Below, piece by piece: positions 1 through 53,462 of a DNA stretch of 53,462 nt. The first letter of the stretch is position 1. Each line of letters opens with the position of its first letter. The position numbers were made by a program, and so were the translations under genes. This DNA is from Candidatus Methylomirabilota bacterium (GTDB taxonomy: Bacteria > Methylomirabilota > Methylomirabilia > Rokubacteriales > CSP1-6). Below the pieces are notes generated by a model. It did not search any database. It saw nothing but the letters and a program-made list of their open reading frames with translations, and was not told where the DNA came from. The DNA is taken from contig DASTYT010000022.1 in the NCBI GenBank assembly GCA_035764725.1, positions 1 to 53,462 on the forward strand. The letters are read 5' to 3'.

Positions 1-56
1 GGGGACCCGCTCCTCAGACACGACGGCAACCCCCACGGTCTTCGGACCGGGTCCCC
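1..56. repeat. Nested inverted repeat, possible structured RNA or terminator
   Basis: A perfect 9-bp inverted repeat (GGGGACCCG at 1-9, CGGGTCCCC at 48-56) encloses a second hairpin, CGGTC-TTCG-GACCG, at 36-49. The two stems compete for the bases at 48-49. It lies about 70 bases downstream of the ychF-like stop codon on the minus strand. There is no T-run, so a classical intrinsic terminator is not clear. It could be a leader or small RNA of a gene outside the window. No tRNA features (anticodon arm, T-loop) are visible. Bases 57-124 hold nothing I recognise. Confidence 0.35.
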
Positions 57-124
57 GCCGCGGCCCCCGACCCTACGCGCTTCGGTCGTTACTGTCTCCG
101 CACCCCACGGCCAGACTCGTGAGG

Positions 125-1201
125 CTATTTGGCGACGTTGAAGCGGAAGTGGCAGATCTCGCCGTCGGCGACGACGTACTCCTTGCCCTCGAGGCGGAAC
201 TGACCGCGCTCGCGCACGGTCGCCATCGAGCCGTCGGCGGCGATCAGCTCGTCGTAGCCCACCACCTCCGCGCGGATGAAACCGCGGGCGATATCGGAGT
301 GGATGGCGGCCGCCGCGTCCTGCGCTCGCGTGCCGCGCGGCACCGACCAGGCGCGCACCTCGTCCTCGCCCACCGTGAAGAAGGAGATGAGCCCGAGCAG
401 GGCGTAGCAGTCGGTCAGCACCCGCCGGAGCGCGGGCTCCTTGAGGCCGAGGTCGGCGAGGAAGGCCGCCTGCTCCTCGCCGGCGAGCTGCGCCACCTCC
501 GCCTCGATCACCGCGGACACCCAGCCGAAGCGCGTGCCCGGCCGGCCGTCCAGCGCGGCGAGCCCGAAGCTCTCCACGAGGGACGCGCCCCGCGCGACCT
601 CCTTCTCGTCGAGGTTCAGGCAGTGGAGGATGGGCTTCTGCGAGAGGAACGTGAAGCCGCGAATGAGCCGGGCCTCGTCCTCGGCGAGCGGGACCGCGCG
701 GAGCGGCGTCTCCGCCTCCAGCGCGGGCTTGAGCCGCTGCAGCACCGCCTGCTCCTTCTGCTCGAGCGGGTTCGGCTTCTTCTTGAGCGACGCCTCCAGG
801 CGCTCCAGCCGCCGCTCCACCACCTCCAGATCCGCGAGGATCAGCTCGGTCTCCAGATCCGCGATGTCGCTTCGCGGCGCGGCCGCCGCGCCGCCCGCGT
901 CGGGAAACGCGCGGACCACGTGGAGGAGCGCGTCCGCGTTCCGGAACTCCTTCGCGTCCAGTCCTTGCCGCTCGCCCTTGGTGATGCCCGCCAGATCCAC
1001 CACCTCGAACGACGCCAGCGTCGTCTTCTTCGGCTTGAACAGCGTGGTGAGACGATCCACGCGCGGATCGGGCACGCGCGCGATGCCCACATGCAGCTCG
1101 CGGCTCGCCCCGAACGACGACGTCGGCACGCTCTGACCGGTGAGGAGATTGAAGAGCGAGGTCTTGCCGCTCTTGGGAAGCCCGATGAGCCCGATCTTCA
1201 T
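125..1201 (-). CDS. YchF/Obg-like P-loop GTPase/ATPase (DUF933 family)
   Basis: The 358-residue protein has the YchF layout. The P-loop GLPKSGKTS is at residues 6-14, the switch II DLAG motif follows (a hydrophobic residue after it is usual in the HAS subgroup), an NLDE motif stands where G4 would be, and a C-terminal TGS-like domain contains the family signature around GFIRAEVV and ends in the usual FNV-type tail. The family binds the ribosome and hydrolyses ATP or GTP in stress and translation control. The P-loop differs from the canonical GLPNVGKST, so this is a divergent branch. I chose the ATG at 1201 because the family begins MKIGLIG; an upstream ATG at 1219 would overlap the divergent transporter's start region. 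Confidence 0.85.
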   Translation of the reverse strand: MKIGLIGLPKSGKTSLFNLLTGQSVPTSSFGASRELHVGIARVPDPRVDRLTTLFKPKKTTLASFEVVDLAGITKGERQGLDAKEFRNADALLHVVRAFPDAGGAAAAPRSDIADLETELILADLEVVERRLERLEASLKKKPNPLEQKEQAVLQRLKPALEAETPLRAVPLAEDEARLIRGFTFLSQKPILHCLNLDEKEVARGASLVESFGLAALDGRPGTRFGWVSAVIEAEVAQLAGEEQAAFLADLGLKEPALRRVLTDCYALLGLISFFTVGEDEVRAWSVPRGTRAQDAAAAIHSDIARGFIRAEVVGYDELIAADGSMATVRERGQFRLEGKEYVVADGEICHFRFNVAK

Positions 1202-1227
1202 GAGGACCCATGCTACCATGCCGCCCC

Positions 1228-2127
1228 GTGACGTCCCTCCGCTCCCTCGACGCCAGGGGCGCGCTCATCTCGCTGTTCCTCGCCGCGCTCTGGGGCGGCA
1301 ACCCGATCGCCGTGAAGGTCGCGCTCGCGGACGCACCACCACTGCGCTTGGCGTGGATGCGGTTCCTCATCGGCGGCCTCGTGATCCTCGGATGGGCGTT
1401 CTGGACGAAGCGTGCCGGCGTCCTCCGCTTCCGACCCGCGGAGTGGCGCACGATGTGGTCCTTGGGGCTCCTCTTCTGCGTGCAGATCGGCCTCATGAAC
1501 TACGGGATCGCGATGACCTCGGCCGCTCACAGCACCGTGCTCCTCAACACCTACGCGGTGCACAGCGTGCTGCTCGCCCACTTCTTCCTCCCGGGCGATC
1601 GCCTCACCCTCGGCAAGCTCGGCGGAGTGCTCGTCGCCTACGCGGGCATCGTGCTGCTGTTCGGCCGCGACTTCTCGCTCGAGGGCGGCACCCTCCTGGG
1701 GGACCTCGTGGTGTCGGCGAGCGCGCTGCTGCTCGGCGAGCGCATTGTCTACATGGCGCGGGCCGTCCAGAAGCTCGACCCCGTGAAGCTCCTCATCGGC
1801 CAGTCCGCCATCGGCACCGCGTGCTTCCTCGTCGCGAGCTTCGTGTGGGAGAGCGGGGTCCCCACCCTCTACACCACCAGCCTCGCGACCTCGCTCTTCT
1901 ACCAGGGCGCGGTGGTGGCCGGCTTCAACTTCCTCGTGAACACCTGGATGCTCCAGCGCTACCGGCCGAGCGTGCTCGCGGCCCCCGCGCTCACCACGCC
2001 GATCTTCGGGCTTCTCATCGCCCGTGTGATCACCGGCGATCCCCTCACGCCGACGTTGCTTCTGTCGGGGCTCCTGGTGGCGCTCGGCATCGGCATCACC
2101 ACGTGGACGACCCGGAGCACGCCTTGA
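1228..2127 (+). CDS. EamA/DMT-family permease
   Basis: This is a 299-residue, ten-helix drug/metabolite transporter with two EamA repeats. The N-terminal helix carries the family's WGGNPIAVK-type motif, and the second repeat starts near residue 145. Substrate is unknown; the family exports amino acids, nucleosides or metabolites across the inner membrane. I chose the GTG at 1228. A TACCAT -10-like hexamer at 1214-1219 lies 8 nt before it and there is no Shine-Dalgarno, so the mRNA may be leaderless. An ATG at 1210 in the same frame would overlap that hexamer. It diverges from the ychF-like gene with only 26 bases between the start codons. Confidence 0.85.
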   Translation: MTSLRSLDARGALISLFLAALWGGNPIAVKVALADAPPLRLAWMRFLIGGLVILGWAFWTKRAGVLRFRPAEWRTMWSLGLLFCVQIGLMNYGIAMTSAAHSTVLLNTYAVHSVLLAHFFLPGDRLTLGKLGGVLVAYAGIVLLFGRDFSLEGGTLLGDLVVSASALLLGERIVYMARAVQKLDPVKLLIGQSAIGTACFLVASFVWESGVPTLYTTSLATSLFYQGAVVAGFNFLVNTWMLQRYRPSVLAAPALTTPIFGLLIARVITGDPLTPTLLLSGLLVALGIGITTWTTRSTP

Positions 2128-2153
2128 CCGCCCGCGCAGCCGCGCGGTAGCCT
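2124..2153 (+). promoter_or_regulatory. Promoter of queF
   Basis: TTGACC at 2124-2129 and TAGCCT at 2148-2153 are separated by 18 bp. The -35 overlaps the stop codon of the upstream transporter. The -10 lies 6 nt before the queF ATG, which predicts a leaderless transcript. Confidence 0.5.
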
Positions 2154-2159
2154 CGGACC

Positions 2160-2525
2160 ATGCCGAGTCAGCCGTCGAAGCGCCTGGACGCAGTACCCAA
2201 CCCGCATCCCGACCGCGACTACGAGATCGCGCTGGAGATCCCGGAGTTCACCTGTCTCTGTCCCATGACGGGACAGCCCGACTTCGCCACGTTCCGCATC
2301 CGCTACGTGCCCGATCAGGCGATCGTCGAGCTCAAGTCCATCAAGCTCTACATGTGGGCGTACCGGAACGAGGGCGCGTTCCACGAGGACGTGACCAACC
2401 GGGTCCTCGACGACTTCGTGGCGACGGCGCGGCCGCGCTGGATCGAGGTGGTGGGCGACTGGAACGTGCGGGGCGGCATCAAGACCGTGGTGCGCGTGGC
2501 CCACGGCAAGCGGCCGGAGATTTAG
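2160..2525 (+). CDS. queF: NADPH-dependent 7-cyano-7-deazaguanine (preQ0) reductase QueF
   Basis: At 121 residues this is a short unimodular type I QueF, which reduces preQ0 to preQ1 in queuosine biosynthesis in the cytoplasm. The catalytic Cys34 lies in [10 protein letters not shown] and the proton-donor Asp41 follows in the same motif. The [10 protein letters not shown] motif and the C-terminal WNVRGG segment are also typical. No other queuosine gene is in the window. It follows the EamA gene by 32 bases but appears to have its own promoter. It faces the next EamA gene convergently, with 16 bases between them. Confidence 0.95.
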
Positions 2526-2541
2526 CGGCCGCCCCCCGAGA

Positions 2542-3408
2542 TCACGACGCCAGCGAGAGCAGCACGACGCCGGCCAGCATCACGAGCGCGCCCGGGGCGA
2601 TGTCCCGGACCTTCTGGCGCTCGCCGAAGACGACGACCCCGATCCCCATGGCGAAGAGGATCTCCACCTGCTTCACCGCCTCCACGTACGAGGACAGCGT
2701 CATGAGGTAGGCGGTGCCCTGAGTCACCGTGGTGAGCGCGGCGAAGAGGCCGAAGCTCACGAAGGCCTTCCAGTAGCGCGGCACCTCGGCGAAGTGCCGA
2801 CGCGAAGTGACCAGGACGATCGGCGTCACGAGCAGGCTCGCCGCGAGGTAGCCCCCCAGCGTGCCCATGAAAGGGTCCGAGCACTGCATGGCCCACTTGA
2901 TCGTCACCACCGACGGCGCGAAGAACAGGGCGGCGAGCAGCGTGTACCGGAGGCCGCGGTCGGTGAAGAGCACCGCCAGCGGCGCCCACCACGCGATGTG
3001 GGCCCGGTTCACGTTGAGCAGATACACGCCGGACATGCTGATCAAAATCCCCGCGATGCCCAGCGCGCTCGGCACCTCGCGGAGCGTGAGATACCCGAGG
3101 ACCACCAGCACGAGAAGGCTCACCTTCCACAGCGCGGTCACCATCGAGATCTGCCCGAGCTTGAGCGCCTTGGACAAGGCCATGGTGGAAATGATCTGAC
3201 AGACGGCGAAGGCGAGGCAGGCGGTCACGAAGCCCGGCTTGATCGGCGGCACGCCGCGCCACCAGACGAACGCGGCGGCGAACGGGAGGAGGAAGGTGAA
3301 GCGGCCCCAGACGTTGATGTACTCGTCGAGGCTGTGGCCCAGGCGCTTCATCACCGTGTTGCGCAGCACCTGACAGAGTGCGGCGACGAGCGCCAGGGCG
3401 AACCACAT
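2542..3408 (-). CDS. EamA/DMT-family permease
   Basis: A 288-residue integral membrane protein with about ten predicted helices and two EamA repeats. It begins directly with a hydrophobic helix (MWFALALVAALCQVLRN). It is only distantly similar to the permease at 1228. The gene starts 10 bases after the DUF1501 stop codon, so it is probably the last gene of the DUF1800-DUF1501 transcript. Substrate cannot be told from the sequence. Confidence 0.8.
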   Translation of the reverse strand: MWFALALVAALCQVLRNTVMKRLGHSLDEYINVWGRFTFLLPFAAAFVWWRGVPPIKPGFVTACLAFAVCQIISTMALSKALKLGQISMVTALWKVSLLVLVVLGYLTLREVPSALGIAGILISMSGVYLLNVNRAHIAWWAPLAVLFTDRGLRYTLLAALFFAPSVVTIKWAMQCSDPFMGTLGGYLAASLLVTPIVLVTSRRHFAEVPRYWKAFVSFGLFAALTTVTQGTAYLMTLSSYVEAVKQVEILFAMGIGVVVFGERQKVRDIAPGALVMLAGVVLLSLAS

Positions 3409-3418
3409 GCGCGCGAGT

Positions 3419-4684
3419 CTACACGAGGACTCCCGGAAACCCCGACGTCTTGACGGTGAAGCCGGGGAAGAGCGGTGCGGTCGGACCGACGCCCAGGTGG
3501 CGCAGAGCGACCTCGGCGAAGAGCGCGCGGAAATCGGTGGTCACGGCGAGGTCGCGGCCCTCGAAGAGCTGGTCCCGCCGCAGCCCGGGCCACCGCCCGT
3601 ACACCGCGCCGCCCCGCACGGGACCGCCAAGCACCAGCATCGCCGTCGCGTGGCCGTGGTCGGTCCCACGGTTGCCGTTTTCGCGAACGGTCCGGCCGAA
3701 CTCCGACATCGTGAGCACGACGACGTCGTCCATCCGGTCGCCCAGGTCCCGCTCGAGGGCGGCCAGGCCCTGAGCGAAGTCGCCGAGGCGGTTGGCGAGC
3801 TGGCCACGCTCGTTGCCTTGGCCGGCATGGGTGTCCCAGCCGCCCACGTCGGCGAACGCGACTTCCACCCCGACGTCGGCCCGGATGAGCTGGGCGATCT
3901 GCTTCAGGCTGTCACCGAAGCGGCCGCGCGGATACTGGGCGCCGTTGGCGGGCGCCAGGCGCTGGGGCGCGGCGGCCTTCAGCATCTTGACCGCTTCGAA
4001 GGTCTCCTTCCCCGTGCCGTAGAGGAGATCGCGCACCCCCTGCTCGTACATGGATTCGAAGCCGCGCCGCGCGTCCACCGCGCCGGTCATCGAGGCGCCC
4101 CCCACGTCGAACTCGGCGATGCTCCCCATCGCGACCGCCCCCGCCCCGCGCAGCACGCGGGGGAGCTGCGGCCCCATGGCCACGGCGCGAAACGGACAGC
4201 TGCTCGCGCGCGGCGTGGCCTGGAGCCCGCGGGCGAGCCAGCCGTCGGCGGTGCTCTTCACCCCCGGCGTTCCCGACTCCATGTAGTCCTGCGCATCGAA
4301 GTGCGAGCGCGTGATGTCGGGCGAGCCGCACGCGTGGACGATGGCGAGGCGCCGCGCGTCCCAGAGCGGCTTGAGCGGCGACAACGCGGGATGGAGGCCG
4401 AAGAAGCCGTCGAGGTCCACGGTGGTCTCGGGCTGCCCGCTCGCCGGACGCGCAATCGCGATGGCCCCCCGCGCGCCGTAGTAGTCCGGATCGCCGTGGG
4501 GCACGACCATGCTGAGCCCGTCCACCGCGCCGCGCTGGAACACGGCGATGAGCGTCTTGCGCCGCGCCGCCGTTCCCTGGGCCGCCGCGGCGCGGAGAAG
4601 GAAGCGCGGCATGCCGTCGAGACCGATGCCGAGCGCGCTGAGCGCGCCGCCCTTTATGAACGCCCGGCGGGTGCAGGGATCCAC
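3419..4684 (-). CDS. DUF1501 family protein with Tat signal
   Basis: The 421-residue protein begins with a twin-arginine signal, TRRAFIKGG, followed by a hydrophobic stretch and an alanine-rich cleavage region, so it is exported folded. The rest matches DUF1501, a family related to the alkaline phosphatase/sulfatase fold. Conserved pieces include HACGSPDITRSHFDAQDYME, DVGGWDTHAGQGN and TMSEFGRTVREN, followed by a TDHGHA motif. These His and Asp residues look like metal ligands. Function is unknown. The GTG start at 4684 is one base from the stop of the DUF1800 gene, and the two families are commonly encoded together. Confidence 0.85.
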   Translation of the reverse strand: MDPCTRRAFIKGGALSALGIGLDGMPRFLLRAAAAQGTAARRKTLIAVFQRGAVDGLSMVVPHGDPDYYGARGAIAIARPASGQPETTVDLDGFFGLHPALSPLKPLWDARRLAIVHACGSPDITRSHFDAQDYMESGTPGVKSTADGWLARGLQATPRASSCPFRAVAMGPQLPRVLRGAGAVAMGSIAEFDVGGASMTGAVDARRGFESMYEQGVRDLLYGTGKETFEAVKMLKAAAPQRLAPANGAQYPRGRFGDSLKQIAQLIRADVGVEVAFADVGGWDTHAGQGNERGQLANRLGDFAQGLAALERDLGDRMDDVVVLTMSEFGRTVRENGNRGTDHGHATAMLVLGGPVRGGAVYGRWPGLRRDQLFEGRDLAVTTDFRALFAEVALRHLGVGPTAPLFPGFTVKTSGFPGVLV

Positions 4685-4685
4685 G

Positions 4686-6416
4686 CTATCGCCTCTGGAA
4701 CTCGGGTGAGCCGAGCACGAGCGCGGCCAGCTTCTCGACGTCGGTATTGCGGGGGCCCCGATCGTCCGCGGTGGCCCGCACGATCTCGGGGCTGTCGAGC
4801 TGCGAGACGAGCACCCGGCGCGTCGAGGCCGAGATCTCCCCCTGCAGCACGACGCTCACGATGCGGTCCAGCAGCGCCGCGGGCTGTCGCCGATCGACGC
4901 CCTGCAGGAAGCGGCCCACGTCGGTGCGGACGCCGGGAAGCCGGTTCTCGGCCAGGGCGAGGGCGTAGTTCATCCGGCCCAGCAGCGCGCCGGCATTGAC
5001 CCACGCCTCGGCGACATCGGGGTAGCCCGTGGGCGGTTGGGCCTCGTAGAGCGGCGCGCTCAGTCGCGCCACCTGCCGCGCCAGGGTGAGGCCGCCACCC
5101 ACCACGCGAGCGGGGGCGCCGGGCGCCGGCGGCGGCTCGAGCCGGCCGTCGAGCGCGCGCACGGCGCTCGTCACGACCTCGAGTGGCGTCTTCGTCTTCG
5201 CATGGTAAGTATCCGCCGATATGAACTCCGGCGAGGTGAAGATCGCCACGAGGACGGCCCGGATGTCCCCGTCGGTCTTCCTGAAGACACCGGCGACGCG
5301 GTCGACCAGCGCCTTCGGGGGATCGTCGCGCACGAAGCGGCGGACGAGCTTGGTGGCGATGAAGCGCGCGGTCGAGGGATGGCGCGCCAGCAGATCGATG
5401 ACCGCCAGGCCGTCCTCCTTCCCGCCGCCCGCCGGGATCGTGGTGCCCAGGACGCGCTTGGCGTTACGGTCATGCGCGAGGGGGCGGAAGAGGTAGCCCC
5501 CGCCCTGCTGCGGCCGCTCGATCGTCCATCCCGTGAAGCAGCGAGCCACCTCGACGACGTCCTGCTGCGAGTACCCGCCGTCGACGCCCAGGGTGTGGAG
5601 CTCCAGGAGCTCGCGCGCGTAGTTCTCGTTGAGCCCGCGCCGTCCCCGGCCCGGCACCACGAGATCGTCGCGGGTGCTGAGCCAGTTGTCGAGGTAGTAG
5701 AGCATCGCCGGGTGATGCGCGGTGGCGACCACCAGATCGCGGAAGCGGCCCAGCGCGTGGGGACGGATGGCCTCGCGCTCGTACGCGGCGGTCATCCACC
5801 GGACGGGGCCCTTGAGCGCGTAGACGTTGAAGTGATTGAACCAGAAATCGACCATGACTTCCTGAAGCTGCCGCTCGGAGAGAACAGCCCGTGCCATCTT
5901 CGCGCTCTGGAGCTGCGCATTGATGACGGCGGGGCGACGTTCGGGCGGGAAGACCTCGCGAATCTCCTGGGGCGTCATCTGGCCCGACTGGAAGCGCTGC
6001 ACGTCCTGCTGCCGCGGCGGCGGATAGTCCCGGTAGAGATCCGCCGCGCTCATCGCGAGCACCGGGTAATCCCCCAGCGCCGCCTCGAGCGCCGTGTCCG
6101 GGATGCGCTCCGGCTCGAGCTGGCGCTCGATCCACCGCTCGACGCCCATCTGCCGGACGCGCTCGAGATCGCCGGGCCGCGGGCCATAGCCGAGGCGATT
6201 GAGGACGTGGAGGATCCGCTGGTCTTCCCGAAGCGTCGAGGCCGCCAGCGTCACCCGATAGCGCGGGGGCGGCTCCACGATCCGCGCGCGAGGCGCCGGA
6301 GGGGCGTGGCCCCCGGCGCCGGCGGGAGGGCGGGACGAGCAGCCGGAGAGGAGCGCCAGGGCCAGGAGCCCGGGGGCCAGGACGGCGTACGCGCGGCGCG
6401 GCTCGAGGGGTCGCAT
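4686..6416 (-). CDS. DUF1800 family lipoprotein
   Basis: A 576-residue protein with a lipoprotein signal ending LALLSGC, so it should be lipid-anchored outside the cytoplasm. The DUF1800 domain covers most of the chain: LNRLGYGPRPGD near residue 70, a W(F)NHFNV segment, the helix ENYARELLELHTLGVDGGY and the CFTGWTI motif. Its role is unknown; the family is almost always next to DUF1501, as here. First gene of a likely three-gene operon (DUF1800, DUF1501, EamA) on the minus strand. Confidence 0.85.
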   Translation of the reverse strand: MRPLEPRRAYAVLAPGLLALALLSGCSSRPPAGAGGHAPPAPRARIVEPPPRYRVTLAASTLREDQRILHVLNRLGYGPRPGDLERVRQMGVERWIERQLEPERIPDTALEAALGDYPVLAMSAADLYRDYPPPRQQDVQRFQSGQMTPQEIREVFPPERRPAVINAQLQSAKMARAVLSERQLQEVMVDFWFNHFNVYALKGPVRWMTAAYEREAIRPHALGRFRDLVVATAHHPAMLYYLDNWLSTRDDLVVPGRGRRGLNENYARELLELHTLGVDGGYSQQDVVEVARCFTGWTIERPQQGGGYLFRPLAHDRNAKRVLGTTIPAGGGKEDGLAVIDLLARHPSTARFIATKLVRRFVRDDPPKALVDRVAGVFRKTDGDIRAVLVAIFTSPEFISADTYHAKTKTPLEVVTSAVRALDGRLEPPPAPGAPARVVGGGLTLARQVARLSAPLYEAQPPTGYPDVAEAWVNAGALLGRMNYALALAENRLPGVRTDVGRFLQGVDRRQPAALLDRIVSVVLQGEISASTRRVLVSQLDSPEIVRATADDRGPRNTDVEKLAALVLGSPEFQRR

Positions 6417-6449
6417 GGTCGGCGTCTTCTCCGTCTGACGCCTCCCCGT

Positions 6450-6479
6450 ATCTTAGTGTTTACACCTCGAGGCTGTCAC
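6450..6479 (-). promoter_or_regulatory. Putative promoter of the DUF1800-DUF1501 operon
   Basis: On the minus strand GTGACA (6474-6479) and TAAGAT (6450-6455) are 18 bp apart, leaving a leader of roughly 28 nt. It occupies most of the 63-base gap between the DUF1800 start and the upstream SDR stop. Confidence 0.4.
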
Positions 6480-7241
6480 TCACAGATAGCCGTAGGACGA
6501 CCAGCCGCCGTCCACCGTCAGGATCTGCCCGGTGATGAAGGACGCGCCCGGGCCGGCCAGGAAAATCGCCGCCTCCGCGATGTCCTCCACCGTGCCCAGC
6601 CGCCCCATCGGGGTGCGTCGCGCCAGCTCGCCGAAGTCGATCTGGCCCCGAGCCGCGACGCCGCGCGTGAACTCGGTCTCGACATAGCCCGGGGACACGG
6701 CATTGACGCGTACCCCCCGCCCGGCCCACTCGATCGCCAGCACCTTGGTCATCATGTCCACCGCGGCCTTGGACACGCAGTAGGCGAGCCGCTTCGGCGC
6801 CGCGACGCTGCCGAACATGCTGCTCACGTTGACGATGGCGCCGCTGCCGCGGGCCAGCATGCCGCGCCCCACTTCCTGGCTCAGGATGAAGTAGGCGGTC
6901 AGGTTGAGCTCGAGCGTCTGCCGGTAGTCCGCCTCGGCCAGTGACTCCGACGGCGCCACCCGCGGCTGCCCGGCATTGTTCACGAGCACGTCGGGGGCGG
7001 CCCCGAAGCGCTCGGCGCTCTCGCGCGCGAGCCGCCGCACCTCGTCGGCGCGCGTGAGATCGGCCGCGATGGGATGCGCGGCGGGCCCGAGCGCGCGAGC
7101 CTCGCGCGCGCAGTCCTCGGCGCTGCGCGAGTTCACGATCACGCGGGCGCCCTCGCGCACGAACGCGCGGGCGATCTCGAGCCCGATCCCCTTGGTCGAG
7201 CCGGTGACGATGGCGGTCTTGCCGTCGAGCCGGCCCGCCAT
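6480..7241 (-). CDS. SDR family oxidoreductase
   Basis: A 253-residue classical short-chain dehydrogenase. It has the cofactor motif TGSTKGIG near residue 14, an NNAG motif, a catalytic Ser in the NVSSMFG strand, and the Tyr-x3-Lys pair in AYCVSK. The C-terminus (ILTVDGGWSSYGYL) is typical of FabG-like enzymes. The residue pattern after the second strand (NSRSAE) suits NADP. The start codon abuts the stop of the hydrolase gene, so it is the third gene of the ADH-hydrolase-SDR operon. The oxidised substrate is not predictable. Confidence 0.85.
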   Translation of the reverse strand: MAGRLDGKTAIVTGSTKGIGLEIARAFVREGARVIVNSRSAEDCAREARALGPAAHPIAADLTRADEVRRLARESAERFGAAPDVLVNNAGQPRVAPSESLAEADYRQTLELNLTAYFILSQEVGRGMLARGSGAIVNVSSMFGSVAAPKRLAYCVSKAAVDMMTKVLAIEWAGRGVRVNAVSPGYVETEFTRGVAARGQIDFGELARRTPMGRLGTVEDIAEAAIFLAGPGASFITGQILTVDGGWSSYGYL

Positions 7242-8051
7242 TCAGCGCTTCGCGCTCTTGAGGAACTCCAGCAGCGCGCCGTTGACGCGCGGCGCCTCCT
7301 CGATGAAGAAGCCATGGCCGCCGGGAAGCAGGCGCAGGCGCGCATTCGGGATCAGCTCGGCCAGCTCGCGCGAGAAGAGCGGGGGCGTGAGGATGTCGTC
7401 CTTGCCCACGAGCACCTGCGTCGGCGCCTTGATGCGCTTGATCTCCTTGATGCGCGTCCCGTTCCAGGCGATGAGCCCCTCGCCCTGGCGTATCAGGCCC
7501 TCGGGCCGCGTGGGGTGCGGATAGGCGAGGGCCCGCTTGAGGGCCTCCGCCATCGCCGCCTCGTCGGCGAGGAACGCGGGCGAGTAGATCCACGGGAACA
7601 GCACATACCGGAAGCGGTCCTCGATGGAGAGGTGCGGGGCCAGGGCCATCCACGAGCGAATGGTCTGGATGAAGCGGCCGTCGCCCCGCGCCCAGCTGCA
7701 GCAGATGGACAGGCTCCGCACCTTCTTCGGGTTCCGGATCGCGAGCTCCATGGCGATGGTGCCGCCCATGGACGCGCCGACCACGTGAGCCCGCGCCATG
7801 CCGAGGTGATCGAGCAGCGCCGCCGCATCATCGGCGAGCAGCGCGGTCGGGTACGACGGAAGATCGGGGACCTCCGACTCCCCCACGCCGCGGTTGTCGA
7901 GCGTGATCACCTGATAGCGCGCGGAGAGATCCTTCACCTGCAGGAGCCAACCCACCGCGGCGCCACCCAGGCCGCTGATCAGCAGCACGGGGTCCCCCTG
8001 CCCGGAGACCTCATAGTGGAGGCGAGCACCGTTGAGCGTGGCATGGGGCAT
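7242..8051 (-). CDS. Alpha/beta hydrolase
   Basis: A 269-residue alpha/beta-hydrolase fold enzyme resembling 3-oxoadipate enol-lactonases and other carboxylic ester hydrolases. The nucleophile is Ser94 in VGASMGG. The acid is probably Asp in GKDDILTPP near residue 219 and the base His in GGHGFFIEE near residue 248. An oxyanion strand (LLISGLGG) sits at residues 23-30. It lies between an alcohol dehydrogenase (24-base gap) and an SDR (no gap) on the same strand, so the three probably act on one substrate. Confidence 0.85.
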   Translation of the reverse strand: MPHATLNGARLHYEVSGQGDPVLLISGLGGAAVGWLLQVKDLSARYQVITLDNRGVGESEVPDLPSYPTALLADDAAALLDHLGMARAHVVGASMGGTIAMELAIRNPKKVRSLSICCSWARGDGRFIQTIRSWMALAPHLSIEDRFRYVLFPWIYSPAFLADEAAMAEALKRALAYPHPTRPEGLIRQGEGLIAWNGTRIKEIKRIKAPTQVLVGKDDILTPPLFSRELAELIPNARLRLLPGGHGFFIEEAPRVNGALLEFLKSAKR

Positions 8052-8075
8052 GGCGAATGTCTCCGTGGCGCGCCG

Positions 8076-9092
8076 TCAGGGAATGACGGCGACCTTGATC
8101 GACTCGGGCGCGCGATGGGCCTGGAAGGCCTTCGGCGCGGCGTCGAGGGGGAAGCGATGCGTGAGCAGGCGCTCCGTGCGAACCTTGCCGTCCGCGAGCA
8201 GCCGGATCGCCTCGGGAAACTCGGCCTGATAGATCATCGAGCCGAAGAGGCTCAGCTCCCGGCGCACGACCCAGAAAAACTCGACCGATGAGGGCCCATG
8301 CGGCAGGCCGGTGAGGACCACGCGCCCGCCGGGCCGCGCGAGCTCGATGGCCCGGGCCACCGCCTCGGGCGTGCCCGCGGTCTCGATGACGATGTCGACG
8401 CCCTCGCGACCGGACAGCGCGCGGGCCGCGGCCAGCGGCGCGGTATCTTGCGCGGGGGCGCTCGCGGCGGCCACGGCATCGGCGCCCAGCGCGCGGGCGA
8501 CGTCGAGCCTCGCCTCGGTGCGGCCCACCGCGAGCACGGAGAGCCCGCGGGCCTTCAGCACCTGCACCGCGAGCAGCCCGAGCGTGCCCACACCCAGCAC
8601 CGCCGCCGTCTCTCCGGCCCGCGGCGCGGCGCGCCCGGTCGCGCGCGTCACCACGGCCAGCGGCTCCGCCAGCAGGAGCTGATCGTCGGACAGGTCGCGC
8701 GGCGCCGGCCAGCACACCCGGGCAGGCAGGCGCGCCTGCTCGGCAAGGCCGCCGTCCACGTCGATGCCCACCGCCGTTCGTGAGAGACAGAGATTGCGAT
8801 TGCCCTCCCGGCAGAGGGCGCACACGCCGCAGGAATAGTTCGGCTCGACGGCGACCTTCTCCCCGACCCGCACGTTGTCCACACCGGCCCCCACCGCGAG
8901 GACATGGCCGATGAACTCGTGGCCCATCACCAGCGGGTAGGCGACGCGCCGCTCGCCCGTCCAGATCCGGTAGTCGGTGCCGCAGAGGCCGACCGCGACC
9001 ACCCGCACCACGACCTCGCCGGAGCCGGGGACGAGATCCCGCACCGCCTGCACGCGGAGATCACGAGGTCCGTGGAGGACGGCGGCGCGCAT
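8076..9092 (-). CDS. Zinc-dependent alcohol dehydrogenase (MDR family)
   Basis: A 338-residue medium-chain dehydrogenase. Catalytic zinc ligands appear in GLCGTD and GHEFIGH. The structural zinc site has the four-cysteine loop CGVCALCREGNRNLC. The Rossmann motif is LGVGTLGLLAV. It probably oxidises an alcohol or polyol with NAD(P). I chose the ATG at 9092 because the family starts MRAAVLHGP; the open frame extends much further upstream without homology. A TACGAT hexamer 7 nt upstream and no Shine-Dalgarno suggest a leaderless message. First gene of the operon with the hydrolase and SDR. Confidence 0.88.
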   Translation of the reverse strand: MRAAVLHGPRDLRVQAVRDLVPGSGEVVVRVVAVGLCGTDYRIWTGERRVAYPLVMGHEFIGHVLAVGAGVDNVRVGEKVAVEPNYSCGVCALCREGNRNLCLSRTAVGIDVDGGLAEQARLPARVCWPAPRDLSDDQLLLAEPLAVVTRATGRAAPRAGETAAVLGVGTLGLLAVQVLKARGLSVLAVGRTEARLDVARALGADAVAAASAPAQDTAPLAAARALSGREGVDIVIETAGTPEAVARAIELARPGGRVVLTGLPHGPSSVEFFWVVRRELSLFGSMIYQAEFPEAIRLLADGKVRTERLLTHRFPLDAAPKAFQAHRAPESIKVAVIP

Positions 9093-9155
9093 GGCGCGTA
9101 TCGTAGCAGAAGACTTCGTGTTACATTGGCGACGGATGCGATCGCATTCGCGCGC

Positions 9156-9953
9156 ATGACGACGTCCGCGTCCTCGCCCTTCGTGAGGGACCAGCAGCCG
9201 GCGCCGGTGCCGATCTGGCGGGAGGCCCTGGTGGGCCTCGACTGGCTCTCGCTCCGCACCTCCCCCGTCTTCTACGGCTGCGGCGTGCCGCGCGGCGACG
9301 GCGCCGCGGTGGTGCTGATCCCGGGCTTCCTCGCCAGCGACTGGTACCTCTTCGAGATCGCGGGATGGCTGACCCGCATCGGCTACCGCGCCGAGCTCTC
9401 CCGGGTCGGCCGCAATGCGGAATGCCTCGACGTGATCGCCGACCGCCTGTTCGGCACCATCGAGGCGGCGCGCACCGCCACCGGTCGGCCGGTGCACCTC
9501 GTCGGCCACAGCCTCGGGGGCATGCTCGCGCGCTCGGCCGCCACGCGCCGGCCCGACCTCGTCGCCTCGGTCACCACGCTGGGCTCGCCCTTCCGCGGCG
9601 TCCGGGGCCATCCGCTCGTGCTCTTCGCGTCGGACCGGGTACGCGACCGCGTGCAGCGCGGGCGCTGGGATCGGCCCCAGTGCTACACCGGCTTCTGTGG
9701 CTGCCCGGCGGTGGGAGGGCTTCTCACGTCGTTCCCGGACACGGTGCCGCAGATCGCGGTGTACAGCCGCTCCGACGGCATCGTGGACTGGCGCTCCTGC
9801 ATCAACGGCGACCCGGCCACCGACTTCGAGGTGGCGGGCACCCACATCGGGCTCGTGGTGAATCCCGCCGTGTACCGCATCCTGGCCGCGCATCTGGCCG
9901 CGCACCCCGCGGCTCTGGGCCAGGACGTCTCCGCGTCCGGGTCGCGCAGCTAG
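9156..9953 (+). CDS. Lipase/esterase, alpha/beta hydrolase (PGAP1/LipA type)
   Basis: A 265-residue protein with the lipase nucleophile elbow GHSLGG (Ser119) and the oxyanion strand VVLIPGFLASD at residues 52-62. A probable catalytic Asp is in YSRSDGIVDW and a His in GTHIGLV. No clear signal peptide. It resembles bacterial triacylglycerol lipases and PGAP1-like hydrolases. It lies 10 bases upstream of a wax-ester synthase/DGAT gene, so the pair may handle synthesis and turnover of neutral lipids. It diverges from the ADH gene across 63 bases. Confidence 0.75.
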   Translation: MTTSASSPFVRDQQPAPVPIWREALVGLDWLSLRTSPVFYGCGVPRGDGAAVVLIPGFLASDWYLFEIAGWLTRIGYRAELSRVGRNAECLDVIADRLFGTIEAARTATGRPVHLVGHSLGGMLARSAATRRPDLVASVTTLGSPFRGVRGHPLVLFASDRVRDRVQRGRWDRPQCYTGFCGCPAVGGLLTSFPDTVPQIAVYSRSDGIVDWRSCINGDPATDFEVAGTHIGLVVNPAVYRILAAHLAAHPAALGQDVSASGSRS

Positions 9954-9963
9954 GGTCGGCGCG

Positions 9964-11439
9964 GTGTCCGCGCGCGAGCTCAATCGTCGTCTCACTTCCG
10001 TCGACGCCACGTTCCTCTATACCGAGAAGCCCACGCTGCCCATGCACGTGGGTGGCTGCATGGTCTACGAGGGGCGCCTCACGCTCGACACGCTGATCGC
10101 GTCGCTCGAGGCGCGTCTCCATCTCCTCCCGCGCTACCGGCAGAAGGTCGTCTTCCCGCCGTTCGGCATCGCGCATCCCACCTGGGAGGACGACTCGGCC
10201 TTCCACATTCGCCACCACGCCGCCGAGATCACGCTCCCCGCGCCGGGCGACGACCATGCGCTGTCGGAGGCGGGCGGCCGCGCCTTCGCCGGCATGCTCG
10301 ACCGGGATCATCCCCTCTGGAAGCTCATCGTCGTGAACGGCCGGGCCGACGGGAACACCGCGGTGATCTGGAAGGTGCATCACGCCATGATCGACGGCGT
10401 GTCCGGCGTGGACCTCACGATGGTGCTGCACGATCTCAAGCCGGACGCCGCGCCGCCCGAGCCCCCCTCGGCGGCGTGGCAACCCCAGCCGGTGCCCGAC
10501 CCTCTCACGCTCCTGCAGGATTCGGTGCGCGACCGCCTCACCGAGATGGCGCGCGTCGCCACCGACGAGGCCTTCCGGCTGCTCCGCCCCACGGATGTCG
10601 ACGCGCGGGTGCGCCAGCTCGCCAGCGCGCTCACGTCGTCCGCGCCGAACGTGCTGCGGCCCGCGCCCAAGGTGCCCTTCAACGGGTCGATCGGCGGGGA
10701 GCGCCGCTTTGGCTGGGCCGAGTTCTCGTTCGGCGAGTTCCGCCGCGTGAAGTCGGTGCTGGGCGGCACCGTGAACGACGTGGTGCTGGCGGTGATCGCG
10801 GGCGGGCTCGGGCGTTACCTCCGGGCGCTGGGCCTGCCGACCGAAGGCGTTGAGCTCCGGGCCATGTGCCCGGTGAGCATGCGGCGCCCCGATCAGCGCG
10901 GCGCGCTCGGGAACCTGGTCTCGATGATCTTCGCTCCGCTGCACGTGGGCATTCTGGACCCGGTCGCGCGGCTCGCCGCCGAGCGCGAGTCGATGGAGCG
11001 GTTGAAGAACCAGGACCAGGCGGGCGGCCTCTACGAGATGACCAACCTGCTCCAGCAAGTGCCGCCCGCCCTGGCCGCGATCGCCGGACAGCTCACGGTG
11101 CCCAACACCCTGCTCAACACCGTCTCGACCAATGTGCCCGGGCCGCAGATTCCCCTCTTCCTCGCGGGCCGGCGTCTCATCGGCTGGTATCCCCTGCTCC
11201 CCCTGGCGGGCGACGTGGGGCTCTGTAACGCGATCCTCACCTACGACCAGCGGCTCACCATCGGGGTGACCACGGATCCGAAGCTGGTGCCCGACGTCTG
11301 GCTCTACGTCGAATGCCTCAAGGCATCCTTCGCCGAGCTCGTTGACACCGCCGGACGACGAGAAGGGGCCAGTGGCGAGGCACCGCCCGAGAGCCGCGCG
11401 GCAGCGACGCCAGTGACCCCTTCCCTCGGTCGGGCCTAG
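9964..11439 (+). CDS. Wax ester synthase/diacylglycerol O-acyltransferase (WS/DGAT)
   Basis: A 491-residue bifunctional acyltransferase of usual length. The catalytic HHxxxDG motif is HHAMIDG at residues 139-145. The N-terminal segment (LTSVDATFLYTE) and the C-terminal motifs (NVPGPQIPLF and the following region) are typical. It transfers acyl-CoA to fatty alcohols or diacylglycerol, giving storage lipid at the inner membrane face. The start is GTG, with TAGGGT 7 nt upstream and no Shine-Dalgarno. The stop codon overlaps that of the convergent phasin gene in a shared CTAG. Confidence 0.88.
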   Translation: MSARELNRRLTSVDATFLYTEKPTLPMHVGGCMVYEGRLTLDTLIASLEARLHLLPRYRQKVVFPPFGIAHPTWEDDSAFHIRHHAAEITLPAPGDDHALSEAGGRAFAGMLDRDHPLWKLIVVNGRADGNTAVIWKVHHAMIDGVSGVDLTMVLHDLKPDAAPPEPPSAAWQPQPVPDPLTLLQDSVRDRLTEMARVATDEAFRLLRPTDVDARVRQLASALTSSAPNVLRPAPKVPFNGSIGGERRFGWAEFSFGEFRRVKSVLGGTVNDVVLAVIAGGLGRYLRALGLPTEGVELRAMCPVSMRRPDQRGALGNLVSMIFAPLHVGILDPVARLAAERESMERLKNQDQAGGLYEMTNLLQQVPPALAAIAGQLTVPNTLLNTVSTNVPGPQIPLFLAGRRLIGWYPLLPLAGDVGLCNAILTYDQRLTIGVTTDPKLVPDVWLYVECLKASFAELVDTAGRREGASGEAPPESRAAATPVTPSLGRA

Positions 11440-11855
11440 CGGGTGTAGATCTCCCGCATCCGGTTGACGTAGGTATTGCCCGCGCCCTCGATCTCCTTCA
11501 CGGTGCGCTCTGCCGACGCCTGGAACCGCTCGGCGTTGCGGGCGATGATCTGGGCGTTCGTCTCCACGAGCTTGGTGGCGCGCTGAGTGCCGTCGGCCAC
11601 CGCCTGCAGGCCCTTGCGGTACCACGCCATCGGGTCGCGGCGCGCCTCCTCGATCATGTCGGCGGGCGGCGCGGCGGGGAGGCTGAGCTCGCGGGCGGCT
11701 TCGATGGCCGCGGCCTGGAGCTCGACGTAGGTCTTGATGCCCTCGCGGGCCGTCGAGGAGCCCAGCTCCACGAGCTCGCCGATCACGCGCTCGTTGGCCT
11801 GGGCGTAGGCGGACACGGCGTCCAGGATCTTCTCTCTGAGGGTGCTGGTCTGCAT
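11436..11855 (-). CDS. Phasin family protein 1
   Basis: A 139-residue, almost fully helical amphipathic protein that coats PHA granules. It is paralogous to the phasin at 24524; the shared stretch LVETNAQ followed by (A/S)ERxQxSAE is the clearest. It should limit granule coalescence and be derepressed when polymer accumulates. Shine-Dalgarno GAAGGAG precedes the ATG. Its promoter (11930-11957) carries the inverted repeat found at the other PHA promoters, so PhaR control is likely even though the gene is 13 kb from phaR. The gene faces the WS/DGAT gene. Confidence 0.82.
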   Translation of the reverse strand: MQTSTLREKILDAVSAYAQANERVIGELVELGSSTAREGIKTYVELQAAAIEAARELSLPAAPPADMIEEARRDPMAWYRKGLQAVADGTQRATKLVETNAQIIARNAERFQASAERTVKEIEGAGNTYVNRMREIYTR

Positions 11856-11929
11856 GATGCGTCTCCTTCTCTTCTCCGGCCTCGCCGGCTGTTATGGTGT
11901 GGACCCGGTCGGTCCCTCGCGACACGGCG

Positions 11930-11957
11930 AAGATAACACACTGCGTTATGACGTCAA
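11930..11957 (-). promoter_or_regulatory. Promoter of phasin 1
   Basis: On the minus strand TTGACG (11952-11957) and TATCTT (11930-11935) are 16 bp apart. The leader would be about 68 nt. The spacer contains the inverted repeat at 11934-11948. Confidence 0.55.
11934..11948. promoter_or_regulatory. Putative PhaR operator O1 (phasin 1)
   Basis: TAACACACTGCGTTA is an imperfect 15-bp palindrome with core ACAC-N3-GCGT. It overlaps the phasin 1 -10 and spacer, a position where a bound protein would block RNA polymerase. It matches the sites at phaR, phaP2 and phaC. Confidence 0.6.
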
Positions 11958-11964
11958 GCGAAAT

Positions 11965-11980
11965 TTAACGCATGGCGTAA
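11965..11980. promoter_or_regulatory. Putative PhaR operator O2 (phasin 1 / DUF445 intergenic)
   Basis: TTAACGCATGGCGTAA contains an exact ACGC-N3-GCGT core (11968-11978). It is centred about 32 bp from O1, roughly three helical turns, so cooperative binding is possible. It also overlaps the expected -35 region of the DUF445 gene. Confidence 0.5.
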
Positions 11981-11988
11981 ATCTCCCT

Positions 11989-11994
11989 TATATT
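11989..11994 (+). promoter_or_regulatory. -10 element of the DUF445 gene
   Basis: TATATT lies 9 nt before the GTG start at 12004 in a locally AT-rich segment (about 11955-12003) that stands out in this GC-rich window. The matching -35 is weak (TTAACG, 18 bp upstream, inside O2). A leaderless or near-leaderless transcript is expected. Confidence 0.45.
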
Positions 11995-12003
11995 GTTGAT
12001 AAC

Positions 12004-13293
12004 GTGAGTCAAACCACCACGACTTCCGCCGTCTTTCGGCCCCGCAGGCAGCGACGCCTGGCCCTCATCGTCCTGCTCGTCGCGGTCGCCTTGGCCATCG
12101 CCGCGTTCCCGCTGCGGGGCGCCTGGTGGGGGGGCTGGATCCTCGCGATCGCGGAGGCGGGGATCGTGGGTGGCCTGGCCGACTGGTTCGCCGTGACGGC
12201 GATCTTCCGGCGTCCGCTCGGCCTCCCCATTCCCCACACCGCGCTGATCCCGGCGAACTGGGAGCTGATGGCGGCGCGAGTCGGCAGCATGGTCGGCGAT
12301 CGCGTCCTCACCAAGGAGTACGTGACCCACGAGGTGGCCCGCTTCGATCTCGCGGAGCTGCTCGCCCGCGCGGCGGAACGCGTGAAGCCGGCCGACCTCG
12401 AGGCGGGTCTCCACCGGGTGGCCCGCTGGCTCGCCGAGCAGCTCTCCCCCGCCGCCACCGCGGACGTCGTCGCGTGGACTCGTCGGCTGCTGCTCGGCCA
12501 GCCCGTTGCGCCCCTCCTCGCGCGCGCCATCGAGATCGCGCGCCGTCAGGGCTGGGATCAGCGCGCGATCGAGGCCCTCGCCACGGCGCTCGCGGACGCG
12601 CTGGACCGGCCCGACGTCCGCACCGCCGTGGCCGACCTGGTCGACGAGGTGCTCCTGAGCTACCGGGAGAAGATGGGCACCTACCCACGTCTCCTCCTGG
12701 GGCTCGCGGACGCGTTCGGTCTCATCGACCGCAACCGGCTCGTGGGGGCGCTCCACGGGGCGGTGCGGAAAATTGCCGCCGATCCCGACGACCCGCTGCG
12801 ACGCCAGCTCGCGGACCTGATCGCCGGCTTGCCGGCGCGGCTGCGCACCGATCCAGGCCTGGCCGCCAGGGTCGAGGCGGCAAAGACCGAGCTCATCGCG
12901 AGCGCCGAAGTGAGCCGTCTGATCGAGGACGCGGCAGAGGCCCTGCGTCGGGCGCTGGTGGCCGATCTGTCCAGCGAGCGCTCGGAGGCGGTCGCGTGGA
13001 TCGGCGCGCGCCTCGAGGAGCTGCGGCGGGAGCTCGCCACCGACGCCGAGCTGCGCCAGAGCCTCGATCGCTGGATCAAGACCCGCGCCATCGAGGTGAT
13101 CGAGCGCTACCACGATCGCATCGCCGCCTTCATCGAGCGGGGCGTTCACGCCCTGGGCCCCGAGGGCGCGGTGCGGCTCATCGAGGAGCATGCCGGGGAT
13201 GATCTTCAGTACATCCGAGTGAACGGCACCGTGGTCGGTGGCCTGGCCGGCGGCGCGCTCTACGCGATCCACCTGCTCCTCCACCTGCTGTGA
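12004..13293 (+). CDS. DUF445 family membrane protein
   Basis: A 429-residue protein with a membrane hairpin near the N-terminus (about residues 20-60) containing the DUF445 signature GGLADWFAVTAIFRRP. A long helical cytoplasmic or periplasmic body rich in Arg and Glu follows, and a C-terminal hydrophobic segment (GGLAGGALYAIHLLLHLL) ends the chain. DUF445 proteins such as YheB/YjiN have no settled function. I chose the GTG at 12004 because family similarity begins just after it and TATATT is 9 nt upstream. The longer frame from 11842 would run back through the phasin promoter. Confidence 0.8.
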   Translation: MSQTTTTSAVFRPRRQRRLALIVLLVAVALAIAAFPLRGAWWGGWILAIAEAGIVGGLADWFAVTAIFRRPLGLPIPHTALIPANWELMAARVGSMVGDRVLTKEYVTHEVARFDLAELLARAAERVKPADLEAGLHRVARWLAEQLSPAATADVVAWTRRLLLGQPVAPLLARAIEIARRQGWDQRAIEALATALADALDRPDVRTAVADLVDEVLLSYREKMGTYPRLLLGLADAFGLIDRNRLVGALHGAVRKIAADPDDPLRRQLADLIAGLPARLRTDPGLAARVEAAKTELIASAEVSRLIEDAAEALRRALVADLSSERSEAVAWIGARLEELRRELATDAELRQSLDRWIKTRAIEVIERYHDRIAAFIERGVHALGPEGAVRLIEEHAGDDLQYIRVNGTVVGGLAGGALYAIHLLLHLL

Positions 13294-13330
13294 GTGGCGC
13301 GTGGGCTAGAATGGGGGCCGAGGGGATTCC

Positions 13331-13870
13331 ATGAGACTCGCCGTCCTGGGATTGCTCGTGCTACTCGCGGCGCCGGCCGGCGCGCAGGAGGCGCCGTTCG
13401 AGCTCAACGGGCTCGTCCTCGGCTCGGACCAGGCCTCGGTCGAAGCGTCGTCACGGTTCGCGTGCGCGGATCCGCAAAGCCCGGCGGCGGACAAGCTCTG
13501 CCGGCTCCGGCCCGGCCAGAGCGAGACTGTGGCGGGGGCGCCGGTCAAGCGCCTCTTCCTCTACTTCTACTCCGGCAAGCTCGAGATGATCTCGGTCACG
13601 CTCGATGCGAAGTACTTCGTGGACGTGGTCACCGCCCTGACCAAGGAGTACGGCAAGGCGGCGGTCGAGACCGAGACCATGCAGAATCTCAGCGGCGCCG
13701 CGTACGAGAACCGGATCTACACGTGGCGCCGAGGGAATGCCACCCTCGAGGTCCAGACCTACGGCCGCGACCTTGAGAACTCGTCGATGATCTACCGCAC
13801 CGACTTCTCGCTGCAGGAATACACGCGGCGGAGCGGGGCCAAAGCGCCAGGTAAGACCAAGAGCCAGTAG
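13331..13870 (+). CDS. Small secreted protein of unknown function
   Basis: A 179-residue protein with a Sec signal peptide (RLAVLGLLVLLAAPAGAQ). The mature part has two cysteines (FACADP and KLCRL), probably disulfide bonded, and alternating beta-type segments such as FLYFYSGKLEMISVTLDAKYF. I do not recognise a named domain. A GAGGGGA Shine-Dalgarno precedes the ATG, and TAGAAT (13307-13312) is a possible -10. It follows the DUF445 gene by 37 bases and ends 21 bases from the convergent P450 gene. Confidence 0.65.
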   Translation: MRLAVLGLLVLLAAPAGAQEAPFELNGLVLGSDQASVEASSRFACADPQSPAADKLCRLRPGQSETVAGAPVKRLFLYFYSGKLEMISVTLDAKYFVDVVTALTKEYGKAAVETETMQNLSGAAYENRIYTWRRGNATLEVQTYGRDLENSSMIYRTDFSLQEYTRRSGAKAPGKTKSQ

Positions 13871-13891
13871 CCCCGGCCGAGGCCGCCAGGC

Positions 13892-16800
13892 TCAGCTCGA
13901 CGCCCAGACGTCGATCAGGTAACGGTTGGCGCGGATCAGGCCGTCGATCCACGCCTCCGCCTGCGCATCGCTTCCGCCCCTCTTGGCGCGGTGGACCGCC
14001 ACAAACGCGCGCCGGACATCCGGCGCCATGCGGGCGGCGTCGCCGCAGACGTAGACTACCGCTCCCCGCTCGAGCAGCCCCCACACCGCGTCCTGCCGCG
14101 TGAGGACCTCGTCCTGGACGTAGACGCGGGGTCGCTCCGGCACGCGTGAAAAACACGGATGGAGCGTCACCACCCCGCGCTCGGCGAAGTCGCGCAGCTC
14201 GCCCTCGTAGATGAAGTCCTGCTCGGGATGGCGGCAGCCGGAGAAGAGCAGCGCGGGGCCGACGGCGCGCCCCTGCGCGGCGAGGGCCGCTCGCTCCTGG
14301 AGGAACCCGCGGAAGGGCGCCAGACCCGTGCCGGGCCCGACCATGATGATGGGCGTGGCCGGATCCTCCGGCAGACGGAACGCCGAGCGGGTGTCCTTGA
14401 CGAACGCCTGCACCACGCTGCCCCCGCCGTGGCGCAGGAGATGGTTCGAGCACACGCCCTCGAAGCGACCCCGTCCCGAGCGCGCCTCGCCCGCGACCAC
14501 GGCCACCGTGATGCTGCACCGGCGCGCGTCCTGCAGGGGTGACGACGAGATCGAGTAGTAGCGCGGCCGGAGCGGCGGGAGCAGCTCCAGATAGACGTTG
14601 AACGGGAGCTGACAGGCCGGGTACTCCTCGAGCAGGTCGAGCACCGACTTGCGCCGGGCCGCCACCTCGTCCCGGTACCGGGCGTCGTCTGCGGCCAGCG
14701 TGGCGAGGCGGGGCCGCGTCCACGGGCATTCCGTGTGCTCGACCATGGTCTCGATGTGCCGGCGCGACGCGACGTCCTGGAGCTCCACGAACTCGCCGAG
14801 CAGCCGGGCGAGGGCGATGGGCGCGCCGACGGGCAAGAACCCCGCGCGGCCCCCGTCGCGCCGGAGCAGGAGGTGGCTCCCGCGGTCGAGACCGAAGCGG
14901 GCGGCCACCCGCGCCACCAGCGCGTCCGGGTTGCGCGGCGCCACGCCCAGGTGATCCCCGGCCCGGTACACGACCCCCGCGGGCAGCTCGATCTCGAGGT
15001 GCCGGGTCGAGCGCTCCGAGGCGAAGGGGCCGGTCTTGGTGTGCAGCTCGCGATTCACGGCGACGCGCATGGGCCGGGCGCCGTGGCCGTCCTCACGCGC
15101 GCCGGCGTCCGGGCCCGCCACCACCTCGACGGCGAGATGGGACACGTCCGCGGTGGATGCCGGCGCCAGCTCGACCCCGAGGGCGGCGGCGACATTGCCC
15201 CACGTCGACTGCTCCCACGTCGCGAGCTGCGCATCGAAATCGTCGCGCGCGTCCCCCTCGCCGCGCGGCGCGATGCGCTGGGCGCCAAGGGCCTCCAGCC
15301 GGGCGTCGATGAGCCGCGGCACCGCCTGGAACGTCGCCGCCCAGTCGCGATTGCCGCAGCCGAATACCGCGTAGCGCACGCCCGCGAGCGCCCCCGGGGG
15401 GAGGCGACCGTCGCGCAGCCAGTCGCAGAAGCGGCCGGCATTGTCGGGCGGCGTCCCGTTGTACGAGGCGCTGGTGATCAGCACCGCGCCCGCGCTGGGC
15501 AGCCGGCCCGTGTACTCGTCGAGCATGCCCACCGTCACCGTGAAGCCGTGATCCGTGCCGGCCTCGGCGAGGCGCCGCGCCACCTCCTCGGCGGTGCCGA
15601 GGTTCGAGCCGTAGAGCACGAGCAGCGGGGTGCCGTGACCCGGCCGCGGCGCGCGCGCGGGCGCCGTCGCGCCCGCCGGCGCCGCCGCGTGTGGGGAGGT
15701 CGCCACCGCGGCCGCCGCGCGGTCCCCCGTCGCCCGGTCGCGCGCGGTGCGGCGCCGGACCTTGATGCGGAAGCCGTCGGGCTTGACGGTGAGCGTCTCC
15801 TTGAGGGCGAGCCGGTAGCGCGTGTGGTCGATGAGCTTGAAGCGGTGCAGGACCATGCCGAGGACCAGCGCGGCTTCCTGCAGGGCGAACTGGCGTCCGA
15901 TGCACGCGCGCTGCCCGTTCCCGAAGGGCTTGTAGGCGTTGGCGGGACGGCCGCGCTCGGCTTCGCGGCTGAAATGATCCGGGTTGAACACATCCGCCTG
16001 GTCGCCCCAGACCTTGCGGTCGCGGTGGAGCATCGGGCTCAGCACCACGATTTGGTAGTTCTTGCGCATCCGGTACTGGCCGCCGATCAGCTCGTCCTTG
16101 TACGGCGACAGTGCGAACACCGGCGCGGTGGGCCAGAGGCGGAGGGCCTCTTTCAGCACCTGCTCGATGTAGGTGAGCTGGTTCACCTGCTGATACGTAG
16201 GCAGCGTCGCCGGATCGGGACCGAGCACGCGGTCCACCTCGGCGTAGGCCCGCGCGAGCACCTCGGGGTTGTTGAGGAGATAGTAGATGGCGAACGACAG
16301 GAGCCCACTCGTGGTCTCGTGTCCCGCGATGAGGAACGTGATGACCTGGTAGCGAATGTTGAGATCGTCCAGCCGCTCGCCCGACTTCCGGTCTACCCCC
16401 GAGAGCATATGGCTCAGGAGGTCGGGCTTGTCGTGCACGTCGTCTCCGCTCTCCCGGCGCTCGCGCACGATGCGGTCCACCATCTCGTTCATGTAGCGGA
16501 TGTCCGCGCGCAGCTTCCGCTCGCGGTCCTTCTTGATCACGCTCTCCAGGGGCAGCCCGCGCGTCTCCATGGACGCGCCGAGGGCGCCGATCATCGCCCC
16601 CACGAAGGGGTGCGGCGACTCCCGGTAGAACGAGTTGAAGCGGTAGCCGAAGCCGCAGAGTCCGATGGTGTCCAGCGTGAGCGACGTCATGTCGTGCGTG
16701 ACATCGATCTCGTCGTCGGCGTTGAGGCGGTCCCACTTGAGGACGAGCTGCTCGGCGATGTCGAGCATCATCGGGTGATAACCCTGCATCGCGCGCTGGG

Positions 16801-17137
16801 CGAAGCTCGGCAGGAGGATGTTGTGGGCCTTGGCCCAGTTGGGCTCCTGGGTGTAGGCGGTGAAAAGCCCGTCGCCCGCGAAGGAGCGGAGGCGGCGGAG
16901 GGCGCCCCGTACGCTCTTGTCGAAGCGGGCCTCGTCGCAGAGCTCGTCGACCAGCTCGAAGCCGGACACGATCACCACCGGCTTGCCCAGCATGTCGAGC
17001 CAGTAGATGGATCCGTACTCGCGGGCGAGCTTCATCATGTCCTGCACCGGCGTGGTGGTGGTGAGCGACAGCAGATTGCCCAGCACGAACGTGCGCGGCG
17101 GATGCGGGATCGGGTCGAGGAGATTCTTCTTGGCCAT
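13892..17137 (-). CDS. Self-sufficient cytochrome P450-reductase fusion (CYP102/P450 BM3 type)
   Basis: The 1081-residue fusion has a P450 heme domain (1-460), an Ala/Pro-rich linker (about 463-502), an FMN flavodoxin domain (YGSNLGTAEE near 509) and an FAD/NADPH reductase domain (RYYSISSSP; NADPH motif GPGTGLAPFRGF). Heme Cys412 lies in FGNGQRACIG, the oxygen-activating AGHETT is at 271-276 and ExxR is Glu330/Arg333. Phe92 aligns with BM3 Phe87. The BM3 carboxylate-anchoring Arg47/Tyr51 are Lys and a hydrophobic residue here, so chain-length or substrate preference may differ. Expected activity is NADPH-driven subterminal hydroxylation of fatty acids. The upstream SDR stops 5 bases before the start. 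Confidence 0.92.
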   Translation of the reverse strand: MAKKNLLDPIPHPPRTFVLGNLLSLTTTTPVQDMMKLAREYGSIYWLDMLGKPVVIVSGFELVDELCDEARFDKSVRGALRRLRSFAGDGLFTAYTQEPNWAKAHNILLPSFAQRAMQGYHPMMLDIAEQLVLKWDRLNADDEIDVTHDMTSLTLDTIGLCGFGYRFNSFYRESPHPFVGAMIGALGASMETRGLPLESVIKKDRERKLRADIRYMNEMVDRIVRERRESGDDVHDKPDLLSHMLSGVDRKSGERLDDLNIRYQVITFLIAGHETTSGLLSFAIYYLLNNPEVLARAYAEVDRVLGPDPATLPTYQQVNQLTYIEQVLKEALRLWPTAPVFALSPYKDELIGGQYRMRKNYQIVVLSPMLHRDRKVWGDQADVFNPDHFSREAERGRPANAYKPFGNGQRACIGRQFALQEAALVLGMVLHRFKLIDHTRYRLALKETLTVKPDGFRIKVRRRTARDRATGDRAAAAVATSPHAAAPAGATAPARAPRPGHGTPLLVLYGSNLGTAEEVARRLAEAGTDHGFTVTVGMLDEYTGRLPSAGAVLITSASYNGTPPDNAGRFCDWLRDGRLPPGALAGVRYAVFGCGNRDWAATFQAVPRLIDARLEALGAQRIAPRGEGDARDDFDAQLATWEQSTWGNVAAALGVELAPASTADVSHLAVEVVAGPDAGAREDGHGARPMRVAVNRELHTKTGPFASERSTRHLEIELPAGVVYRAGDHLGVAPRNPDALVARVAARFGLDRGSHLLLRRDGGRAGFLPVGAPIALARLLGEFVELQDVASRRHIETMVEHTECPWTRPRLATLAADDARYRDEVAARRKSVLDLLEEYPACQLPFNVYLELLPPLRPRYYSISSSPLQDARRCSITVAVVAGEARSGRGRFEGVCSNHLLRHGGGSVVQAFVKDTRSAFRLPEDPATPIIMVGPGTGLAPFRGFLQERAALAAQGRAVGPALLFSGCRHPEQDFIYEGELRDFAERGVVTLHPCFSRVPERPRVYVQDEVLTRQDAVWGLLERGAVVYVCGDAARMAPDVRRAFVAVHRAKRGGSDAQAEAWIDGLIRANRYLIDVWASS

Positions 17138-17142
17138 GGCGC

Positions 17143-18000
17143 TCAGGCGCTCCGCGCCGGCCCGGCGGGGGGCGCGCCGCTCGCCGCGCCCTTCTGGAAG
17201 CCCTCGAGGAACGGCACGCTCTGGCCCAGCACGAAGTCCATGAGCCCCGGCGCCACCGTGTTGAGCAGTCCCACCACCTGGGCGTCGAGCGCCATCACGA
17301 TCTCGGGCTGGGGCAGCCGCGCGTCGTCCACGATGATGCGGGCCAGCTCGCGCGCCGGGAACTTCGGCAGGAGGCTCGCGAGATCGAGCCCGGTGCGGTT
17401 GTTGGTCGTCTCCCAGATCTCGGACTCGATGGCGCCCGGGAAGATCGTGCTCACGTCGATGCCCTGCGCCATCACCTCGGTACGCAGCGCCTCGGAGAAA
17501 CCGGCCATGGCGAACTTGCTGGCGCAGTACGCCGTCTCGTACGGCAGGCCTCGCTTGCCCATGATGGAGGCAATATTGATGATGAGCCCGCCCCCGGCCT
17601 GCGCGCGCATGCGCGGCACCGCCGCCTTGCACGCGTAGACCGCGCCCCAGAAGTTGACGTCCATCACCCGGCGGAACTCCTCGAGGGACTGCTCTTCGAA
17701 CCGCGCCGCCAGGCCCATCCCGGCATTGTTCACGAGTGTATCCACGCTGCCGAACCGCTCAATGGCGCGCTCGATGAGCTGCGCGACCTGGACGGGATCA
17801 GCCACGTCGGTGCGCACCGCGAGGGCCGCGCCACCCTGCCCCTCGATCTCGGCCACCAGCTCGCCCAGGCGGTCCTCCCGCCGCCCCGCCGCGACCACCC
17901 GCGCGCCGGCGCGGGCGAACTCGCGGGCCGTCTCGCGACCGATGCCGCTGGTGGCGCCGGTGATGACGACGGTGGTGCCGCGGACCTGCCGGGGGGCCAT
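17143..18000 (-). CDS. SDR family oxidoreductase
   Basis: A 285-residue classical SDR with TGATSGIG (residues 15-22), NNAGMG and the catalytic YCASK. The sequence after the second strand (AAGRRED) suggests NADP. The C-terminal 60 residues are longer than in FabG and include a hydrophobic helix, as in membrane-associated SDRs acting on lipids or sterols. It lies immediately upstream of the CYP102-type gene in the same operon, so it may oxidise the hydroxylated product. The ATG at 18000 fits the family start. Confidence 0.85.
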   Translation of the reverse strand: MAPRQVRGTTVVITGATSGIGRETAREFARAGARVVAAGRREDRLGELVAEIEGQGGAALAVRTDVADPVQVAQLIERAIERFGSVDTLVNNAGMGLAARFEEQSLEEFRRVMDVNFWGAVYACKAAVPRMRAQAGGGLIINIASIMGKRGLPYETAYCASKFAMAGFSEALRTEVMAQGIDVSTIFPGAIESEIWETTNNRTGLDLASLLPKFPARELARIIVDDARLPQPEIVMALDAQVVGLLNTVAPGLMDFVLGQSVPFLEGFQKGAASGAPPAGPARSA

Positions 18001-18011
18001 TGCGTGCGCGA

Positions 18012-18437
18012 TCAGGTCCGCGCGCCGCCGCCCGGGCGCAGAGTCTCGGCGGCGCGCGCGAGCGCGTCCATCCAGAGCTTGTACGCCTTCCCCTGTGCCT
18101 GGGTGAGGCGCGCGATGGCGTCGGACAGCTCGCTCGGCGAGGCGCCGCTGGCGAGCGTGAGGGGCAGGCGCATCCACGCCACGCCGGCGGCGAGCGCCGC
18201 CTCGTGCAGCTCGCGCAAGGCGGCCCCACCGTCAGCGAGGCCGGGCGCCGGCCGCGGGAGCTGCGCCGTCCACGCGCCCGCCACCTCGCCCCAGCTCCGT
18301 GCGGCATTGTTCCAGAACTCCTGGGCCTGGCGGAAGCCCTCGAGGAGGGAGCGGGAGCCGGTCTCCCACGCCTCCCGGAGCTCGTCGGGGCTCATGCCGG
18401 GCGGATGCTTGCCGGAGGGTGTGTCGGGGTTCGCCAT
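18012..18437 (-). CDS. Helical protein of unknown function, phasin/PhaE-like composition
   Basis: A 141-residue protein, predicted mostly helical, with Trp and Phe spaced along amphipathic helices (EFWNNAARSWGEVAGAW). This resembles phasins and the PhaE subunit in style but I see no decisive family motif. The N-terminus is Pro/Ser-rich. It sits between a GNAT acetyltransferase gene (17-base gap) and the SDR gene (11-base gap) in the P450 operon. A granule- or membrane-surface role is only a guess. Shine-Dalgarno CAGGAGG precedes the ATG. Confidence 0.55.
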   Translation of the reverse strand: MANPDTPSGKHPPGMSPDELREAWETGSRSLLEGFRQAQEFWNNAARSWGEVAGAWTAQLPRPAPGLADGGAALRELHEAALAAGVAWMRLPLTLASGASPSELSDAIARLTQAQGKAYKLWMDALARAAETLRPGGGART

Positions 18438-18454
18438 GGGGACCTCCTGTGCCG

Positions 18455-19033
18455 CTACTCGACGAACTCGGTCAGCCCGGTGACGTCATAGGCCATGACG
18501 ACGAGATCGCGAGTGCGTCCCGCATGATCCACCACGAAATCCTGGAGCAGCGCCTCCGGCTTGAAGCCCAGGCGCTCGAAGGTCGCGATGGCGCCCTTCT
18601 GATCCGTGGTCATCTGCGCCACGATCTTGCGCAGCCCCCGCTCCCGGCCGATGGAGAAGATCTCGCCGGCGAGCGCCCGGCCGAGCCCGCGCGAGCGATG
18701 CGCCGGCCCCACCTGGGTGCGGATCTCGCCGAGGTGCCGCTGCCACGCCACGCGGTTCTGCACCAGCGAGGCGTAGCCGGCGGTCTCTCCGTTGACCTCG
18801 GCGATCACGGTGGTGGCGAGGCCCGCCTCGAGGTTCCGCACCCACAGCGCCACCGCCCCGGGATCGGTGATGTCCATCCTGAGGAACAGCAGATCGTCCT
18901 CCGGGAGGCTGCGCGCGAACGTGCCGATGCGCCCGGCATCGGCCGCGGTCATGAGGCGGAACGTCACCGGCGTGCCGTCGCGCAGCGTCACCGTGTGCGG
19001 ATAGGTGCTCGCGGTCGCCCGCGACGGAGTCAT
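18455..19033 (-). CDS. GNAT family N-acetyltransferase
   Basis: A 192-residue protein with a GNAT fold. The acetyl-CoA loop is in QVGPAHRSRGLGRAL (R-x-x-G-x-G/A motif), followed by a motif B region (IATFERLGFKPEALLQDFV). The acceptor is unknown. GAGG lies about 9 nt before the ATG, and TATACT about 30 nt upstream may be the -10. It is the first gene of the operon leading to the P450 fusion. It diverges from the carboxylesterase gene across 98 bases. Confidence 0.8.
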   Translation of the reverse strand: MTPSRATASTYPHTVTLRDGTPVTFRLMTAADAGRIGTFARSLPEDDLLFLRMDITDPGAVALWVRNLEAGLATTVIAEVNGETAGYASLVQNRVAWQRHLGEIRTQVGPAHRSRGLGRALAGEIFSIGRERGLRKIVAQMTTDQKGAIATFERLGFKPEALLQDFVVDHAGRTRDLVVMAYDVTGLTEFVE

Positions 19034-19131
19034 CGACGGGCCTCGTCTTCACGCATGGGGCGTCAGTATAAGCCACCGCTCCCGCCGAAGCCACCGGCCG
19101 GCGAGGGTCGGCGCGGTAGAGTGGCAGGAGC

Positions 19132-20838
19132 ATGCACACCATCGCCACGACGCGCCGGGGCCGGCTCGAGGGACGGGACGAGGGCGGCCTCGTCGTGTTC
19201 CGCGGCGTGCCCTTCGCGGCGGCGCCTGAAGGGGCGCGGCGCTTCCTCCCGCCCGAGCCGCCGGCGCCGTGGGCCGGCGTCCGGCCGGCGCAGGCCTTCG
19301 GCCTCGCCGCCCCGCAGAACGCCGCGGAGATGGGGCCGCTGTTCCGACTCGGTCTCGGCGCCACGGGCGAAGATTGCCTCTCCCTCAACGTCTGGACCCC
19401 GGCCCTCGACAACGCGCGACGCCCGGTCATGGTGTGGATTCACGGCGGCGCCTTCGTGCTGGGCGCGGGCTCGCAGCTCCTCTACGACGGCGCCGCGCTC
19501 GCCCGCCGCGGCAACCTCGTGGTGGTGACCATCAACTACCGGCTGGGCGCCCTCGGGTTCCTGCACCTCGCCACGCGCCTCGGGGCCGAGCTCCCCGCCA
19601 CCGGCAACGAGGGTCTGCTCGACCAGATCGCCGCGCTCGAGTGGGTACGCGACGAGATCGCGGCCTTCGGCGGCGATCCCGAGAACGTCGCGATCTTCGG
19701 CGAGTCCGCGGGCTCGATGAGCGTGGCCACGCTTCTGGGCGCCCCGCGCGCGGCCGGCTTGTTCCATCGCGCGATTCTCCAGTCCGGCGCCGCCAACTAC
19801 GTGTGGCCGCGCGATGTCGCCGCCGCCGTGGCGGACGCCCTCCTCGACGCGCTCGGGGTCGAGGGCACCGCCGCCGTCCGCGCGCTCCCGGTGGATCGCG
19901 TGCTCGCGGCGCAGCGCCGCGTGTTCCTCGCCGGCGTGCTGGGCACTGACCACGTCTTCCACGACTTGTCGCCCTCCGGGCGACGTCTGGCGGGCGCGGC
20001 GTTCCTGGGCCTCGCGCTCGCGCGCCGCCCGCTGGGCGCGGCCGGCGCCGCTCTCACGCGCGGACTGGCGGGCTACCTCCGGCGGCGGCGGGAGGGGCGC
20101 GCGCCGGGCGGGGCGGCCGAGGCGCTCGACGCGCTCCGCGGTCGCGGCCTGCCCTTTCAACCCGTCGTAGACGGCCACGTGCTGCCCCGCCCGCCCCTGG
20201 ACGCGATCGGCGACGGCCTCGCCGCCCGTGTGCCGGTGCTCGTGGGCACGAACCGTGACGAGTCGAAGCTCTTCCTCTTCCTCGACCCGGAAGGCGACGC
20301 GCTCGATCAGGCGGGGCTCGAGGCGCGCGCGGCGGAAGTCCTGGGCGCGCAGGCGGGGCACGTGATCGCCGTGTACCGGGAGGCGCGGCGGGCACGCGGC
20401 GAGTCCATCGCGCCCGCGGAGCTCTGGTCGGCGATCGAATCCGACCGCACCATGCGTCACCCCGCGATGCGCCTGGCGGAGCGTCAGCGCGCGCATCAGC
20501 CGCGCACCTACGCCTATCTCTTCACCTGGCCGTCACCGTTCATGGGCGGCGCGCTCGGCGCCTGTCACGCCCTCGAGCTGCCCTTCGTGTTCGGCACCCT
20601 GGGGCACCCGATGCTGCGCCCCTTCGCCGGCAAGGGTCCCGTCGCGGAGGCGCTCGCCGCGCGCGTCCAGGACGCGTGGATCGCCTTCGCGCGCACGGGC
20701 GATCCGTCCCACGGAGGCCTCGGGGCGTGGCCGGCCTACGATGCGGCCACGCGGGCCACCATGATCCTCGACCGCGAGTGCCGGGTCGAAGCGGCGCCGC
20801 GCGAGCCCGAGCGCGCGGTGTGGGACGCCGTCCCCTAG
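19132..20838 (+). CDS. Type B carboxylesterase
   Basis: A 568-residue carboxylesterase/lipase family enzyme. The oxyanion motif is in VWIHGGAFVLG (102-112), the nucleophile Ser192 is in FGESAGS, a Glu lies in GTNRDESKLF, and the base His is in ACHALELPFVFG. The entry motif EDCLSLNVW at 80-88 is typical. No signal peptide is seen, so it is probably cytoplasmic and hydrolyses xenobiotic or lipid esters. A TAGAGT hexamer and a GCAGGAG Shine-Dalgarno both precede the ATG. The stop overlaps that of the convergent SDR gene in CTAG. Confidence 0.9.
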   Translation: MHTIATTRRGRLEGRDEGGLVVFRGVPFAAAPEGARRFLPPEPPAPWAGVRPAQAFGLAAPQNAAEMGPLFRLGLGATGEDCLSLNVWTPALDNARRPVMVWIHGGAFVLGAGSQLLYDGAALARRGNLVVVTINYRLGALGFLHLATRLGAELPATGNEGLLDQIAALEWVRDEIAAFGGDPENVAIFGESAGSMSVATLLGAPRAAGLFHRAILQSGAANYVWPRDVAAAVADALLDALGVEGTAAVRALPVDRVLAAQRRVFLAGVLGTDHVFHDLSPSGRRLAGAAFLGLALARRPLGAAGAALTRGLAGYLRRRREGRAPGGAAEALDALRGRGLPFQPVVDGHVLPRPPLDAIGDGLAARVPVLVGTNRDESKLFLFLDPEGDALDQAGLEARAAEVLGAQAGHVIAVYREARRARGESIAPAELWSAIESDRTMRHPAMRLAERQRAHQPRTYAYLFTWPSPFMGGALGACHALELPFVFGTLGHPMLRPFAGKGPVAEALAARVQDAWIAFARTGDPSHGGLGAWPAYDAATRATMILDRECRVEAAPREPERAVWDAVP

Positions 20839-21596
20839 GCGGCGGTGTGGCCGCCGTCGAGGAAGATGGTCTGCCCCGTCATGTAGGAGGAGGCGGGGGA
20901 CGCAAGATAGACGGCGAGCGGGCCAATCTCCGACAGCTCACCCGTGCGCCGCATGGGCACGTCGCGCAGCAGCCGCTCGCTGATCTTGGGGTCGGCGAAC
21001 GCCTCCGCATTCATGTCGGTGACGAACCAGCCGGGCGCGATCGCATTGACCTGCACGTTGTAGCGAGCCCACTCCACGGCGAGGCATGTGGTCAGCGAGA
21101 TCACTCCGCCCTTGGACGCCGCATAGGGCGTGTAGCCGGCCAGCCCCGACACCGCCATCACCGAGGCCATGTTGATGACCTTCCCCGCCTTCTGCCCGGT
21201 GAGGCGCGCGGCGGCGGCGCGGCAGCCGTGGAACACGCCGACCAGGTTGACCTCGATGACGCGGGCGAAGTCCTCGGGCGGCATGTCGAGGACGGGCCGC
21301 ACGGCGGCGATGCCGGAGTTGTTCACGACGATGTGGAGGCCGCCGAGCCCGTCGATCGCACGCGCAACCAGTGCCTCCACCTGGGCATAGTCCGCCACGT
21401 CGGTCCGCACCGCGAGGGCCCGCCGCCCGCGCTGCTCGACCTGGTGGGCGGTCTCCTCGATCTCGGTGGTGGCGCGCGCGCCCACCGCCACGTCGGCTCC
21501 CGCCTCGGCGAGGGCCAGCGCGATCGCCCGCCCCAGGCCCCGGCTGGCGCCGGTCACGATCGCCACCTTGCCGTCGAGGCGAAAGGGATCGGCCAT
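20835..21596 (-). CDS. SDR family oxidoreductase
   Basis: A 253-residue FabG-like SDR. It has TGASRGLG for the cofactor, NNSGIA in place of the usual NNAG, and the catalytic PYAASK. The C-terminal segment (YMTGQTIFLDGGHTAA) is standard. It lies 6 bases downstream of the long-chain acyl-CoA ligase gene on the same strand, so it may act on an acyl-CoA derived compound such as a 3-hydroxyacyl thioester. Substrate is not determined. Confidence 0.82.
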   Translation of the reverse strand: MADPFRLDGKVAIVTGASRGLGRAIALALAEAGADVAVGARATTEIEETAHQVEQRGRRALAVRTDVADYAQVEALVARAIDGLGGLHIVVNNSGIAAVRPVLDMPPEDFARVIEVNLVGVFHGCRAAAARLTGQKAGKVINMASVMAVSGLAGYTPYAASKGGVISLTTCLAVEWARYNVQVNAIAPGWFVTDMNAEAFADPKISERLLRDVPMRRTGELSEIGPLAVYLASPASSYMTGQTIFLDGGHTAA

Positions 21597-21602
21597 CGCG
21601 CC

Positions 21603-23396
21603 TCAGCGATAGAGCTGGTCGATCGCGGCCTGGTACTGCTCGCGGATGACCTTGCGCTTCACCTTGAGGGTCGGGGTGAGGAGCCCGTTCTCGACAGTGA
21701 AGTCGGAGGGGAGGACGGTGAACTTCTTCACCTTGGCGTAGGACTGCAGCTCCCCATTCCGCTCCTCCACGATCTTCGTGACGCGCGCCACGACCTTCGG
21801 GTGCGCGCACAGCGCCGCCGGGTCCACGGTGGGCAGCCCCTGCGCGGCGGCGAACTTCAAGAGCTCCTCGGGGTTCAGCGTGATCAGCGCGATCGGATAC
21901 GGCCGGCGGTCGCCGTAGACCATCACCTGGCTGATGAAGGGGTCGCCCTTGAGGAGGTTCTCGATGTTCTGCGGGGCGATGTTCATGCCGCCCGCGGTGA
22001 CGATGAGATCCTTCTTCCGATCCGTGATGAAGAGGAACCCGTCCTCGTCGAAGCGTCCGATGTCGCCGGTGGCAAACCATCCGTCGGCGAGAAACACCTC
22101 GGCGGTAGCGTCCGGCTTCTTGAAGTAGCCCTTGGCGATGTTGCGCCCGCGACCGAGGATCTCGCCGTCCGGCGCGATCTTCACCTCGACGGATGGCAGC
22201 GGGAGGCCGACCGAGCCGAACTTGAAGCGGTCCTCGCGGTTGTTGGTGAGCACCGGGCACGTCTCGGTGAGGCCGTACCCCTCGAGGATCAGGATGCCGG
22301 CGGCGTGGAAGAACTCGGCGATCTCGCGCGACAGCGGCGCGCCGCCCGACACGGCGAAGCGCAGGCGGCCGCCCAGGGCGGCGTGCATCTTCGAGAACAC
22401 GAGGGCGTGGGCGATGCGCGCCTTGACCGCGAGGCCGCCGGGCACCGGCTTGCCCGCCTGCTTGAGCCGCGAGACTTCCTTCCCCACGCCCACCGCCCAA
22501 TGGAAGATCTTCTTCTTGAGCGACGAGCCCGCGTCGGCCTTGGCGAGCACGCCCGCGTAGACCTTCTCGAACACCCGGGGCACGCTGCAGATGAAGTGCG
22601 GGCGGGCCTCGGGCAAGTTGTCGCGCAGCTTGTCGATGTTCTCGGCGAACGCGGTCAGGAGTCCCCGGTGGATGCCGATGAAGGACTCGAGTCGCGCGAA
22701 GGAATGCGCGAGGGGCAGGAACAGCAGGTGCACGTCGCCCTCGGCGATGTGGGTGGTCTGAGCGGCCGACTCCAGCGCCGACATGTGATTGCCGTGCGTC
22801 TGCACCACGCCCTTGGGCGGCCCGGTGGTCCCCGAGGTATACACGATGGTGGCCACGTCCTCGGGCCGGCCGCCCGCGATTCGCGCCTCCAGCTCCCCGC
22901 GCACGCGCTCGGCCTGATCGCGCCCGAGCTGGCGGAGCTGGTCCCACGTCTGCACGCGGGGCCCCGGCGCCGCCCCCGCCGCGGGCTGGATCACGATGAT
23001 GTGCTCAAGGCCCTCCATCTTCCCCTGCACCTCGAGGACCTTGGCGAGCTGGCCGGCGTCCTCCACGAACAGGGTGCGGACGCCCGCGTCGTTGACGATG
23101 TACTGGATGAGGTCCGGGGGGTAGCTCGGATAGATGGGAATCGTCACGGCGCCAATCGAGAAGATGGCGAAGTCCGCCTGCACCCACTCGGCGCGGCTCG
23201 CCGAGAGAATCCCCACCGCGTCGCCCTTCTTTCGGCCGAGGGCGAGCAGCCCCGAGGCCAGCTCGCGTACGGTCTGACCGACTTCCTTCCACGTCATCGT
23301 CGTCCAGGCGGCACCGCGCTTGGCTTGCTGGGCCGGACGATCGCCGCCGCGCTCGACGCGGTTCCAGAACATCTTCGCCAGGGTGTCGTGGGTCAT
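21603..23396 (-). CDS. Long-chain acyl-CoA ligase (AMP-forming)
   Basis: A 597-residue ANL-superfamily enzyme of FadD15/long-chain type. The P-loop YTSGTTGPPKG is at 186-196. The A5 motif is GYGLTETCP, the A7-A8 hinge is ATGDIGRFDEDGFLFITDRKKD, and the C-terminal Lys region is near SYAKVKKF. It activates fatty acids to acyl-CoA with ATP, feeding beta-oxidation, PHA or neutral lipid. A GAGGAGGGG Shine-Dalgarno precedes the ATG. A TAAGAT -10-like element lies inside the end of the upstream OB-fold gene. It leads a two-gene unit with the SDR. Confidence 0.92.
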   Translation of the reverse strand: MTHDTLAKMFWNRVERGGDRPAQQAKRGAAWTTMTWKEVGQTVRELASGLLALGRKKGDAVGILSASRAEWVQADFAIFSIGAVTIPIYPSYPPDLIQYIVNDAGVRTLFVEDAGQLAKVLEVQGKMEGLEHIIVIQPAAGAAPGPRVQTWDQLRQLGRDQAERVRGELEARIAGGRPEDVATIVYTSGTTGPPKGVVQTHGNHMSALESAAQTTHIAEGDVHLLFLPLAHSFARLESFIGIHRGLLTAFAENIDKLRDNLPEARPHFICSVPRVFEKVYAGVLAKADAGSSLKKKIFHWAVGVGKEVSRLKQAGKPVPGGLAVKARIAHALVFSKMHAALGGRLRFAVSGGAPLSREIAEFFHAAGILILEGYGLTETCPVLTNNREDRFKFGSVGLPLPSVEVKIAPDGEILGRGRNIAKGYFKKPDATAEVFLADGWFATGDIGRFDEDGFLFITDRKKDLIVTAGGMNIAPQNIENLLKGDPFISQVMVYGDRRPYPIALITLNPEELLKFAAAQGLPTVDPAALCAHPKVVARVTKIVEERNGELQSYAKVKKFTVLPSDFTVENGLLTPTLKVKRKVIREQYQAAIDQLYR

Positions 23397-23460
23397 GGGC
23401 CCCTCCTCACGCCAGAGTGCGGAGCTCGCGGGTCCGCCGGTCGATGCATGAAGCCGTATC

Positions 23461-23796
23461 TTAGCGGACCGTGACCCGGAATGCCTGGATGAGATTGGGG
23501 CCGGGCTTGTAGACGCCTTCGACCTCCACGCGGTCGCCCACCTTGACCGGGAAGCCGGCGACCGCCATCACGTCCACGGTGGCGCCCCCATCGATGAGCG
23601 TGAAGCGCTGGCCGGCGGCGGAGCCGAGCGGCGCCGCGAAGGCCACCGTCCCCTCAACCGTGATCGTCCGCTCCGCGAAGCGCGCGCGTTCCGAGAAGAG
23701 CGTGGGGAGAGGCACGCGCTGGGCGAGCGCGGGGACGGCGGCGAGGACACAGGCGAGCCCCAGGAGCGAGGCGACAATCCAGCGGCGGTTCGTCAT
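23461..23796 (-). CDS. Small secreted OB-fold-like protein
   Basis: A 111-residue protein with a Sec signal peptide (RRWIVASLLGLACVLAAVPALAQ). A compact beta-rich domain follows, with segments TITVEGTVAFAAPLG, RFTLIDGGATVDVMAV and VGDRVEVEGVYKPG, the pattern of an OB-fold (tRNA_anti-like). The role is unknown; a ligand- or oligonucleotide-binding periplasmic function is possible. Its ATG overlaps the stop of the M48 protease gene in ATGA, so the two are translationally coupled. Confidence 0.65.
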   Translation of the reverse strand: MTNRRWIVASLLGLACVLAAVPALAQRVPLPTLFSERARFAERTITVEGTVAFAAPLGSAAGQRFTLIDGGATVDVMAVAGFPVKVGDRVEVEGVYKPGPNLIQAFRVTVR

Positions 23797-24470
23797 GGAC
23801 ACACCTCCGCGAGCGCCTGGAGCCGGGCTCCGGGGCTCGGATGCGTGGACAGCCAGTTGAAGTACTCGGGCCGTTGCCCTTCGCGCTCGAGGCGCTGAAG
23901 CAGCGCCACCAGCGCCCGGCAGCGCGTCCCGTCCCCCGGCAGCCGGTTCAGGAGCTGCGCAGCCCATCGGTCCGCCGCGCGCTCTTCCTCTCGATCGTAG
24001 GCGCGAAAGGCGGCCGCCTGCGCGCCTCGCTGCACCATCACGCCGCGCTCGACCTGGCGGCGCGCCCGGCGCGCCCCGAAATGTCCGAGCTCGACGTGCC
24101 CCAGCTCGTGCGCGAGGGCCGCGCGCATCTCTTCCGGAGGCAGCCGCTGGAGCGCGCCCTCGGTGACGAGCAGGCTGAACCGGCACGCCGGGTGCGGCGC
24201 GACGCCCATGTTGATGTTGCTTCTCGGCAGGATCCCCACCGCGACCGCGCATCCATCCTCCGGCCCCCGCCAGATGCCGGAGGTGCGGAGCAGCGGGGCG
24301 AGCGCCGCCGAAACCTTGAAGCGCTCATCGTCGGTCGCCTCACGCGGCGCGACCGCCGAGGTAGCCGCGGGCGGCTTCGGGGGCGCGCTCTCGCACCCGC
24401 CGAGCACGACCGCTCCGACGACACCGATCAGGCCTAACGCGATGCGACACCATGATTGACCGCCTTTCAC
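23793..24470 (-). CDS. M48-family metalloprotease, lipoprotein
   Basis: A 225-residue zinc protease with the HELGH motif in a larger AHELGHVELGH helix. The third ligand Glu is in EEERAADRWA. A lipoprotein signal ends VVLGGCES, so it acts at the cell envelope. It resembles small M48 (Oma1/LoiP-like) quality-control proteases. I chose GTG at 24470 because TATAAC lies 7 nt upstream on this strand and the signal peptide begins there. An ATG at 24500 gives ten more residues but would overlap that -10 and the divergent phaP2 promoter. Confidence 0.75.
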   Translation of the reverse strand: MKGGQSWCRIALGLIGVVGAVVLGGCESAPPKPPAATSAVAPREATDDERFKVSAALAPLLRTSGIWRGPEDGCAVAVGILPRSNINMGVAPHPACRFSLLVTEGALQRLPPEEMRAALAHELGHVELGHFGARRARRQVERGVMVQRGAQAAAFRAYDREEERAADRWAAQLLNRLPGDGTRCRALVALLQRLEREGQRPEYFNWLSTHPSPGARLQALAEVCP

Positions 24471-24485
24471 GCGTCGCGTTATACT
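24456..24485 (+). promoter_or_regulatory. Promoter of phaP2
   Basis: TTGACC (24456-24461) and TATACT (24480-24485) are 18 bp apart, one of the best promoters in the window. The spacer holds the inverted repeat ACGCGTCGCGT. The divergent M48 gene has an overlapping TATAAC, so one operator could control both directions. Confidence 0.65.
24469..24479. promoter_or_regulatory. Putative PhaR operator (phaP2)
   Basis: ACGCGTCGCGT is a perfect 5+1+5 palindrome with an exact ACGC-N3-GCGT core. It lies between the -35 and -10 of phaP2, like O1 at phasin 1. Confidence 0.6.
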
Positions 24486-24523
24486 GAGTCTTGCGGACAT
24501 TCTCGTGACGAAGGAGTCACATC

Positions 24524-24970
24524 ATGACGACGACAGCCGAGACGAGCGAGGCGCTGGGCCAGATGACCGGCGCCGCGGTCGAGATGTTCACCCTCTTCGC
24601 CGACGCCAACCAGAAGATCCTCCGTGAGCTGGTCGACTTCTCCGCGACCGCCGCGAGGGAGGGCGTGCGGCTCTATGCCGAGCTCCAGTCCTCCGCGGTG
24701 GAGGCGCTCAAGGACGGCCAGAGCTTCCTCCTCCGCCGGCAGATCGAGCTGCAGGGCGCGCCCGAGCCCGCGCTCGCGTATCAGCGTGGCGTGCAGGAAT
24801 CGGTCGACGGCGCGCAGCGGGTCTTCCGCCTCGTCGAGACCAATGCCCAGGCGGTGACCCGCTCCGCGGAGCGGCTGCAGGTCAGCGCCGAGCAAGCCAG
24901 TCAGGAGATCCAGGCGGCCTTCGCGCAGCTCGCCAACCGGCTGCCGTCGCTCTACACGCCGCGCGACTAG
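24524..24970 (+). CDS. Phasin family protein 2
   Basis: A 148-residue helical phasin, paralogous to the one at 11436 (shared LVETNAQ, then SAER and SAEQ/SAER segments). It should coat PHA granules. GAAGGAG precedes the ATG. The gene is immediately convergent with phaR, sharing the CTAG stop overlap, which is a common phaP/phaR style of linkage. Expression is probably repressed by PhaR until granules titrate the repressor. Confidence 0.85.
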   Translation: MTTTAETSEALGQMTGAAVEMFTLFADANQKILRELVDFSATAAREGVRLYAELQSSAVEALKDGQSFLLRRQIELQGAPEPALAYQRGVQESVDGAQRVFRLVETNAQAVTRSAERLQVSAEQASQEIQAAFAQLANRLPSLYTPRD

Positions 24971-25473
24971 CCGCCGCGGCGCTTCTCCAGGCGCTCTTCG
25001 AGGGCGCGGAGCTGCTCGCGTAGCGCCGCCACCTCGCCGCGGAGCGCGTCCGCCTCGCCGACGGGTTCCCCCTTGCGCTCGGGAGCGGGCGCGGCCGCCG
25101 GCTTGGCCCCGGGCATCGCCCAGCCCGCGCGCACCGCCCACTCGCGGAACACGCGGTCGGCCTCGCGCTGGCTCGTCATGATCGCGTCGAGGCTCGACTT
25201 CATCGAGGACTGGAAGAACTCCTGCCAGGCTTCGCCGTGCTTGATGAGCTGATGGAGGAAGGCGGTGGGCAACGCGGCACGGTGGTTGCGCTCGTTCTCG
25301 AGAATGATCTGAGCGAGCGTCACCGAGGTCAGATCCTCGCCGCTGGAGACGTCCACCACCGAGATCTCCTTGCCCGCGCGGATGAGCTCCTCGAGCTCCT
25401 CCAGGGTGACGTAGCGGCTCTCCTGCGTATCGTAGAGCTTGCGATTGGAGTATCGCTTGATCACGTACGCCAT
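24967..25473 (-). CDS. phaR: Polyhydroxyalkanoate synthesis repressor PhaR
   Basis: A 168-residue protein with the PHB/PHA accumulation regulator N-terminal DNA-binding domain. The signature IKRYSNRKLYDTQESRYVTL is at residues 5-24, followed by the PHB_acc region with EISVVDVSSGEDLTS and ILxNE. The C-terminal third is a low-complexity linker and a coiled coil (ADALRGEVAALREQLRALEE). PhaR binds phasin promoters and the granule surface in other bacteria. Its own promoter overlaps the inverted repeat at 25484-25498, so autoregulation is likely. The -10 is 6 nt from the ATG, suggesting a leaderless mRNA. Confidence 0.93.
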   Translation of the reverse strand: MAYVIKRYSNRKLYDTQESRYVTLEELEELIRAGKEISVVDVSSGEDLTSVTLAQIILENERNHRAALPTAFLHQLIKHGEAWQEFFQSSMKSSLDAIMTSQREADRVFREWAVRAGWAMPGAKPAAAPAPERKGEPVGEADALRGEVAALREQLRALEERLEKRRGG

Positions 25474-25479
25474 GGCGCG

Positions 25480-25508
25480 AGTCTAACACCGCGCGTCAGG
25501 GCCCACAA
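25480..25508 (-). promoter_or_regulatory. Promoter of phaR
   Basis: On the minus strand TTGTGG (25503-25508) and TAGACT (25480-25485) are 17 bp apart. The -10 is 6 nt before the phaR ATG. No Shine-Dalgarno is visible. Confidence 0.5.
25484..25498. promoter_or_regulatory. Putative PhaR operator (phaR autoregulation)
   Basis: TAACACCGCGCGTCA has the core ACAC-N3-GCGT, the same form as O1 at phasin 1. It overlaps the phaR -10 and spacer. Confidence 0.5.
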
Positions 25509-25587
25509 GCCGACGCGCCGCCGCCCTGCTATACTGGCGCACGCTTCGCCGATCCATTCCCTCGACCGGCCATCCAGGAGGGTCGTC

Positions 25588-26331
25588 ATGCAGCTCGCCG
25601 GCCGCACCGCTCTCGTCACCGGAGGCTCCCGCGGCATCGGTCGCGCCATCGCGTTCGCGCTCGCCCAGGAGGGCGCCGACGTCGCGATCAACTACGTGTC
25701 GAGCGAGACCCCCGCGCGCGAGATCGCGGAGGCGATCGGCGCGCTCGGCCGGCGCTCTATGCTCGCCCAGGCCGACGTCGCCGACTATCCGGACACCTAT
25801 CGGATGGCGCAAGACGTGCTGAAGGAATTCGGGCACCTCGACATCCTGATCAACAACGCGGGCGTGACGTCGGACAAGAGCTTCGTCAAGATGGACCACG
25901 CCTCGTGGCGCAAGGTGCTCGCCATCAACCTCGACGGCGTCTTCAACTGCACCAAGGTGTTCATCGACCAGATGCTCAAGCAGAGCTTCGGCCGGGTCGT
26001 CAACATCACGTCGGTCATCGGGCAGATCGGCAACTTCGGACAGGCCAACTACGCGGCGTCCAAAGCAGGGGTGGCCGCCTTCACGAAGTCGCTCGCCAAG
26101 GAGCTCGCCGGCAAGGGTGTCACCGTGAACTGCGTGGCCCCGGGCTTCACCGAGACCGACATGGTGACGTCGATCCCCGAGAAGGTGCGGCAGAAGCTCC
26201 TGGACCAGATCCCGATGCGGCGCTTCGGGAAGGCGGAGGAGGTCGCGCGGGCCTGCGTCTATCTCTGCGCCAAGGACGGCGACTACATCACGGGCGCCGA
26301 GCTCTCCATCAACGGCGGCCTCTTCATGTAG
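25588..26331 (+). CDS. phaB: Acetoacetyl-CoA reductase / 3-oxoacyl reductase
   Basis: A 247-residue SDR close to PhaB/FabG. It has TGGSRGIG, NNAGVTSDKSFVKM and the catalytic ITSVIGQ..NYAASK segments. The VIGQIGNFGQ loop and the EKVRQKLLDQIPM region are characteristic of acetoacetyl-CoA reductases. It would reduce 3-oxoacyl-CoA to (R)-3-hydroxyacyl-CoA with NADPH for PHA. A FabG role cannot be excluded by sequence, but its place between phaR and the phaC operon supports PhaB. A CAGGAGGG Shine-Dalgarno is present, and TATACT at 25530-25535 is a possible -10. Its stop directly abuts the stop of the convergent phaJ-like gene. Confidence 0.85.
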   Translation: MQLAGRTALVTGGSRGIGRAIAFALAQEGADVAINYVSSETPAREIAEAIGALGRRSMLAQADVADYPDTYRMAQDVLKEFGHLDILINNAGVTSDKSFVKMDHASWRKVLAINLDGVFNCTKVFIDQMLKQSFGRVVNITSVIGQIGNFGQANYAASKAGVAAFTKSLAKELAGKGVTVNCVAPGFTETDMVTSIPEKVRQKLLDQIPMRRFGKAEEVARACVYLCAKDGDYITGAELSINGGLFM

Positions 26332-26892
26332 TTACCGCCGCGGCTGGGACAGCGCCAGGAGGCTCCACGCCATGGCGCCCGTCACCGCCGCGCCCTGCGC
26401 CGCCCACGCCCATGGGACGAGCGCCCAGAGGGTGAGCGCGGCGGCGGGTCCCACCGTCCGCTCGTAGCGCACCGGCGTCCGCGATGGCTTGACCACCGCC
26501 TCACCCGCCAGCACCTCCTCGCCGTGCTGATTCACACACGACGTGCGGAGCCGCACGCGGTTCTTCTCCGGGCTGGCCTCCACCACCTCCACCCGGGCGG
26601 TGACCGCGTCGCCGAAGCGCACCGGGCGGTGGAACCGGAGATCCTGAGACAGGTACACCGTGCCGGGGCCCGGGAGGCGGGTGCCGATCACCGCGGAGAC
26701 GAGCCCGGCCGTCCAGATGCCGGGCGCGATTCGCTCCTTGAACGAGGTGCCGGCGGCATAGGCGCGGTCGGAATGGATCGGGTTGTAGTCACCGACCGAG
26801 TCCACGAAGCCCGCGATATCAGCCTCGTCGGCCACTCGGGTCAGCTCGGCGTGATCGCCGACGGTGAGCTCGTGGATGGTGACGCCGATCAT
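26332..26892 (-). CDS. phaJ: MaoC-like (R)-specific enoyl-CoA hydratase with C-terminal hydrophobic extension
   Basis: A 186-residue protein. The first 140 residues or so form a MaoC hot-dog domain with the hydratase motif in DYNPIHSDRAYA (catalytic Asp and His), as in PhaJ, which converts trans-2-enoyl-CoA to (R)-3-hydroxyacyl-CoA for PHA synthase. The last 40 residues are an unusual hydrophobic stretch that could form two membrane helices or a hairpin (AAALTLWALVPWAWAA and AVTGAMAWSLLAL). Canonical PhaJ ends before this. The ATG overlaps the phaE stop in ATGA. It is the last gene of the phaC-phaE-phaJ operon. Confidence 0.8.
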   Translation of the reverse strand: MIGVTIHELTVGDHAELTRVADEADIAGFVDSVGDYNPIHSDRAYAAGTSFKERIAPGIWTAGLVSAVIGTRLPGPGTVYLSQDLRFHRPVRFGDAVTARVEVVEASPEKNRVRLRTSCVNQHGEEVLAGEAVVKPSRTPVRYERTVGPAAALTLWALVPWAWAAQGAAVTGAMAWSLLALSQPRR

Positions 26893-27386
26893 CGACTCTC
26901 CAGCCGCTTGAGGATCGCGTCGAGCTTGTCCTCGAGCCCCTCGAGCTTCTCCTCGAGCAGCACCACCTGCTTGGCCAGCCCCACGACCTGGCTGCGCGAC
27001 GGCAGGCCCAGGCCGGCGAGCGAGCCCTCGATCTGCTGCTCGGCAGCCTTCTTGGCGGGACTGGCCGCGTTGAGGAAGCCCTCCATCTGCCTCCCCAGCG
27101 TCTTGGCGAAGGCCTCGGTGCTCATCGCCTGCTCGAGCACCCGCGACCACGCCGCGATCCACTGATCGAGGAACTGCTTCCACTGGGCCATGAGATCGGG
27201 CGAGGCCTGGCCCTGCGTCATCACCTTCGACCACGCGGCCATGCCCTGGTCCATGAAGGGACGCCAGAATGCCTGTGGGTCGAGCGGCTGGGCCTGCGGC
27301 GCGCCCAGCATCCGGAGCCACGCCTGGCTGCCTTCCTCCACCTGCTTCTTCCACATGTCCATGAGCTGCTGAGTGGGGTCTGCCAT
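26889..27386 (-). CDS. phaE: Class III PHA synthase subunit PhaE
   Basis: A 165-residue helical protein with Trp-rich repeats (MWKKQ, QAFWRPFMDQGMAAWSK, LDQWIAAWSR) and a C-terminal coiled coil (VVLLEEKLEGLEDKLDAIL), typical of short PhaE subunits. It lies 11 bases downstream of a 366-residue PhaC, which marks a class III synthase. PhaE is needed for activity and granule placement in known systems. It is shorter than the roughly 350-residue PhaE of purple sulfur bacteria. I chose the ATG at 27386; the open frame upstream runs through phaC and is not real. Confidence 0.8.
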   Translation of the reverse strand: MADPTQQLMDMWKKQVEEGSQAWLRMLGAPQAQPLDPQAFWRPFMDQGMAAWSKVMTQGQASPDLMAQWKQFLDQWIAAWSRVLEQAMSTEAFAKTLGRQMEGFLNAASPAKKAAEQQIEGSLAGLGLPSRSQVVGLAKQVVLLEEKLEGLEDKLDAILKRLESR

Positions 27387-27397
27387 AGCATGTCCTC

Positions 27398-28498
27398 CTA
27401 CGATCTGGCGGCGAGCCAGGACGCGACCTTGGGCCAGCAGTGGACGGAAGCGCCGCGGCCGGCGATCAGCGAGATGTGGCCGCCCGCCAGCTCGACGTAC
27501 TCGCGGTCCACGCTTCCCACCGCGCCAATGAGGGGCTTCACGCAGGCCGGGGGCGCGATGTTGTCCTCCTTCGCGCCCACCGCCAGGACGGGGCACCGGA
27601 TGTTGCGGAGGCTCACCGGCCGGCCGCCCATGCGCAGATCGCCGCGGATCAGCCGGTTCTGCTGGTAGAAGTCCTTCACCCACTGGCGAAAGAACTCGCC
27701 GGGGAACGGTTGGTACTCGTTCGCCCACTTGTTGAGCGCGTTGAAGCCCGTCACGTACTCGGTGTTCCAGAGATTCCACCAGAGGTTGAGATTGGTGGAG
27801 AGATCCATCGTCGGCTTGAGCAGCTTGAAGCCTGCCTTGACCATGTCGGCGGGGATACTGCCGAGGGTGTCCACGTACTTGTCCACGTCGAACACCTTCG
27901 CGTCGAGCCACCTGGCGAAGAGGCCGGCCTGGGAGAAATCGATCGGCCCCGCCATGTCGACGTAATTCTTCACCGGGAACTCGGGCCGCGAGCCGAGGAA
28001 GCTCGCGGAGATCGGGGCGCCCATGCAGTAGCCGAGCACGGAGATCTCGGACGCGCCGGACGACTGCAGCGTCTTGTCGGCCATGCGCGGCAGGATCTTC
28101 GTCACCACGTCCTCGAACGTGAGGTCGTTGTCCTCCGCGCCGAACACGCCCCAGTCGAGGAGATACATGTCGAAGCCTTGCTGGGTCATGTGCTCGATGA
28201 ACGAGCCCTTGGGCATGAGGTCGAAGATGTAGGGGCGGCTGATCCCGAGGTTCGGCACGAAGAGCACCGGGGTGCGATGCGTGCGCCGGGACTCGTAGCG
28301 GTAGAGCCGCGACTTGTTCTTCCGGTAGATCTCCTCGCGCGGCGTGGGCCCGACCTCGGGCTCCTTGGGGTTCATGACCATCTCGGAGAAGTGCTTCATG
28401 CGGAGGAAGTTGCGGTTGGCCTCCTCCTGCCACCGGGCCCGCACCTCCGGCGGCACGCCCGGCATCTCCGGCACCATCGTGAACAGTTCGTCCTTCAT
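27398..28498 (-). CDS. phaC: Class III poly(R)-hydroxyalkanoate synthase subunit PhaC
   Basis: The 366-residue length is that of class III PhaC (about 355), not class I or II (about 600). The lipase-like box is GYCMG with nucleophile Cys158. The catalytic Asp312 is in GAKEDNIAP and His341 in GGHISLIAG. The VPNLGISRPYIFDL and YLLDWG segments are family hallmarks. With PhaE it polymerises 3-hydroxyacyl-CoA at the granule surface. GGGAGG precedes the ATG. The promoter overlaps a perfect 15-bp palindrome, indicating PhaR control. First gene of phaC-phaE-phaJ. Confidence 0.95.
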   Translation of the reverse strand: MKDELFTMVPEMPGVPPEVRARWQEEANRNFLRMKHFSEMVMNPKEPEVGPTPREEIYRKNKSRLYRYESRRTHRTPVLFVPNLGISRPYIFDLMPKGSFIEHMTQQGFDMYLLDWGVFGAEDNDLTFEDVVTKILPRMADKTLQSSGASEISVLGYCMGAPISASFLGSRPEFPVKNYVDMAGPIDFSQAGLFARWLDAKVFDVDKYVDTLGSIPADMVKAGFKLLKPTMDLSTNLNLWWNLWNTEYVTGFNALNKWANEYQPFPGEFFRQWVKDFYQQNRLIRGDLRMGGRPVSLRNIRCPVLAVGAKEDNIAPPACVKPLIGAVGSVDREYVELAGGHISLIAGRGASVHCWPKVASWLAARS

Positions 28499-28521
28499 GC
28501 GTCCTCCCTTGGGCTCACGCC

Positions 28522-28551
28522 ATCCTATCCGGGCCTGACGCTCTGCGTCAA
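28522..28551 (-). promoter_or_regulatory. Promoter of phaC-phaE-phaJ
   Basis: On the minus strand TTGACG (28546-28551) and TAGGAT (28522-28527) are 18 bp apart. A leader of about 16 nt would carry the GGGAGG ribosome-binding site. Confidence 0.55.
28536..28550. promoter_or_regulatory. Putative PhaR operator (phaC)
   Basis: TGACGCTCTGCGTCA is a perfect palindrome of 6-bp arms around TCT, with an exact ACGC-N3-GCGT core. It overlaps the -35 of the phaC promoter. It is the most symmetric of the five sites. Confidence 0.65.
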
Positions 28552-28565
28552 CATCAATCGCCGGC

Positions 28566-29261
28566 TCACGACGTCATGGAGGCGGGCCCCTTCCGCACGG
28601 CCGGTGCCATGGGGCTCCAGGCGAACCATCGGGCGAAGCCGCGCCGGAGCGCGGGCGGACCGTCCAGACGCAGCCAGCCCCGGCGTGTGGCCTCATCGAG
28701 CGGTACCCGCCCAAGCCATACGCGGTAGAACAGCCCGAGTTCCGCTGCCACCACGAGATCGATCTCGAACTTCGGGTGCTGCAAGCACACCGAGACGTCC
28801 GAGCGCTCGAGCACGAGCCAGAGCCGCTGGCCGCGCGCGCCCCCGAAGTCGAACTGCACCACCACGCGACGGTCGGGAAGGCGCTCGCGGTGGACCCGTC
28901 GCCGCATCCACCAGAGCAGGACCACGGGATCGAGTTCGCGCGGCCGGGGGTCGCCGAAGGCCCAGCGTGCGCCCCACCCGCCAAGCACGTCGATCACGCG
29001 CTGTAACTGCCGCCCCGCGCGCGTGAGGTGATACGCGGACCCACCGAGGGCCGTCCCCGGCCGGCGCTCCACCACGCCCGTCTGCTCGAGCCGGCGCAGC
29101 CGCTGCACCAGGAGCGCGCGCGAGATGCCCGGCAGGCCGCGGTCCAGCTCGTTGAAGCGATGGATACCGGCGAGAAGCTCCCGCGCGATGAGGGGCGTCC
29201 AGCGATCCGCCAGAATCTCCGAGGCTCGCGCGACCGGACAGTACTGACCGTAGAGGAACAT
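28566..29261 (-). CDS. HxlR-type winged-helix regulator fused to an SCP2-like domain
   Basis: A 231-residue protein. Residues 1-95 form an HxlR winged helix (YCPVARASEILADRWTPLI, then LPGISRALLVQRLRRLEQ and a wing YHLTRAGRQL). Residues 110-215 resemble a sterol-carrier SCP2 fold (VVVQFDFGGARGQRLWLVLE, DVSVCLQHPKFEIDL and WLGRVPLDEA), so a lipid or hydrophobic ligand could be sensed. It diverges from the Tat-signal cupin gene, which it may regulate. It lies upstream of phaC by 67 bases, but phaC has its own promoter. Confidence 0.78.
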   Translation of the reverse strand: MFLYGQYCPVARASEILADRWTPLIARELLAGIHRFNELDRGLPGISRALLVQRLRRLEQTGVVERRPGTALGGSAYHLTRAGRQLQRVIDVLGGWGARWAFGDPRPRELDPVVLLWWMRRRVHRERLPDRRVVVQFDFGGARGQRLWLVLERSDVSVCLQHPKFEIDLVVAAELGLFYRVWLGRVPLDEATRRGWLRLDGPPALRRGFARWFAWSPMAPAVRKGPASMTS

Positions 29262-29394
29262 CCGCACACCTCCCCGGGTCCCGTCGGGCCCGGTCCGCAA
29301 GATCGGTTCGCTATTTGTACTGGCGGCCTCGCCGTCCGCCGGCCCACCGTCGACGCGGACAGTCCCCTTCACCCACACACGGGAGGACTCGACC

Positions 29395-29870
29395 ATGGCG
29401 TACGAGGCGGCCACACGACGCAATGTGCTGCACACGATGGGCGCACTGCCCCTGCTCATGCTGCTGGGAGCCCCGCGCGAAAGCCAGGCCCAGACGCCGG
29501 CGCCCAGCGGGAAGGTCGACACCAAAGGCCTCACCGCCAAGATCAAGCACGAGAGCGTGATCTCCGGCTATCTCGGTGAGCTCAACGGCAAGTACAAGCT
29601 CCGGGTGACCGAGCTCGTGCTCGAGCCGGGCGGCTATGTCGGCGAGCACCATCATGCGGGCCCCGGCATCCGTCAGGTGACCTCCGGCTACATGACCTAC
29701 GTGCTGCCCGAAAAGACCGTCGTCTATGGACCGGGCGACTTTTTCTTCGAGTCCGGCGACGTCACGCACACCGCGCAGAACAAGACGACGCGCCCATGGT
29801 GCACGTCCTCTTCGAGATCTTGCCCGCCGATCTTCGCGGGCCATCCATCATGCCCGCGATGAAGCACTGA
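29395..29870 (+). pseudogene. Tat-exported cupin protein, frameshifted near its end
   Basis: The N-terminus carries a Tat-type signal (TRRNVLHTMGALPLLMLLG). A single cupin domain follows with metal ligands in GEHHHAGPG and GDVTHTAQN. After ACGACG (29785-29790) the frame shifts. The start frame ends in an Arg/Ser-rich tail with a nominal stop at 29862. The other frame continues with PMVHVLFEILPADLRG, a normal cupin ending, to a stop at 29870. One missing G near 29790 would restore TTAPMVHVLF. It may be a sequencing or assembly error or a recent mutation. A GGGAGGA ribosome site precedes the ATG. It diverges from the HxlR regulator. Confidence 0.75.
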
Positions 29871-29902
29871 GCTTCGCCCTCCAGGAACCCGGAGGGCGAG
29901 GC
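29871..29902. terminator. Bidirectional hairpin terminator
   Basis: A 12-bp stem with one mismatch (GCTTCGCCCTCC / GGAGGGCGAGGC) and an 8-nt loop lies exactly between the convergent cupin and SCP2 genes. There is no clear T-run. Confidence 0.6.
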
Positions 29903-29914
29903 CACCGGGGCGGG

Positions 29915-30235
29915 CTAGACGGAGAAGAGCGACCCGACCTTCATCGCCAGGCCCATGTCGCCCTTGAGCTTGAGCTTGCCCGACATGAAGGCCATCTGGC
30001 CGGAGAGCTTGCCCCCGATCATGTCGAGCCAGTCCTGCGACGACATGGTGAGCGTGAGATTTGGGTTCGCGGCCGCGCCCTGGTTCACCGCGCACGCCCC
30101 GTCCTTGATCACCGCGTTCCACGTGCCGCCCTGGTCGCCCGTGATGTCGTACTGGATGGTGGCGTTCATGCCCGCCGCCTTGCTCGGCTGGAAGCGGCCC
30201 GCCATCGCGTCGAAGGTCTCCTTGACTGTGGGCAT
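29915..30235 (-). CDS. SCP2 sterol-binding domain protein
   Basis: A 106-residue single-domain SCP2 protein: the chain starts at the first helix (VKETFDAMAGRF), has the central strands and the PNLTLTMSSQDWLDMI helix, and ends with the LKLKGDMGLAMKV lipid-tunnel helix. Such proteins bind fatty acyl or sterol-like ligands in the cytoplasm. It is the last gene of the TetR-crotonase-SDR-SCP2 run, 24 bases after the SDR, so it may carry an acyl intermediate in that pathway. Confidence 0.85.
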   Translation of the reverse strand: MPTVKETFDAMAGRFQPSKAAGMNATIQYDITGDQGGTWNAVIKDGACAVNQGAAANPNLTLTMSSQDWLDMIGGKLSGQMAFMSGKLKLKGDMGLAMKVGSLFSV

Positions 30236-30259
30236 CGTGCTCCTCCTGTGTGGGTGCGG

Positions 30260-31009
30260 CTAGAACGTGAAGAGATCCATCCCCCCAGTGACGGTGAGGA
30301 CGGAGCCGGTGATGTAGCGCGCGCGCTCGGAGCAGAGGAAGGCGATGGCGTTGGCCACGTCCTCGGGCTGCCCCTCGGTCTGCATGGCCACCCGCTTCAC
30401 CATGCGCTCGTACATGGGCGAGAGGTTCGCGTTGGGCCCGATGATGCCGGGCGCGATCACGTTGCTGGTGATGTTGTAGCGCGCTCCCTCCAGGGCAACC
30501 GACTTGGCGAAGCCGACCACGCCCATCTTGCTGGTGGAGTACGCGGTCTGCCCGAAGCCGCCCATCAGCCCGGCGATGGAGGCCATGCAGATGACGCGGC
30601 CCCACCGGCGCTCGCGCATCCCGGGGAACACCGCCTTGGTGACGTTGTAGGTGCCGGTGAGATTGACCTGGAGGTTCAGATCCCAGGCGGCGTCGTCCAT
30701 GTCCTTGAGCTGGCCCAGCGTGTAGATGAGCCCCGCGTTGTTGACGCAGATGTCGACCGGCCCGACCTCGGACTCCGCCGTGCGGACGACGCCGCCGAGG
30801 GCCGCGCGATCGGTGATGTCCACCTCGTAGCCGCGGGCGCTTCCGCCCTTGTCCGCGATCTCCTTGGCGGTCTCGGCCGCCCCCTCGCCGTTGAGGTCCA
30901 GGACGATGACCCGGCAGCCCTCCGCGGCGAGCGTCAGGCAGTCCTGCTTCCCGAGACTGCGCGCGCCGCCCGTCACCAGCGCCACCTTGCCCTTGATGCC
31001 CAGGTCCAC
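30260..31009 (-). CDS. SDR family oxidoreductase
   Basis: A 249-residue SDR. The cofactor loop is TGGARSLG; the usual second glycine is Ser, which is uncommon. NNAGLI and the catalytic AYSTSK are present, and VLDLNGE after the second strand suggests NAD. It resembles 3-hydroxyacyl-CoA and 2-hydroxycyclohexanecarboxyl-CoA dehydrogenases. With the adjacent crotonase it could perform hydration and oxidation of an acyl-CoA. The start is GTG at 31009. Confidence 0.82.
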   Translation of the reverse strand: MDLGIKGKVALVTGGARSLGKQDCLTLAAEGCRVIVLDLNGEGAAETAKEIADKGGSARGYEVDITDRAALGGVVRTAESEVGPVDICVNNAGLIYTLGQLKDMDDAAWDLNLQVNLTGTYNVTKAVFPGMRERRWGRVICMASIAGLMGGFGQTAYSTSKMGVVGFAKSVALEGARYNITSNVIAPGIIGPNANLSPMYERMVKRVAMQTEGQPEDVANAIAFLCSERARYITGSVLTVTGGMDLFTF

Positions 31010-31076
31010 GGTCAGCTCGCTCCGCTCGCACCCATTTGCATATTTCGCTCCCCCTCGCCTTCGGCTGCGGCTCGCC

Positions 31077-31847
31077 CTACCTTCCCTTGAACTCGGCCGG
31101 GCGCTTCTGGAAGAAGGCCTGCAGCCCCTCGGCGGCGTCCTCGGTGCGGATCACCTTGTCGAAGGCGCGGATCTCCACTTCGATGGCCTTGTCGATGGGC
31201 GCCTCCAGGCCGTCGTCCAACGCCTCGATCAGCACCCGGGTGGCGATGGGCGGGCGCTTGCCCAGCTCGCGCGCCAGCGCCTTCGCGTCGGCGAGGGTCT
31301 CGCCGTCCTTGGCGAGTCGGTTCACCAGCCCGATGCGGTAGCACTCCTGGGCGGAGATCTGCGTACCGAGAATCAGGTGCTCGAGGGCCAGCCCGCGCCC
31401 GATCAAGCGCGGCAAGCGCTGAGTGCCGCCGTAGCCGGGGATGATGCCGAGGCTCGACTCGGTCTGGCCCATCCGAGCCGACTCCCTGAGGATGCGGATG
31501 TGGCAGCCCATCGCGATCTCGCAGCCGCCCCCCAGCGCGTGGCCGTTGATGGCGGCGATCACGGGCTTGGGAAAACGCTCGATGCGCCGGATCACGCTGT
31601 TGCCGAAGCGGAGGAACGCCGCGATGTCCCCGGTGAAGGCCGAGCCCAGATCGGCGCCCGCGCAGAAGATCCGGTCCCCCGCCCCCGTGATGATGATGGA
31701 GCGCACCGCGTCGTCGGGCTGAAGCTCCGACAGCGCCGCGTTGAGATCCCGCATCAGCGCCTCGTTGATGGCGTTCATAGGCGGGCGGTTGAGCGTGATC
31801 ACCGCGAAGCTCTCCTCGCGGGCGAGGAGGAGCGTCTCGTACGCCAT
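31077..31847 (-). CDS. Enoyl-CoA hydratase/isomerase (crotonase family)
   Basis: A 256-residue crotonase. The oxyanion-hole segments are CAGADL and ALGGGCEIA. The second catalytic region is LGIIPGYGGTQRLPR, as in true enoyl-CoA hydratases. It hydrates trans-2-enoyl-CoA in the cytoplasm. It starts 24 bases after the TetR stop and precedes the SDR by 67 bases. The TetR regulator probably controls it. Confidence 0.88.
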   Translation of the reverse strand: MAYETLLLAREESFAVITLNRPPMNAINEALMRDLNAALSELQPDDAVRSIIITGAGDRIFCAGADLGSAFTGDIAAFLRFGNSVIRRIERFPKPVIAAINGHALGGGCEIAMGCHIRILRESARMGQTESSLGIIPGYGGTQRLPRLIGRGLALEHLILGTQISAQECYRIGLVNRLAKDGETLADAKALARELGKRPPIATRVLIEALDDGLEAPIDKAIEVEIRAFDKVIRTEDAAEGLQAFFQKRPAEFKGR

Positions 31848-31871
31848 CGCCGGGGCTCCTTGTCGCGGGGA

Positions 31872-32453
31872 CTAGCGGGGCCCGAGGCCCCGGAGGAAGA
31901 TGTCGGCGAGCGGCTCGGCGGTGTCGGCGAGGCGGTAGCCCCGCTTGCCGAGCACCCACGAGGTCGCCATCTGGTCCATCGCGCCGAACAGCGCCTTCGT
32001 CGCCACCTTGATGGGCAGGTCTGAGCGGAACCGGCCGTCGGCCACACCTTCCTCGATTACCGAGGCGATGAGCGCGAAATACGACGAGATCTCGTGCGCG
32101 GAGGCGCCGCGGAAGAACTTCTGGCCTTGCCGCTGCTCCACCTGCACCACTTCCGCGAGCTGCGGATCCTCCTCCAGCATCTCGAAGTGGAGGTGGATCA
32201 GCCGGCGGAGCTTGGCCACCGCGTCGGGCTCGTCGGCGATCGCCTTGCGCAAGCTCGCCACGAACTGCGCCATCTTGTCGCGGAAGAGCGTGACGAGGAT
32301 GTCGTCCTTGGTGCGGAAGTAGAGATAAATGGTGCCGGCCGCGATCCCGGCCTCGCGCGCGATGTCGGACACACGCGAGTTGTAGTAGCCCTTGCGGGCG
32401 AAGACCCGTACAGCGGCCTCGATGATCTGTTGTGGCTTGTCAGGATCGCGCAT
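31872..32453 (-). CDS. TetR family regulator, FadR-like
   Basis: A 193-residue regulator. The helix-turn-helix is at residues 22-50 (GYYNSRVSDIAREAGIAAGTIYLYF) and the ligand-binding domain follows (DKMAQFVASLRKAI onwards). It is similar to the fatty-acid regulators FadR/YsiA that bind long-chain acyl-CoA. I chose the ATG at 32453 because the upstream ATG at 32483 lies inside the -10 element. The gene leads an operon with a crotonase, an SDR and an SCP2 protein, and its operator-like palindrome overlaps its own promoter. Confidence 0.85.
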   Translation of the reverse strand: MRDPDKPQQIIEAAVRVFARKGYYNSRVSDIAREAGIAAGTIYLYFRTKDDILVTLFRDKMAQFVASLRKAIADEPDAVAKLRRLIHLHFEMLEEDPQLAEVVQVEQRQGQKFFRGASAHEISSYFALIASVIEEGVADGRFRSDLPIKVATKALFGAMDQMATSWVLGKRGYRLADTAEPLADIFLRGLGPR

Positions 32454-32464
32454 GCGCGTACGGG

Positions 32465-32482
32465 TGACTGAACCGCCATTCA
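32465..32482. promoter_or_regulatory. Putative TetR/FadR operator
   Basis: On the minus strand TGAATGGCGGTTCAGTCA has arms TGAnTG / CAnTCA, similar in form to the FadR palindrome TGAATG...CATTCA of Bacillus. It lies just downstream of the -10, around the start of transcription, a position suited to autorepression. Confidence 0.45.
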
Positions 32483-32510
32483 TGGTAGTCGGGGCCCCCC
32501 ACGCTGTCAA
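32482..32510 (-). promoter_or_regulatory. Promoter of the TetR-crotonase-SDR-SCP2 operon
   Basis: On the minus strand a perfect TTGACA (32505-32510) and TACCAT (32482-32487) are 17 bp apart. Transcription would begin near 32475, about 22 nt before the ATG chosen for the regulator. Confidence 0.6.
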
Positions 32511-32523
32511 CCGCGAGGGCGTC

Positions 32524-33165
32524 TCAGGCGGGCTCTTCGAGGAGCGCGGTGACGAAGCGGTTGATGCGCTCGAACTGCGCCGGCGAGGCGTTGGCGAAGA
32601 CGAGCGCGGCGCCGCGCTCGTCCACCTCCCACACCACGGCGTGGAGGGCCAGGGCCTCGGTCTCTCCGTCGGGCAGCAGCATGTCGATCCGCTCGCCGGC
32701 GCGCAGGGCAAGCCCGGTGGTGACGCGGGCCCCGAACGCCGAGAGATCCACGGTCTCCGCGGGGACGAGGGCGCCGCCACCATGGCGCAACGTCACCATG
32801 ACCGGCAGCTGCACCCGCGGCGAGCGGCGCCGGGCCTCCCACCAGTCGAGCTGGGGGCGCACGCGCCGCGCGGCGCGATCGGGCAGCGGGCCACCCACGC
32901 TCATGATGTCGATGGCCACGCCGTCTTCGCCGCTGCGCACCACGAGGCCGTTCACCGACAGCACCTCGACGCGCGGGCCCGGCAAGGTCATCATGACGCG
33001 AACCTCGATGCCGGCGGGAATGTCCGCGGGCACGGCGACGCGCAGGCCGGACGCGCTGATGTCGGCCACGCGGCCCTTGAGGAATTCCCCCGTGGGCAGA
33101 TCGATCTGCACGGGCCACGTCGCCCGCGCGCGCTGGGCGCCGCGACGATCCGGGCGAACGGACAC
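32524..33165 (-). CDS. Double PilZ-domain protein
   Basis: A 213-residue protein with two PilZ domains. Each keeps the c-di-GMP signature RxxxR plus DxSxxG: RRGAQR with DISASG in the first and RRSPR with DLSAFG in the second. It probably senses cyclic di-GMP in the cytoplasm. The start is taken as GTG at 33165, 8 bases after the stop of the paralogous gene; no good Shine-Dalgarno is visible, so translational coupling is likely. It ends close to the TetR promoter. Confidence 0.75.
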   Translation of the reverse strand: MSVRPDRRGAQRARATWPVQIDLPTGEFLKGRVADISASGLRVAVPADIPAGIEVRVMMTLPGPRVEVLSVNGLVVRSGEDGVAIDIMSVGGPLPDRAARRVRPQLDWWEARRRSPRVQLPVMVTLRHGGGALVPAETVDLSAFGARVTTGLALRAGERIDMLLPDGETEALALHAVVWEVDERGAALVFANASPAQFERINRFVTALLEEPA

Positions 33166-33173
33166 GGCGTCGC

Positions 33174-33800
33174 TCAGCCTCCGCGCTCGAGGAGGCGCCG
33201 CACCAGGCGGCTCAGCCGATCGTACTCGCCGGGACGCAGATTGACGAACACGAACACCGACCCGCGATCGGCCATGCTCCAGACCACCGACGGCAGGCGC
33301 AGCGGCTCGTCGTCCCCGTCGGGCTCGATCTCGAGCTTGGCGGTGTCGCCGGGCCGCAGCGCCAGGTCGGTGGCGACGCGCGCGCCGAACGGGGAGAGGT
33401 CGAGGGTCTTGCCGTGGCCCACCGGACCGTGCGGGACGCGGATGGTCACCGGCAATGGCCGGCTGGCACGCGGCGCGCGGCGCCGCCCTTCCCATCCCGC
33501 GACGAGCGGCTCCACGCGACGCGCCTCGGTGTCCGGCATGCCGATGAAGTCCAGCGCGAGCGCGTCGGCGTCGCGCCGCGTGACGCGCGCCACCACTTCC
33601 AGGCGCTCGGCGCCGCGCGGCAGCGTGATGCGGAGAGTCACCGCGGCGCCGACGGGGAGATCGGCCGAGGCGCGCACGCGGACGCCGGAGGTCGAGATGT
33701 CGATCACGTGCCCATCGATGATGCCGCGCTCGAAGGTCTCGAGCCGGACCAGCCAGTCGGCGGTGGCCCGTGGCGCTCCGCGCCGATCCCGTCCCTTCAC
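33174..33800 (-). CDS. Double PilZ-domain protein (paralogue)
   Basis: A 208-residue protein with two PilZ domains: RRGAPR with DISTSG and RRAPR with DLSPFG. It is clearly homologous to its downstream neighbour, so the pair is a tandem duplication. I chose GTG at 33800, preceded by GAGG about 8 nt upstream. The longer frame opens with TTG at 33854, but those bases are a perfect TTGACA -35-like hexamer in the divergent intergenic region, so that start is unlikely. No good -10 is seen after it. Confidence 0.75.
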   Translation of the reverse strand: MKGRDRRGAPRATADWLVRLETFERGIIDGHVIDISTSGVRVRASADLPVGAAVTLRITLPRGAERLEVVARVTRRDADALALDFIGMPDTEARRVEPLVAGWEGRRRAPRASRPLPVTIRVPHGPVGHGKTLDLSPFGARVATDLALRPGDTAKLEIEPDGDDEPLRLPSVVWSMADRGSVFVFVNLRPGEYDRLSRLVRRLLERGG

Positions 33801-33865
33801 GCGCGCGTCCTCATCTCCGACACCAACTTGCGGCCCCGGCCCCGCTCCTGTCAAGCGGCGCGTCC

Positions 33866-33894
33866 TTGACGCCCCCGGATGGCGCGCGTACGAT
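33866..33894 (+). promoter_or_regulatory. Promoter of the luciferase-like oxidoreductase gene
   Basis: TTGACG (33866-33871) and TACGAT (33889-33894) are 17 bp apart. The -10 is 7 nt before the ATG at 33902, predicting a leaderless transcript. Confidence 0.6.
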
Positions 33895-33901
33895 GCCGCG
33901 C

Positions 33902-34837
33902 ATGAAGATCAAGTACCGTGTCGGGATCATGCCGGGGCCGTGGCCGCCGGGCCGCGACGGCGCCGACTTCCTGTGGGCGCTCACCGATCTCTGCGAGCGC
34001 ACCGACATCGACTCGATCTGGCTCTCCGACCGTCTCTCCTCGCCGGTGCCCACGCCCGAGGTCATGACCACGCTCGCCGCCATCGCCGCGCGCACCACGC
34101 GGCTCAAGTTCGGCCCCAGCGTGATCGTGCTGCCGTATCGCACGCCAGTGGTGGCGGCCAAGGAGATGGCGACGGTGGACTGGCTCTCCCGCGGGCGCCT
34201 CTTCCCGGCGGTGGGCGTGGGCGTGGAGCTGCCGCGCGAGTTCGAAGCCTCCGGCGTCGCCTTCCGCGAGCGGGGCCGGCGCACCGATGAGGCGATTCGC
34301 GTGATGCGTCTCCTGTGGACGCAGGACGAGGTCAGCTTCCAGGGGGAGTTCTACAAGCTCGACCGTATCACCCTGCTCCCCAAGCCGTGGCAGACGCCTC
34401 CGCCCATCTGGATCGGCGGAAAGAGCGAGGCGGCGCAACGGCGCACCGCGCGCCTCGGCGACGGCTGGATGCCGTCCTTCATTACGCCCGACGAGTTTCG
34501 CGTGGGCGTGGAGCGCGTGCAGGAGCTGGCCGCCGCCGAGGGCCGCGAGGTCCCGGCCGATCACTTCGGCACCCTCGTGAATTTCGCGCTCGCGGACACG
34601 CCCGAGCGCGGCCAGGCGCTCGCCGCGCCCTTTATCCCCCGCGGCCGCGTCGACGAGTCGGTGATGCGGCAGTGCGTGGCCTTCGGCCCTCCCGAGGTCG
34701 TTGCCGAGAAGATCGAGGCGTACGTCAAGGGCGGCGGGTCCAAGTTCATTCTCCGTCCCCTGTGCCCGCCCGACATGATGCTCGAGCAGCTCGCGCGCCT
34801 CGCCGCCGAGGTCGTCCCCGCGTTCCACGCGCGCTGA
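33902..34837 (+). CDS. LLM-class F420-dependent-type oxidoreductase
   Basis: A 311-residue luciferase-like TIM-barrel flavin/F420 oxidoreductase. Typical segments are SIWLSDRL near residue 37, RTTRLKFGPSVIVLPYR, and PPIWIGGKSEAAQRRTARLGDGW near 170. The substrate and whether F420 or FMN is used cannot be told. An alternative ATG at 33893 overlaps the -10 element, so 33902 was chosen. It precedes sppA by 8 bases. Confidence 0.82.
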   Translation: MKIKYRVGIMPGPWPPGRDGADFLWALTDLCERTDIDSIWLSDRLSSPVPTPEVMTTLAAIAARTTRLKFGPSVIVLPYRTPVVAAKEMATVDWLSRGRLFPAVGVGVELPREFEASGVAFRERGRRTDEAIRVMRLLWTQDEVSFQGEFYKLDRITLLPKPWQTPPPIWIGGKSEAAQRRTARLGDGWMPSFITPDEFRVGVERVQELAAAEGREVPADHFGTLVNFALADTPERGQALAAPFIPRGRVDESVMRQCVAFGPPEVVAEKIEAYVKGGGSKFILRPLCPPDMMLEQLARLAAEVVPAFHAR

Positions 34838-34845
34838 CCGCCGGC

Positions 34846-35832
34846 ATGCGCACCCCTGGCCCCGCCCTCCGCCGCGTCGCCGGCGCGATCCTCGCCGCGC
34901 TCGCGCTCGCCGGCTGCTCCTCGATCATCTCGATCGACCTGCAGCCGCGCATCCGTCCCCTGGAGGAGGATACCGTCGAGGGCTCGGGCACGCCGAAGAT
35001 CCTGCTCCTCGATCTCTCCGGGCTGCTCCAGGAAGACACGCCCAGCCTTTCCCTCACCACGCCGCCGCCTCGCGTGCCCCTCCTGGCGCGCGTCCGCGAG
35101 GAGCTCGCGAAGGCCGAGAAGGACGACAAGGTGCAAGGGGTGGTGCTGCGCATCAACAGCCCCGGCGGCACGATGACCGCCTCGGACGTGATCTACCGCG
35201 AGATCCGGGAGTTCAAGGCGCGGCGGAAGGTGCCCGTGATCGCCGCCATCATGGACGTGGGGGCCTCGGGCGGCTACTACGTGGCGCTGGCCGCCGACCA
35301 GATCTTCGTGCACCCCACGAGCATCACCGGCAGCATCGGCGTGATCATGCTCACCGTCAATGCCCAGGGCCTGATGGAGAAGATCGGCGTGACCCCGCTC
35401 GCCATCAAGTCCGGCCCCCTCAAGGACGCGGGCTCGCCGTTCCGGGGCCTCACCGACGAGGAGCGCGGGGTCTTCCAGTCGGTGATCGACGACATGTTCG
35501 GCCGGTTCGTGCGCCTGGTGTCGGAGTCACGGAAGATCCCGGAGGCCCGCGTGCGCCAGTTCGCCGATGGCCGGATCTACACCGCGGAGCAGGCCCGCGC
35601 GCTCGGCCTCGTCGACAAGATCGGCTATCTCGACGAGGCGGTGGCGGCGGCGCGCCAGGCCGCCGGAGTCACCGAAGCGCGCGTCGTCATGTATCACCGG
35701 CCGCGGGAATACCGCGCCAATCTCTACTCCGCGTCCCTGCCGCCCTCGGGCGCCGAGAGTCTCCTGACCCAGGCCGCCGGGCTCCTCGGCGGCGGGCCGG
35801 GCACGCGCTTCCTCTACCTCTGGTGGCCATAG
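34846..35832 (+). CDS. sppA: Signal peptide peptidase SppA-like S49 serine protease, lipoprotein
   Basis: A 328-residue protein with a lipobox (LALAGCSS). The S49 domain has RINSPGGTMTASD, the nucleophile Ser in DVGASGGYYVA and the general-base Lys in IKSGPLKDAGSPFR. This is the short single-domain SppA type, acting at the periplasmic face of the inner membrane on leftover signal peptides. The presence of a lipoprotein signal instead of a plain membrane anchor is less usual. It follows the luciferase-like gene closely and is probably cotranscribed. Confidence 0.88.
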   Translation: MRTPGPALRRVAGAILAALALAGCSSIISIDLQPRIRPLEEDTVEGSGTPKILLLDLSGLLQEDTPSLSLTTPPPRVPLLARVREELAKAEKDDKVQGVVLRINSPGGTMTASDVIYREIREFKARRKVPVIAAIMDVGASGGYYVALAADQIFVHPTSITGSIGVIMLTVNAQGLMEKIGVTPLAIKSGPLKDAGSPFRGLTDEERGVFQSVIDDMFGRFVRLVSESRKIPEARVRQFADGRIYTAEQARALGLVDKIGYLDEAVAAARQAAGVTEARVVMYHRPREYRANLYSASLPPSGAESLLTQAAGLLGGGPGTRFLYLWWP

Positions 35833-35862
35833 CCCCGGACGCCGCCGCCGCGCCGCTCGCGC

Positions 35863-36555
35863 TCACTTGGGCGCGGGCATCCCGTACGCGACGATGTCCT
35901 GGTCGGTGTTCCACTTCACCCAGTTCACTTCCTCCGGATCGCTGGTGAGGGGCCGCGTCGCCGGCGGGGCGCCGCTCACCGGCACGAGCAGCTCCTCGCC
36001 CGTCTTCAGCGGCCGCTCCCAGGCGGGTCCGCTCGTGGCCCGCACCACCGCCAGCCCGTGATGGCAGCGCACGAGGACGCTGCCGTCGGAGTTGGTGCGC
36101 AGGGAGGTGCCGCCGCTCCGCACGCCGACGGTGGCCGCGCCGGCCTCGATCTCGATCGGGGCACGGGTCACCGTCAACGGCAGCACCGACACCCAGCTGC
36201 GGCCGCCGTCCAGCTTCACCTTGAGCGGCGCGCCCGCGGTGGTCGGCCCGCCCGCGGGAACGTTCGACGGCGGCTCGACGATGAAGATCTGGGTGAGCTG
36301 GGCCAGACGGATCGAGTTGCCGTTGTTCGTGAGGAGCGTGAGGCGGCCGCCGGCGAGGGCCCGCGCCCCGTCGCCCTCCGCGATGGTGTCCCGCAGCTTG
36401 GCCGGCACCCAGGAGCCGTTCTTCAGGATGATCTCGGACGGTCCGGAGATCGTGGAGGCGGTCAGCGGACTCTCCTTGGGCTGGGCCGCGGCGGGCGCGG
36501 CGGCGAGGAGCGCGCACGCGAGGGCAAGGGCGAGCGAAAACACCGGTGCCGTCAT
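35863..36555 (-). CDS. Secreted FecR-like protein
   Basis: A 230-residue protein with a Sec signal (FSLALALACALLAAAPAAAQ). The body has short beta repeats such as SVLVRCHHGLAVVRA and GVRSGGTSLRTNSDG, which resemble FecR-type domains where sequences of the form VRG-GT-F-V seed a beta helix. A segment around KLKDTIAEGDG-type turns adds to this. Function is unknown. It faces sppA convergently with 30 bases between, and lies 40 bases downstream of nothing on its own strand that looks coupled. Confidence 0.55.
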   Translation of the reverse strand: MTAPVFSLALALACALLAAAPAAAQPKESPLTASTISGPSEIILKNGSWVPAKLRDTIAEGDGARALAGGRLTLLTNNGNSIRLAQLTQIFIVEPPSNVPAGGPTTAGAPLKVKLDGGRSWVSVLPLTVTRAPIEIEAGAATVGVRSGGTSLRTNSDGSVLVRCHHGLAVVRATSGPAWERPLKTGEELLVPVSGAPPATRPLTSDPEEVNWVKWNTDQDIVAYGMPAPK

Positions 36556-36595
36556 GCCTCGAGTCCTTTCTGGTGACCGAAGCGCATGCCGCAGG

Positions 36596-37378
36596 TCAAC
36601 GACCCGACCAGCGCGGCGCGCGCTTCTCGAAGAAGGCGGTGACGCCCTCGCGGGCGTCGTCGGAGAGAAAGACGAGGGTGGTGAGCTCCCGCAGATAGCG
36701 CAGGGCGCCCGGATAGTCCATCTCGACGGACGTCGCCGCGGCCTCCTTGGCGAGGCCCAGCGCGGCGGGCGAGTAGCCCGCGAGCTTGGCGGCGAGCCCG
36801 CGCACCTCTTCGCCGAGGACGGCGCGCGGGACGACCCGGCTGACGAGGCCCATCTCGAAGGCCTCGCGCGCCGAGACCTGATCGCCGCTCAACACCATGA
36901 GCATGCCCCGCTTCCGACCCGCCGCACGCAAGATGGGCGCCATGACAATGAGCGGAAGCACGCCGAGGCGAATCTCGGGCAGCCCGAAGACCGCGTCCTC
37001 CGACGCCACCACGACGTCGCAGCCCACCGCGAGTCCGCAGCCGCCGGCCAGGGCATAGCCGTGCACCTGGGCGATGAGCGGCGTGCGCATGCGGGCCATC
37101 GCCTCCAGCACGCGCGGGAGGCCCCCAAAGGACTCGCGGGCCTCGAGCGTGGTGCCGCGGTCCCGCACGCCCTTGAGATCCGCGCCGGCGCAGAACTCGC
37201 GCTCCCCCGCCCCGCGCAGGACGATGACGCGCGCGGCGGGATCTCTCTCGAGGGCAGCGAGGGCGGCCTCCAGCTCGCCGAGCAGCGTCGCGTTCAGCGC
37301 ATTGCGGACGTCGGGACGGTTCAGCGTGACGGTGGCGACGCCATCGGCTACCTCCACCAGCAGGGTCTCGAATGTCAC
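36596..37378 (-). CDS. Enoyl-CoA hydratase/isomerase family protein
   Basis: A 260-residue crotonase. CAGADL and ALAGGCGLAVG form the oxyanion hole. The second region reads LPEIRLGVLPLIVMAPILR and lacks the usual GxGGTQRL loop, so it may be an isomerase, lyase or thioesterase-like crotonase rather than a simple hydratase. The GTG start overlaps the stop of the Nudix gene (GTGA). Last gene of a catabolic operon. Confidence 0.85.
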   Translation of the reverse strand: MTFETLLVEVADGVATVTLNRPDVRNALNATLLGELEAALAALERDPAARVIVLRGAGEREFCAGADLKGVRDRGTTLEARESFGGLPRVLEAMARMRTPLIAQVHGYALAGGCGLAVGCDVVVASEDAVFGLPEIRLGVLPLIVMAPILRAAGRKRGMLMVLSGDQVSAREAFEMGLVSRVVPRAVLGEEVRGLAAKLAGYSPAALGLAKEAAATSVEMDYPGALRYLRELTTLVFLSDDAREGVTAFFEKRAPRWSGR

Positions 37379-37962
37379 GCCGTCTCCTCCGCCGAGTCGA
37401 GCAGGTCGAGGAACTGCTTCAGGATGCGCGCGGTGGCGCCCCACACCAGGTCCTCCTCCGACACCCGATAGAAGTGTACGGGATGGGGCTCCCCACCCCG
37501 CTCCCATATCTCCGTGCGGAAGATGGCGGGGTCGCGCAGGAGGTCCAGCGGCACCTCGATCACCCGCTCGATCTCCCGGCCGTCCGGCCGGAAGTCCACC
37601 CGCTCCCGGATCAGGCCCACCACCGGCGTGATCACGAACGGCGTGGCCCGGGTCATGGTGTCGTCGAGGAGGCCCAGCACCTCGACCGCCTCGGCGGGGA
37701 TGCGCACCTCCTCCCAGGCCTCGCGGAGCGCGGTCTCCACCCGCGAGGCGTCCCGCTCCTCGCACACGCCCCCGGGGAAGGAGAACTGTCCCTTGTGGTG
37801 GGGGACGGCTTCCGACTTCTTGGTGAACACGATGTGCGGGCCGCCCTTGTCGGTGATGGGCAGCAGCACCGCCGCCGACACCAGATCGCTGCGGTCGAGG
37901 GCGACCCGCGGATGACGAGACAGCGCGAGATCGAGCCGGCGCCGCAGGGTGTCCAGGTCCAA
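37375..37962 (-). CDS. Nudix hydrolase, CoA pyrophosphatase (NudL/PCD1 type)
   Basis: A 195-residue Nudix enzyme. The CoA-pyrophosphatase signature precedes the Nudix box (HHKGQFSFPGG), and the box itself is GGVCEERDASRVETALREAW followed by EEVRI. It should cleave CoA or acyl-CoA to 3',5'-ADP and phosphopantetheine. No ATG or GTG fits; TTG at 37962, two bases after the upstream crotonase stop, is the most plausible start, with coupling. Being sandwiched between two crotonase genes suggests a role in clearing dead-end or oxidised CoA esters of the pathway. Confidence 0.85.
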   Translation of the reverse strand: MDLDTLRRRLDLALSRHPRVALDRSDLVSAAVLLPITDKGGPHIVFTKKSEAVPHHKGQFSFPGGVCEERDASRVETALREAWEEVRIPAEAVEVLGLLDDTMTRATPFVITPVVGLIRERVDFRPDGREIERVIEVPLDLLRDPAIFRTEIWERGGEPHPVHFYRVSEEDLVWGATARILKQFLDLLDSAEETA

Positions 37963-37964
37963 CG

Positions 37965-38744
37965 CTACCGTGCCTGGAAGTTCGGCTTCCGCTTCTCCGC
38001 GAACGCCTTGGGACCCTCTACCGCGTCGGCAGTCCCGCGCAGTGTCCCGGACAGGAACGCCTCCAGGCGGAGGCCGTCGGCCAGCGGCATGGTCAGGCCG
38101 CGCAGGGTCGCCTCCTTGGCGGCACGCACGGCGAGCGGCCCGCGCTCGCAGATGGTGTCGGCCCACTCCCGTGCGGTGCGGAGGAGATCGGCCGGCGGCA
38201 CCACCGCGTTGACGAGGCCCCAACGCAGGGCCTCCTCCGCGGTCATCGTGCGCGCCATCAGGATCAGCTCCATGGCCTTGGCGAGGGGGATGGCGCGTGG
38301 CAGTCGCTGGGTGCCGCCCGCGCCGGGCATGATGGCCCAGCGGACCTCGGGGAGCCCGAACGTGGCATGAGTCACGGCGAGCCGGAGGTCGCAGGCCAGC
38401 GCCAGCTCCATGCCGCCGGCGAGGCAGTGGCCGTTGATCGCCGCGATCATGGGCTTCCAGATCTCGAGCCCGCGGGTAATCCCGCCCAGCCCCGGGTCGT
38501 TGTGGCTGCGGCGGCGCCCCTCGCCGAACGCGGCCGGGATCATCTTCTTGAGATCCGCGCCGGCCGAGAAGGACTTCTCACCGGCGCCGGTGAAGATGGC
38601 CACCCAGGCGCTCTCGTCGTCCCGGAAGCGTGTCCACGCCTCGATCAGCGCCTGATGCGTCTCGGGATCGATCGCGTTCATGGCATCGGGACGGTTGATC
38701 GTGAGCGTGACGACGTGGCCCTGCTGTGCGTAGAGGACGGTCAT
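37965..38744 (-). CDS. Enoyl-CoA hydratase/isomerase
   Basis: A 259-residue crotonase with SAGADLKKM, CLAGGMELALA and the true hydratase loop IMPGAGGTQRLPR. It is distinct from the other two crotonases in the window. It lies 15 bases after the SDR stop and directly upstream of the Nudix gene. A role in beta-oxidation of a specific acyl or aromatic CoA ester is expected. Confidence 0.88.
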   Translation of the reverse strand: MTVLYAQQGHVVTLTINRPDAMNAIDPETHQALIEAWTRFRDDESAWVAIFTGAGEKSFSAGADLKKMIPAAFGEGRRRSHNDPGLGGITRGLEIWKPMIAAINGHCLAGGMELALACDLRLAVTHATFGLPEVRWAIMPGAGGTQRLPRAIPLAKAMELILMARTMTAEEALRWGLVNAVVPPADLLRTAREWADTICERGPLAVRAAKEATLRGLTMPLADGLRLEAFLSGTLRGTADAVEGPKAFAEKRKPNFQAR

Positions 38745-38759
38745 GACGTGTCTCCGATC

Positions 38760-39560
38760 CTAGGACATGATGAAGCCGCCGTCCACGTTGAGACCCTGCC
38801 CGGTGATCCCGCGGCTCTCGGGCAGGGCGAGGAAGACGGCGGCATGGGCGATCTCCTCCGCCTCGATCATGCGGCGCTGCGGCACGCGGCGTTTGATGTG
38901 GCGCTCGAAGATCTCCTCCCCCGGCACGTCCGTCACGCCGCCGTCGCGGCTCCGCACCTTCTGGGGCGCGACGCCCATGCCCGCCCGGACATAGCCCGGG
39001 CAGATGGTGTTGACGGTGATGTCGGCATGCCCCTGGCTGGCCAGCTCGGTGGCGAGCGCGCGCGTGAGCCCGATCACCCCGTGCTTGCTCGCGGCATAGG
39101 CGCTCACGAAGCCGTAGCCGCCCATGCGCCCGAAGATGGAGGAGATCGTGATGATGCGCCCGCGCCCCTGCCGCATCATCTGAGGCAGCACGGCGCGGAT
39201 GGCGCGGTACGTGCCGTTGAGGTTCACGTCGATGACGCGCGTCCAGTCCGCCTCGGGCTGCTCGGCGAGGAGTCCGCCGCCCGCCACGCCCGCGCAGGTG
39301 ACCAGGACGTCGAGGGCGCCGAAGGCGTCCACGGCACGCGCGGCCATCGTCTCCATGTCGGGAAGGCGCGTGACGTCCGCGCGCAGCGCCTCCGCGCGCG
39401 CGCCCAGCCCGACCGCCTCGCGCGCCACCGTCTGCACTTCGGTGAGCACGTCGGAGGCGACGAGCAGGTGGGCGCCCTCGGCCGCCAGTGCCAGCGCGAC
39501 CGCGCGGCCGATGCCGCGGCCGCCACCCGTCACGACCGCGACCCGATCCTTCAGGCGCAC
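38760..39560 (-). CDS. SDR family oxidoreductase
   Basis: A 266-residue SDR with TGGGRGIG, an unusual TCAGVAGG where NNAG is normal, and the catalytic AYAASK. The loss of the first Asn of the NNAG motif is notable because it helps position the active site, though some SDRs tolerate it. The C-terminal NVDGGFIMS is standard. It lies 10 bases after the hydratase-family gene and 15 bases before the crotonase. Confidence 0.82.
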   Translation of the reverse strand: MRLKDRVAVVTGGGRGIGRAVALALAAEGAHLLVASDVLTEVQTVAREAVGLGARAEALRADVTRLPDMETMAARAVDAFGALDVLVTCAGVAGGGLLAEQPEADWTRVIDVNLNGTYRAIRAVLPQMMRQGRGRIITISSIFGRMGGYGFVSAYAASKHGVIGLTRALATELASQGHADITVNTICPGYVRAGMGVAPQKVRSRDGGVTDVPGEEIFERHIKRRVPQRRMIEAEEIAHAAVFLALPESRGITGQGLNVDGGFIMS

Positions 39561-39570
39561 GGCGGCGATG

Positions 39571-40347
39571 CTAGACGAAGCGGCAGGAGACCGAGCCCAG
39601 GCGGGTGAAGGAGGCGCGCACCGACTCGCCGGCCTGCGGCCGAAGGATCTTCGAGATGGATCCCGTCAGCACCACGTCGCCGGCGGCGAGGCCACGGCCC
39701 ATGCGTCCGAGCGTATTGGCCACCCACGCCAGGGAGATGAGCGGGTTGCCCAGCACCTCGGCCGCCGTCGCGGTCGCGACGGTCTGGCCGTTCTGCTCGT
39801 AGACCACGCCCTCGAGGGCGAGATCGAGCGCGGCCACGGGCGTGAGCGGCCGTCCCAGCACGATCGCATTCGTGTAGACCCCATCGGCAACCACGTCCGC
39901 CCCGGTCGGCCGGCCCGAGAAGCGAAAGTCGATCAGCTCGAACGACGGCATGGCGCCCTCGACCGCGAGCAGCGCCGACACCGGCGTCACCCCTGGCCCC
40001 GCGAGGTCGCGCTTGAGCAGGAACGCCACCTCGACCTCCACGCCCAGCGCCGCGAAGCGGCTCATGGGCACGCTGTCACCGCCCGAGAAGACACCGGATC
40101 CGAGCATGAAGCCGAGGACCGGCTCGCTCACGCCGTAGGTCGCCTGGACGGCAGCGTTGGTGAAGCCCGCCTTCCAGCCGATGACCCGCTCGCCGCGAAG
40201 CACGAGCGCCTGCTCGACCGCGCGCTGCACCGCGTAGGCGTCCTCGAGACCGAGGTCCGCGTACTTCTCCGTGAGCGGCGCGACCTGCCCATGCCCAAGC
40301 CGGCTCATGAGGAGATGGTCGACGGCGGAATCGATGGCGATGGGCAT
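39571..40347 (-). CDS. 2-keto-4-pentenoate hydratase / 4-oxalocrotonate decarboxylase family (FAH superfamily)
   Basis: A 258-residue protein of the MhpD/DmpH type. Metal-binding Glu residues are in LGVEVEVAFLL, followed by FELIDFRF. The IGWKAGFTN segment near residue 57 is a hallmark. The family hydrates or decarboxylates 2-keto-dienoates made by meta-cleavage of aromatic rings. No ring-cleaving dioxygenase is in the window. It is early in the operon leading to the SDR, crotonases and Nudix enzyme. Confidence 0.85.
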   Translation of the reverse strand: MPIAIDSAVDHLLMSRLGHGQVAPLTEKYADLGLEDAYAVQRAVEQALVLRGERVIGWKAGFTNAAVQATYGVSEPVLGFMLGSGVFSGGDSVPMSRFAALGVEVEVAFLLKRDLAGPGVTPVSALLAVEGAMPSFELIDFRFSGRPTGADVVADGVYTNAIVLGRPLTPVAALDLALEGVVYEQNGQTVATATAAEVLGNPLISLAWVANTLGRMGRGLAAGDVVLTGSISKILRPQAGESVRASFTRLGSVSCRFV

Positions 40348-40361
40348 GGAGGCGAGTCTCC

Positions 40362-40712
40362 TTAGCGCTTGCGTCTAGGCTTCTTTTTCACTTGTTTACG
40401 TGACCGCGCCTTAGGACGACCCTTAGGCTTGGGGCGAGGCGTGGAGCGGGCGGCGCGGCGGGAGGCGATGTGGCTCTCGTTCCGGGAGCCGACCGACCCC
40501 CGCACCACCGGTCCTGAGCGAATCGCGGTGATCCAGACCGTGAGGTCCTGCGCGAGCTCCGGGTAGCAGACGTCGCGATATGCCTCGAGCGCGCGCAGGG
40601 CTGCCGGGTCCTTCCAGGGCTTGAGGACGAACGGCGCGTCGGGATCCCTGGGGTCGAATGGCCCCTCGGTGCTCATCGGCATCACGATGTAGCGCCGTGT
40701 CAGCTCCGCCAT
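40362..40712 (-). CDS. Hypothetical protein with a histone-like Lys/Arg/Pro tail
   Basis: A 116-residue protein. The first 80 residues are acidic to neutral with a distinct globular portion (FVLKPWKDPAALRALEAYRD, YPELAQDLTVWI). The last 28 residues are almost entirely Lys, Arg and Pro, like a histone H1 or AlgP-type tail that would bind nucleic acid. I do not recognise the globular part. It is upstream of the hydratase-family gene by 14 bases, possibly cotranscribed. Confidence 0.6.
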   Translation of the reverse strand: MAELTRRYIVMPMSTEGPFDPRDPDAPFVLKPWKDPAALRALEAYRDVCYPELAQDLTVWITAIRSGPVVRGSVGSRNESHIASRRAARSTPRPKPKGRPKARSRKQVKKKPRRKR

Positions 40713-40797
40713 GGTGCGCCTCCCGGTGTGAAAGTGCGGTCGACTGCCCGGGCAGAGTACGACGGCGCGGACGACTGCGCAATGAGGGATGTGGGGC

Positions 40798-40823
40798 GGG
40801 GAGCGCCCATCGCGGCGCTCCCC
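40798..40823 (-). terminator. Hairpin terminator after the DUF6496 gene
   Basis: A perfect 10-bp stem (GGGGAGCGCC / GGCGCTCCCC) with a 6-nt loop begins 6 bases beyond the DUF6496 stop. There is no strong T-run. The rest of the 40713-40829 gap shows no clear feature. Confidence 0.55.
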
Positions 40824-40829
40824 GCGGGG

Positions 40830-41054
40830 TTACTTCGAGCGGCTCGAGCTGCGGCGCGATTTCCCCTTTCGCGGAATGCGCGCCCCGGACCGGCGCGCCT
40901 CGCTCAGCGCGATCGCGACGGCCTGCTTCCGCTTTCGTACCTTACCCCCCGAGCCAGAGCGCAAGGAGCCATGCTTGTATTCGCGCATGACCTTGTGGAC
41001 CTTGCGCCGGCCCTTGCCTTTGCTGGACGAGCGACGCGTCGAACGTCGAGCCAT
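40830..41054 (-). CDS. Small basic DUF6496-like protein
   Basis: A 74-residue protein that is mostly Lys, Arg and Ser. The core matches DUF6496: VMREYKHGSLRSGSGGKV, then KRKQAVAIALSEARRSGARIP. Both ends are basic Ser/Lys tails. The family is uncharacterised; its charge suggests nucleic-acid binding. GGGAGG precedes the ATG. It is in a run of small genes next to Ku. Confidence 0.75.
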   Translation of the reverse strand: MARRSTRRSSSKGKGRRKVHKVMREYKHGSLRSGSGGKVRKRKQAVAIALSEARRSGARIPRKGKSRRSSSRSK

Positions 41055-41104
41055 GCCGTGCCTCCCTTCGCGCCTTGCGCGCGTTGTATGTCGGGTGCCG
41101 CGCC

Positions 41105-41533
41105 TCAGAGCTCATCGGGCGCAGGGGGCTCGCCCACTCGCGACGGATCCCCGCCGCCGGGGGCGCGCTTGCGCCCGCTGGAGCCGGACCCCGGACGAGG
41201 CTGCGGCGTCCCGTCCGGCTCATCGCTCTCCCCCGCCACCGTGGCAAGGATCTGCACCACCACGTAGCCCGGTCCTCGATAGGCGCCGCTGATCTGGACC
41301 GTGCCCAGCCCCATCGCGGCGGCGCCGCGGACCGCGCGCTCGAGCGCCTTTTTCAGCGCGGCGTCAATGCCGTCGTCCGAATCGCTCTCGAGCACGGCGC
41401 GCGTCTCGATCATCGCCATCTCGGTGGGCGCGGCCCAGGCCGACGGCGCCATGAGCAGCATTGCCATGAGCGCCGCCCCGAGGACGGCCGCCAGTGTCGT
41501 CGGTCGAACGCCGTGCCTCGGCCAGTTCGTCAT
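41105..41533 (-). CDS. Small secreted protein of unknown function
   Basis: A 142-residue protein with a Sec signal (LGAALMAMLLMAPSAWAA). The mature part has an acidic helical segment (ESDSDDGIDAALKKALERAV), a strand (GTVQISGAYRGPGYVVVQILATVA) and a charged Gly/Pro/Ser tail. I recognise no family. I chose the ATG at 41533 because GAGG is 9 nt upstream; another ATG at 41548 has no ribosome site. Confidence 0.55.
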   Translation of the reverse strand: MTNWPRHGVRPTTLAAVLGAALMAMLLMAPSAWAAPTEMAMIETRAVLESDSDDGIDAALKKALERAVRGAAAMGLGTVQISGAYRGPGYVVVQILATVAGESDEPDGTPQPRPGSGSSGRKRAPGGGDPSRVGEPPAPDEL

Positions 41534-41568
41534 GTGCCGGTACCTCATGGTCCGATCGCCCGTGGGAC

Positions 41569-41661
41569 CTACCGTCCGCCCTTGCACGTCCGCTCGTGCT
41601 CGTTCAGCTCGCGCTCCGTGTCGAAGCTCTTCCCGCACTTGCCGCACGTGAGCTGCGCCAT
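41569..41661 (-). CDS. 30-residue C2HC-type zinc-finger protein overlapping Ku
   Basis: A 30-residue peptide, MAQLTCGKCGKSF followed by DTERELNEHERTCKGGR. The pair CGKC and the spaced HERTC give a C-x2-C-x12-H-x3-C zinc knuckle of C2H2-like type. AAGGAG lies 10 nt before the ATG. The gene overlaps the last 58 bases of the Ku frame in another frame, which suggests coupled translation. Similar small finger proteins occur as stand-alone DNA- or RNA-binding peptides. It is too short to be reported by a length-filtered gene caller. Confidence 0.72.
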   Translation of the reverse strand: MAQLTCGKCGKSFDTERELNEHERTCKGGR

Positions 41662-42488
41662 GATGGGCTCACTCCTTTCCGCGCCTTCGCGGCGGCGGCG
41701 CGGGCCCGCGATCCACGCGCGCGCCCGCCTCGCTCCAGACTCTGCTGGAGCGCATCCATGAGATCGATGACCTTGCCGCGAGGCGCCGGGGGCGCCGCGA
41801 CCGCCGCGGCCTTGCCCGCGGCCTTGCGCCGGATCGCCTGTAGCACCCGGGTCCGGAACTCGTCGTGATGGCGGGAGGCCTCGTAGCGGGGCCGTGCCAG
41901 CTCGTCGATCAGGCGCCGCGCGAGTTTCTGCTCCGCGGGCTTCACCGCGCCCCTCTCCACGTCGGGCGCATCGCGGACCTCGTCCGCGTAGTACATCGTG
42001 TGGAGCATGAGCACGCCGCTCGCGGCACGGATGAGCACCAGGCTGGCCTTGCCGCGCAGCATGAAGTGGGCGATGCCCACGCGCCCGGTCTCGGTGAGCG
42101 CCGTCTCGAGCAGTCGGTACGGGCGCGCCCCGCCCCGGTCCGGACCGAGAAAATACGCCTCATCGAGATAGACGGGATCGACGCTCTCGAGCGGGACGAA
42201 CTCCATCAGCTCGATCTCGCGCGAGCGGGGGCCGACCAGGGCTTCCATCTCGTCCTCGCTCATGCGCACGAAGCGGCCCTTCGAGACCTCGTAGCCCCTG
42301 ACCAGCTCCTCGCGGCCGACGACGCGGTGGCACACCGGGCAGAACCATTGGGTGCGAACACGACTGCCGCACTTGGCATGGAGCATGTGGAAGGAGACGC
42401 GCCGACTTACCGCCGCCGGGTAGAGACGGACGGGTATGGCGACCAGCCCCAATGCGATCGTTCCCGAGCCGAGCGGGCGCGCCGACAT
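41604..42488 (-). CDS. ku: Ku DNA end-binding protein
   Basis: A 294-residue bacterial Ku. The N-terminal motif SGTIALGLVAIPVRLY is at residues 8-23, followed by FHMLHAKCGSRVRT and the beta-barrel ring segments, and a helical C-terminal part ends in an Ala/Arg/Lys-rich tail. Ku binds DNA ends and recruits LigD in non-homologous end joining; no LigD is in the window. It carries Cys residues C-x10-CPVC (AKCGSRVRTQWFCPVC), which could bind zinc, as in some Ku subgroups. Start ATG at 42488. The final 20 residues are encoded under the zinc-finger gene. Confidence 0.93.
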   Translation of the reverse strand: MSARPLGSGTIALGLVAIPVRLYPAAVSRRVSFHMLHAKCGSRVRTQWFCPVCHRVVGREELVRGYEVSKGRFVRMSEDEMEALVGPRSREIELMEFVPLESVDPVYLDEAYFLGPDRGGARPYRLLETALTETGRVGIAHFMLRGKASLVLIRAASGVLMLHTMYYADEVRDAPDVERGAVKPAEQKLARRLIDELARPRYEASRHHDEFRTRVLQAIRRKAAGKAAAVAAPPAPRGKVIDLMDALQQSLERGGRARGSRARAAAAKARKGVSPSWRSSRAASAGRASTRSAS

Positions 42489-42649
42489 GCGGATGAGGGC
42501 AGCAAGCGATGTGCCACGATGAACAGGCCGTGATTGCGGCAGGTTCGGAACGATGCGGCCCTCGGCGGACCGGGAACCGCGGTACGTATGATCCGGGTAG
42601 GAACGAACGACGGCCGGTTGTGGGGAAGGCCGCGTGGGACAATCTCGCC

Positions 42650-43669
42650 ATGCGCGCCATGCTCCTGGACGGCCCCGCGCCGATCGGATCGTCGCCGCTC
42701 CGGCTCGCATTGATCGCGACGCCCGAGCCGGCCCCGGGCGAGATCCGGGTCGCCGTGCACGCCTGCGCGGTGTGCCGCACGGATCTACACCTCGTCGAGG
42801 GCGACCTGCCGCTGGCCCGCCGGCCGCTCGTTCCCGGCCATCAGGCGGTGGGCCTGGTGGACGCGCTCGGCGACGGCGTCACTCGCTTCTGCCGCGGCGA
42901 CCGCGTCGGCCTCGCCTGGCTGCGCTCGACGTGCGGGACCTGCCGGTTCTGCACGGCGGGTCGCGAGAATCTGTGCGAGGCGTCGACCTACACGGGATGG
43001 ACACACGACGGCGGCTACGCCGAGGCGTGCTGCGTGCCGGAGGCGTTCGCCTACCCCATTCCCTCGGTGTGGACCGACCTCGAGGCGGCGCCCCTGCTCT
43101 GCGCCGGCATCATCGGCTACCGCGCGCTCCGCCGCAGCGAGGTGTCGCGCGGCGGCCGGCTGGCGCTCTACGGCTTCGGCTCGTCCGCCCACGTGACGCT
43201 GCAGGTCGCGCGGCACTGGGGCTGCGAGGTCTTCGTCTCCACGCGCCACGCCCGGCACCGCGCGCTCGCGCGCGAGCTGGGCGCGGCGTGGGTCGGCGGA
43301 CCCGGCGAGCGGCTGCCCGCGCCGGCGGCGGCCGCCATCATCTTTGCACCCGCGGGAGAGCTCGTGCCGGTCGCGCTGCGCGACCTCGACAAGGGCGGCA
43401 CGCTGGCGCTGGCCGGCATCCACATGAGCGACGTGCCGGCGATGACCTATGAGCCCCATCTCTTCTGGGAAAAGACCATACAGAGCGTGACCGCCAACAC
43501 GCGGGCCGATGGCGAAGCCCTGCTCGCCGAAGCGGCGGCGATCCCGCTGCGTCCCCGGGTGACGTCGCGGCCGCTCGACGCGGCCAACCGGGTTCTCGCG
43601 GACCTGCGCGACGATCGGCTGGAGGGCACCGCGGTGCTGACCCTCGACTCTCCCGCATCCGCGCGATAG
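42650..43669 (+). CDS. Zinc-dependent alcohol dehydrogenase family protein
   Basis: A 339-residue MDR enzyme. Catalytic zinc ligands are in CAVCRTD and GHQAVG (Gln replaces the usual Glu). The structural zinc loop is CGTCRFCTAGRENLC. The nucleotide loop GFGSSAHV differs from GxGxxG, as in the AdhA-like subfamily. The acceptor alcohol is unknown. The start is the ATG at 42650 (MRAMLLDGP). The 161-base divergent gap to Ku holds no confident promoter. Confidence 0.86.
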   Translation: MRAMLLDGPAPIGSSPLRLALIATPEPAPGEIRVAVHACAVCRTDLHLVEGDLPLARRPLVPGHQAVGLVDALGDGVTRFCRGDRVGLAWLRSTCGTCRFCTAGRENLCEASTYTGWTHDGGYAEACCVPEAFAYPIPSVWTDLEAAPLLCAGIIGYRALRRSEVSRGGRLALYGFGSSAHVTLQVARHWGCEVFVSTRHARHRALARELGAAWVGGPGERLPAPAAAAIIFAPAGELVPVALRDLDKGGTLALAGIHMSDVPAMTYEPHLFWEKTIQSVTANTRADGEALLAEAAAIPLRPRVTSRPLDAANRVLADLRDDRLEGTAVLTLDSPASAR

Positions 43670-43682
43670 AATCGAGCCCCGC

Positions 43683-44777
43683 ATGGCCCGCCACCTCTGT
43701 ATCGTGGCCCGCGAGAACTCGCCGCTCTACGGCTACCTGACCATTGCGTTCCGGGAGCGCCCCCCCGGCGCGCCCACGATCGACATCGTGCTCGATCGGC
43801 GCCAGGCGAACGTGCCGGTCGCCGGCGTCACCGAGCGGCGCCAGCACTCGGCGATCGATGAGGCTGTGCGGGAGCGCGGCTACGCGATCTACACCGGACC
43901 GGGCGGTGGCGCCCCCAGCCTCCACGACGAGGCGTTCATCGAGCGAGCCATCGGCCTCCTGGCCGACGTCGAGCGCCGGGGGCCGCTGGCGCTGCGCTTC
44001 AATGCGCGGCGGCGCCGGGCGCTGATCACGGCGGTGGGCCGCGGCGTCATCACGGTGCTCGTGCTCGCGCTCGTGGTCGCCGGCATCCTCCGCCTGGGCG
44101 GGCTGGCCCGCATCGCCGACGCGGCCACCGCGCTCGCGGGAGACACCGTGACGCGGATCGAGGGAGCCTGGCACTCACTGCGCGGTCAGCCCGAGCCGCG
44201 CGACGTACGCCAGGCCCGCGCGCCCGCGTCGAGTCCCAACCCGCCCACGCGGGCGCCCGAGACCCCGGCGGTCGATCCCGCCCCGGCCACGCGGGCGCCC
44301 GAGACCCCGGCAGTCGATCCCACCCCGCCCCGGGCCGAGCGCACGCCCGCGGCCACGCCGGCGCCTGCCCCACGCGCCCCGGTGACCCCACCGGCGCCGA
44401 CGCGCGCGCCCGCAGCGGACCCATCGCGCGCGCCGGCCGCACCACGCGATGTCGCCGCCCTCGAATCCCGGCCTCTCCCCTCCTTCACGGGCCTCTTGCC
44501 ACGGATCGAGATGTCGCGGCAGGCGAGCGCGTCGAACGGCGGCGTCGTGTACGTGCTGCGGGTGACGGACTCCGGCGGAGAGCCCATCTCGGGAGCGCAG
44601 GTCTGGCTCCTCGGGCGGAGCGCCGATGGTCGGACCCGCGAGGTCCAGCTCGACGAGGGCGATCGACGGGGCGTCTACCGCAGCAGCCCGTTGCCGCCCG
44701 ACCACGTCATGCCGCCGAGCCTCAATGCGCGGGTGTACTTCAGCAACATGCGGGTCGAGATTCCCCTCGACCATTGA
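43683..44777 (+). CDS. Membrane-anchored protein with proline-rich linker, unknown function
   Basis: A 364-residue protein. Residues 1-75 are a small cytoplasmic domain (SPLYGYLTIAF, IDIVLDRRQ) of a kind seen upstream of regulators in GC-rich bacteria but unnamed. A single membrane helix is near 118-140. Residues 165-255 are a low-complexity Ala/Pro/Thr linker including a 14-residue tandem repeat (TRAPETPAVDP). The C-terminal 95 residues look like an Ig-like or carboxypeptidase-regulatory beta domain (VYVLRVTDSGGEPISGAQVWLLG). TAGAAT is 10 nt before the ATG with no Shine-Dalgarno. Confidence 0.6.
   Translation: MARHLCIVARENSPLYGYLTIAFRERPPGAPTIDIVLDRRQANVPVAGVTERRQHSAIDEAVRERGYAIYTGPGGGAPSLHDEAFIERAIGLLADVERRGPLALRFNARRRRALITAVGRGVITVLVLALVVAGILRLGGLARIADAATALAGDTVTRIEGAWHSLRGQPEPRDVRQARAPASSPNPPTRAPETPAVDPAPATRAPETPAVDPTPPRAERTPAATPAPAPRAPVTPPAPTRAPAADPSRAPAAPRDVAALESRPLPSFTGLLPRIEMSRQASASNGGVVYVLRVTDSGGEPISGAQVWLLGRSADGRTREVQLDEGDRRGVYRSSPLPPDHVMPPSLNARVYFSNMRVEIPLDH
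44246..44329 (+). repeat. 42-bp tandem direct repeat, two copies
   Basis: Two copies of a 42-base unit (44246-44287 and 44288-44329) nearly identical at the nucleotide level encode the 14-residue repeat in the proline-rich linker. Near-identity suggests recent slippage duplication. Confidence 0.75.
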
Positions 44778-44794
44778 CGCGGCCGGCCGCCGCG
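44778..44794. terminator. Possible terminator hairpin
   Basis: CGCGGC / GCCGCG form a 6-bp stem with a 5-nt loop directly after the stop of the proline-rich protein gene, in the 34-base gap before the convergent RidA-like gene. Short and without T-run. Confidence 0.3.
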
Positions 44795-44811
44795 CCCGCC
44801 CGGCCTCGGAG

Positions 44812-45333
44812 CTAGCTCGCGAAGGCGTCGCGGGCCAGCGGGGGGCGAACGTCGGCGCCGGAGAACAGCACGGTGGCGATGATCTCCACGCTCGCGCCGC
44901 CGCCCAGCCCCTGACAGCCGATCGCCGCCCGCGTGGGCTTGCCCCGCGCGCCGTAGAGCTCCACGAGGAAATCCGCCGCCCCGTTGATGACCCGGGGCTG
45001 ATCGTTGAACCCCGGCGCGGAGTTCACGAAGCCCAGCACGTGGACGAACTGCTGGATGCGCTCGAGGTCGCCCAGCGCGTACTTGAGCACGGCCAGCGTG
45101 CTGAGCGCGGCGTACCGCGCGGCCTCCGCGCCCTGGGCCAGCGTGAGCGTGCTCCCCACCACGCCCGGGAGGTACGGCTTACCGTCCTTCACGGGAGTGG
45201 TGCCGCAACAGTAGAGCAGCCCCTGCACCGGATAGTGGGAGATGAAATGCGCGCCGGAGGGATTCACCTTGTAGAGCTCGACCAGGTCCGGCACCGTCAT
45301 GCCCATGCGCGCCAGCCGCCCCTCGATATCCAT
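44812..45333 (-). CDS. RidA/YjgF-family protein
   Basis: A 173-residue protein with a C-terminal RidA fold (GTLTLAQGAEAARYAALSTLAVL, then TRAAIGCQGLGGGASVEI). The usual active-site Arg region is TRAAI. RidA proteins hydrolyse reactive enamines and imines; some are pathway-specific. The N-terminal 30 residues extend beyond canonical RidA. Last gene of the seven-gene minus-strand operon. Confidence 0.82.
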   Translation of the reverse strand: MDIEGRLARMGMTVPDLVELYKVNPSGAHFISHYPVQGLLYCCGTTPVKDGKPYLPGVVGSTLTLAQGAEAARYAALSTLAVLKYALGDLERIQQFVHVLGFVNSAPGFNDQPRVINGAADFLVELYGARGKPTRAAIGCQGLGGGASVEIIATVLFSGADVRPPLARDAFAS

Positions 45334-45357
45334 CGCCTTCTCCCGCCCGCGCTCGCC

Positions 45358-46458
45358 TCAGTCGAGGCCGTACAGCTCGGCGACGTTGTCGTGGACGAAC
45401 AGGTTGCGCTCCTCGTCGCTGAGGTGCGCGGCGTGCTTGGCGAGCAATTCCTGCGACGATGGCCAGGTAGAGTCGGAGTGCGGGAAGTCGTTGGCCCAGA
45501 GTAGGCGATGGATGTTGCAGAGATCCTTCACCTGGAAGGCCACCCAGTCGTCCTGGAACGTGGTGTAGACATTCTCGCGGAAGTACTCGCTGGGCATCCG
45601 GGTAATCGTGCCTGCGGGCAGCCAGTAGCGATGCCGGTCGTAGGCGTGATCCATGCGATACATGTAGTGCGGCACCCAGCCCGCGTCGGCTTCCACGCTC
45701 ACCACCCTGAGCCGCGGGTGGCGCTCGAACACCCCGCCGAGCACGAACGTGCCCAGGATGTCCTGGCATCCGCGGATGATGCTGAGAAAGGCGTTGAGCT
45801 TGGGCCCGCGGACCCGCCGATCCAGTCCATCCTCCCGGCTGGTCAGGATGTGGAAGGACAGCGGCATGGCGAGGTCCACCGCCTCTTCGTAAAACGGGTC
45901 GTACATCGGGTCATCGTAGTCGGCCACGGCGGGATTGCCCGGCATCATGACGCCACGCAGCCCCAGCTCCTTCATGCGGCGCAGGTCCCGGATCCCGTCC
46001 TCCACCGAGCGCATCGCGGTCTGCCCGACCCCGATCAAGCGGTCGGGATGCGCCCCGCAGAACTCGGCGATCCAGAGGTTGTAGGCGTCGAAGCACGCCT
46101 GCTTGTAGTCGAAGTCGGGGTGATTGCAGATCACCATGCCGACCGTGGGGTAGACGACCTCCGCGGAGATGCCGTCGCGGTCCTGGTCGGCCATGCGCGC
46201 CTCGGGATCCCAGCCCCCGCGGTGCAGCTCCTCGAAGCGCACGCCCCACATCGTGAGCTCGCGGGCGTCCTTCCCCGCCGCCGCCACCAGCCCCATGGGA
46301 ATGGTCTTCTCCATGCCGTCCACCACGAACACGTCGCCCCGCTTGGCATCGCGCTCGATGTGGGGCGCGCGATCCCTGAAGCGGCGATCGATGCGGTCCA
46401 CGTACGTGTTCGGCGGCTCGGTGACGTGCGAGTCGGCAGAGATGAGAGGCTTGCGCAT
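45358..46458 (-). CDS. Amidohydrolase family protein (ACMSD-like)
   Basis: A 366-residue metal-dependent hydrolase/decarboxylase of the amidohydrolase-2 family. Metal ligands are in the DSHV motif (residues 9-12), a His in SFHILT, and Asp in WANDFPHSDSTWP near residue 320. Related enzymes include ACMSD and 2,6-dihydroxybenzoate or related decarboxylases. The exact substrate is unknown. It lies between the LLM oxidoreductase (12-base gap) and the RidA gene (24-base gap). Confidence 0.87.
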   Translation of the reverse strand: MRKPLISADSHVTEPPNTYVDRIDRRFRDRAPHIERDAKRGDVFVVDGMEKTIPMGLVAAAGKDARELTMWGVRFEELHRGGWDPEARMADQDRDGISAEVVYPTVGMVICNHPDFDYKQACFDAYNLWIAEFCGAHPDRLIGVGQTAMRSVEDGIRDLRRMKELGLRGVMMPGNPAVADYDDPMYDPFYEEAVDLAMPLSFHILTSREDGLDRRVRGPKLNAFLSIIRGCQDILGTFVLGGVFERHPRLRVVSVEADAGWVPHYMYRMDHAYDRHRYWLPAGTITRMPSEYFRENVYTTFQDDWVAFQVKDLCNIHRLLWANDFPHSDSTWPSSQELLAKHAAHLSDEERNLFVHDNVAELYGLD

Positions 46459-46470
46459 GCGGGGCGTCTC

Positions 46471-47418
46471 CTACACGTCGGCGGTGGCGCCGATGACGGG
46501 GCTGAAGCGCTCCATGCGCTCCAGGCTCTCCGACAGCGCCTCGGCCCGGAAATCGATGATGATCTCGCTCACCCCTGCGCGGGCGAACTCGGCGACGTCC
46601 TCGGCAATCTGGGCCAGGCCGCCGGTGAAGGGCCGCCGCTCGCCGCCCGCGTCCAGCGGCTGGCTCGCGTCGTAGACGGGCGCCTTGTACGAGATGGTGA
46701 GCTTCGCGAAGTCGCGCTGTTCCGCGTCGGTGAGCCGACGGAGCTCGTCGAGAGAGGCGGCCAACTCCGGGATGCGGAGCGGCACGGCGGGGTTTGCGCC
46801 CACGGGGTGCCAGCCGTCCCCATAGCGCGCGGCGCGCCGGAGCGCGACCTTGCTGTGTCCGCCGATCCAGATGGGTGGATGGGGCTTCTGCACCGGCTGG
46901 GGCAGGCAGCGGATCTGGTCGAAGCGGTAGAACTCTCCCGCGAACGAAGCCGGGCTCTGCGTCCACAGCGTCTTGAAGATGCGCAGGTACTCGTCCGACA
47001 CCGCGCCGCGGCGGTCGAAGTCCGGCGTATCGAGCGCGCGGAACTCCTCGCGCATCCAGCCCACCCCCGCGCCCACCGTGACCCGGCCGTTGGAGAGCAC
47101 GTCGATGGTGGCGAGCATCTTGGCCGTCACCACCGGGTTCCGGTGCGGCAGGATCATCACGCTGGAAACGATGCGGAGCGCGCGCGTCTTCGCCGCCACG
47201 AAGGCCATCAGCGTGAGCTGTTCGAGGGCGTCGCCGCCGCCCGGGAACGCGCCGCTCACCGTGTACGGGTACTTGGAGTCGATGCGCACTGGAAACACGA
47301 TGTGGTCGGACACCATCACCGACGTGAAGCCCAGCGACTCCCCCTGCACGAGCAGCGTCTCCAGGGCCTCTGGCGTCGCCGTCAGCCCGCGGGTCGGGAG
47401 GTAGAAGCCGTAGCGCAT
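46471..47418 (-). CDS. LLM-class F420-dependent-type oxidoreductase
   Basis: A 315-residue luciferase-like enzyme. Typical motifs: TSVMVSDHIVFP near 36, RIVSSVMILPHRNP, NGRVTVGAGVGWMREEF, and PPIWIGGHSKVALRRAARYGDGW. It has the TIGR03619-type layout. Its ATG overlaps the stop of the hydroxyacid dehydrogenase gene in TGATG, so translation is coupled. It may perform a reductive or Baeyer-Villiger-like step in the operon pathway. Confidence 0.85.
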   Translation of the reverse strand: MRYGFYLPTRGLTATPEALETLLVQGESLGFTSVMVSDHIVFPVRIDSKYPYTVSGAFPGGGDALEQLTLMAFVAAKTRALRIVSSVMILPHRNPVVTAKMLATIDVLSNGRVTVGAGVGWMREEFRALDTPDFDRRGAVSDEYLRIFKTLWTQSPASFAGEFYRFDQIRCLPQPVQKPHPPIWIGGHSKVALRRAARYGDGWHPVGANPAVPLRIPELAASLDELRRLTDAEQRDFAKLTISYKAPVYDASQPLDAGGERRPFTGGLAQIAEDVAEFARAGVSEIIIDFRAEALSESLERMERFSPVIGATADV

Positions 47419-48380
47419 CAGGCGAGCTCGGGGATCACCCAGAGCGGCCGCTGGCCCGCGGCGACACGCTGGATGTTGTCGAAGCCGTTCCGGAAGCGCG
47501 CGGTCCAGTTCTCCCAGGTCGGGCCCGCGGTGTGCGGCGTGAGGGTCACGTTGGGGAGGGCGAACAGCGGGTGATCCTTCTTCGGCGGCTCCTCGGTCAT
47601 CACGTCGAGCCCCGCCCCCGCGATCTGCCCCGACGTGAGCGCGGCGTGCAGCGCGACCTCGTCCACCACGGGGCCGCGGCACGTGTTGATCAGCACCGCG
47701 CTCCGCTTCATGATCCCGAGCTCGCGGGCGCCGATCATGCCGCGGGTGCCGTCGTCCAGGGGCACGTGCAGGCTCACCACGTCGGACGTGCGGAGGAGCT
47801 CGTCGAGCAGGACGAAGCGCACCCCGAGGGCGTCCGCCGCGTCCTCAGAGAGCCGGCAGATGTCGAAGTACTGGACGCGCGCGTCGCACGCGACGATCCG
47901 CCGCGCCACCTTCTTGCCGATGTTGCCGAGCCCGATGAGCCCCACCGTGCGCCCGGCCAGCTCGCCCACCCGCGCGTCGGCGGGATCGGCCACGCGCCAG
48001 CGGCCCGCCACCACGTCGTTGTGGAAGCGCACGAGGCGCTTGAGCACGGCGAGGGTGAGCATGAGGGTATGCTCGGCCACCGCGATCGCGTTGGCGCCGC
48101 CGTTGTTCGAGACGGGCACGCCGGCCTTGCGCGCCGCTTCCACGTCCACGTGGTCGTAGCCCGCGCTCAGGAGCTGGACGAGGCGCAGCTTGGGCGCGGA
48201 GCGGAAGAACTCGCCGCCCATGCGCCGGGCCAGGCCGAGATAGAACTCGGCGTCCGCCGCGGCTTCGATGAACTCGGGCGTGCCCACGTCCGCCACCACG
48301 AGCTCGTAGCCAGGGGGCACGAGGGCGCGCGCGATCTCGAGCACCGGCGCGGGCTGCTTGGGGGCGAAGAGGATCTTCAC
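47418..48380 (-). CDS. D-2-hydroxyacid dehydrogenase family protein
   Basis: A 320-residue NAD(P)-dependent dehydrogenase. It has the Rossmann motif GLGNIG, the substrate Arg in NTCRGPVVDE, the Glu in DVMTEEPP and the catalytic His in TPHTAG. This is phosphoglycerate-dehydrogenase-like. It interconverts a 2-hydroxy acid and a 2-keto acid. I chose the GTG at 48380, which overlaps the cupin stop in GTGA; an ATG at 48413 would overlap the cupin gene more deeply. Confidence 0.85.
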   Translation of the reverse strand: MKILFAPKQPAPVLEIARALVPPGYELVVADVGTPEFIEAAADAEFYLGLARRMGGEFFRSAPKLRLVQLLSAGYDHVDVEAARKAGVPVSNNGGANAIAVAEHTLMLTLAVLKRLVRFHNDVVAGRWRVADPADARVGELAGRTVGLIGLGNIGKKVARRIVACDARVQYFDICRLSEDAADALGVRFVLLDELLRTSDVVSLHVPLDDGTRGMIGARELGIMKRSAVLINTCRGPVVDEVALHAALTSGQIAGAGLDVMTEEPPKKDHPLFALPNVTLTPHTAGPTWENWTARFRNGFDNIQRVAAGQRPLWVIPELA

Positions 48381-48718
48381 GGCTGGGCGAGCGGAATCGT
48401 CGCGGTCAGGCATGGCTGGCTTCCATGGACGCGGGTGGTGTGCCCGTCCCCCGTGGTGTCTTCCACGAGACGGGCGTCGCCGGGTCCGAAGACGTGCGTC
48501 GAGCCGTCCCCCAGTCCGATCTCGAGCTGGCCGGACAGGATGATCACGAACTGCCGGCGGGGCGCCGGATGCCAGTCGATGAATCGACCCGCAGGGTCCT
48601 CGCGAAAAGATATCTGGGTGGTCGCGAGACCCTTCGCCCACTCCGGATGGTGGGCGAGGTCGATGCGCTCGATGTGTGACTGCCCGTCAGGGCCGGTGTA
48701 GAGCCGGAACGTGCCCAT
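48377..48718 (-). CDS. Cupin-domain protein
   Basis: A 113-residue single-domain cupin. The metal-site part is DWHPAPRRQFVIILSG, and the second motif is FGPGDARLVEDTTGDGH; the canonical first-motif HxH is reduced to a single His, and the second motif ends in DGH. It may be a small isomerase or a ligand-binding protein. It lies 21 bases after the LLM gene and overlaps the dehydrogenase start. Confidence 0.75.
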   Translation of the reverse strand: MGTFRLYTGPDGQSHIERIDLAHHPEWAKGLATTQISFREDPAGRFIDWHPAPRRQFVIILSGQLEIGLGDGSTHVFGPGDARLVEDTTGDGHTTRVHGSQPCLTATIPLAQP

Positions 48719-48739
48719 GCGCCCCCTCCCCGGGGGATG

Positions 48740-49750
48740 CTAGCACAGGCGCGCCATGACCTCCTCCGCGAACAGGGTGAGCGCGGACTCGCGGGCCACG
48801 AAGCCGGCGTCCGGCACCTGGGGCAGCAGGATGATGCGGCGGATCTCGGGCACCGTGGCCACGCGGCTCACCTGGGCACGCACCTCGTCGGGGGTGCCGG
48901 CCAGCGCCATCAGGTCCACGAGCCGATCCGGCACCAGCTCGCGATGGCGGGCGGCGGCGGTCGCGTGCTGGAAGGCGTCGTACTCGCGGCGCAGGCGCTC
49001 CACCAGCGGCCGGTCCGAGTCGCTGAACGGCACGGGCAGCGGGTGCCGGAGCGCGGAGGCGACGCGTCCGCGCGCATGGTCGCGGGCCAGCACGCCGTCG
49101 CGCGCGACCGAGAAGGGCGCCCAGAGCCCCACGTCGAGGTCGTCGAGCGTGCGGCCGGAGGCGCGTGCGCCCACCGCCACGTGCGTGAGCCCCGCACGCA
49201 GGATGGCGGGATCCACGCTCGCGTACATGATGACCCCGTCGCCGACGCGGCCCGCCGTCTCGAGCATGCGCGGCCCCGAGCCCGCCGCGTAGACCGGGAT
49301 GCGTCGCGGCTCGCGCAGCCAGGCCAGGCGTCCCTCGGTGCCGCTCTCGAAGCGGATCGCCTCGCGCCGCGTGAGGCGGTGGAGCGAGGTCGCCATCGCC
49401 TCCAGCGTGGCGACGCGCGCGGTCTGGGCGAGGGTGAGCCCCATGGTCTGCGCGGCGCTGCCCCCGGTGCCCACGCCCACCACCACGCGCCCTGGCGCAA
49501 GCTCCTCCAGGGTGGCCGCCGCGCTCGCCGTCACCGAGATGTGCCGGGTGTGGGGCACCGTGATGCCGGGGCCGAGACGGATGCGCGAGGTCGCCAGCGC
49601 GCAGGCGGTGAGCGTCACCCAGAGCTCGCGGCAGACGAGATGGGTGTCGGTGATCCAGGCGGTGTCGTAGCCGAGCGCCTCGGCCAGCTTCACCTGCTCG
49701 ACGATGATCGGGACGGGCTGGCTGCCGAGGATGCCGACGTCGAACTTGAT
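48740..49750 (-). CDS. LLM-class F420-dependent-type oxidoreductase with apparent ATC start
   Basis: A luciferase-like enzyme (336 residues if started at 49750) with DTAWITDTHL, RIRLGPGITVPHTRH, PGRVVVGVGTGGS and RRIPVYAAGSGPRML. The first ordinary start codon in frame is GTG at 49693, but that drops the usual family N-terminus, IKFDVGILGSQPVP, which is present upstream and begins with ATC at 49750. No ATG, GTG or TTG lies further upstream in frame. An ATC start coupled to the pirin stop 7 nt before it is possible; a base change or sequence error is the alternative. Confidence 0.78.
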   Translation of the reverse strand: MKFDVGILGSQPVPIIVEQVKLAEALGYDTAWITDTHLVCRELWVTLTACALATSRIRLGPGITVPHTRHISVTASAAATLEELAPGRVVVGVGTGGSAAQTMGLTLAQTARVATLEAMATSLHRLTRREAIRFESGTEGRLAWLREPRRIPVYAAGSGPRMLETAGRVGDGVIMYASVDPAILRAGLTHVAVGARASGRTLDDLDVGLWAPFSVARDGVLARDHARGRVASALRHPLPVPFSDSDRPLVERLRREYDAFQHATAAARHRELVPDRLVDLMALAGTPDEVRAQVSRVATVPEIRRIILLPQVPDAGFVARESALTLFAEEVMARLC

Positions 49751-49757
49751 CGGGGCG

Positions 49758-50627
49758 CTAGGCGTCGCGCGGCTCCGTCTTGATGAAGCGCCCGCTGCGG
49801 AGCTCCTGCAGCGTCTGCTCGATCTCCGCGCGGGTGTTCATGACGAACGGGCCCCAGCGCGCGATCGGCTCGCGGAGCTGGCGCGCGGAGGCGAGGAGGA
49901 AGCGGCCGCCGCCCGTCCCGGCCGAGGCCTCCACCACGTCGCCGTCCGCGAAGATCACCAGCGCGGGCGCGCGCACCTCCTCTTGGCCGGGGAAGCGCAC
50001 CTCACCCGCGTCCACGTAGGCGAAGGCGGTGTGCCCCGCGGGCACCGCCTCGCGGAAGCGGGCGCCCGCGGGCAGCGTCACGTCGACGAACTTGGGCGCG
50101 ACGGCCAGCCCCTCCACCGGCCCCGCCAGCCGCCCGCCGTCCGCCTCGCCGGCGATGGCACGGACGCGCGCCCCCTCGCCGGTCTCCACCTCGGGCAGCC
50201 GGTCCGCCACGAGATCGCGGTACTTTGGCCGGCTCATCTTCTCGGCGGCGGGCAGGTTCAGCCAGAGCTGCAGCCCGCCGATCCCCTCGGGCCGGACCTG
50301 CGGCATCTCCTCGTGGAGGATGCCGCTGCCCGAGGTCATCCACTGGATGTCGCCGGCGCCGATGCTGCCGCGATGCCCCAGGGAATCGGCATGGCGCACC
50401 TCTCCGGTGCGCACGATGGTCACCGTCTCGATCCCGCGGTGCGGATGCACGGGGAAGCCGGCCTCGTAGTCGGCGGGCACGGTGGACTGGAAATGATCGA
50501 GAAGCAGGAACGGATCGAGATGGTCGAGCCCGCGGGTCCCGATGCTGCGCCGCAGATGCACCCCCGCGCCCTCCACCACCGGCTCCGGTGTGATCACCCG
50601 GCTGACCGCCCGCACGCGCTCGCCCAT
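49758..50627 (-). CDS. Pirin family protein
   Basis: A 289-residue bicupin of the pirin family. Metal ligands are in HPHRGIETVTIV near residue 58 and in SGSGILHEEM near 102. Pirins act as quercetinase-like dioxygenases or regulators. A GGGAGGG Shine-Dalgarno favours the ATG at 50627 over two upstream ATGs at 50648 and 50651. First gene of the seven-gene operon. It diverges from the SDR at 50703. Confidence 0.9.
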   Translation of the reverse strand: MGERVRAVSRVITPEPVVEGAGVHLRRSIGTRGLDHLDPFLLLDHFQSTVPADYEAGFPVHPHRGIETVTIVRTGEVRHADSLGHRGSIGAGDIQWMTSGSGILHEEMPQVRPEGIGGLQLWLNLPAAEKMSRPKYRDLVADRLPEVETGEGARVRAIAGEADGGRLAGPVEGLAVAPKFVDVTLPAGARFREAVPAGHTAFAYVDAGEVRFPGQEEVRAPALVIFADGDVVEASAGTGGGRFLLASARQLREPIARWGPFVMNTRAEIEQTLQELRSGRFIKTEPRDA

Positions 50628-50702
50628 CGCCGGCCCTCCCCGCGCCATCATCTCACCGTTTTCGGCTATGATTCCGGCGATGTCACACCGAGGAGGATCG
50701 TG

Positions 50703-51485
50703 ATGGCGGGACCACGTCTGGCGGGCAAGGTGGCGATCGTGACGGGGGCGGGCTCGCGCGCCGAGGGCATCGGCAACGGCCGCGCCACCGCGGTGGTGTT
50801 CGCGCGCGAGGGCGCGCGCGTGCTGTGCGTTGACCAGAGCAAGGACGCCGCCGAGGCGACGCGCGCGATGATCGCCGTCGAAGGGGGCGAGGCGGCGGTG
50901 TTCGCAGCCGACGTCACGCGGAGCGGCGACTGCCGCGCCATGGTGGAGGAAGCGGTCCGACGCTGGGGCCGGCTCGACATCCTCGACAACAACGTCGGCA
51001 TCGGCGGACGCGCCACCGTCGTCGAGGTCGAGGAGGGCGACTGGGACCACATGATGCGGGTCAACGTGACCAGCATGATGCTGGCGTCCAAGCACGCCAT
51101 TCCCGCAATGACGAAGGGCGGCGGCGGCGCCATCGTCAACATCTCCTCCATCTCCGCCCTCCGCCCGCGGGGCCTCACGCCCTACACGGTCTCCAAGGGG
51201 GCGGTGATCGCGCTCACGCGCGCCATGGCGGTCGACCACGCCGCCCAGGGCATCCGCGTGAACTGCATCGCGCCCGGCCCGGTCTACACGCCGATGGTGT
51301 ACGCGGCCGGCATGAGCCCCGAGCTGCGCGACCAGCGACGGCGGGCCTCTCCGCTCGGCGTCGAGGGCACCGGCTGGGACATCGCCCACGCCGCGCTCTT
51401 CCTCGCCTCCGACGAGGCGCGCTACGTCACCGGCGTGGTGCTGCCGGTGGACGGCGGGGTCACGTTGACGAGCGCGTCCCGCTGA
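50703..51485 (+). CDS. SDR family oxidoreductase
   Basis: A 260-residue SDR. The cofactor loop is enlarged (TGAGSRAEGIGNGRA), and NNVGIGG replaces NNAG. The catalytic residues are in NISSISALRP and PYTVSK. The C-terminal LPVDGGVTLTSASR is standard. GAGGAGG precedes the ATG, and TATGAT at 50667-50672 is a possible -10. It overlaps the convergent DUF1232 gene by 26 bases at its 3' end. Confidence 0.82.
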   Translation: MAGPRLAGKVAIVTGAGSRAEGIGNGRATAVVFAREGARVLCVDQSKDAAEATRAMIAVEGGEAAVFAADVTRSGDCRAMVEEAVRRWGRLDILDNNVGIGGRATVVEVEEGDWDHMMRVNVTSMMLASKHAIPAMTKGGGGAIVNISSISALRPRGLTPYTVSKGAVIALTRAMAVDHAAQGIRVNCIAPGPVYTPMVYAAGMSPELRDQRRRASPLGVEGTGWDIAHAALFLASDEARYVTGVVLPVDGGVTLTSASR

Positions 51486-51834
51486 AGATCCGCGACTTGA
51501 GCTTCGACGGCACCCAGCGGGCCACCCGCCGGGCCACCGCGGCGAAGGCGTCGAGCGAGGCGGGATCGCCGGGCCAGTAGCGCAAGAGCAGCGCCCGGTC
51601 CACGTAGGTCAGGAGCCCGTCCAGGACCACTGCGACCAGCAGCACGTCGTCCAGATAGCCGATCACGGGCAGGAAGTCCGGGATCAGGTCGATCGGGCTC
51701 GCGAGATACACGGCCACCGCGGCGAGGGCGATCTTGGCCGCCTTCGGCATCGTGCGGTCGGCCATCAGCGAGGCGATCATGCGCGCCAGGCGCGGAAGGA
51801 ACAGCGCCAGGTCGCGGAATCGCAGCGCCGCCAT
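51460..51834 (-). CDS. DUF1232 (YkvA) family membrane protein
   Basis: A 124-residue protein with the DUF1232 signature SPIDLIPDFLPVIGYLDD inside two membrane helices (KIALAAVAVYLA and DVLLVAVVLDGLL). A basic C-terminal tail follows. The function is unknown. It starts 5 bases after the stop of the Fe-S oxidoreductase gene and is probably cotranscribed with it. Its 3' end overlaps the SDR gene. Confidence 0.82.
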   Translation of the reverse strand: MAALRFRDLALFLPRLARMIASLMADRTMPKAAKIALAAVAVYLASPIDLIPDFLPVIGYLDDVLLVAVVLDGLLTYVDRALLLRYWPGDPASLDAFAAVARRVARWVPSKLKSRIFSGTRSST

Positions 51835-51839
51835 CGCCT

Positions 51840-53462
51840 CTACTCCAGGCTCTCCGCGACGAGCTCGGCGATGTCCTTCGCCTGCAGGGTCTCTTCGGCG
51901 CCCACCACCTTGCGCCCGAGATCGACCATGGCGAGGCAGAAGGGACAGGCGCTCGCGACCACGTCCGGCTTCACCGTCAGCGCCTCCTTGACGCGGATCA
52001 CGTTGACCCGCTCCTCCGCCGGGGTCTCCATCCACATCTGGCCGCCCCCGCCGCCGCAGCAAAGTCCCCGCTCGCGCGCGCGCGGCATCTCGAGCAGGCG
52101 CAGGCCGGGCACATAGATGGCGGACTCGCGGGGGGCGTCGAAGATCCCGTTGTAGCGGCCGAGGTAGCAGGAGTCGTGGAACGCCACCGCCTTGTCGAGG
52201 GGCTTCACCGGCTGGATGCGACCCTCGCGAAGCAGGTCGCGGATCACGACCGAGTGATGGACCACCTCGAAATCTCCGCCGAACTGCGGGTACTCGTTCT
52301 TGAGCGTGTTGAAGCAGTGTGGGCAGTGGCTGACGACTTTCTCGAAGGCGTACTGCTTGATGTTCCCCACGTTCTCGTCCGCCAGCATCTGATAGAGGTA
52401 CTCGTTGCCGAGCCGCCGCGCCACCTCGCCGTGGCAGCGCTCCTCCGCCATGACGCCGAACGACACCCCAGCCTTCTTGAGGATCTTCACCACCGCTCGC
52501 GCGATGGCCTGGTTGCGGCGATCGTAGGACGCCGAGCAGCCCACCCAGTAGAGGTACTCCACAGGCTTGCCCGCCTCCAGCACCGGCACGTCGAGCCCCT
52601 CCGCCCAGGCGAAGCGCTCGGCGGGGGCGAGCCCCCACGGGTTGCCCGCCCGCTCGATGTTCTGCAGGGTCATCGGCGCGGTGGACGGGAGCGTGCCCTC
52701 GGAGAGCGTGAGATAGCGGCGAAGGTCGATGATGGTGTCGACGATGTCGATGTGGGCGGGACACTCCTGCACGCAGGCCATGCAGGTCGTGCAGGCCCAC
52801 AGCTCGTCGGCCTTGATGATCTCGCCGTGGATGGGCCTCGTGTCCCCGTCCAGCATGTAGCGCTTGAGCTTGACAATGATGGCTTTGGGGTTGAGCGCGC
52901 TACCCGACATAGTCGCCGGGCACGCGTCCTGGCAGCGGCCGCACTCCACGCATGCATCGAAGTCGAGCCGCCGCTTCCACGAGAACTCCTCGAACTTCGA
53001 GATGCCGAGGCTCTCCGCCTCCTCGATGTTCTCGATCTTGGCGATGGCGCCCCGCGGCCCGAGCTTGGAGAAGAAGATGTTGAGCGGGGTGGTGAGGAGG
53101 TGCATGAAGTACGACCGCGGCAGAAGGGCGATGAACACGAACACCACCGCGGCGTGGAAGAGCCAGGTGCCGAGGTAGAGCCCGCGCAGCGCGCCCTCCC
53201 CCATCCCGGCGGCGAGGAAGCCCTGCCCCACCGCGTAGCCTACCGGCGACCACGGCGCCCACCAGGGTTTCACCGCGGCGAGCCGGCAGCCCTCCATCAC
53301 GAAGCCCGTCACGTTGATCACGAACAGGATGAGGAGGGCGTAGGCGAACTGGGGGTCGGGATCCACGCGGGCGGGCCGCTTGATGAAGCGGCGGTAACAT
53401 GCCATGCCCAGCCCGATGACGAAGAAGAGGCCGAAGAAGTCCAGCACCACCTCGTAGAACAG
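51840..53462 (-). CDS. Membrane Fe-S oxidoreductase, HdrD/EMO-like (5' end beyond window)
   Basis: At least 540 residues; the frame is open to the window edge, so the start is missing. The N-terminal part has several membrane helices (NarI-like, possibly heme-b binding). Two [4Fe-4S] motifs follow, CVECGRCQDACP and CTTCMACVQECP. Two CCG (cysteine-rich) domains end the chain: the first has VGCSAS, an atypical ERCHGEV in place of CCG, and SHCPHCF; the second has FHDSCYLGRYN, LCCGGGGG and ACPFC. The layout fits EtfAB:(mena)quinone oxidoreductases and related HdrD/DsrK-type proteins, which would link acyl-CoA dehydrogenase electrons to the quinone pool. Confidence 0.82.
   Translation of the reverse strand: MFYEVVLDFFGLFFVIGLGMACYRRFIKRPARVDPDPQFAYALLILFVINVTGFVMEGCRLAAVKPWWAPWSPVGYAVGQGFLAAGMGEGALRGLYLGTWLFHAAVVFVFIALLPRSYFMHLLTTPLNIFFSKLGPRGAIAKIENIEEAESLGISKFEEFSWKRRLDFDACVECGRCQDACPATMSGSALNPKAIIVKLKRYMLDGDTRPIHGEIIKADELWACTTCMACVQECPAHIDIVDTIIDLRRYLTLSEGTLPSTAPMTLQNIERAGNPWGLAPAERFAWAEGLDVPVLEAGKPVEYLYWVGCSASYDRRNQAIARAVVKILKKAGVSFGVMAEERCHGEVARRLGNEYLYQMLADENVGNIKQYAFEKVVSHCPHCFNTLKNEYPQFGGDFEVVHHSVVIRDLLREGRIQPVKPLDKAVAFHDSCYLGRYNGIFDAPRESAIYVPGLRLLEMPRARERGLCCGGGGGQMWMETPAEERVNVIRVKEALTVKPDVVASACPFCLAMVDLGRKVVGAEETLQAKDIAELVAESLE

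What the first reader, a model, noticed from the sequence alone, without database searches (positions are those of the whole stretch)
11930..28551. A shared ACGC-N3-GCGT inverted repeat marks all PHA promoters: likely PhaR regulon operator
Five sites share one core: 11934-11948 (TAACACACTGCGTTA), 11965-11980 (TTAACGCATGGCGTAA), 24469-24479 (ACGCGTCGCGT), 25484-25498 (TAACACCGCGCGTCA) and 28536-28550 (TGACGCTCTGCGTCA). They lie within or beside the promoters of phasin 1, phasin 2, phaR and phaC. Three sit between -35 and -10 or on the -10, and one overlaps the -35, so binding would repress. The phasin 1 gene is 13 kb from phaR yet carries two sites. PhaR in other bacteria controls phasin and phaR promoters; I do not know of this motif being described. 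The core is 8 specified bases, so about two chance matches are expected in a window this size, but the placement in four PHA promoters is hard to explain by chance.
Basis: partly seen in the sequence, partly recalled or inferred. Interest (0 to 1): 0.82.

Follow-up and report, generated by a model that had tools for sequence, protein, structure and literature searches.

The report
PhaR operators of Rokubacteria bioplastic genes
Six copies of one 15-base palindromic DNA signal sit upstream of the carbon-storage (bioplastic) genes of a likely Rokubacteria-lineage bacterium; they are likely docking sites of the repressor PhaR, spelled one base per half differently from the signal known in other bacteria.

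Summary
The 8-base core alone is not enriched (4 found, 3.2 expected), but the 15-mer is: in the 5.19-Mb genome TRACRCNNNGCGTYA has 3 places, all in this window at PHA genes. A sixth site was missed (24435-24449), so both phasin promoters carry a pair 32 bp apart that brackets the predicted -35. A matrix from the window's sites alone finds a site upstream of the phaR-linked phasin in 39 of 39 and upstream of phaR in 42 of 42 named relatives, mostly Rokubacteria; other families of the class have it too. Spacing, layout and (in phasin sites) the RNY centre match the PhaR box proven in Proteobacteria, TGC-RNY-GCA. Here the half-site is CGC, and mixed TGC/CGC sites occur in distant relatives. PhaR binding, and repression of phasin, phaR and synthase promoters until PHA granules take PhaR up, are inferred. 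The name 'phasin' rests on sub-threshold profile scores plus context. Well supported, ordinary in kind, new in lineage and half-site.

The parts
11934..11948 (-). phasin 1 proximal operator TAACGCAGTGTGTTA (sense strand), between predicted -35 and -10, sharing two bases with the -10
   Evidence: rank 1 with relatives' matrix
11966..11980 (-). phasin 1 distal operator, upstream of the -35, 32 bp from the proximal one; also overlaps the predicted -35 (TTAACG, 11965-11970) of the divergent DUF445 gene
11930..11957 (-). predicted phasin 1 promoter TTGACG-16-TATCTT with TG before the -10
   Evidence: consensus match only
11436..11855 (-). phasin 1: likely phasin, 139 aa
   Evidence: sub-threshold Phasin_2 match, E 0.055; 37% identical to phasin 2
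24467..24481 (+). phasin 2 proximal operator in the -35/-10 spacer, sharing two bases with the -10
   Evidence: conserved in 39 of 39 relatives
24456..24485 (+). predicted phasin 2 promoter TTGACC-18-TATACT
   Evidence: consensus match only
24524..24970 (+). phasin 2: likely phasin, 148 aa, predicted as two long helices
   Evidence: Phasin_2 only sub-threshold
24967..25473 (-). phaR, predicted repressor (PHB_acc_N domain)
   Evidence: PF07879 95.5 bits, cut-off 25; TIGR01848 96.4 bits, below its cut-off 109.45
25484..25498 (-). phaR operator TGACGCGCGGTGTTA (sense), asymmetric; between phaR and the divergent reductase gene
   Evidence: 42 of 42 relatives
25480..25508 (-). possible phaR promoter TTGTGG-17-TAGACT, read by eye
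   Evidence: the promoter scan reports none here
25588..26331 (+). FabG/PhaB-like reductase, divergent from phaR
26332..26895 (-). MaoC-type hydratase, possibly PhaJ-like
26889..27389 (-). PhaE-like synthase subunit
   Evidence: PF09712 30.7 bits, cut-off 25.7
27398..28498 (-). phaC, class III-like PHA synthase
   Evidence: best family TIGR01836, 288.1 bits, below its cut-off 365.3
28536..28550 (-). phaC operator TGACGCAGAGCGTCA (sense), covering five of the six bases of the predicted -35
28522..28551 (-). predicted phaC promoter TTGACG-18-TAGGAT
   Evidence: consensus match only

Best explanation
Six copies of a 15-bp inverted repeat, TRACGC-N3-GCGTYA, lie upstream of two likely phasin genes, phaR and the PHA-synthase gene phaC, and are likely the operators through which the repressor PhaR would switch these genes off while there is no PHA granule to bind it. 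Shown by the sequence: positions, the 32-bp step of both phasin pairs, conservation in relatives. Predicted: in the phasin promoters one site fills the spacer between -35 and -10 and a second lies just upstream of the -35; the phaR site overlaps its possible -10; the phaC site covers the -35; bound PhaR would therefore block RNA polymerase. Inferred from PhaR of other bacteria: PHA granules titrate PhaR away, phasins and synthase are then made, and PhaR limits its own synthesis. The operator is a variant of the PhaR box in which each TGC half-site has become CGC.
For: Strict pattern: 3 of 3 genome places in this window, control 0. Window-trained matrix in 42 named relatives: site upstream of the phaR-linked phasin 39 of 39, upstream of phaR 42 of 42; background 0.027 per 240 bp. 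Arms near-invariant, flanks and middle base variable. Exact TAACGC-RNY-GCGTTA: 16 places in 15 of 49 genomes, 15 of 16 at a phasin promoter. RNY centre, given no weight in the search, in 37 of 39 proximal and 30 of 32 distal phasin sites, as in the R. eutropha, S. meliloti and B. diazoefficiens PhaR motifs. B. diazoefficiens phaP1 has PhaR sites 6 bp either side of the -35 and phaP4 one on the -35: the same two layouts. Three of three f5 genomes fetched, with PhaR only 41-45% identical, keep the exact phaR site and the pair. In family f8, 6 of 6 phasin-like genes tested have strong sites, four of them of mixed type TAATGC-N3-GCGTTA, five on contigs other than those of phaR. phaC-phaE gap: site in 18 of 24 gaps of 55 bp or more, 0 of 12 under 40 bp.
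Against: No binding or expression data. RNY fails in phaR sites (4 of 42) and phaE sites (0 of 18) and in 3 of the 6 window sites. Ten of 35 relatives have no synthase-operon site at phaC or phaE. In f8, 5 of 11 phaR genes have only weak upstream sites (11.2-13.8) and 6 none. Five weak phasin-like paralogues in the own family have no site. The loose palindrome TNACGCNNNGCGTNA is in excess over its control also in 7 family genomes where no PhaR was found (50 against 17; with PhaR, 42 genomes, 367 against 83), so that count is not a clean link to PhaR. The phaR promoter is not found by the scan.
Confidence: 0.88

Rival explanations
1. The sites are operators of another regulator that controls the PHA genes together with phaR, for example the HxlR-type protein encoded beside phaC (28566-29546) or a regulator encoded elsewhere.
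For: An HxlR-domain gene lies next to phaC in the window. Binding by PhaR is not shown.
Against: No HxlR match in any of the 42 named loci with flanks of up to 10 kb, while phaR is there in all (by selection). Site upstream of phaR itself in 42 of 42. Gap, RNY centre and promoter layout equal those of footprinted PhaR sites.
Confidence: 0.08
2. The inverted repeats act as RNA hairpins in 5' leaders (attenuators or processing sites) rather than as DNA sites.
For: On the sense strand all six arm pairs can form (G-U allowed) in 41 of 42 phaR, 32 of 39 proximal phasin and 16 of 18 phaE sites.
Against: Distal phasin sites cannot: 0 of 32 sense, 1 of 32 antisense. The sites lie on or upstream of predicted -35/-10 boxes, so would not be transcribed. 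The phaR mismatches are fixed in 42 of 42, with no compensation.
Confidence: 0.03
3. Chance matches in GC-rich DNA.
For: The 8-base core is at chance level; one simulated window reached a score of 20.4.
Against: Six sites of 18.3 or more in one window with nothing else above 8.7; conservation in relatives.
Confidence: 0.01

Closest known systems
PhaR box of Bradyrhizobium diazoefficiens phaP1/phaP4, TGCRNYGCASMA (PMC6201568; passages)
   Same: Same 3-base gap and RNY centre; phaP1 has two sites bracketing the -35, phaP4 one site on the -35, as here for phasins and phaC
   Different: TGC half-sites; the phaP1 sites are closer together; large regulon; footprinted, whereas here only sequence evidence
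PhaR (AniA) site of Sinorhizobium meliloti, WNWD2NYGCRNYGCRNH2WNW (PMC12542648; passages and section 18 part 1)
   Same: Inner YGC-RNY-GCR admits CGC; two copies flank the -35 of phaP1 and phaP2; the site CGCCGCATTGCACAA upstream of phaR (L193), listed in their Table 3 under SMc03880 with weak binding, is of mixed CGC/TGC type
   Different: TGC dominates; many targets; phbC is not a target, while here phaC or phaE carries a site
PhaR sites of Ralstonia eutropha, YTKNTGCRNYGCANMAR (PMC12849132; passages)
   Same: Palindrome with the same gap and centre, at phaP1 near -35 and -10; EMSA-confirmed at phaP3
   Different: TGC half-sites, longer arms; one target (phaP3) is activated
PhbF site of Herbaspirillum seropedicae, TGNTGCN3GCAA (PMC3206438; passages)
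   Same: Footprinted on its own promoter; protein also shifts phbC promoter DNA
   Different: TGC half-sites; other lineage

Membership tests
PhaR box (PhaR operator) | Inverted repeat with GC-N3-GC core | tested here: met
   Window sites: GC (or AC) then 3 bases then GC. Relatives:
PhaR box (PhaR operator) | TGC/GCA half-sites as in Proteobacteria | tested here: not met
   CGC in the window and in 37 of 39 proximal phasin sites; TGC on one arm in 8 of 32 distal sites and in f8 sites. S. meliloti's YGC/GCR consensus admits CGC
PhaR box (PhaR operator) | RNY centre | tested here: inconclusive
   Met in 37 of 39 and 30 of 32 phasin sites and 8 of 11 phaC sites; not in phaR (4 of 42) or phaE (0 of 18) sites; 3 of 6 in the window
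PhaR box (PhaR operator) | Located at phasin promoters, often in pairs around the -35, and at phaR | tested here: met
PhaR box (PhaR operator) | Bound by PhaR | not testable with these tools
   needs gel shift or footprint
PhaR regulator family | N-terminal PHB_acc_N domain | tested here: met
   PF07879 95.5 bits, cut-off 25
PhaR regulator family | NCBI equivalog TIGR01848 above cut-off | tested here: not met
   96.4 bits, cut-off 109.45
PhaR regulator family | Binds PHA granules | not testable with these tools
   inferred from other species
Phasin (11436-11855 and 24524-24970) | Phasin profile above cut-off | tested here: not met
   Phasin_2 14.1 and 9.1 bits, cut-off 24.9; 11 of 25 relatives match at E up to 0.1, best 0.0098
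Phasin (11436-11855 and 24524-24970) | Small helical protein linked to PHA genes | tested here: met
   two long helices predicted for phasin 2; beside phaR in the named relatives
Class III PHA synthase | PhaC with PhaE subunit | tested here: inconclusive
   PhaE-like PF09712 above cut-off; PhaC best hit TIGR01836 but below its cut-off

The most novel reading that the evidence does not exclude
In the Methylomirabilota/Rokubacteria lineage the PhaR operator has drifted from TGC/GCA to CGC/GCG half-sites, with mixed sites still present in sister families. In this genome the regulon has shrunk to four promoters that include the synthase gene itself, so granule formation would titrate PhaR and switch on more synthase: a positive-feedback switch for carbon storage, unlike S. 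meliloti, where PhaR does not control the synthase gene.
Probability: 0.5. Interest if true: 0.5.

Novelty: new variant of a known kind. Interest (0 to 1): 0.4.

Why it matters
It gives a sequence-level PhaR regulon for a phylum known mainly from metagenome-assembled genomes, and a handle for naming PHA genes there: the operator marks phasin-like genes that profiles miss. The TGC to mixed to CGC series within one bacterial class is a natural series for asking how this repressor and its operator changed together. Control of the synthase by the granule-sensing repressor would be a testable wiring difference from S. meliloti.

Tried and rejected
Rejected: chance; RNA hairpin as a general explanation; the HxlR neighbour as the conserved regulator.

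Idea dropped: that the asymmetric half GTGTTA of the phaR site is explained by an extended -10 (TGnTA). It fits the 19 loci whose ATG is 25-36 nt from the site start (18 of 19 with TTG at -10 to -8 before the site) and window phasin 1. But 21 of the 23 loci with the ATG 43-77 nt away have TTGACG on the site itself, a likely -35, and the GTG half is kept there too (42 of 42 overall). The asymmetry stays unexplained; a deliberately weaker autoregulatory site is a guess.

Led nowhere: PDB sequence search with PhaR (0 hits); Foldseek of the PhaR and phasin 2 models (no match with E under 0.1); plasmid-borne PhaR loci as control (one YGC-RNY-GCR site upstream of phaR in S. meliloti, none in Azospirillum or Chlorohelix); the loose palindrome as a PhaR co-occurrence test (not clean). 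Literature searches. (Rokubacteria with polyhydroxyalkanoate) lists 10 papers, of which I saw passages of one (PMC8312272). Searches (161 papers, 10 listed; 510, 10 listed) are swamped by 'pharma' words. One search was useless. I saw no description of this variant in them; subscription papers are not held, so this is not proof of absence.
Full report
Observation. The informative unit is a 15-mer, TRACGC-N3-GCGTYA. In the own genome (5,189,759 bases, 156 contigs) TRACRCNNNGCGTYA has three places, all in this window; the reversed control has none. Of the 24 other places 14 were examined: 12 lie inside coding-like ORFs, 2 overlap a stop codon. A matrix made from relatives only ranks the six window sites first to sixth, 18.3-22.5 against 8.7 for the next.

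Genes. 24967-25473 is PhaR by PF07879 but below the cut-off of the narrower TIGR01848. 27398-28498 is a class III-like PhaC and 26889-27389 a PhaE-like subunit; 26332-26895 is a MaoC-type hydratase and 25588-26331 a FabG/PhaB-like reductase. The two 'phasins' score below the Phasin_2 cut-off. They are 37% identical and are the only two matches to phasin 1 in the genome; phasin 2 is predicted as two long helices. I call them likely phasins.

Promoter geometry (consensus matches). Phasin 2: TTGACC (24456-24461), 18 bp, TATACT (24480-24485); the proximal site 24467-24481 lies in the spacer and shares two bases with the -10, the distal site 24435-24449 ends 6 bp before the -35. Phasin 1: TTGACG-16-TATCTT on the minus strand; proximal site 11934-11948 again shares two bases with the -10, and the distal site 11966-11980 is upstream of the -35. 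Both pairs have a step of 32 bp. PhaC: TTGACG-18-TAGGAT with the site on the -35. For phaR the scan reports no promoter; by eye TTGTGG-17-TAGACT has the geometry of the phasin promoters.

Conservation in named relatives. A scan of genome contigs with PhaR gave 42 loci, 38 titled Rokubacteria or Rokuibacteriota; the other four are titled Elusimicrobia (1), NC10 (1) and Methylomirabilota (2). A divergent reductase within 1.2 kb of phaR is found in 39 of 42, a phasin in 42, MaoC in 40, PhaE in 41, PhaC in 38; some contigs are short. With a matrix from the window's six sites only, a site of 9 bits or more occurs upstream of the phasin in 39 of 39 loci with enough upstream DNA (two or more in 32), upstream of phaR in 42 of 42, upstream of phaC in 11 of 35; background 70 hits in 614,267 positions, 0.027 per 240 bp. 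With slightly looser inclusion the phasin count is 39 of 40; the miss, L111, has the contig end about 40 bases upstream. Several background hits are themselves sites between phaC and phaE: 18 of 38 loci have one there, 18 of 24 with a gap of 55 bp or more, 0 of 12 with a gap under 40; at phaC or phaE together 25 of 35. In all 18 a T precedes the site, and TTGACG is exact in 11; TAGGAT-like boxes follow at about 18 bp in several. In the window phaC and phaE are 8 bp apart and the site is before phaC. Partner sites of the phasin pair were sought 24-42 bp away; 32 of 40 loci have one of 9 bits or more, all 30-34 bp away, 8 do not. Arm columns are near-invariant while flanks and the middle base vary.

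Wider. In 20 stretches from relatives, those of f1, f3, f4, f5 (3) and f9 (2) have the phasin pair and the phaR site; f5 PhaR is only 41-45% identical. f7 has the pair but no phaR site. Of 11 f8 stretches 5 have only weak sites upstream of phaR (11.2-13.8) and 6 none, though three of these have strong sites downstream of phaR. Six f8 phasin-like genes, five on contigs other than those of phaR, all have strong sites, four of mixed type TAATGC-N3-GCGTTA. Two further f1 phasins in that call have pairs; five weak paralogues (27-34% identical to phasin 1) have none. TAACGC-RNY-GCGTTA has 16 places in 15 of 49 genomes, 15 of them at a phasin promoter; its reversed control has one match in each of three genomes. 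In the 12 PhaR-positive genomes, by my matching of coordinates, 24 of 29 strict places lie within 3.1 kb of phaR or just upstream of a phasin gene. Of the other five, two precede rho, one lies at the start of a GNAT gene, one is intergenic near an ORF without a Pfam match and one is inside an ORF. The nine genomes without detected PhaR in that call have seven places.

Mechanism and literature. The proteobacterial PhaR box is TGC-RNY-GCA: YTKNTGCRNYGCANMAR in R. eutropha (PMC12849132, passages); WNWD2NYGCRNYGCRNH2WNW in S. meliloti with two copies flanking the -35 of phaP1 and phaP2 (PMC12542648, passages and section 18 part 1); TGCRNYGCASMA in B. diazoefficiens, with phaP1 sites 6 bp either side of the -35 and a phaP4 site on the -35 (PMC6201568, passages); NGCN3GC[GA]N3 in a later study of that species (PMC10888616, passages); TGNTGCN3GCAA in H. 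seropedicae (PMC3206438, passages). The window's sites share spacing and placement, and phasin sites of relatives share the RNY centre (37 of 39; 30 of 32), which the search gave no weight. The half-site differs: CGC for TGC, with TGC on one arm in 8 of 32 distal sites. Hence a PhaR operator of variant sequence. Repression by occlusion and release by granules are inferred from those species. Control of the synthase would differ from S. meliloti, where phbC is not a target, but not from all: a review lists phaC1 and phaC2 among genes negatively regulated by PhaR in B. diazoefficiens (PMC9049629, passages), and PhbF shifts phbC promoter DNA.

Against. No binding data. RNY fails in phaR and phaE sites and in half of the window sites. 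Ten of 35 relatives lack a synthase-operon site. The loose palindrome TNACGCNNNGCGTNA exceeds its control also in seven family genomes without detected PhaR (50 against 17; 367 against 83 in 42 with PhaR; 30 against 26 in 11 f5 genomes without, 4 against 3 in three f5 genomes with PhaR), so that count is no clean test. The asymmetry of the phaR site (TGACGC-N3-GTGTTA, with small deviations in two of 42) is unexplained.

Verdict. Observation confirmed and extended; interpretation supported; the motif is a new lineage variant of a known operator.

Noticed in passing
25484-25498; phaR upstream of L081-L122: The phaR operator is asymmetric in a fixed way (TGACGC-N3-GTGTTA in phaR sense) in 42 of 42 relatives for the GTG half, across two different promoter layouts; unexplained.
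   Followed up: partly
L208 near 1585, L209 near 1559: Two family genomes have GATAACGC-N3-GCGTTATC between a TTGACA box and the rho gene (Rho domains confirmed by Pfam): longer arms, centre not RNY, possibly a rho-leader hairpin and a lookalike rather than a PhaR site.
   Followed up: partly
L132 near 1501 (G011:C17:8786): The one exact TAACGC-RNY-GCGTTA site not at a phasin lies at the start of a GNAT acetyltransferase gene; possible extra target in that genome.
   Followed up: partly
L108 and L109: A contig titled Elusimicrobia bacterium GWA2_69_24 carries the same phaR-phasin region as Rokubacteria GWC2_70_16, likely a binning or naming error; GWC2_70_16 itself has two different phaR loci (L109, L110).
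   Followed up: no
24435-24455: The distal phasin 2 operator lies within the first codons of the divergent M48 peptidase ORF if that starts at 24455.
   Followed up: no
11965-11994: The distal phasin 1 site overlaps a predicted -35 (TTAACG-18-TATATT) of the divergent DUF445 gene, so PhaR might also affect it.
   Followed up: no
L142-L146, L149, L150, L154, L156, L158, L159: Most f8 (g32) genomes carry two PhaR paralogues with weak or no upstream sites; possible division of labour.
   Followed up: partly
24967-25473 (model): The PhaR N-terminal domain is predicted as strand-strand-strand-helix-strand-helix with no convincing PDB match, while a paper calls it helix-turn-helix (passages).
   Followed up: partly
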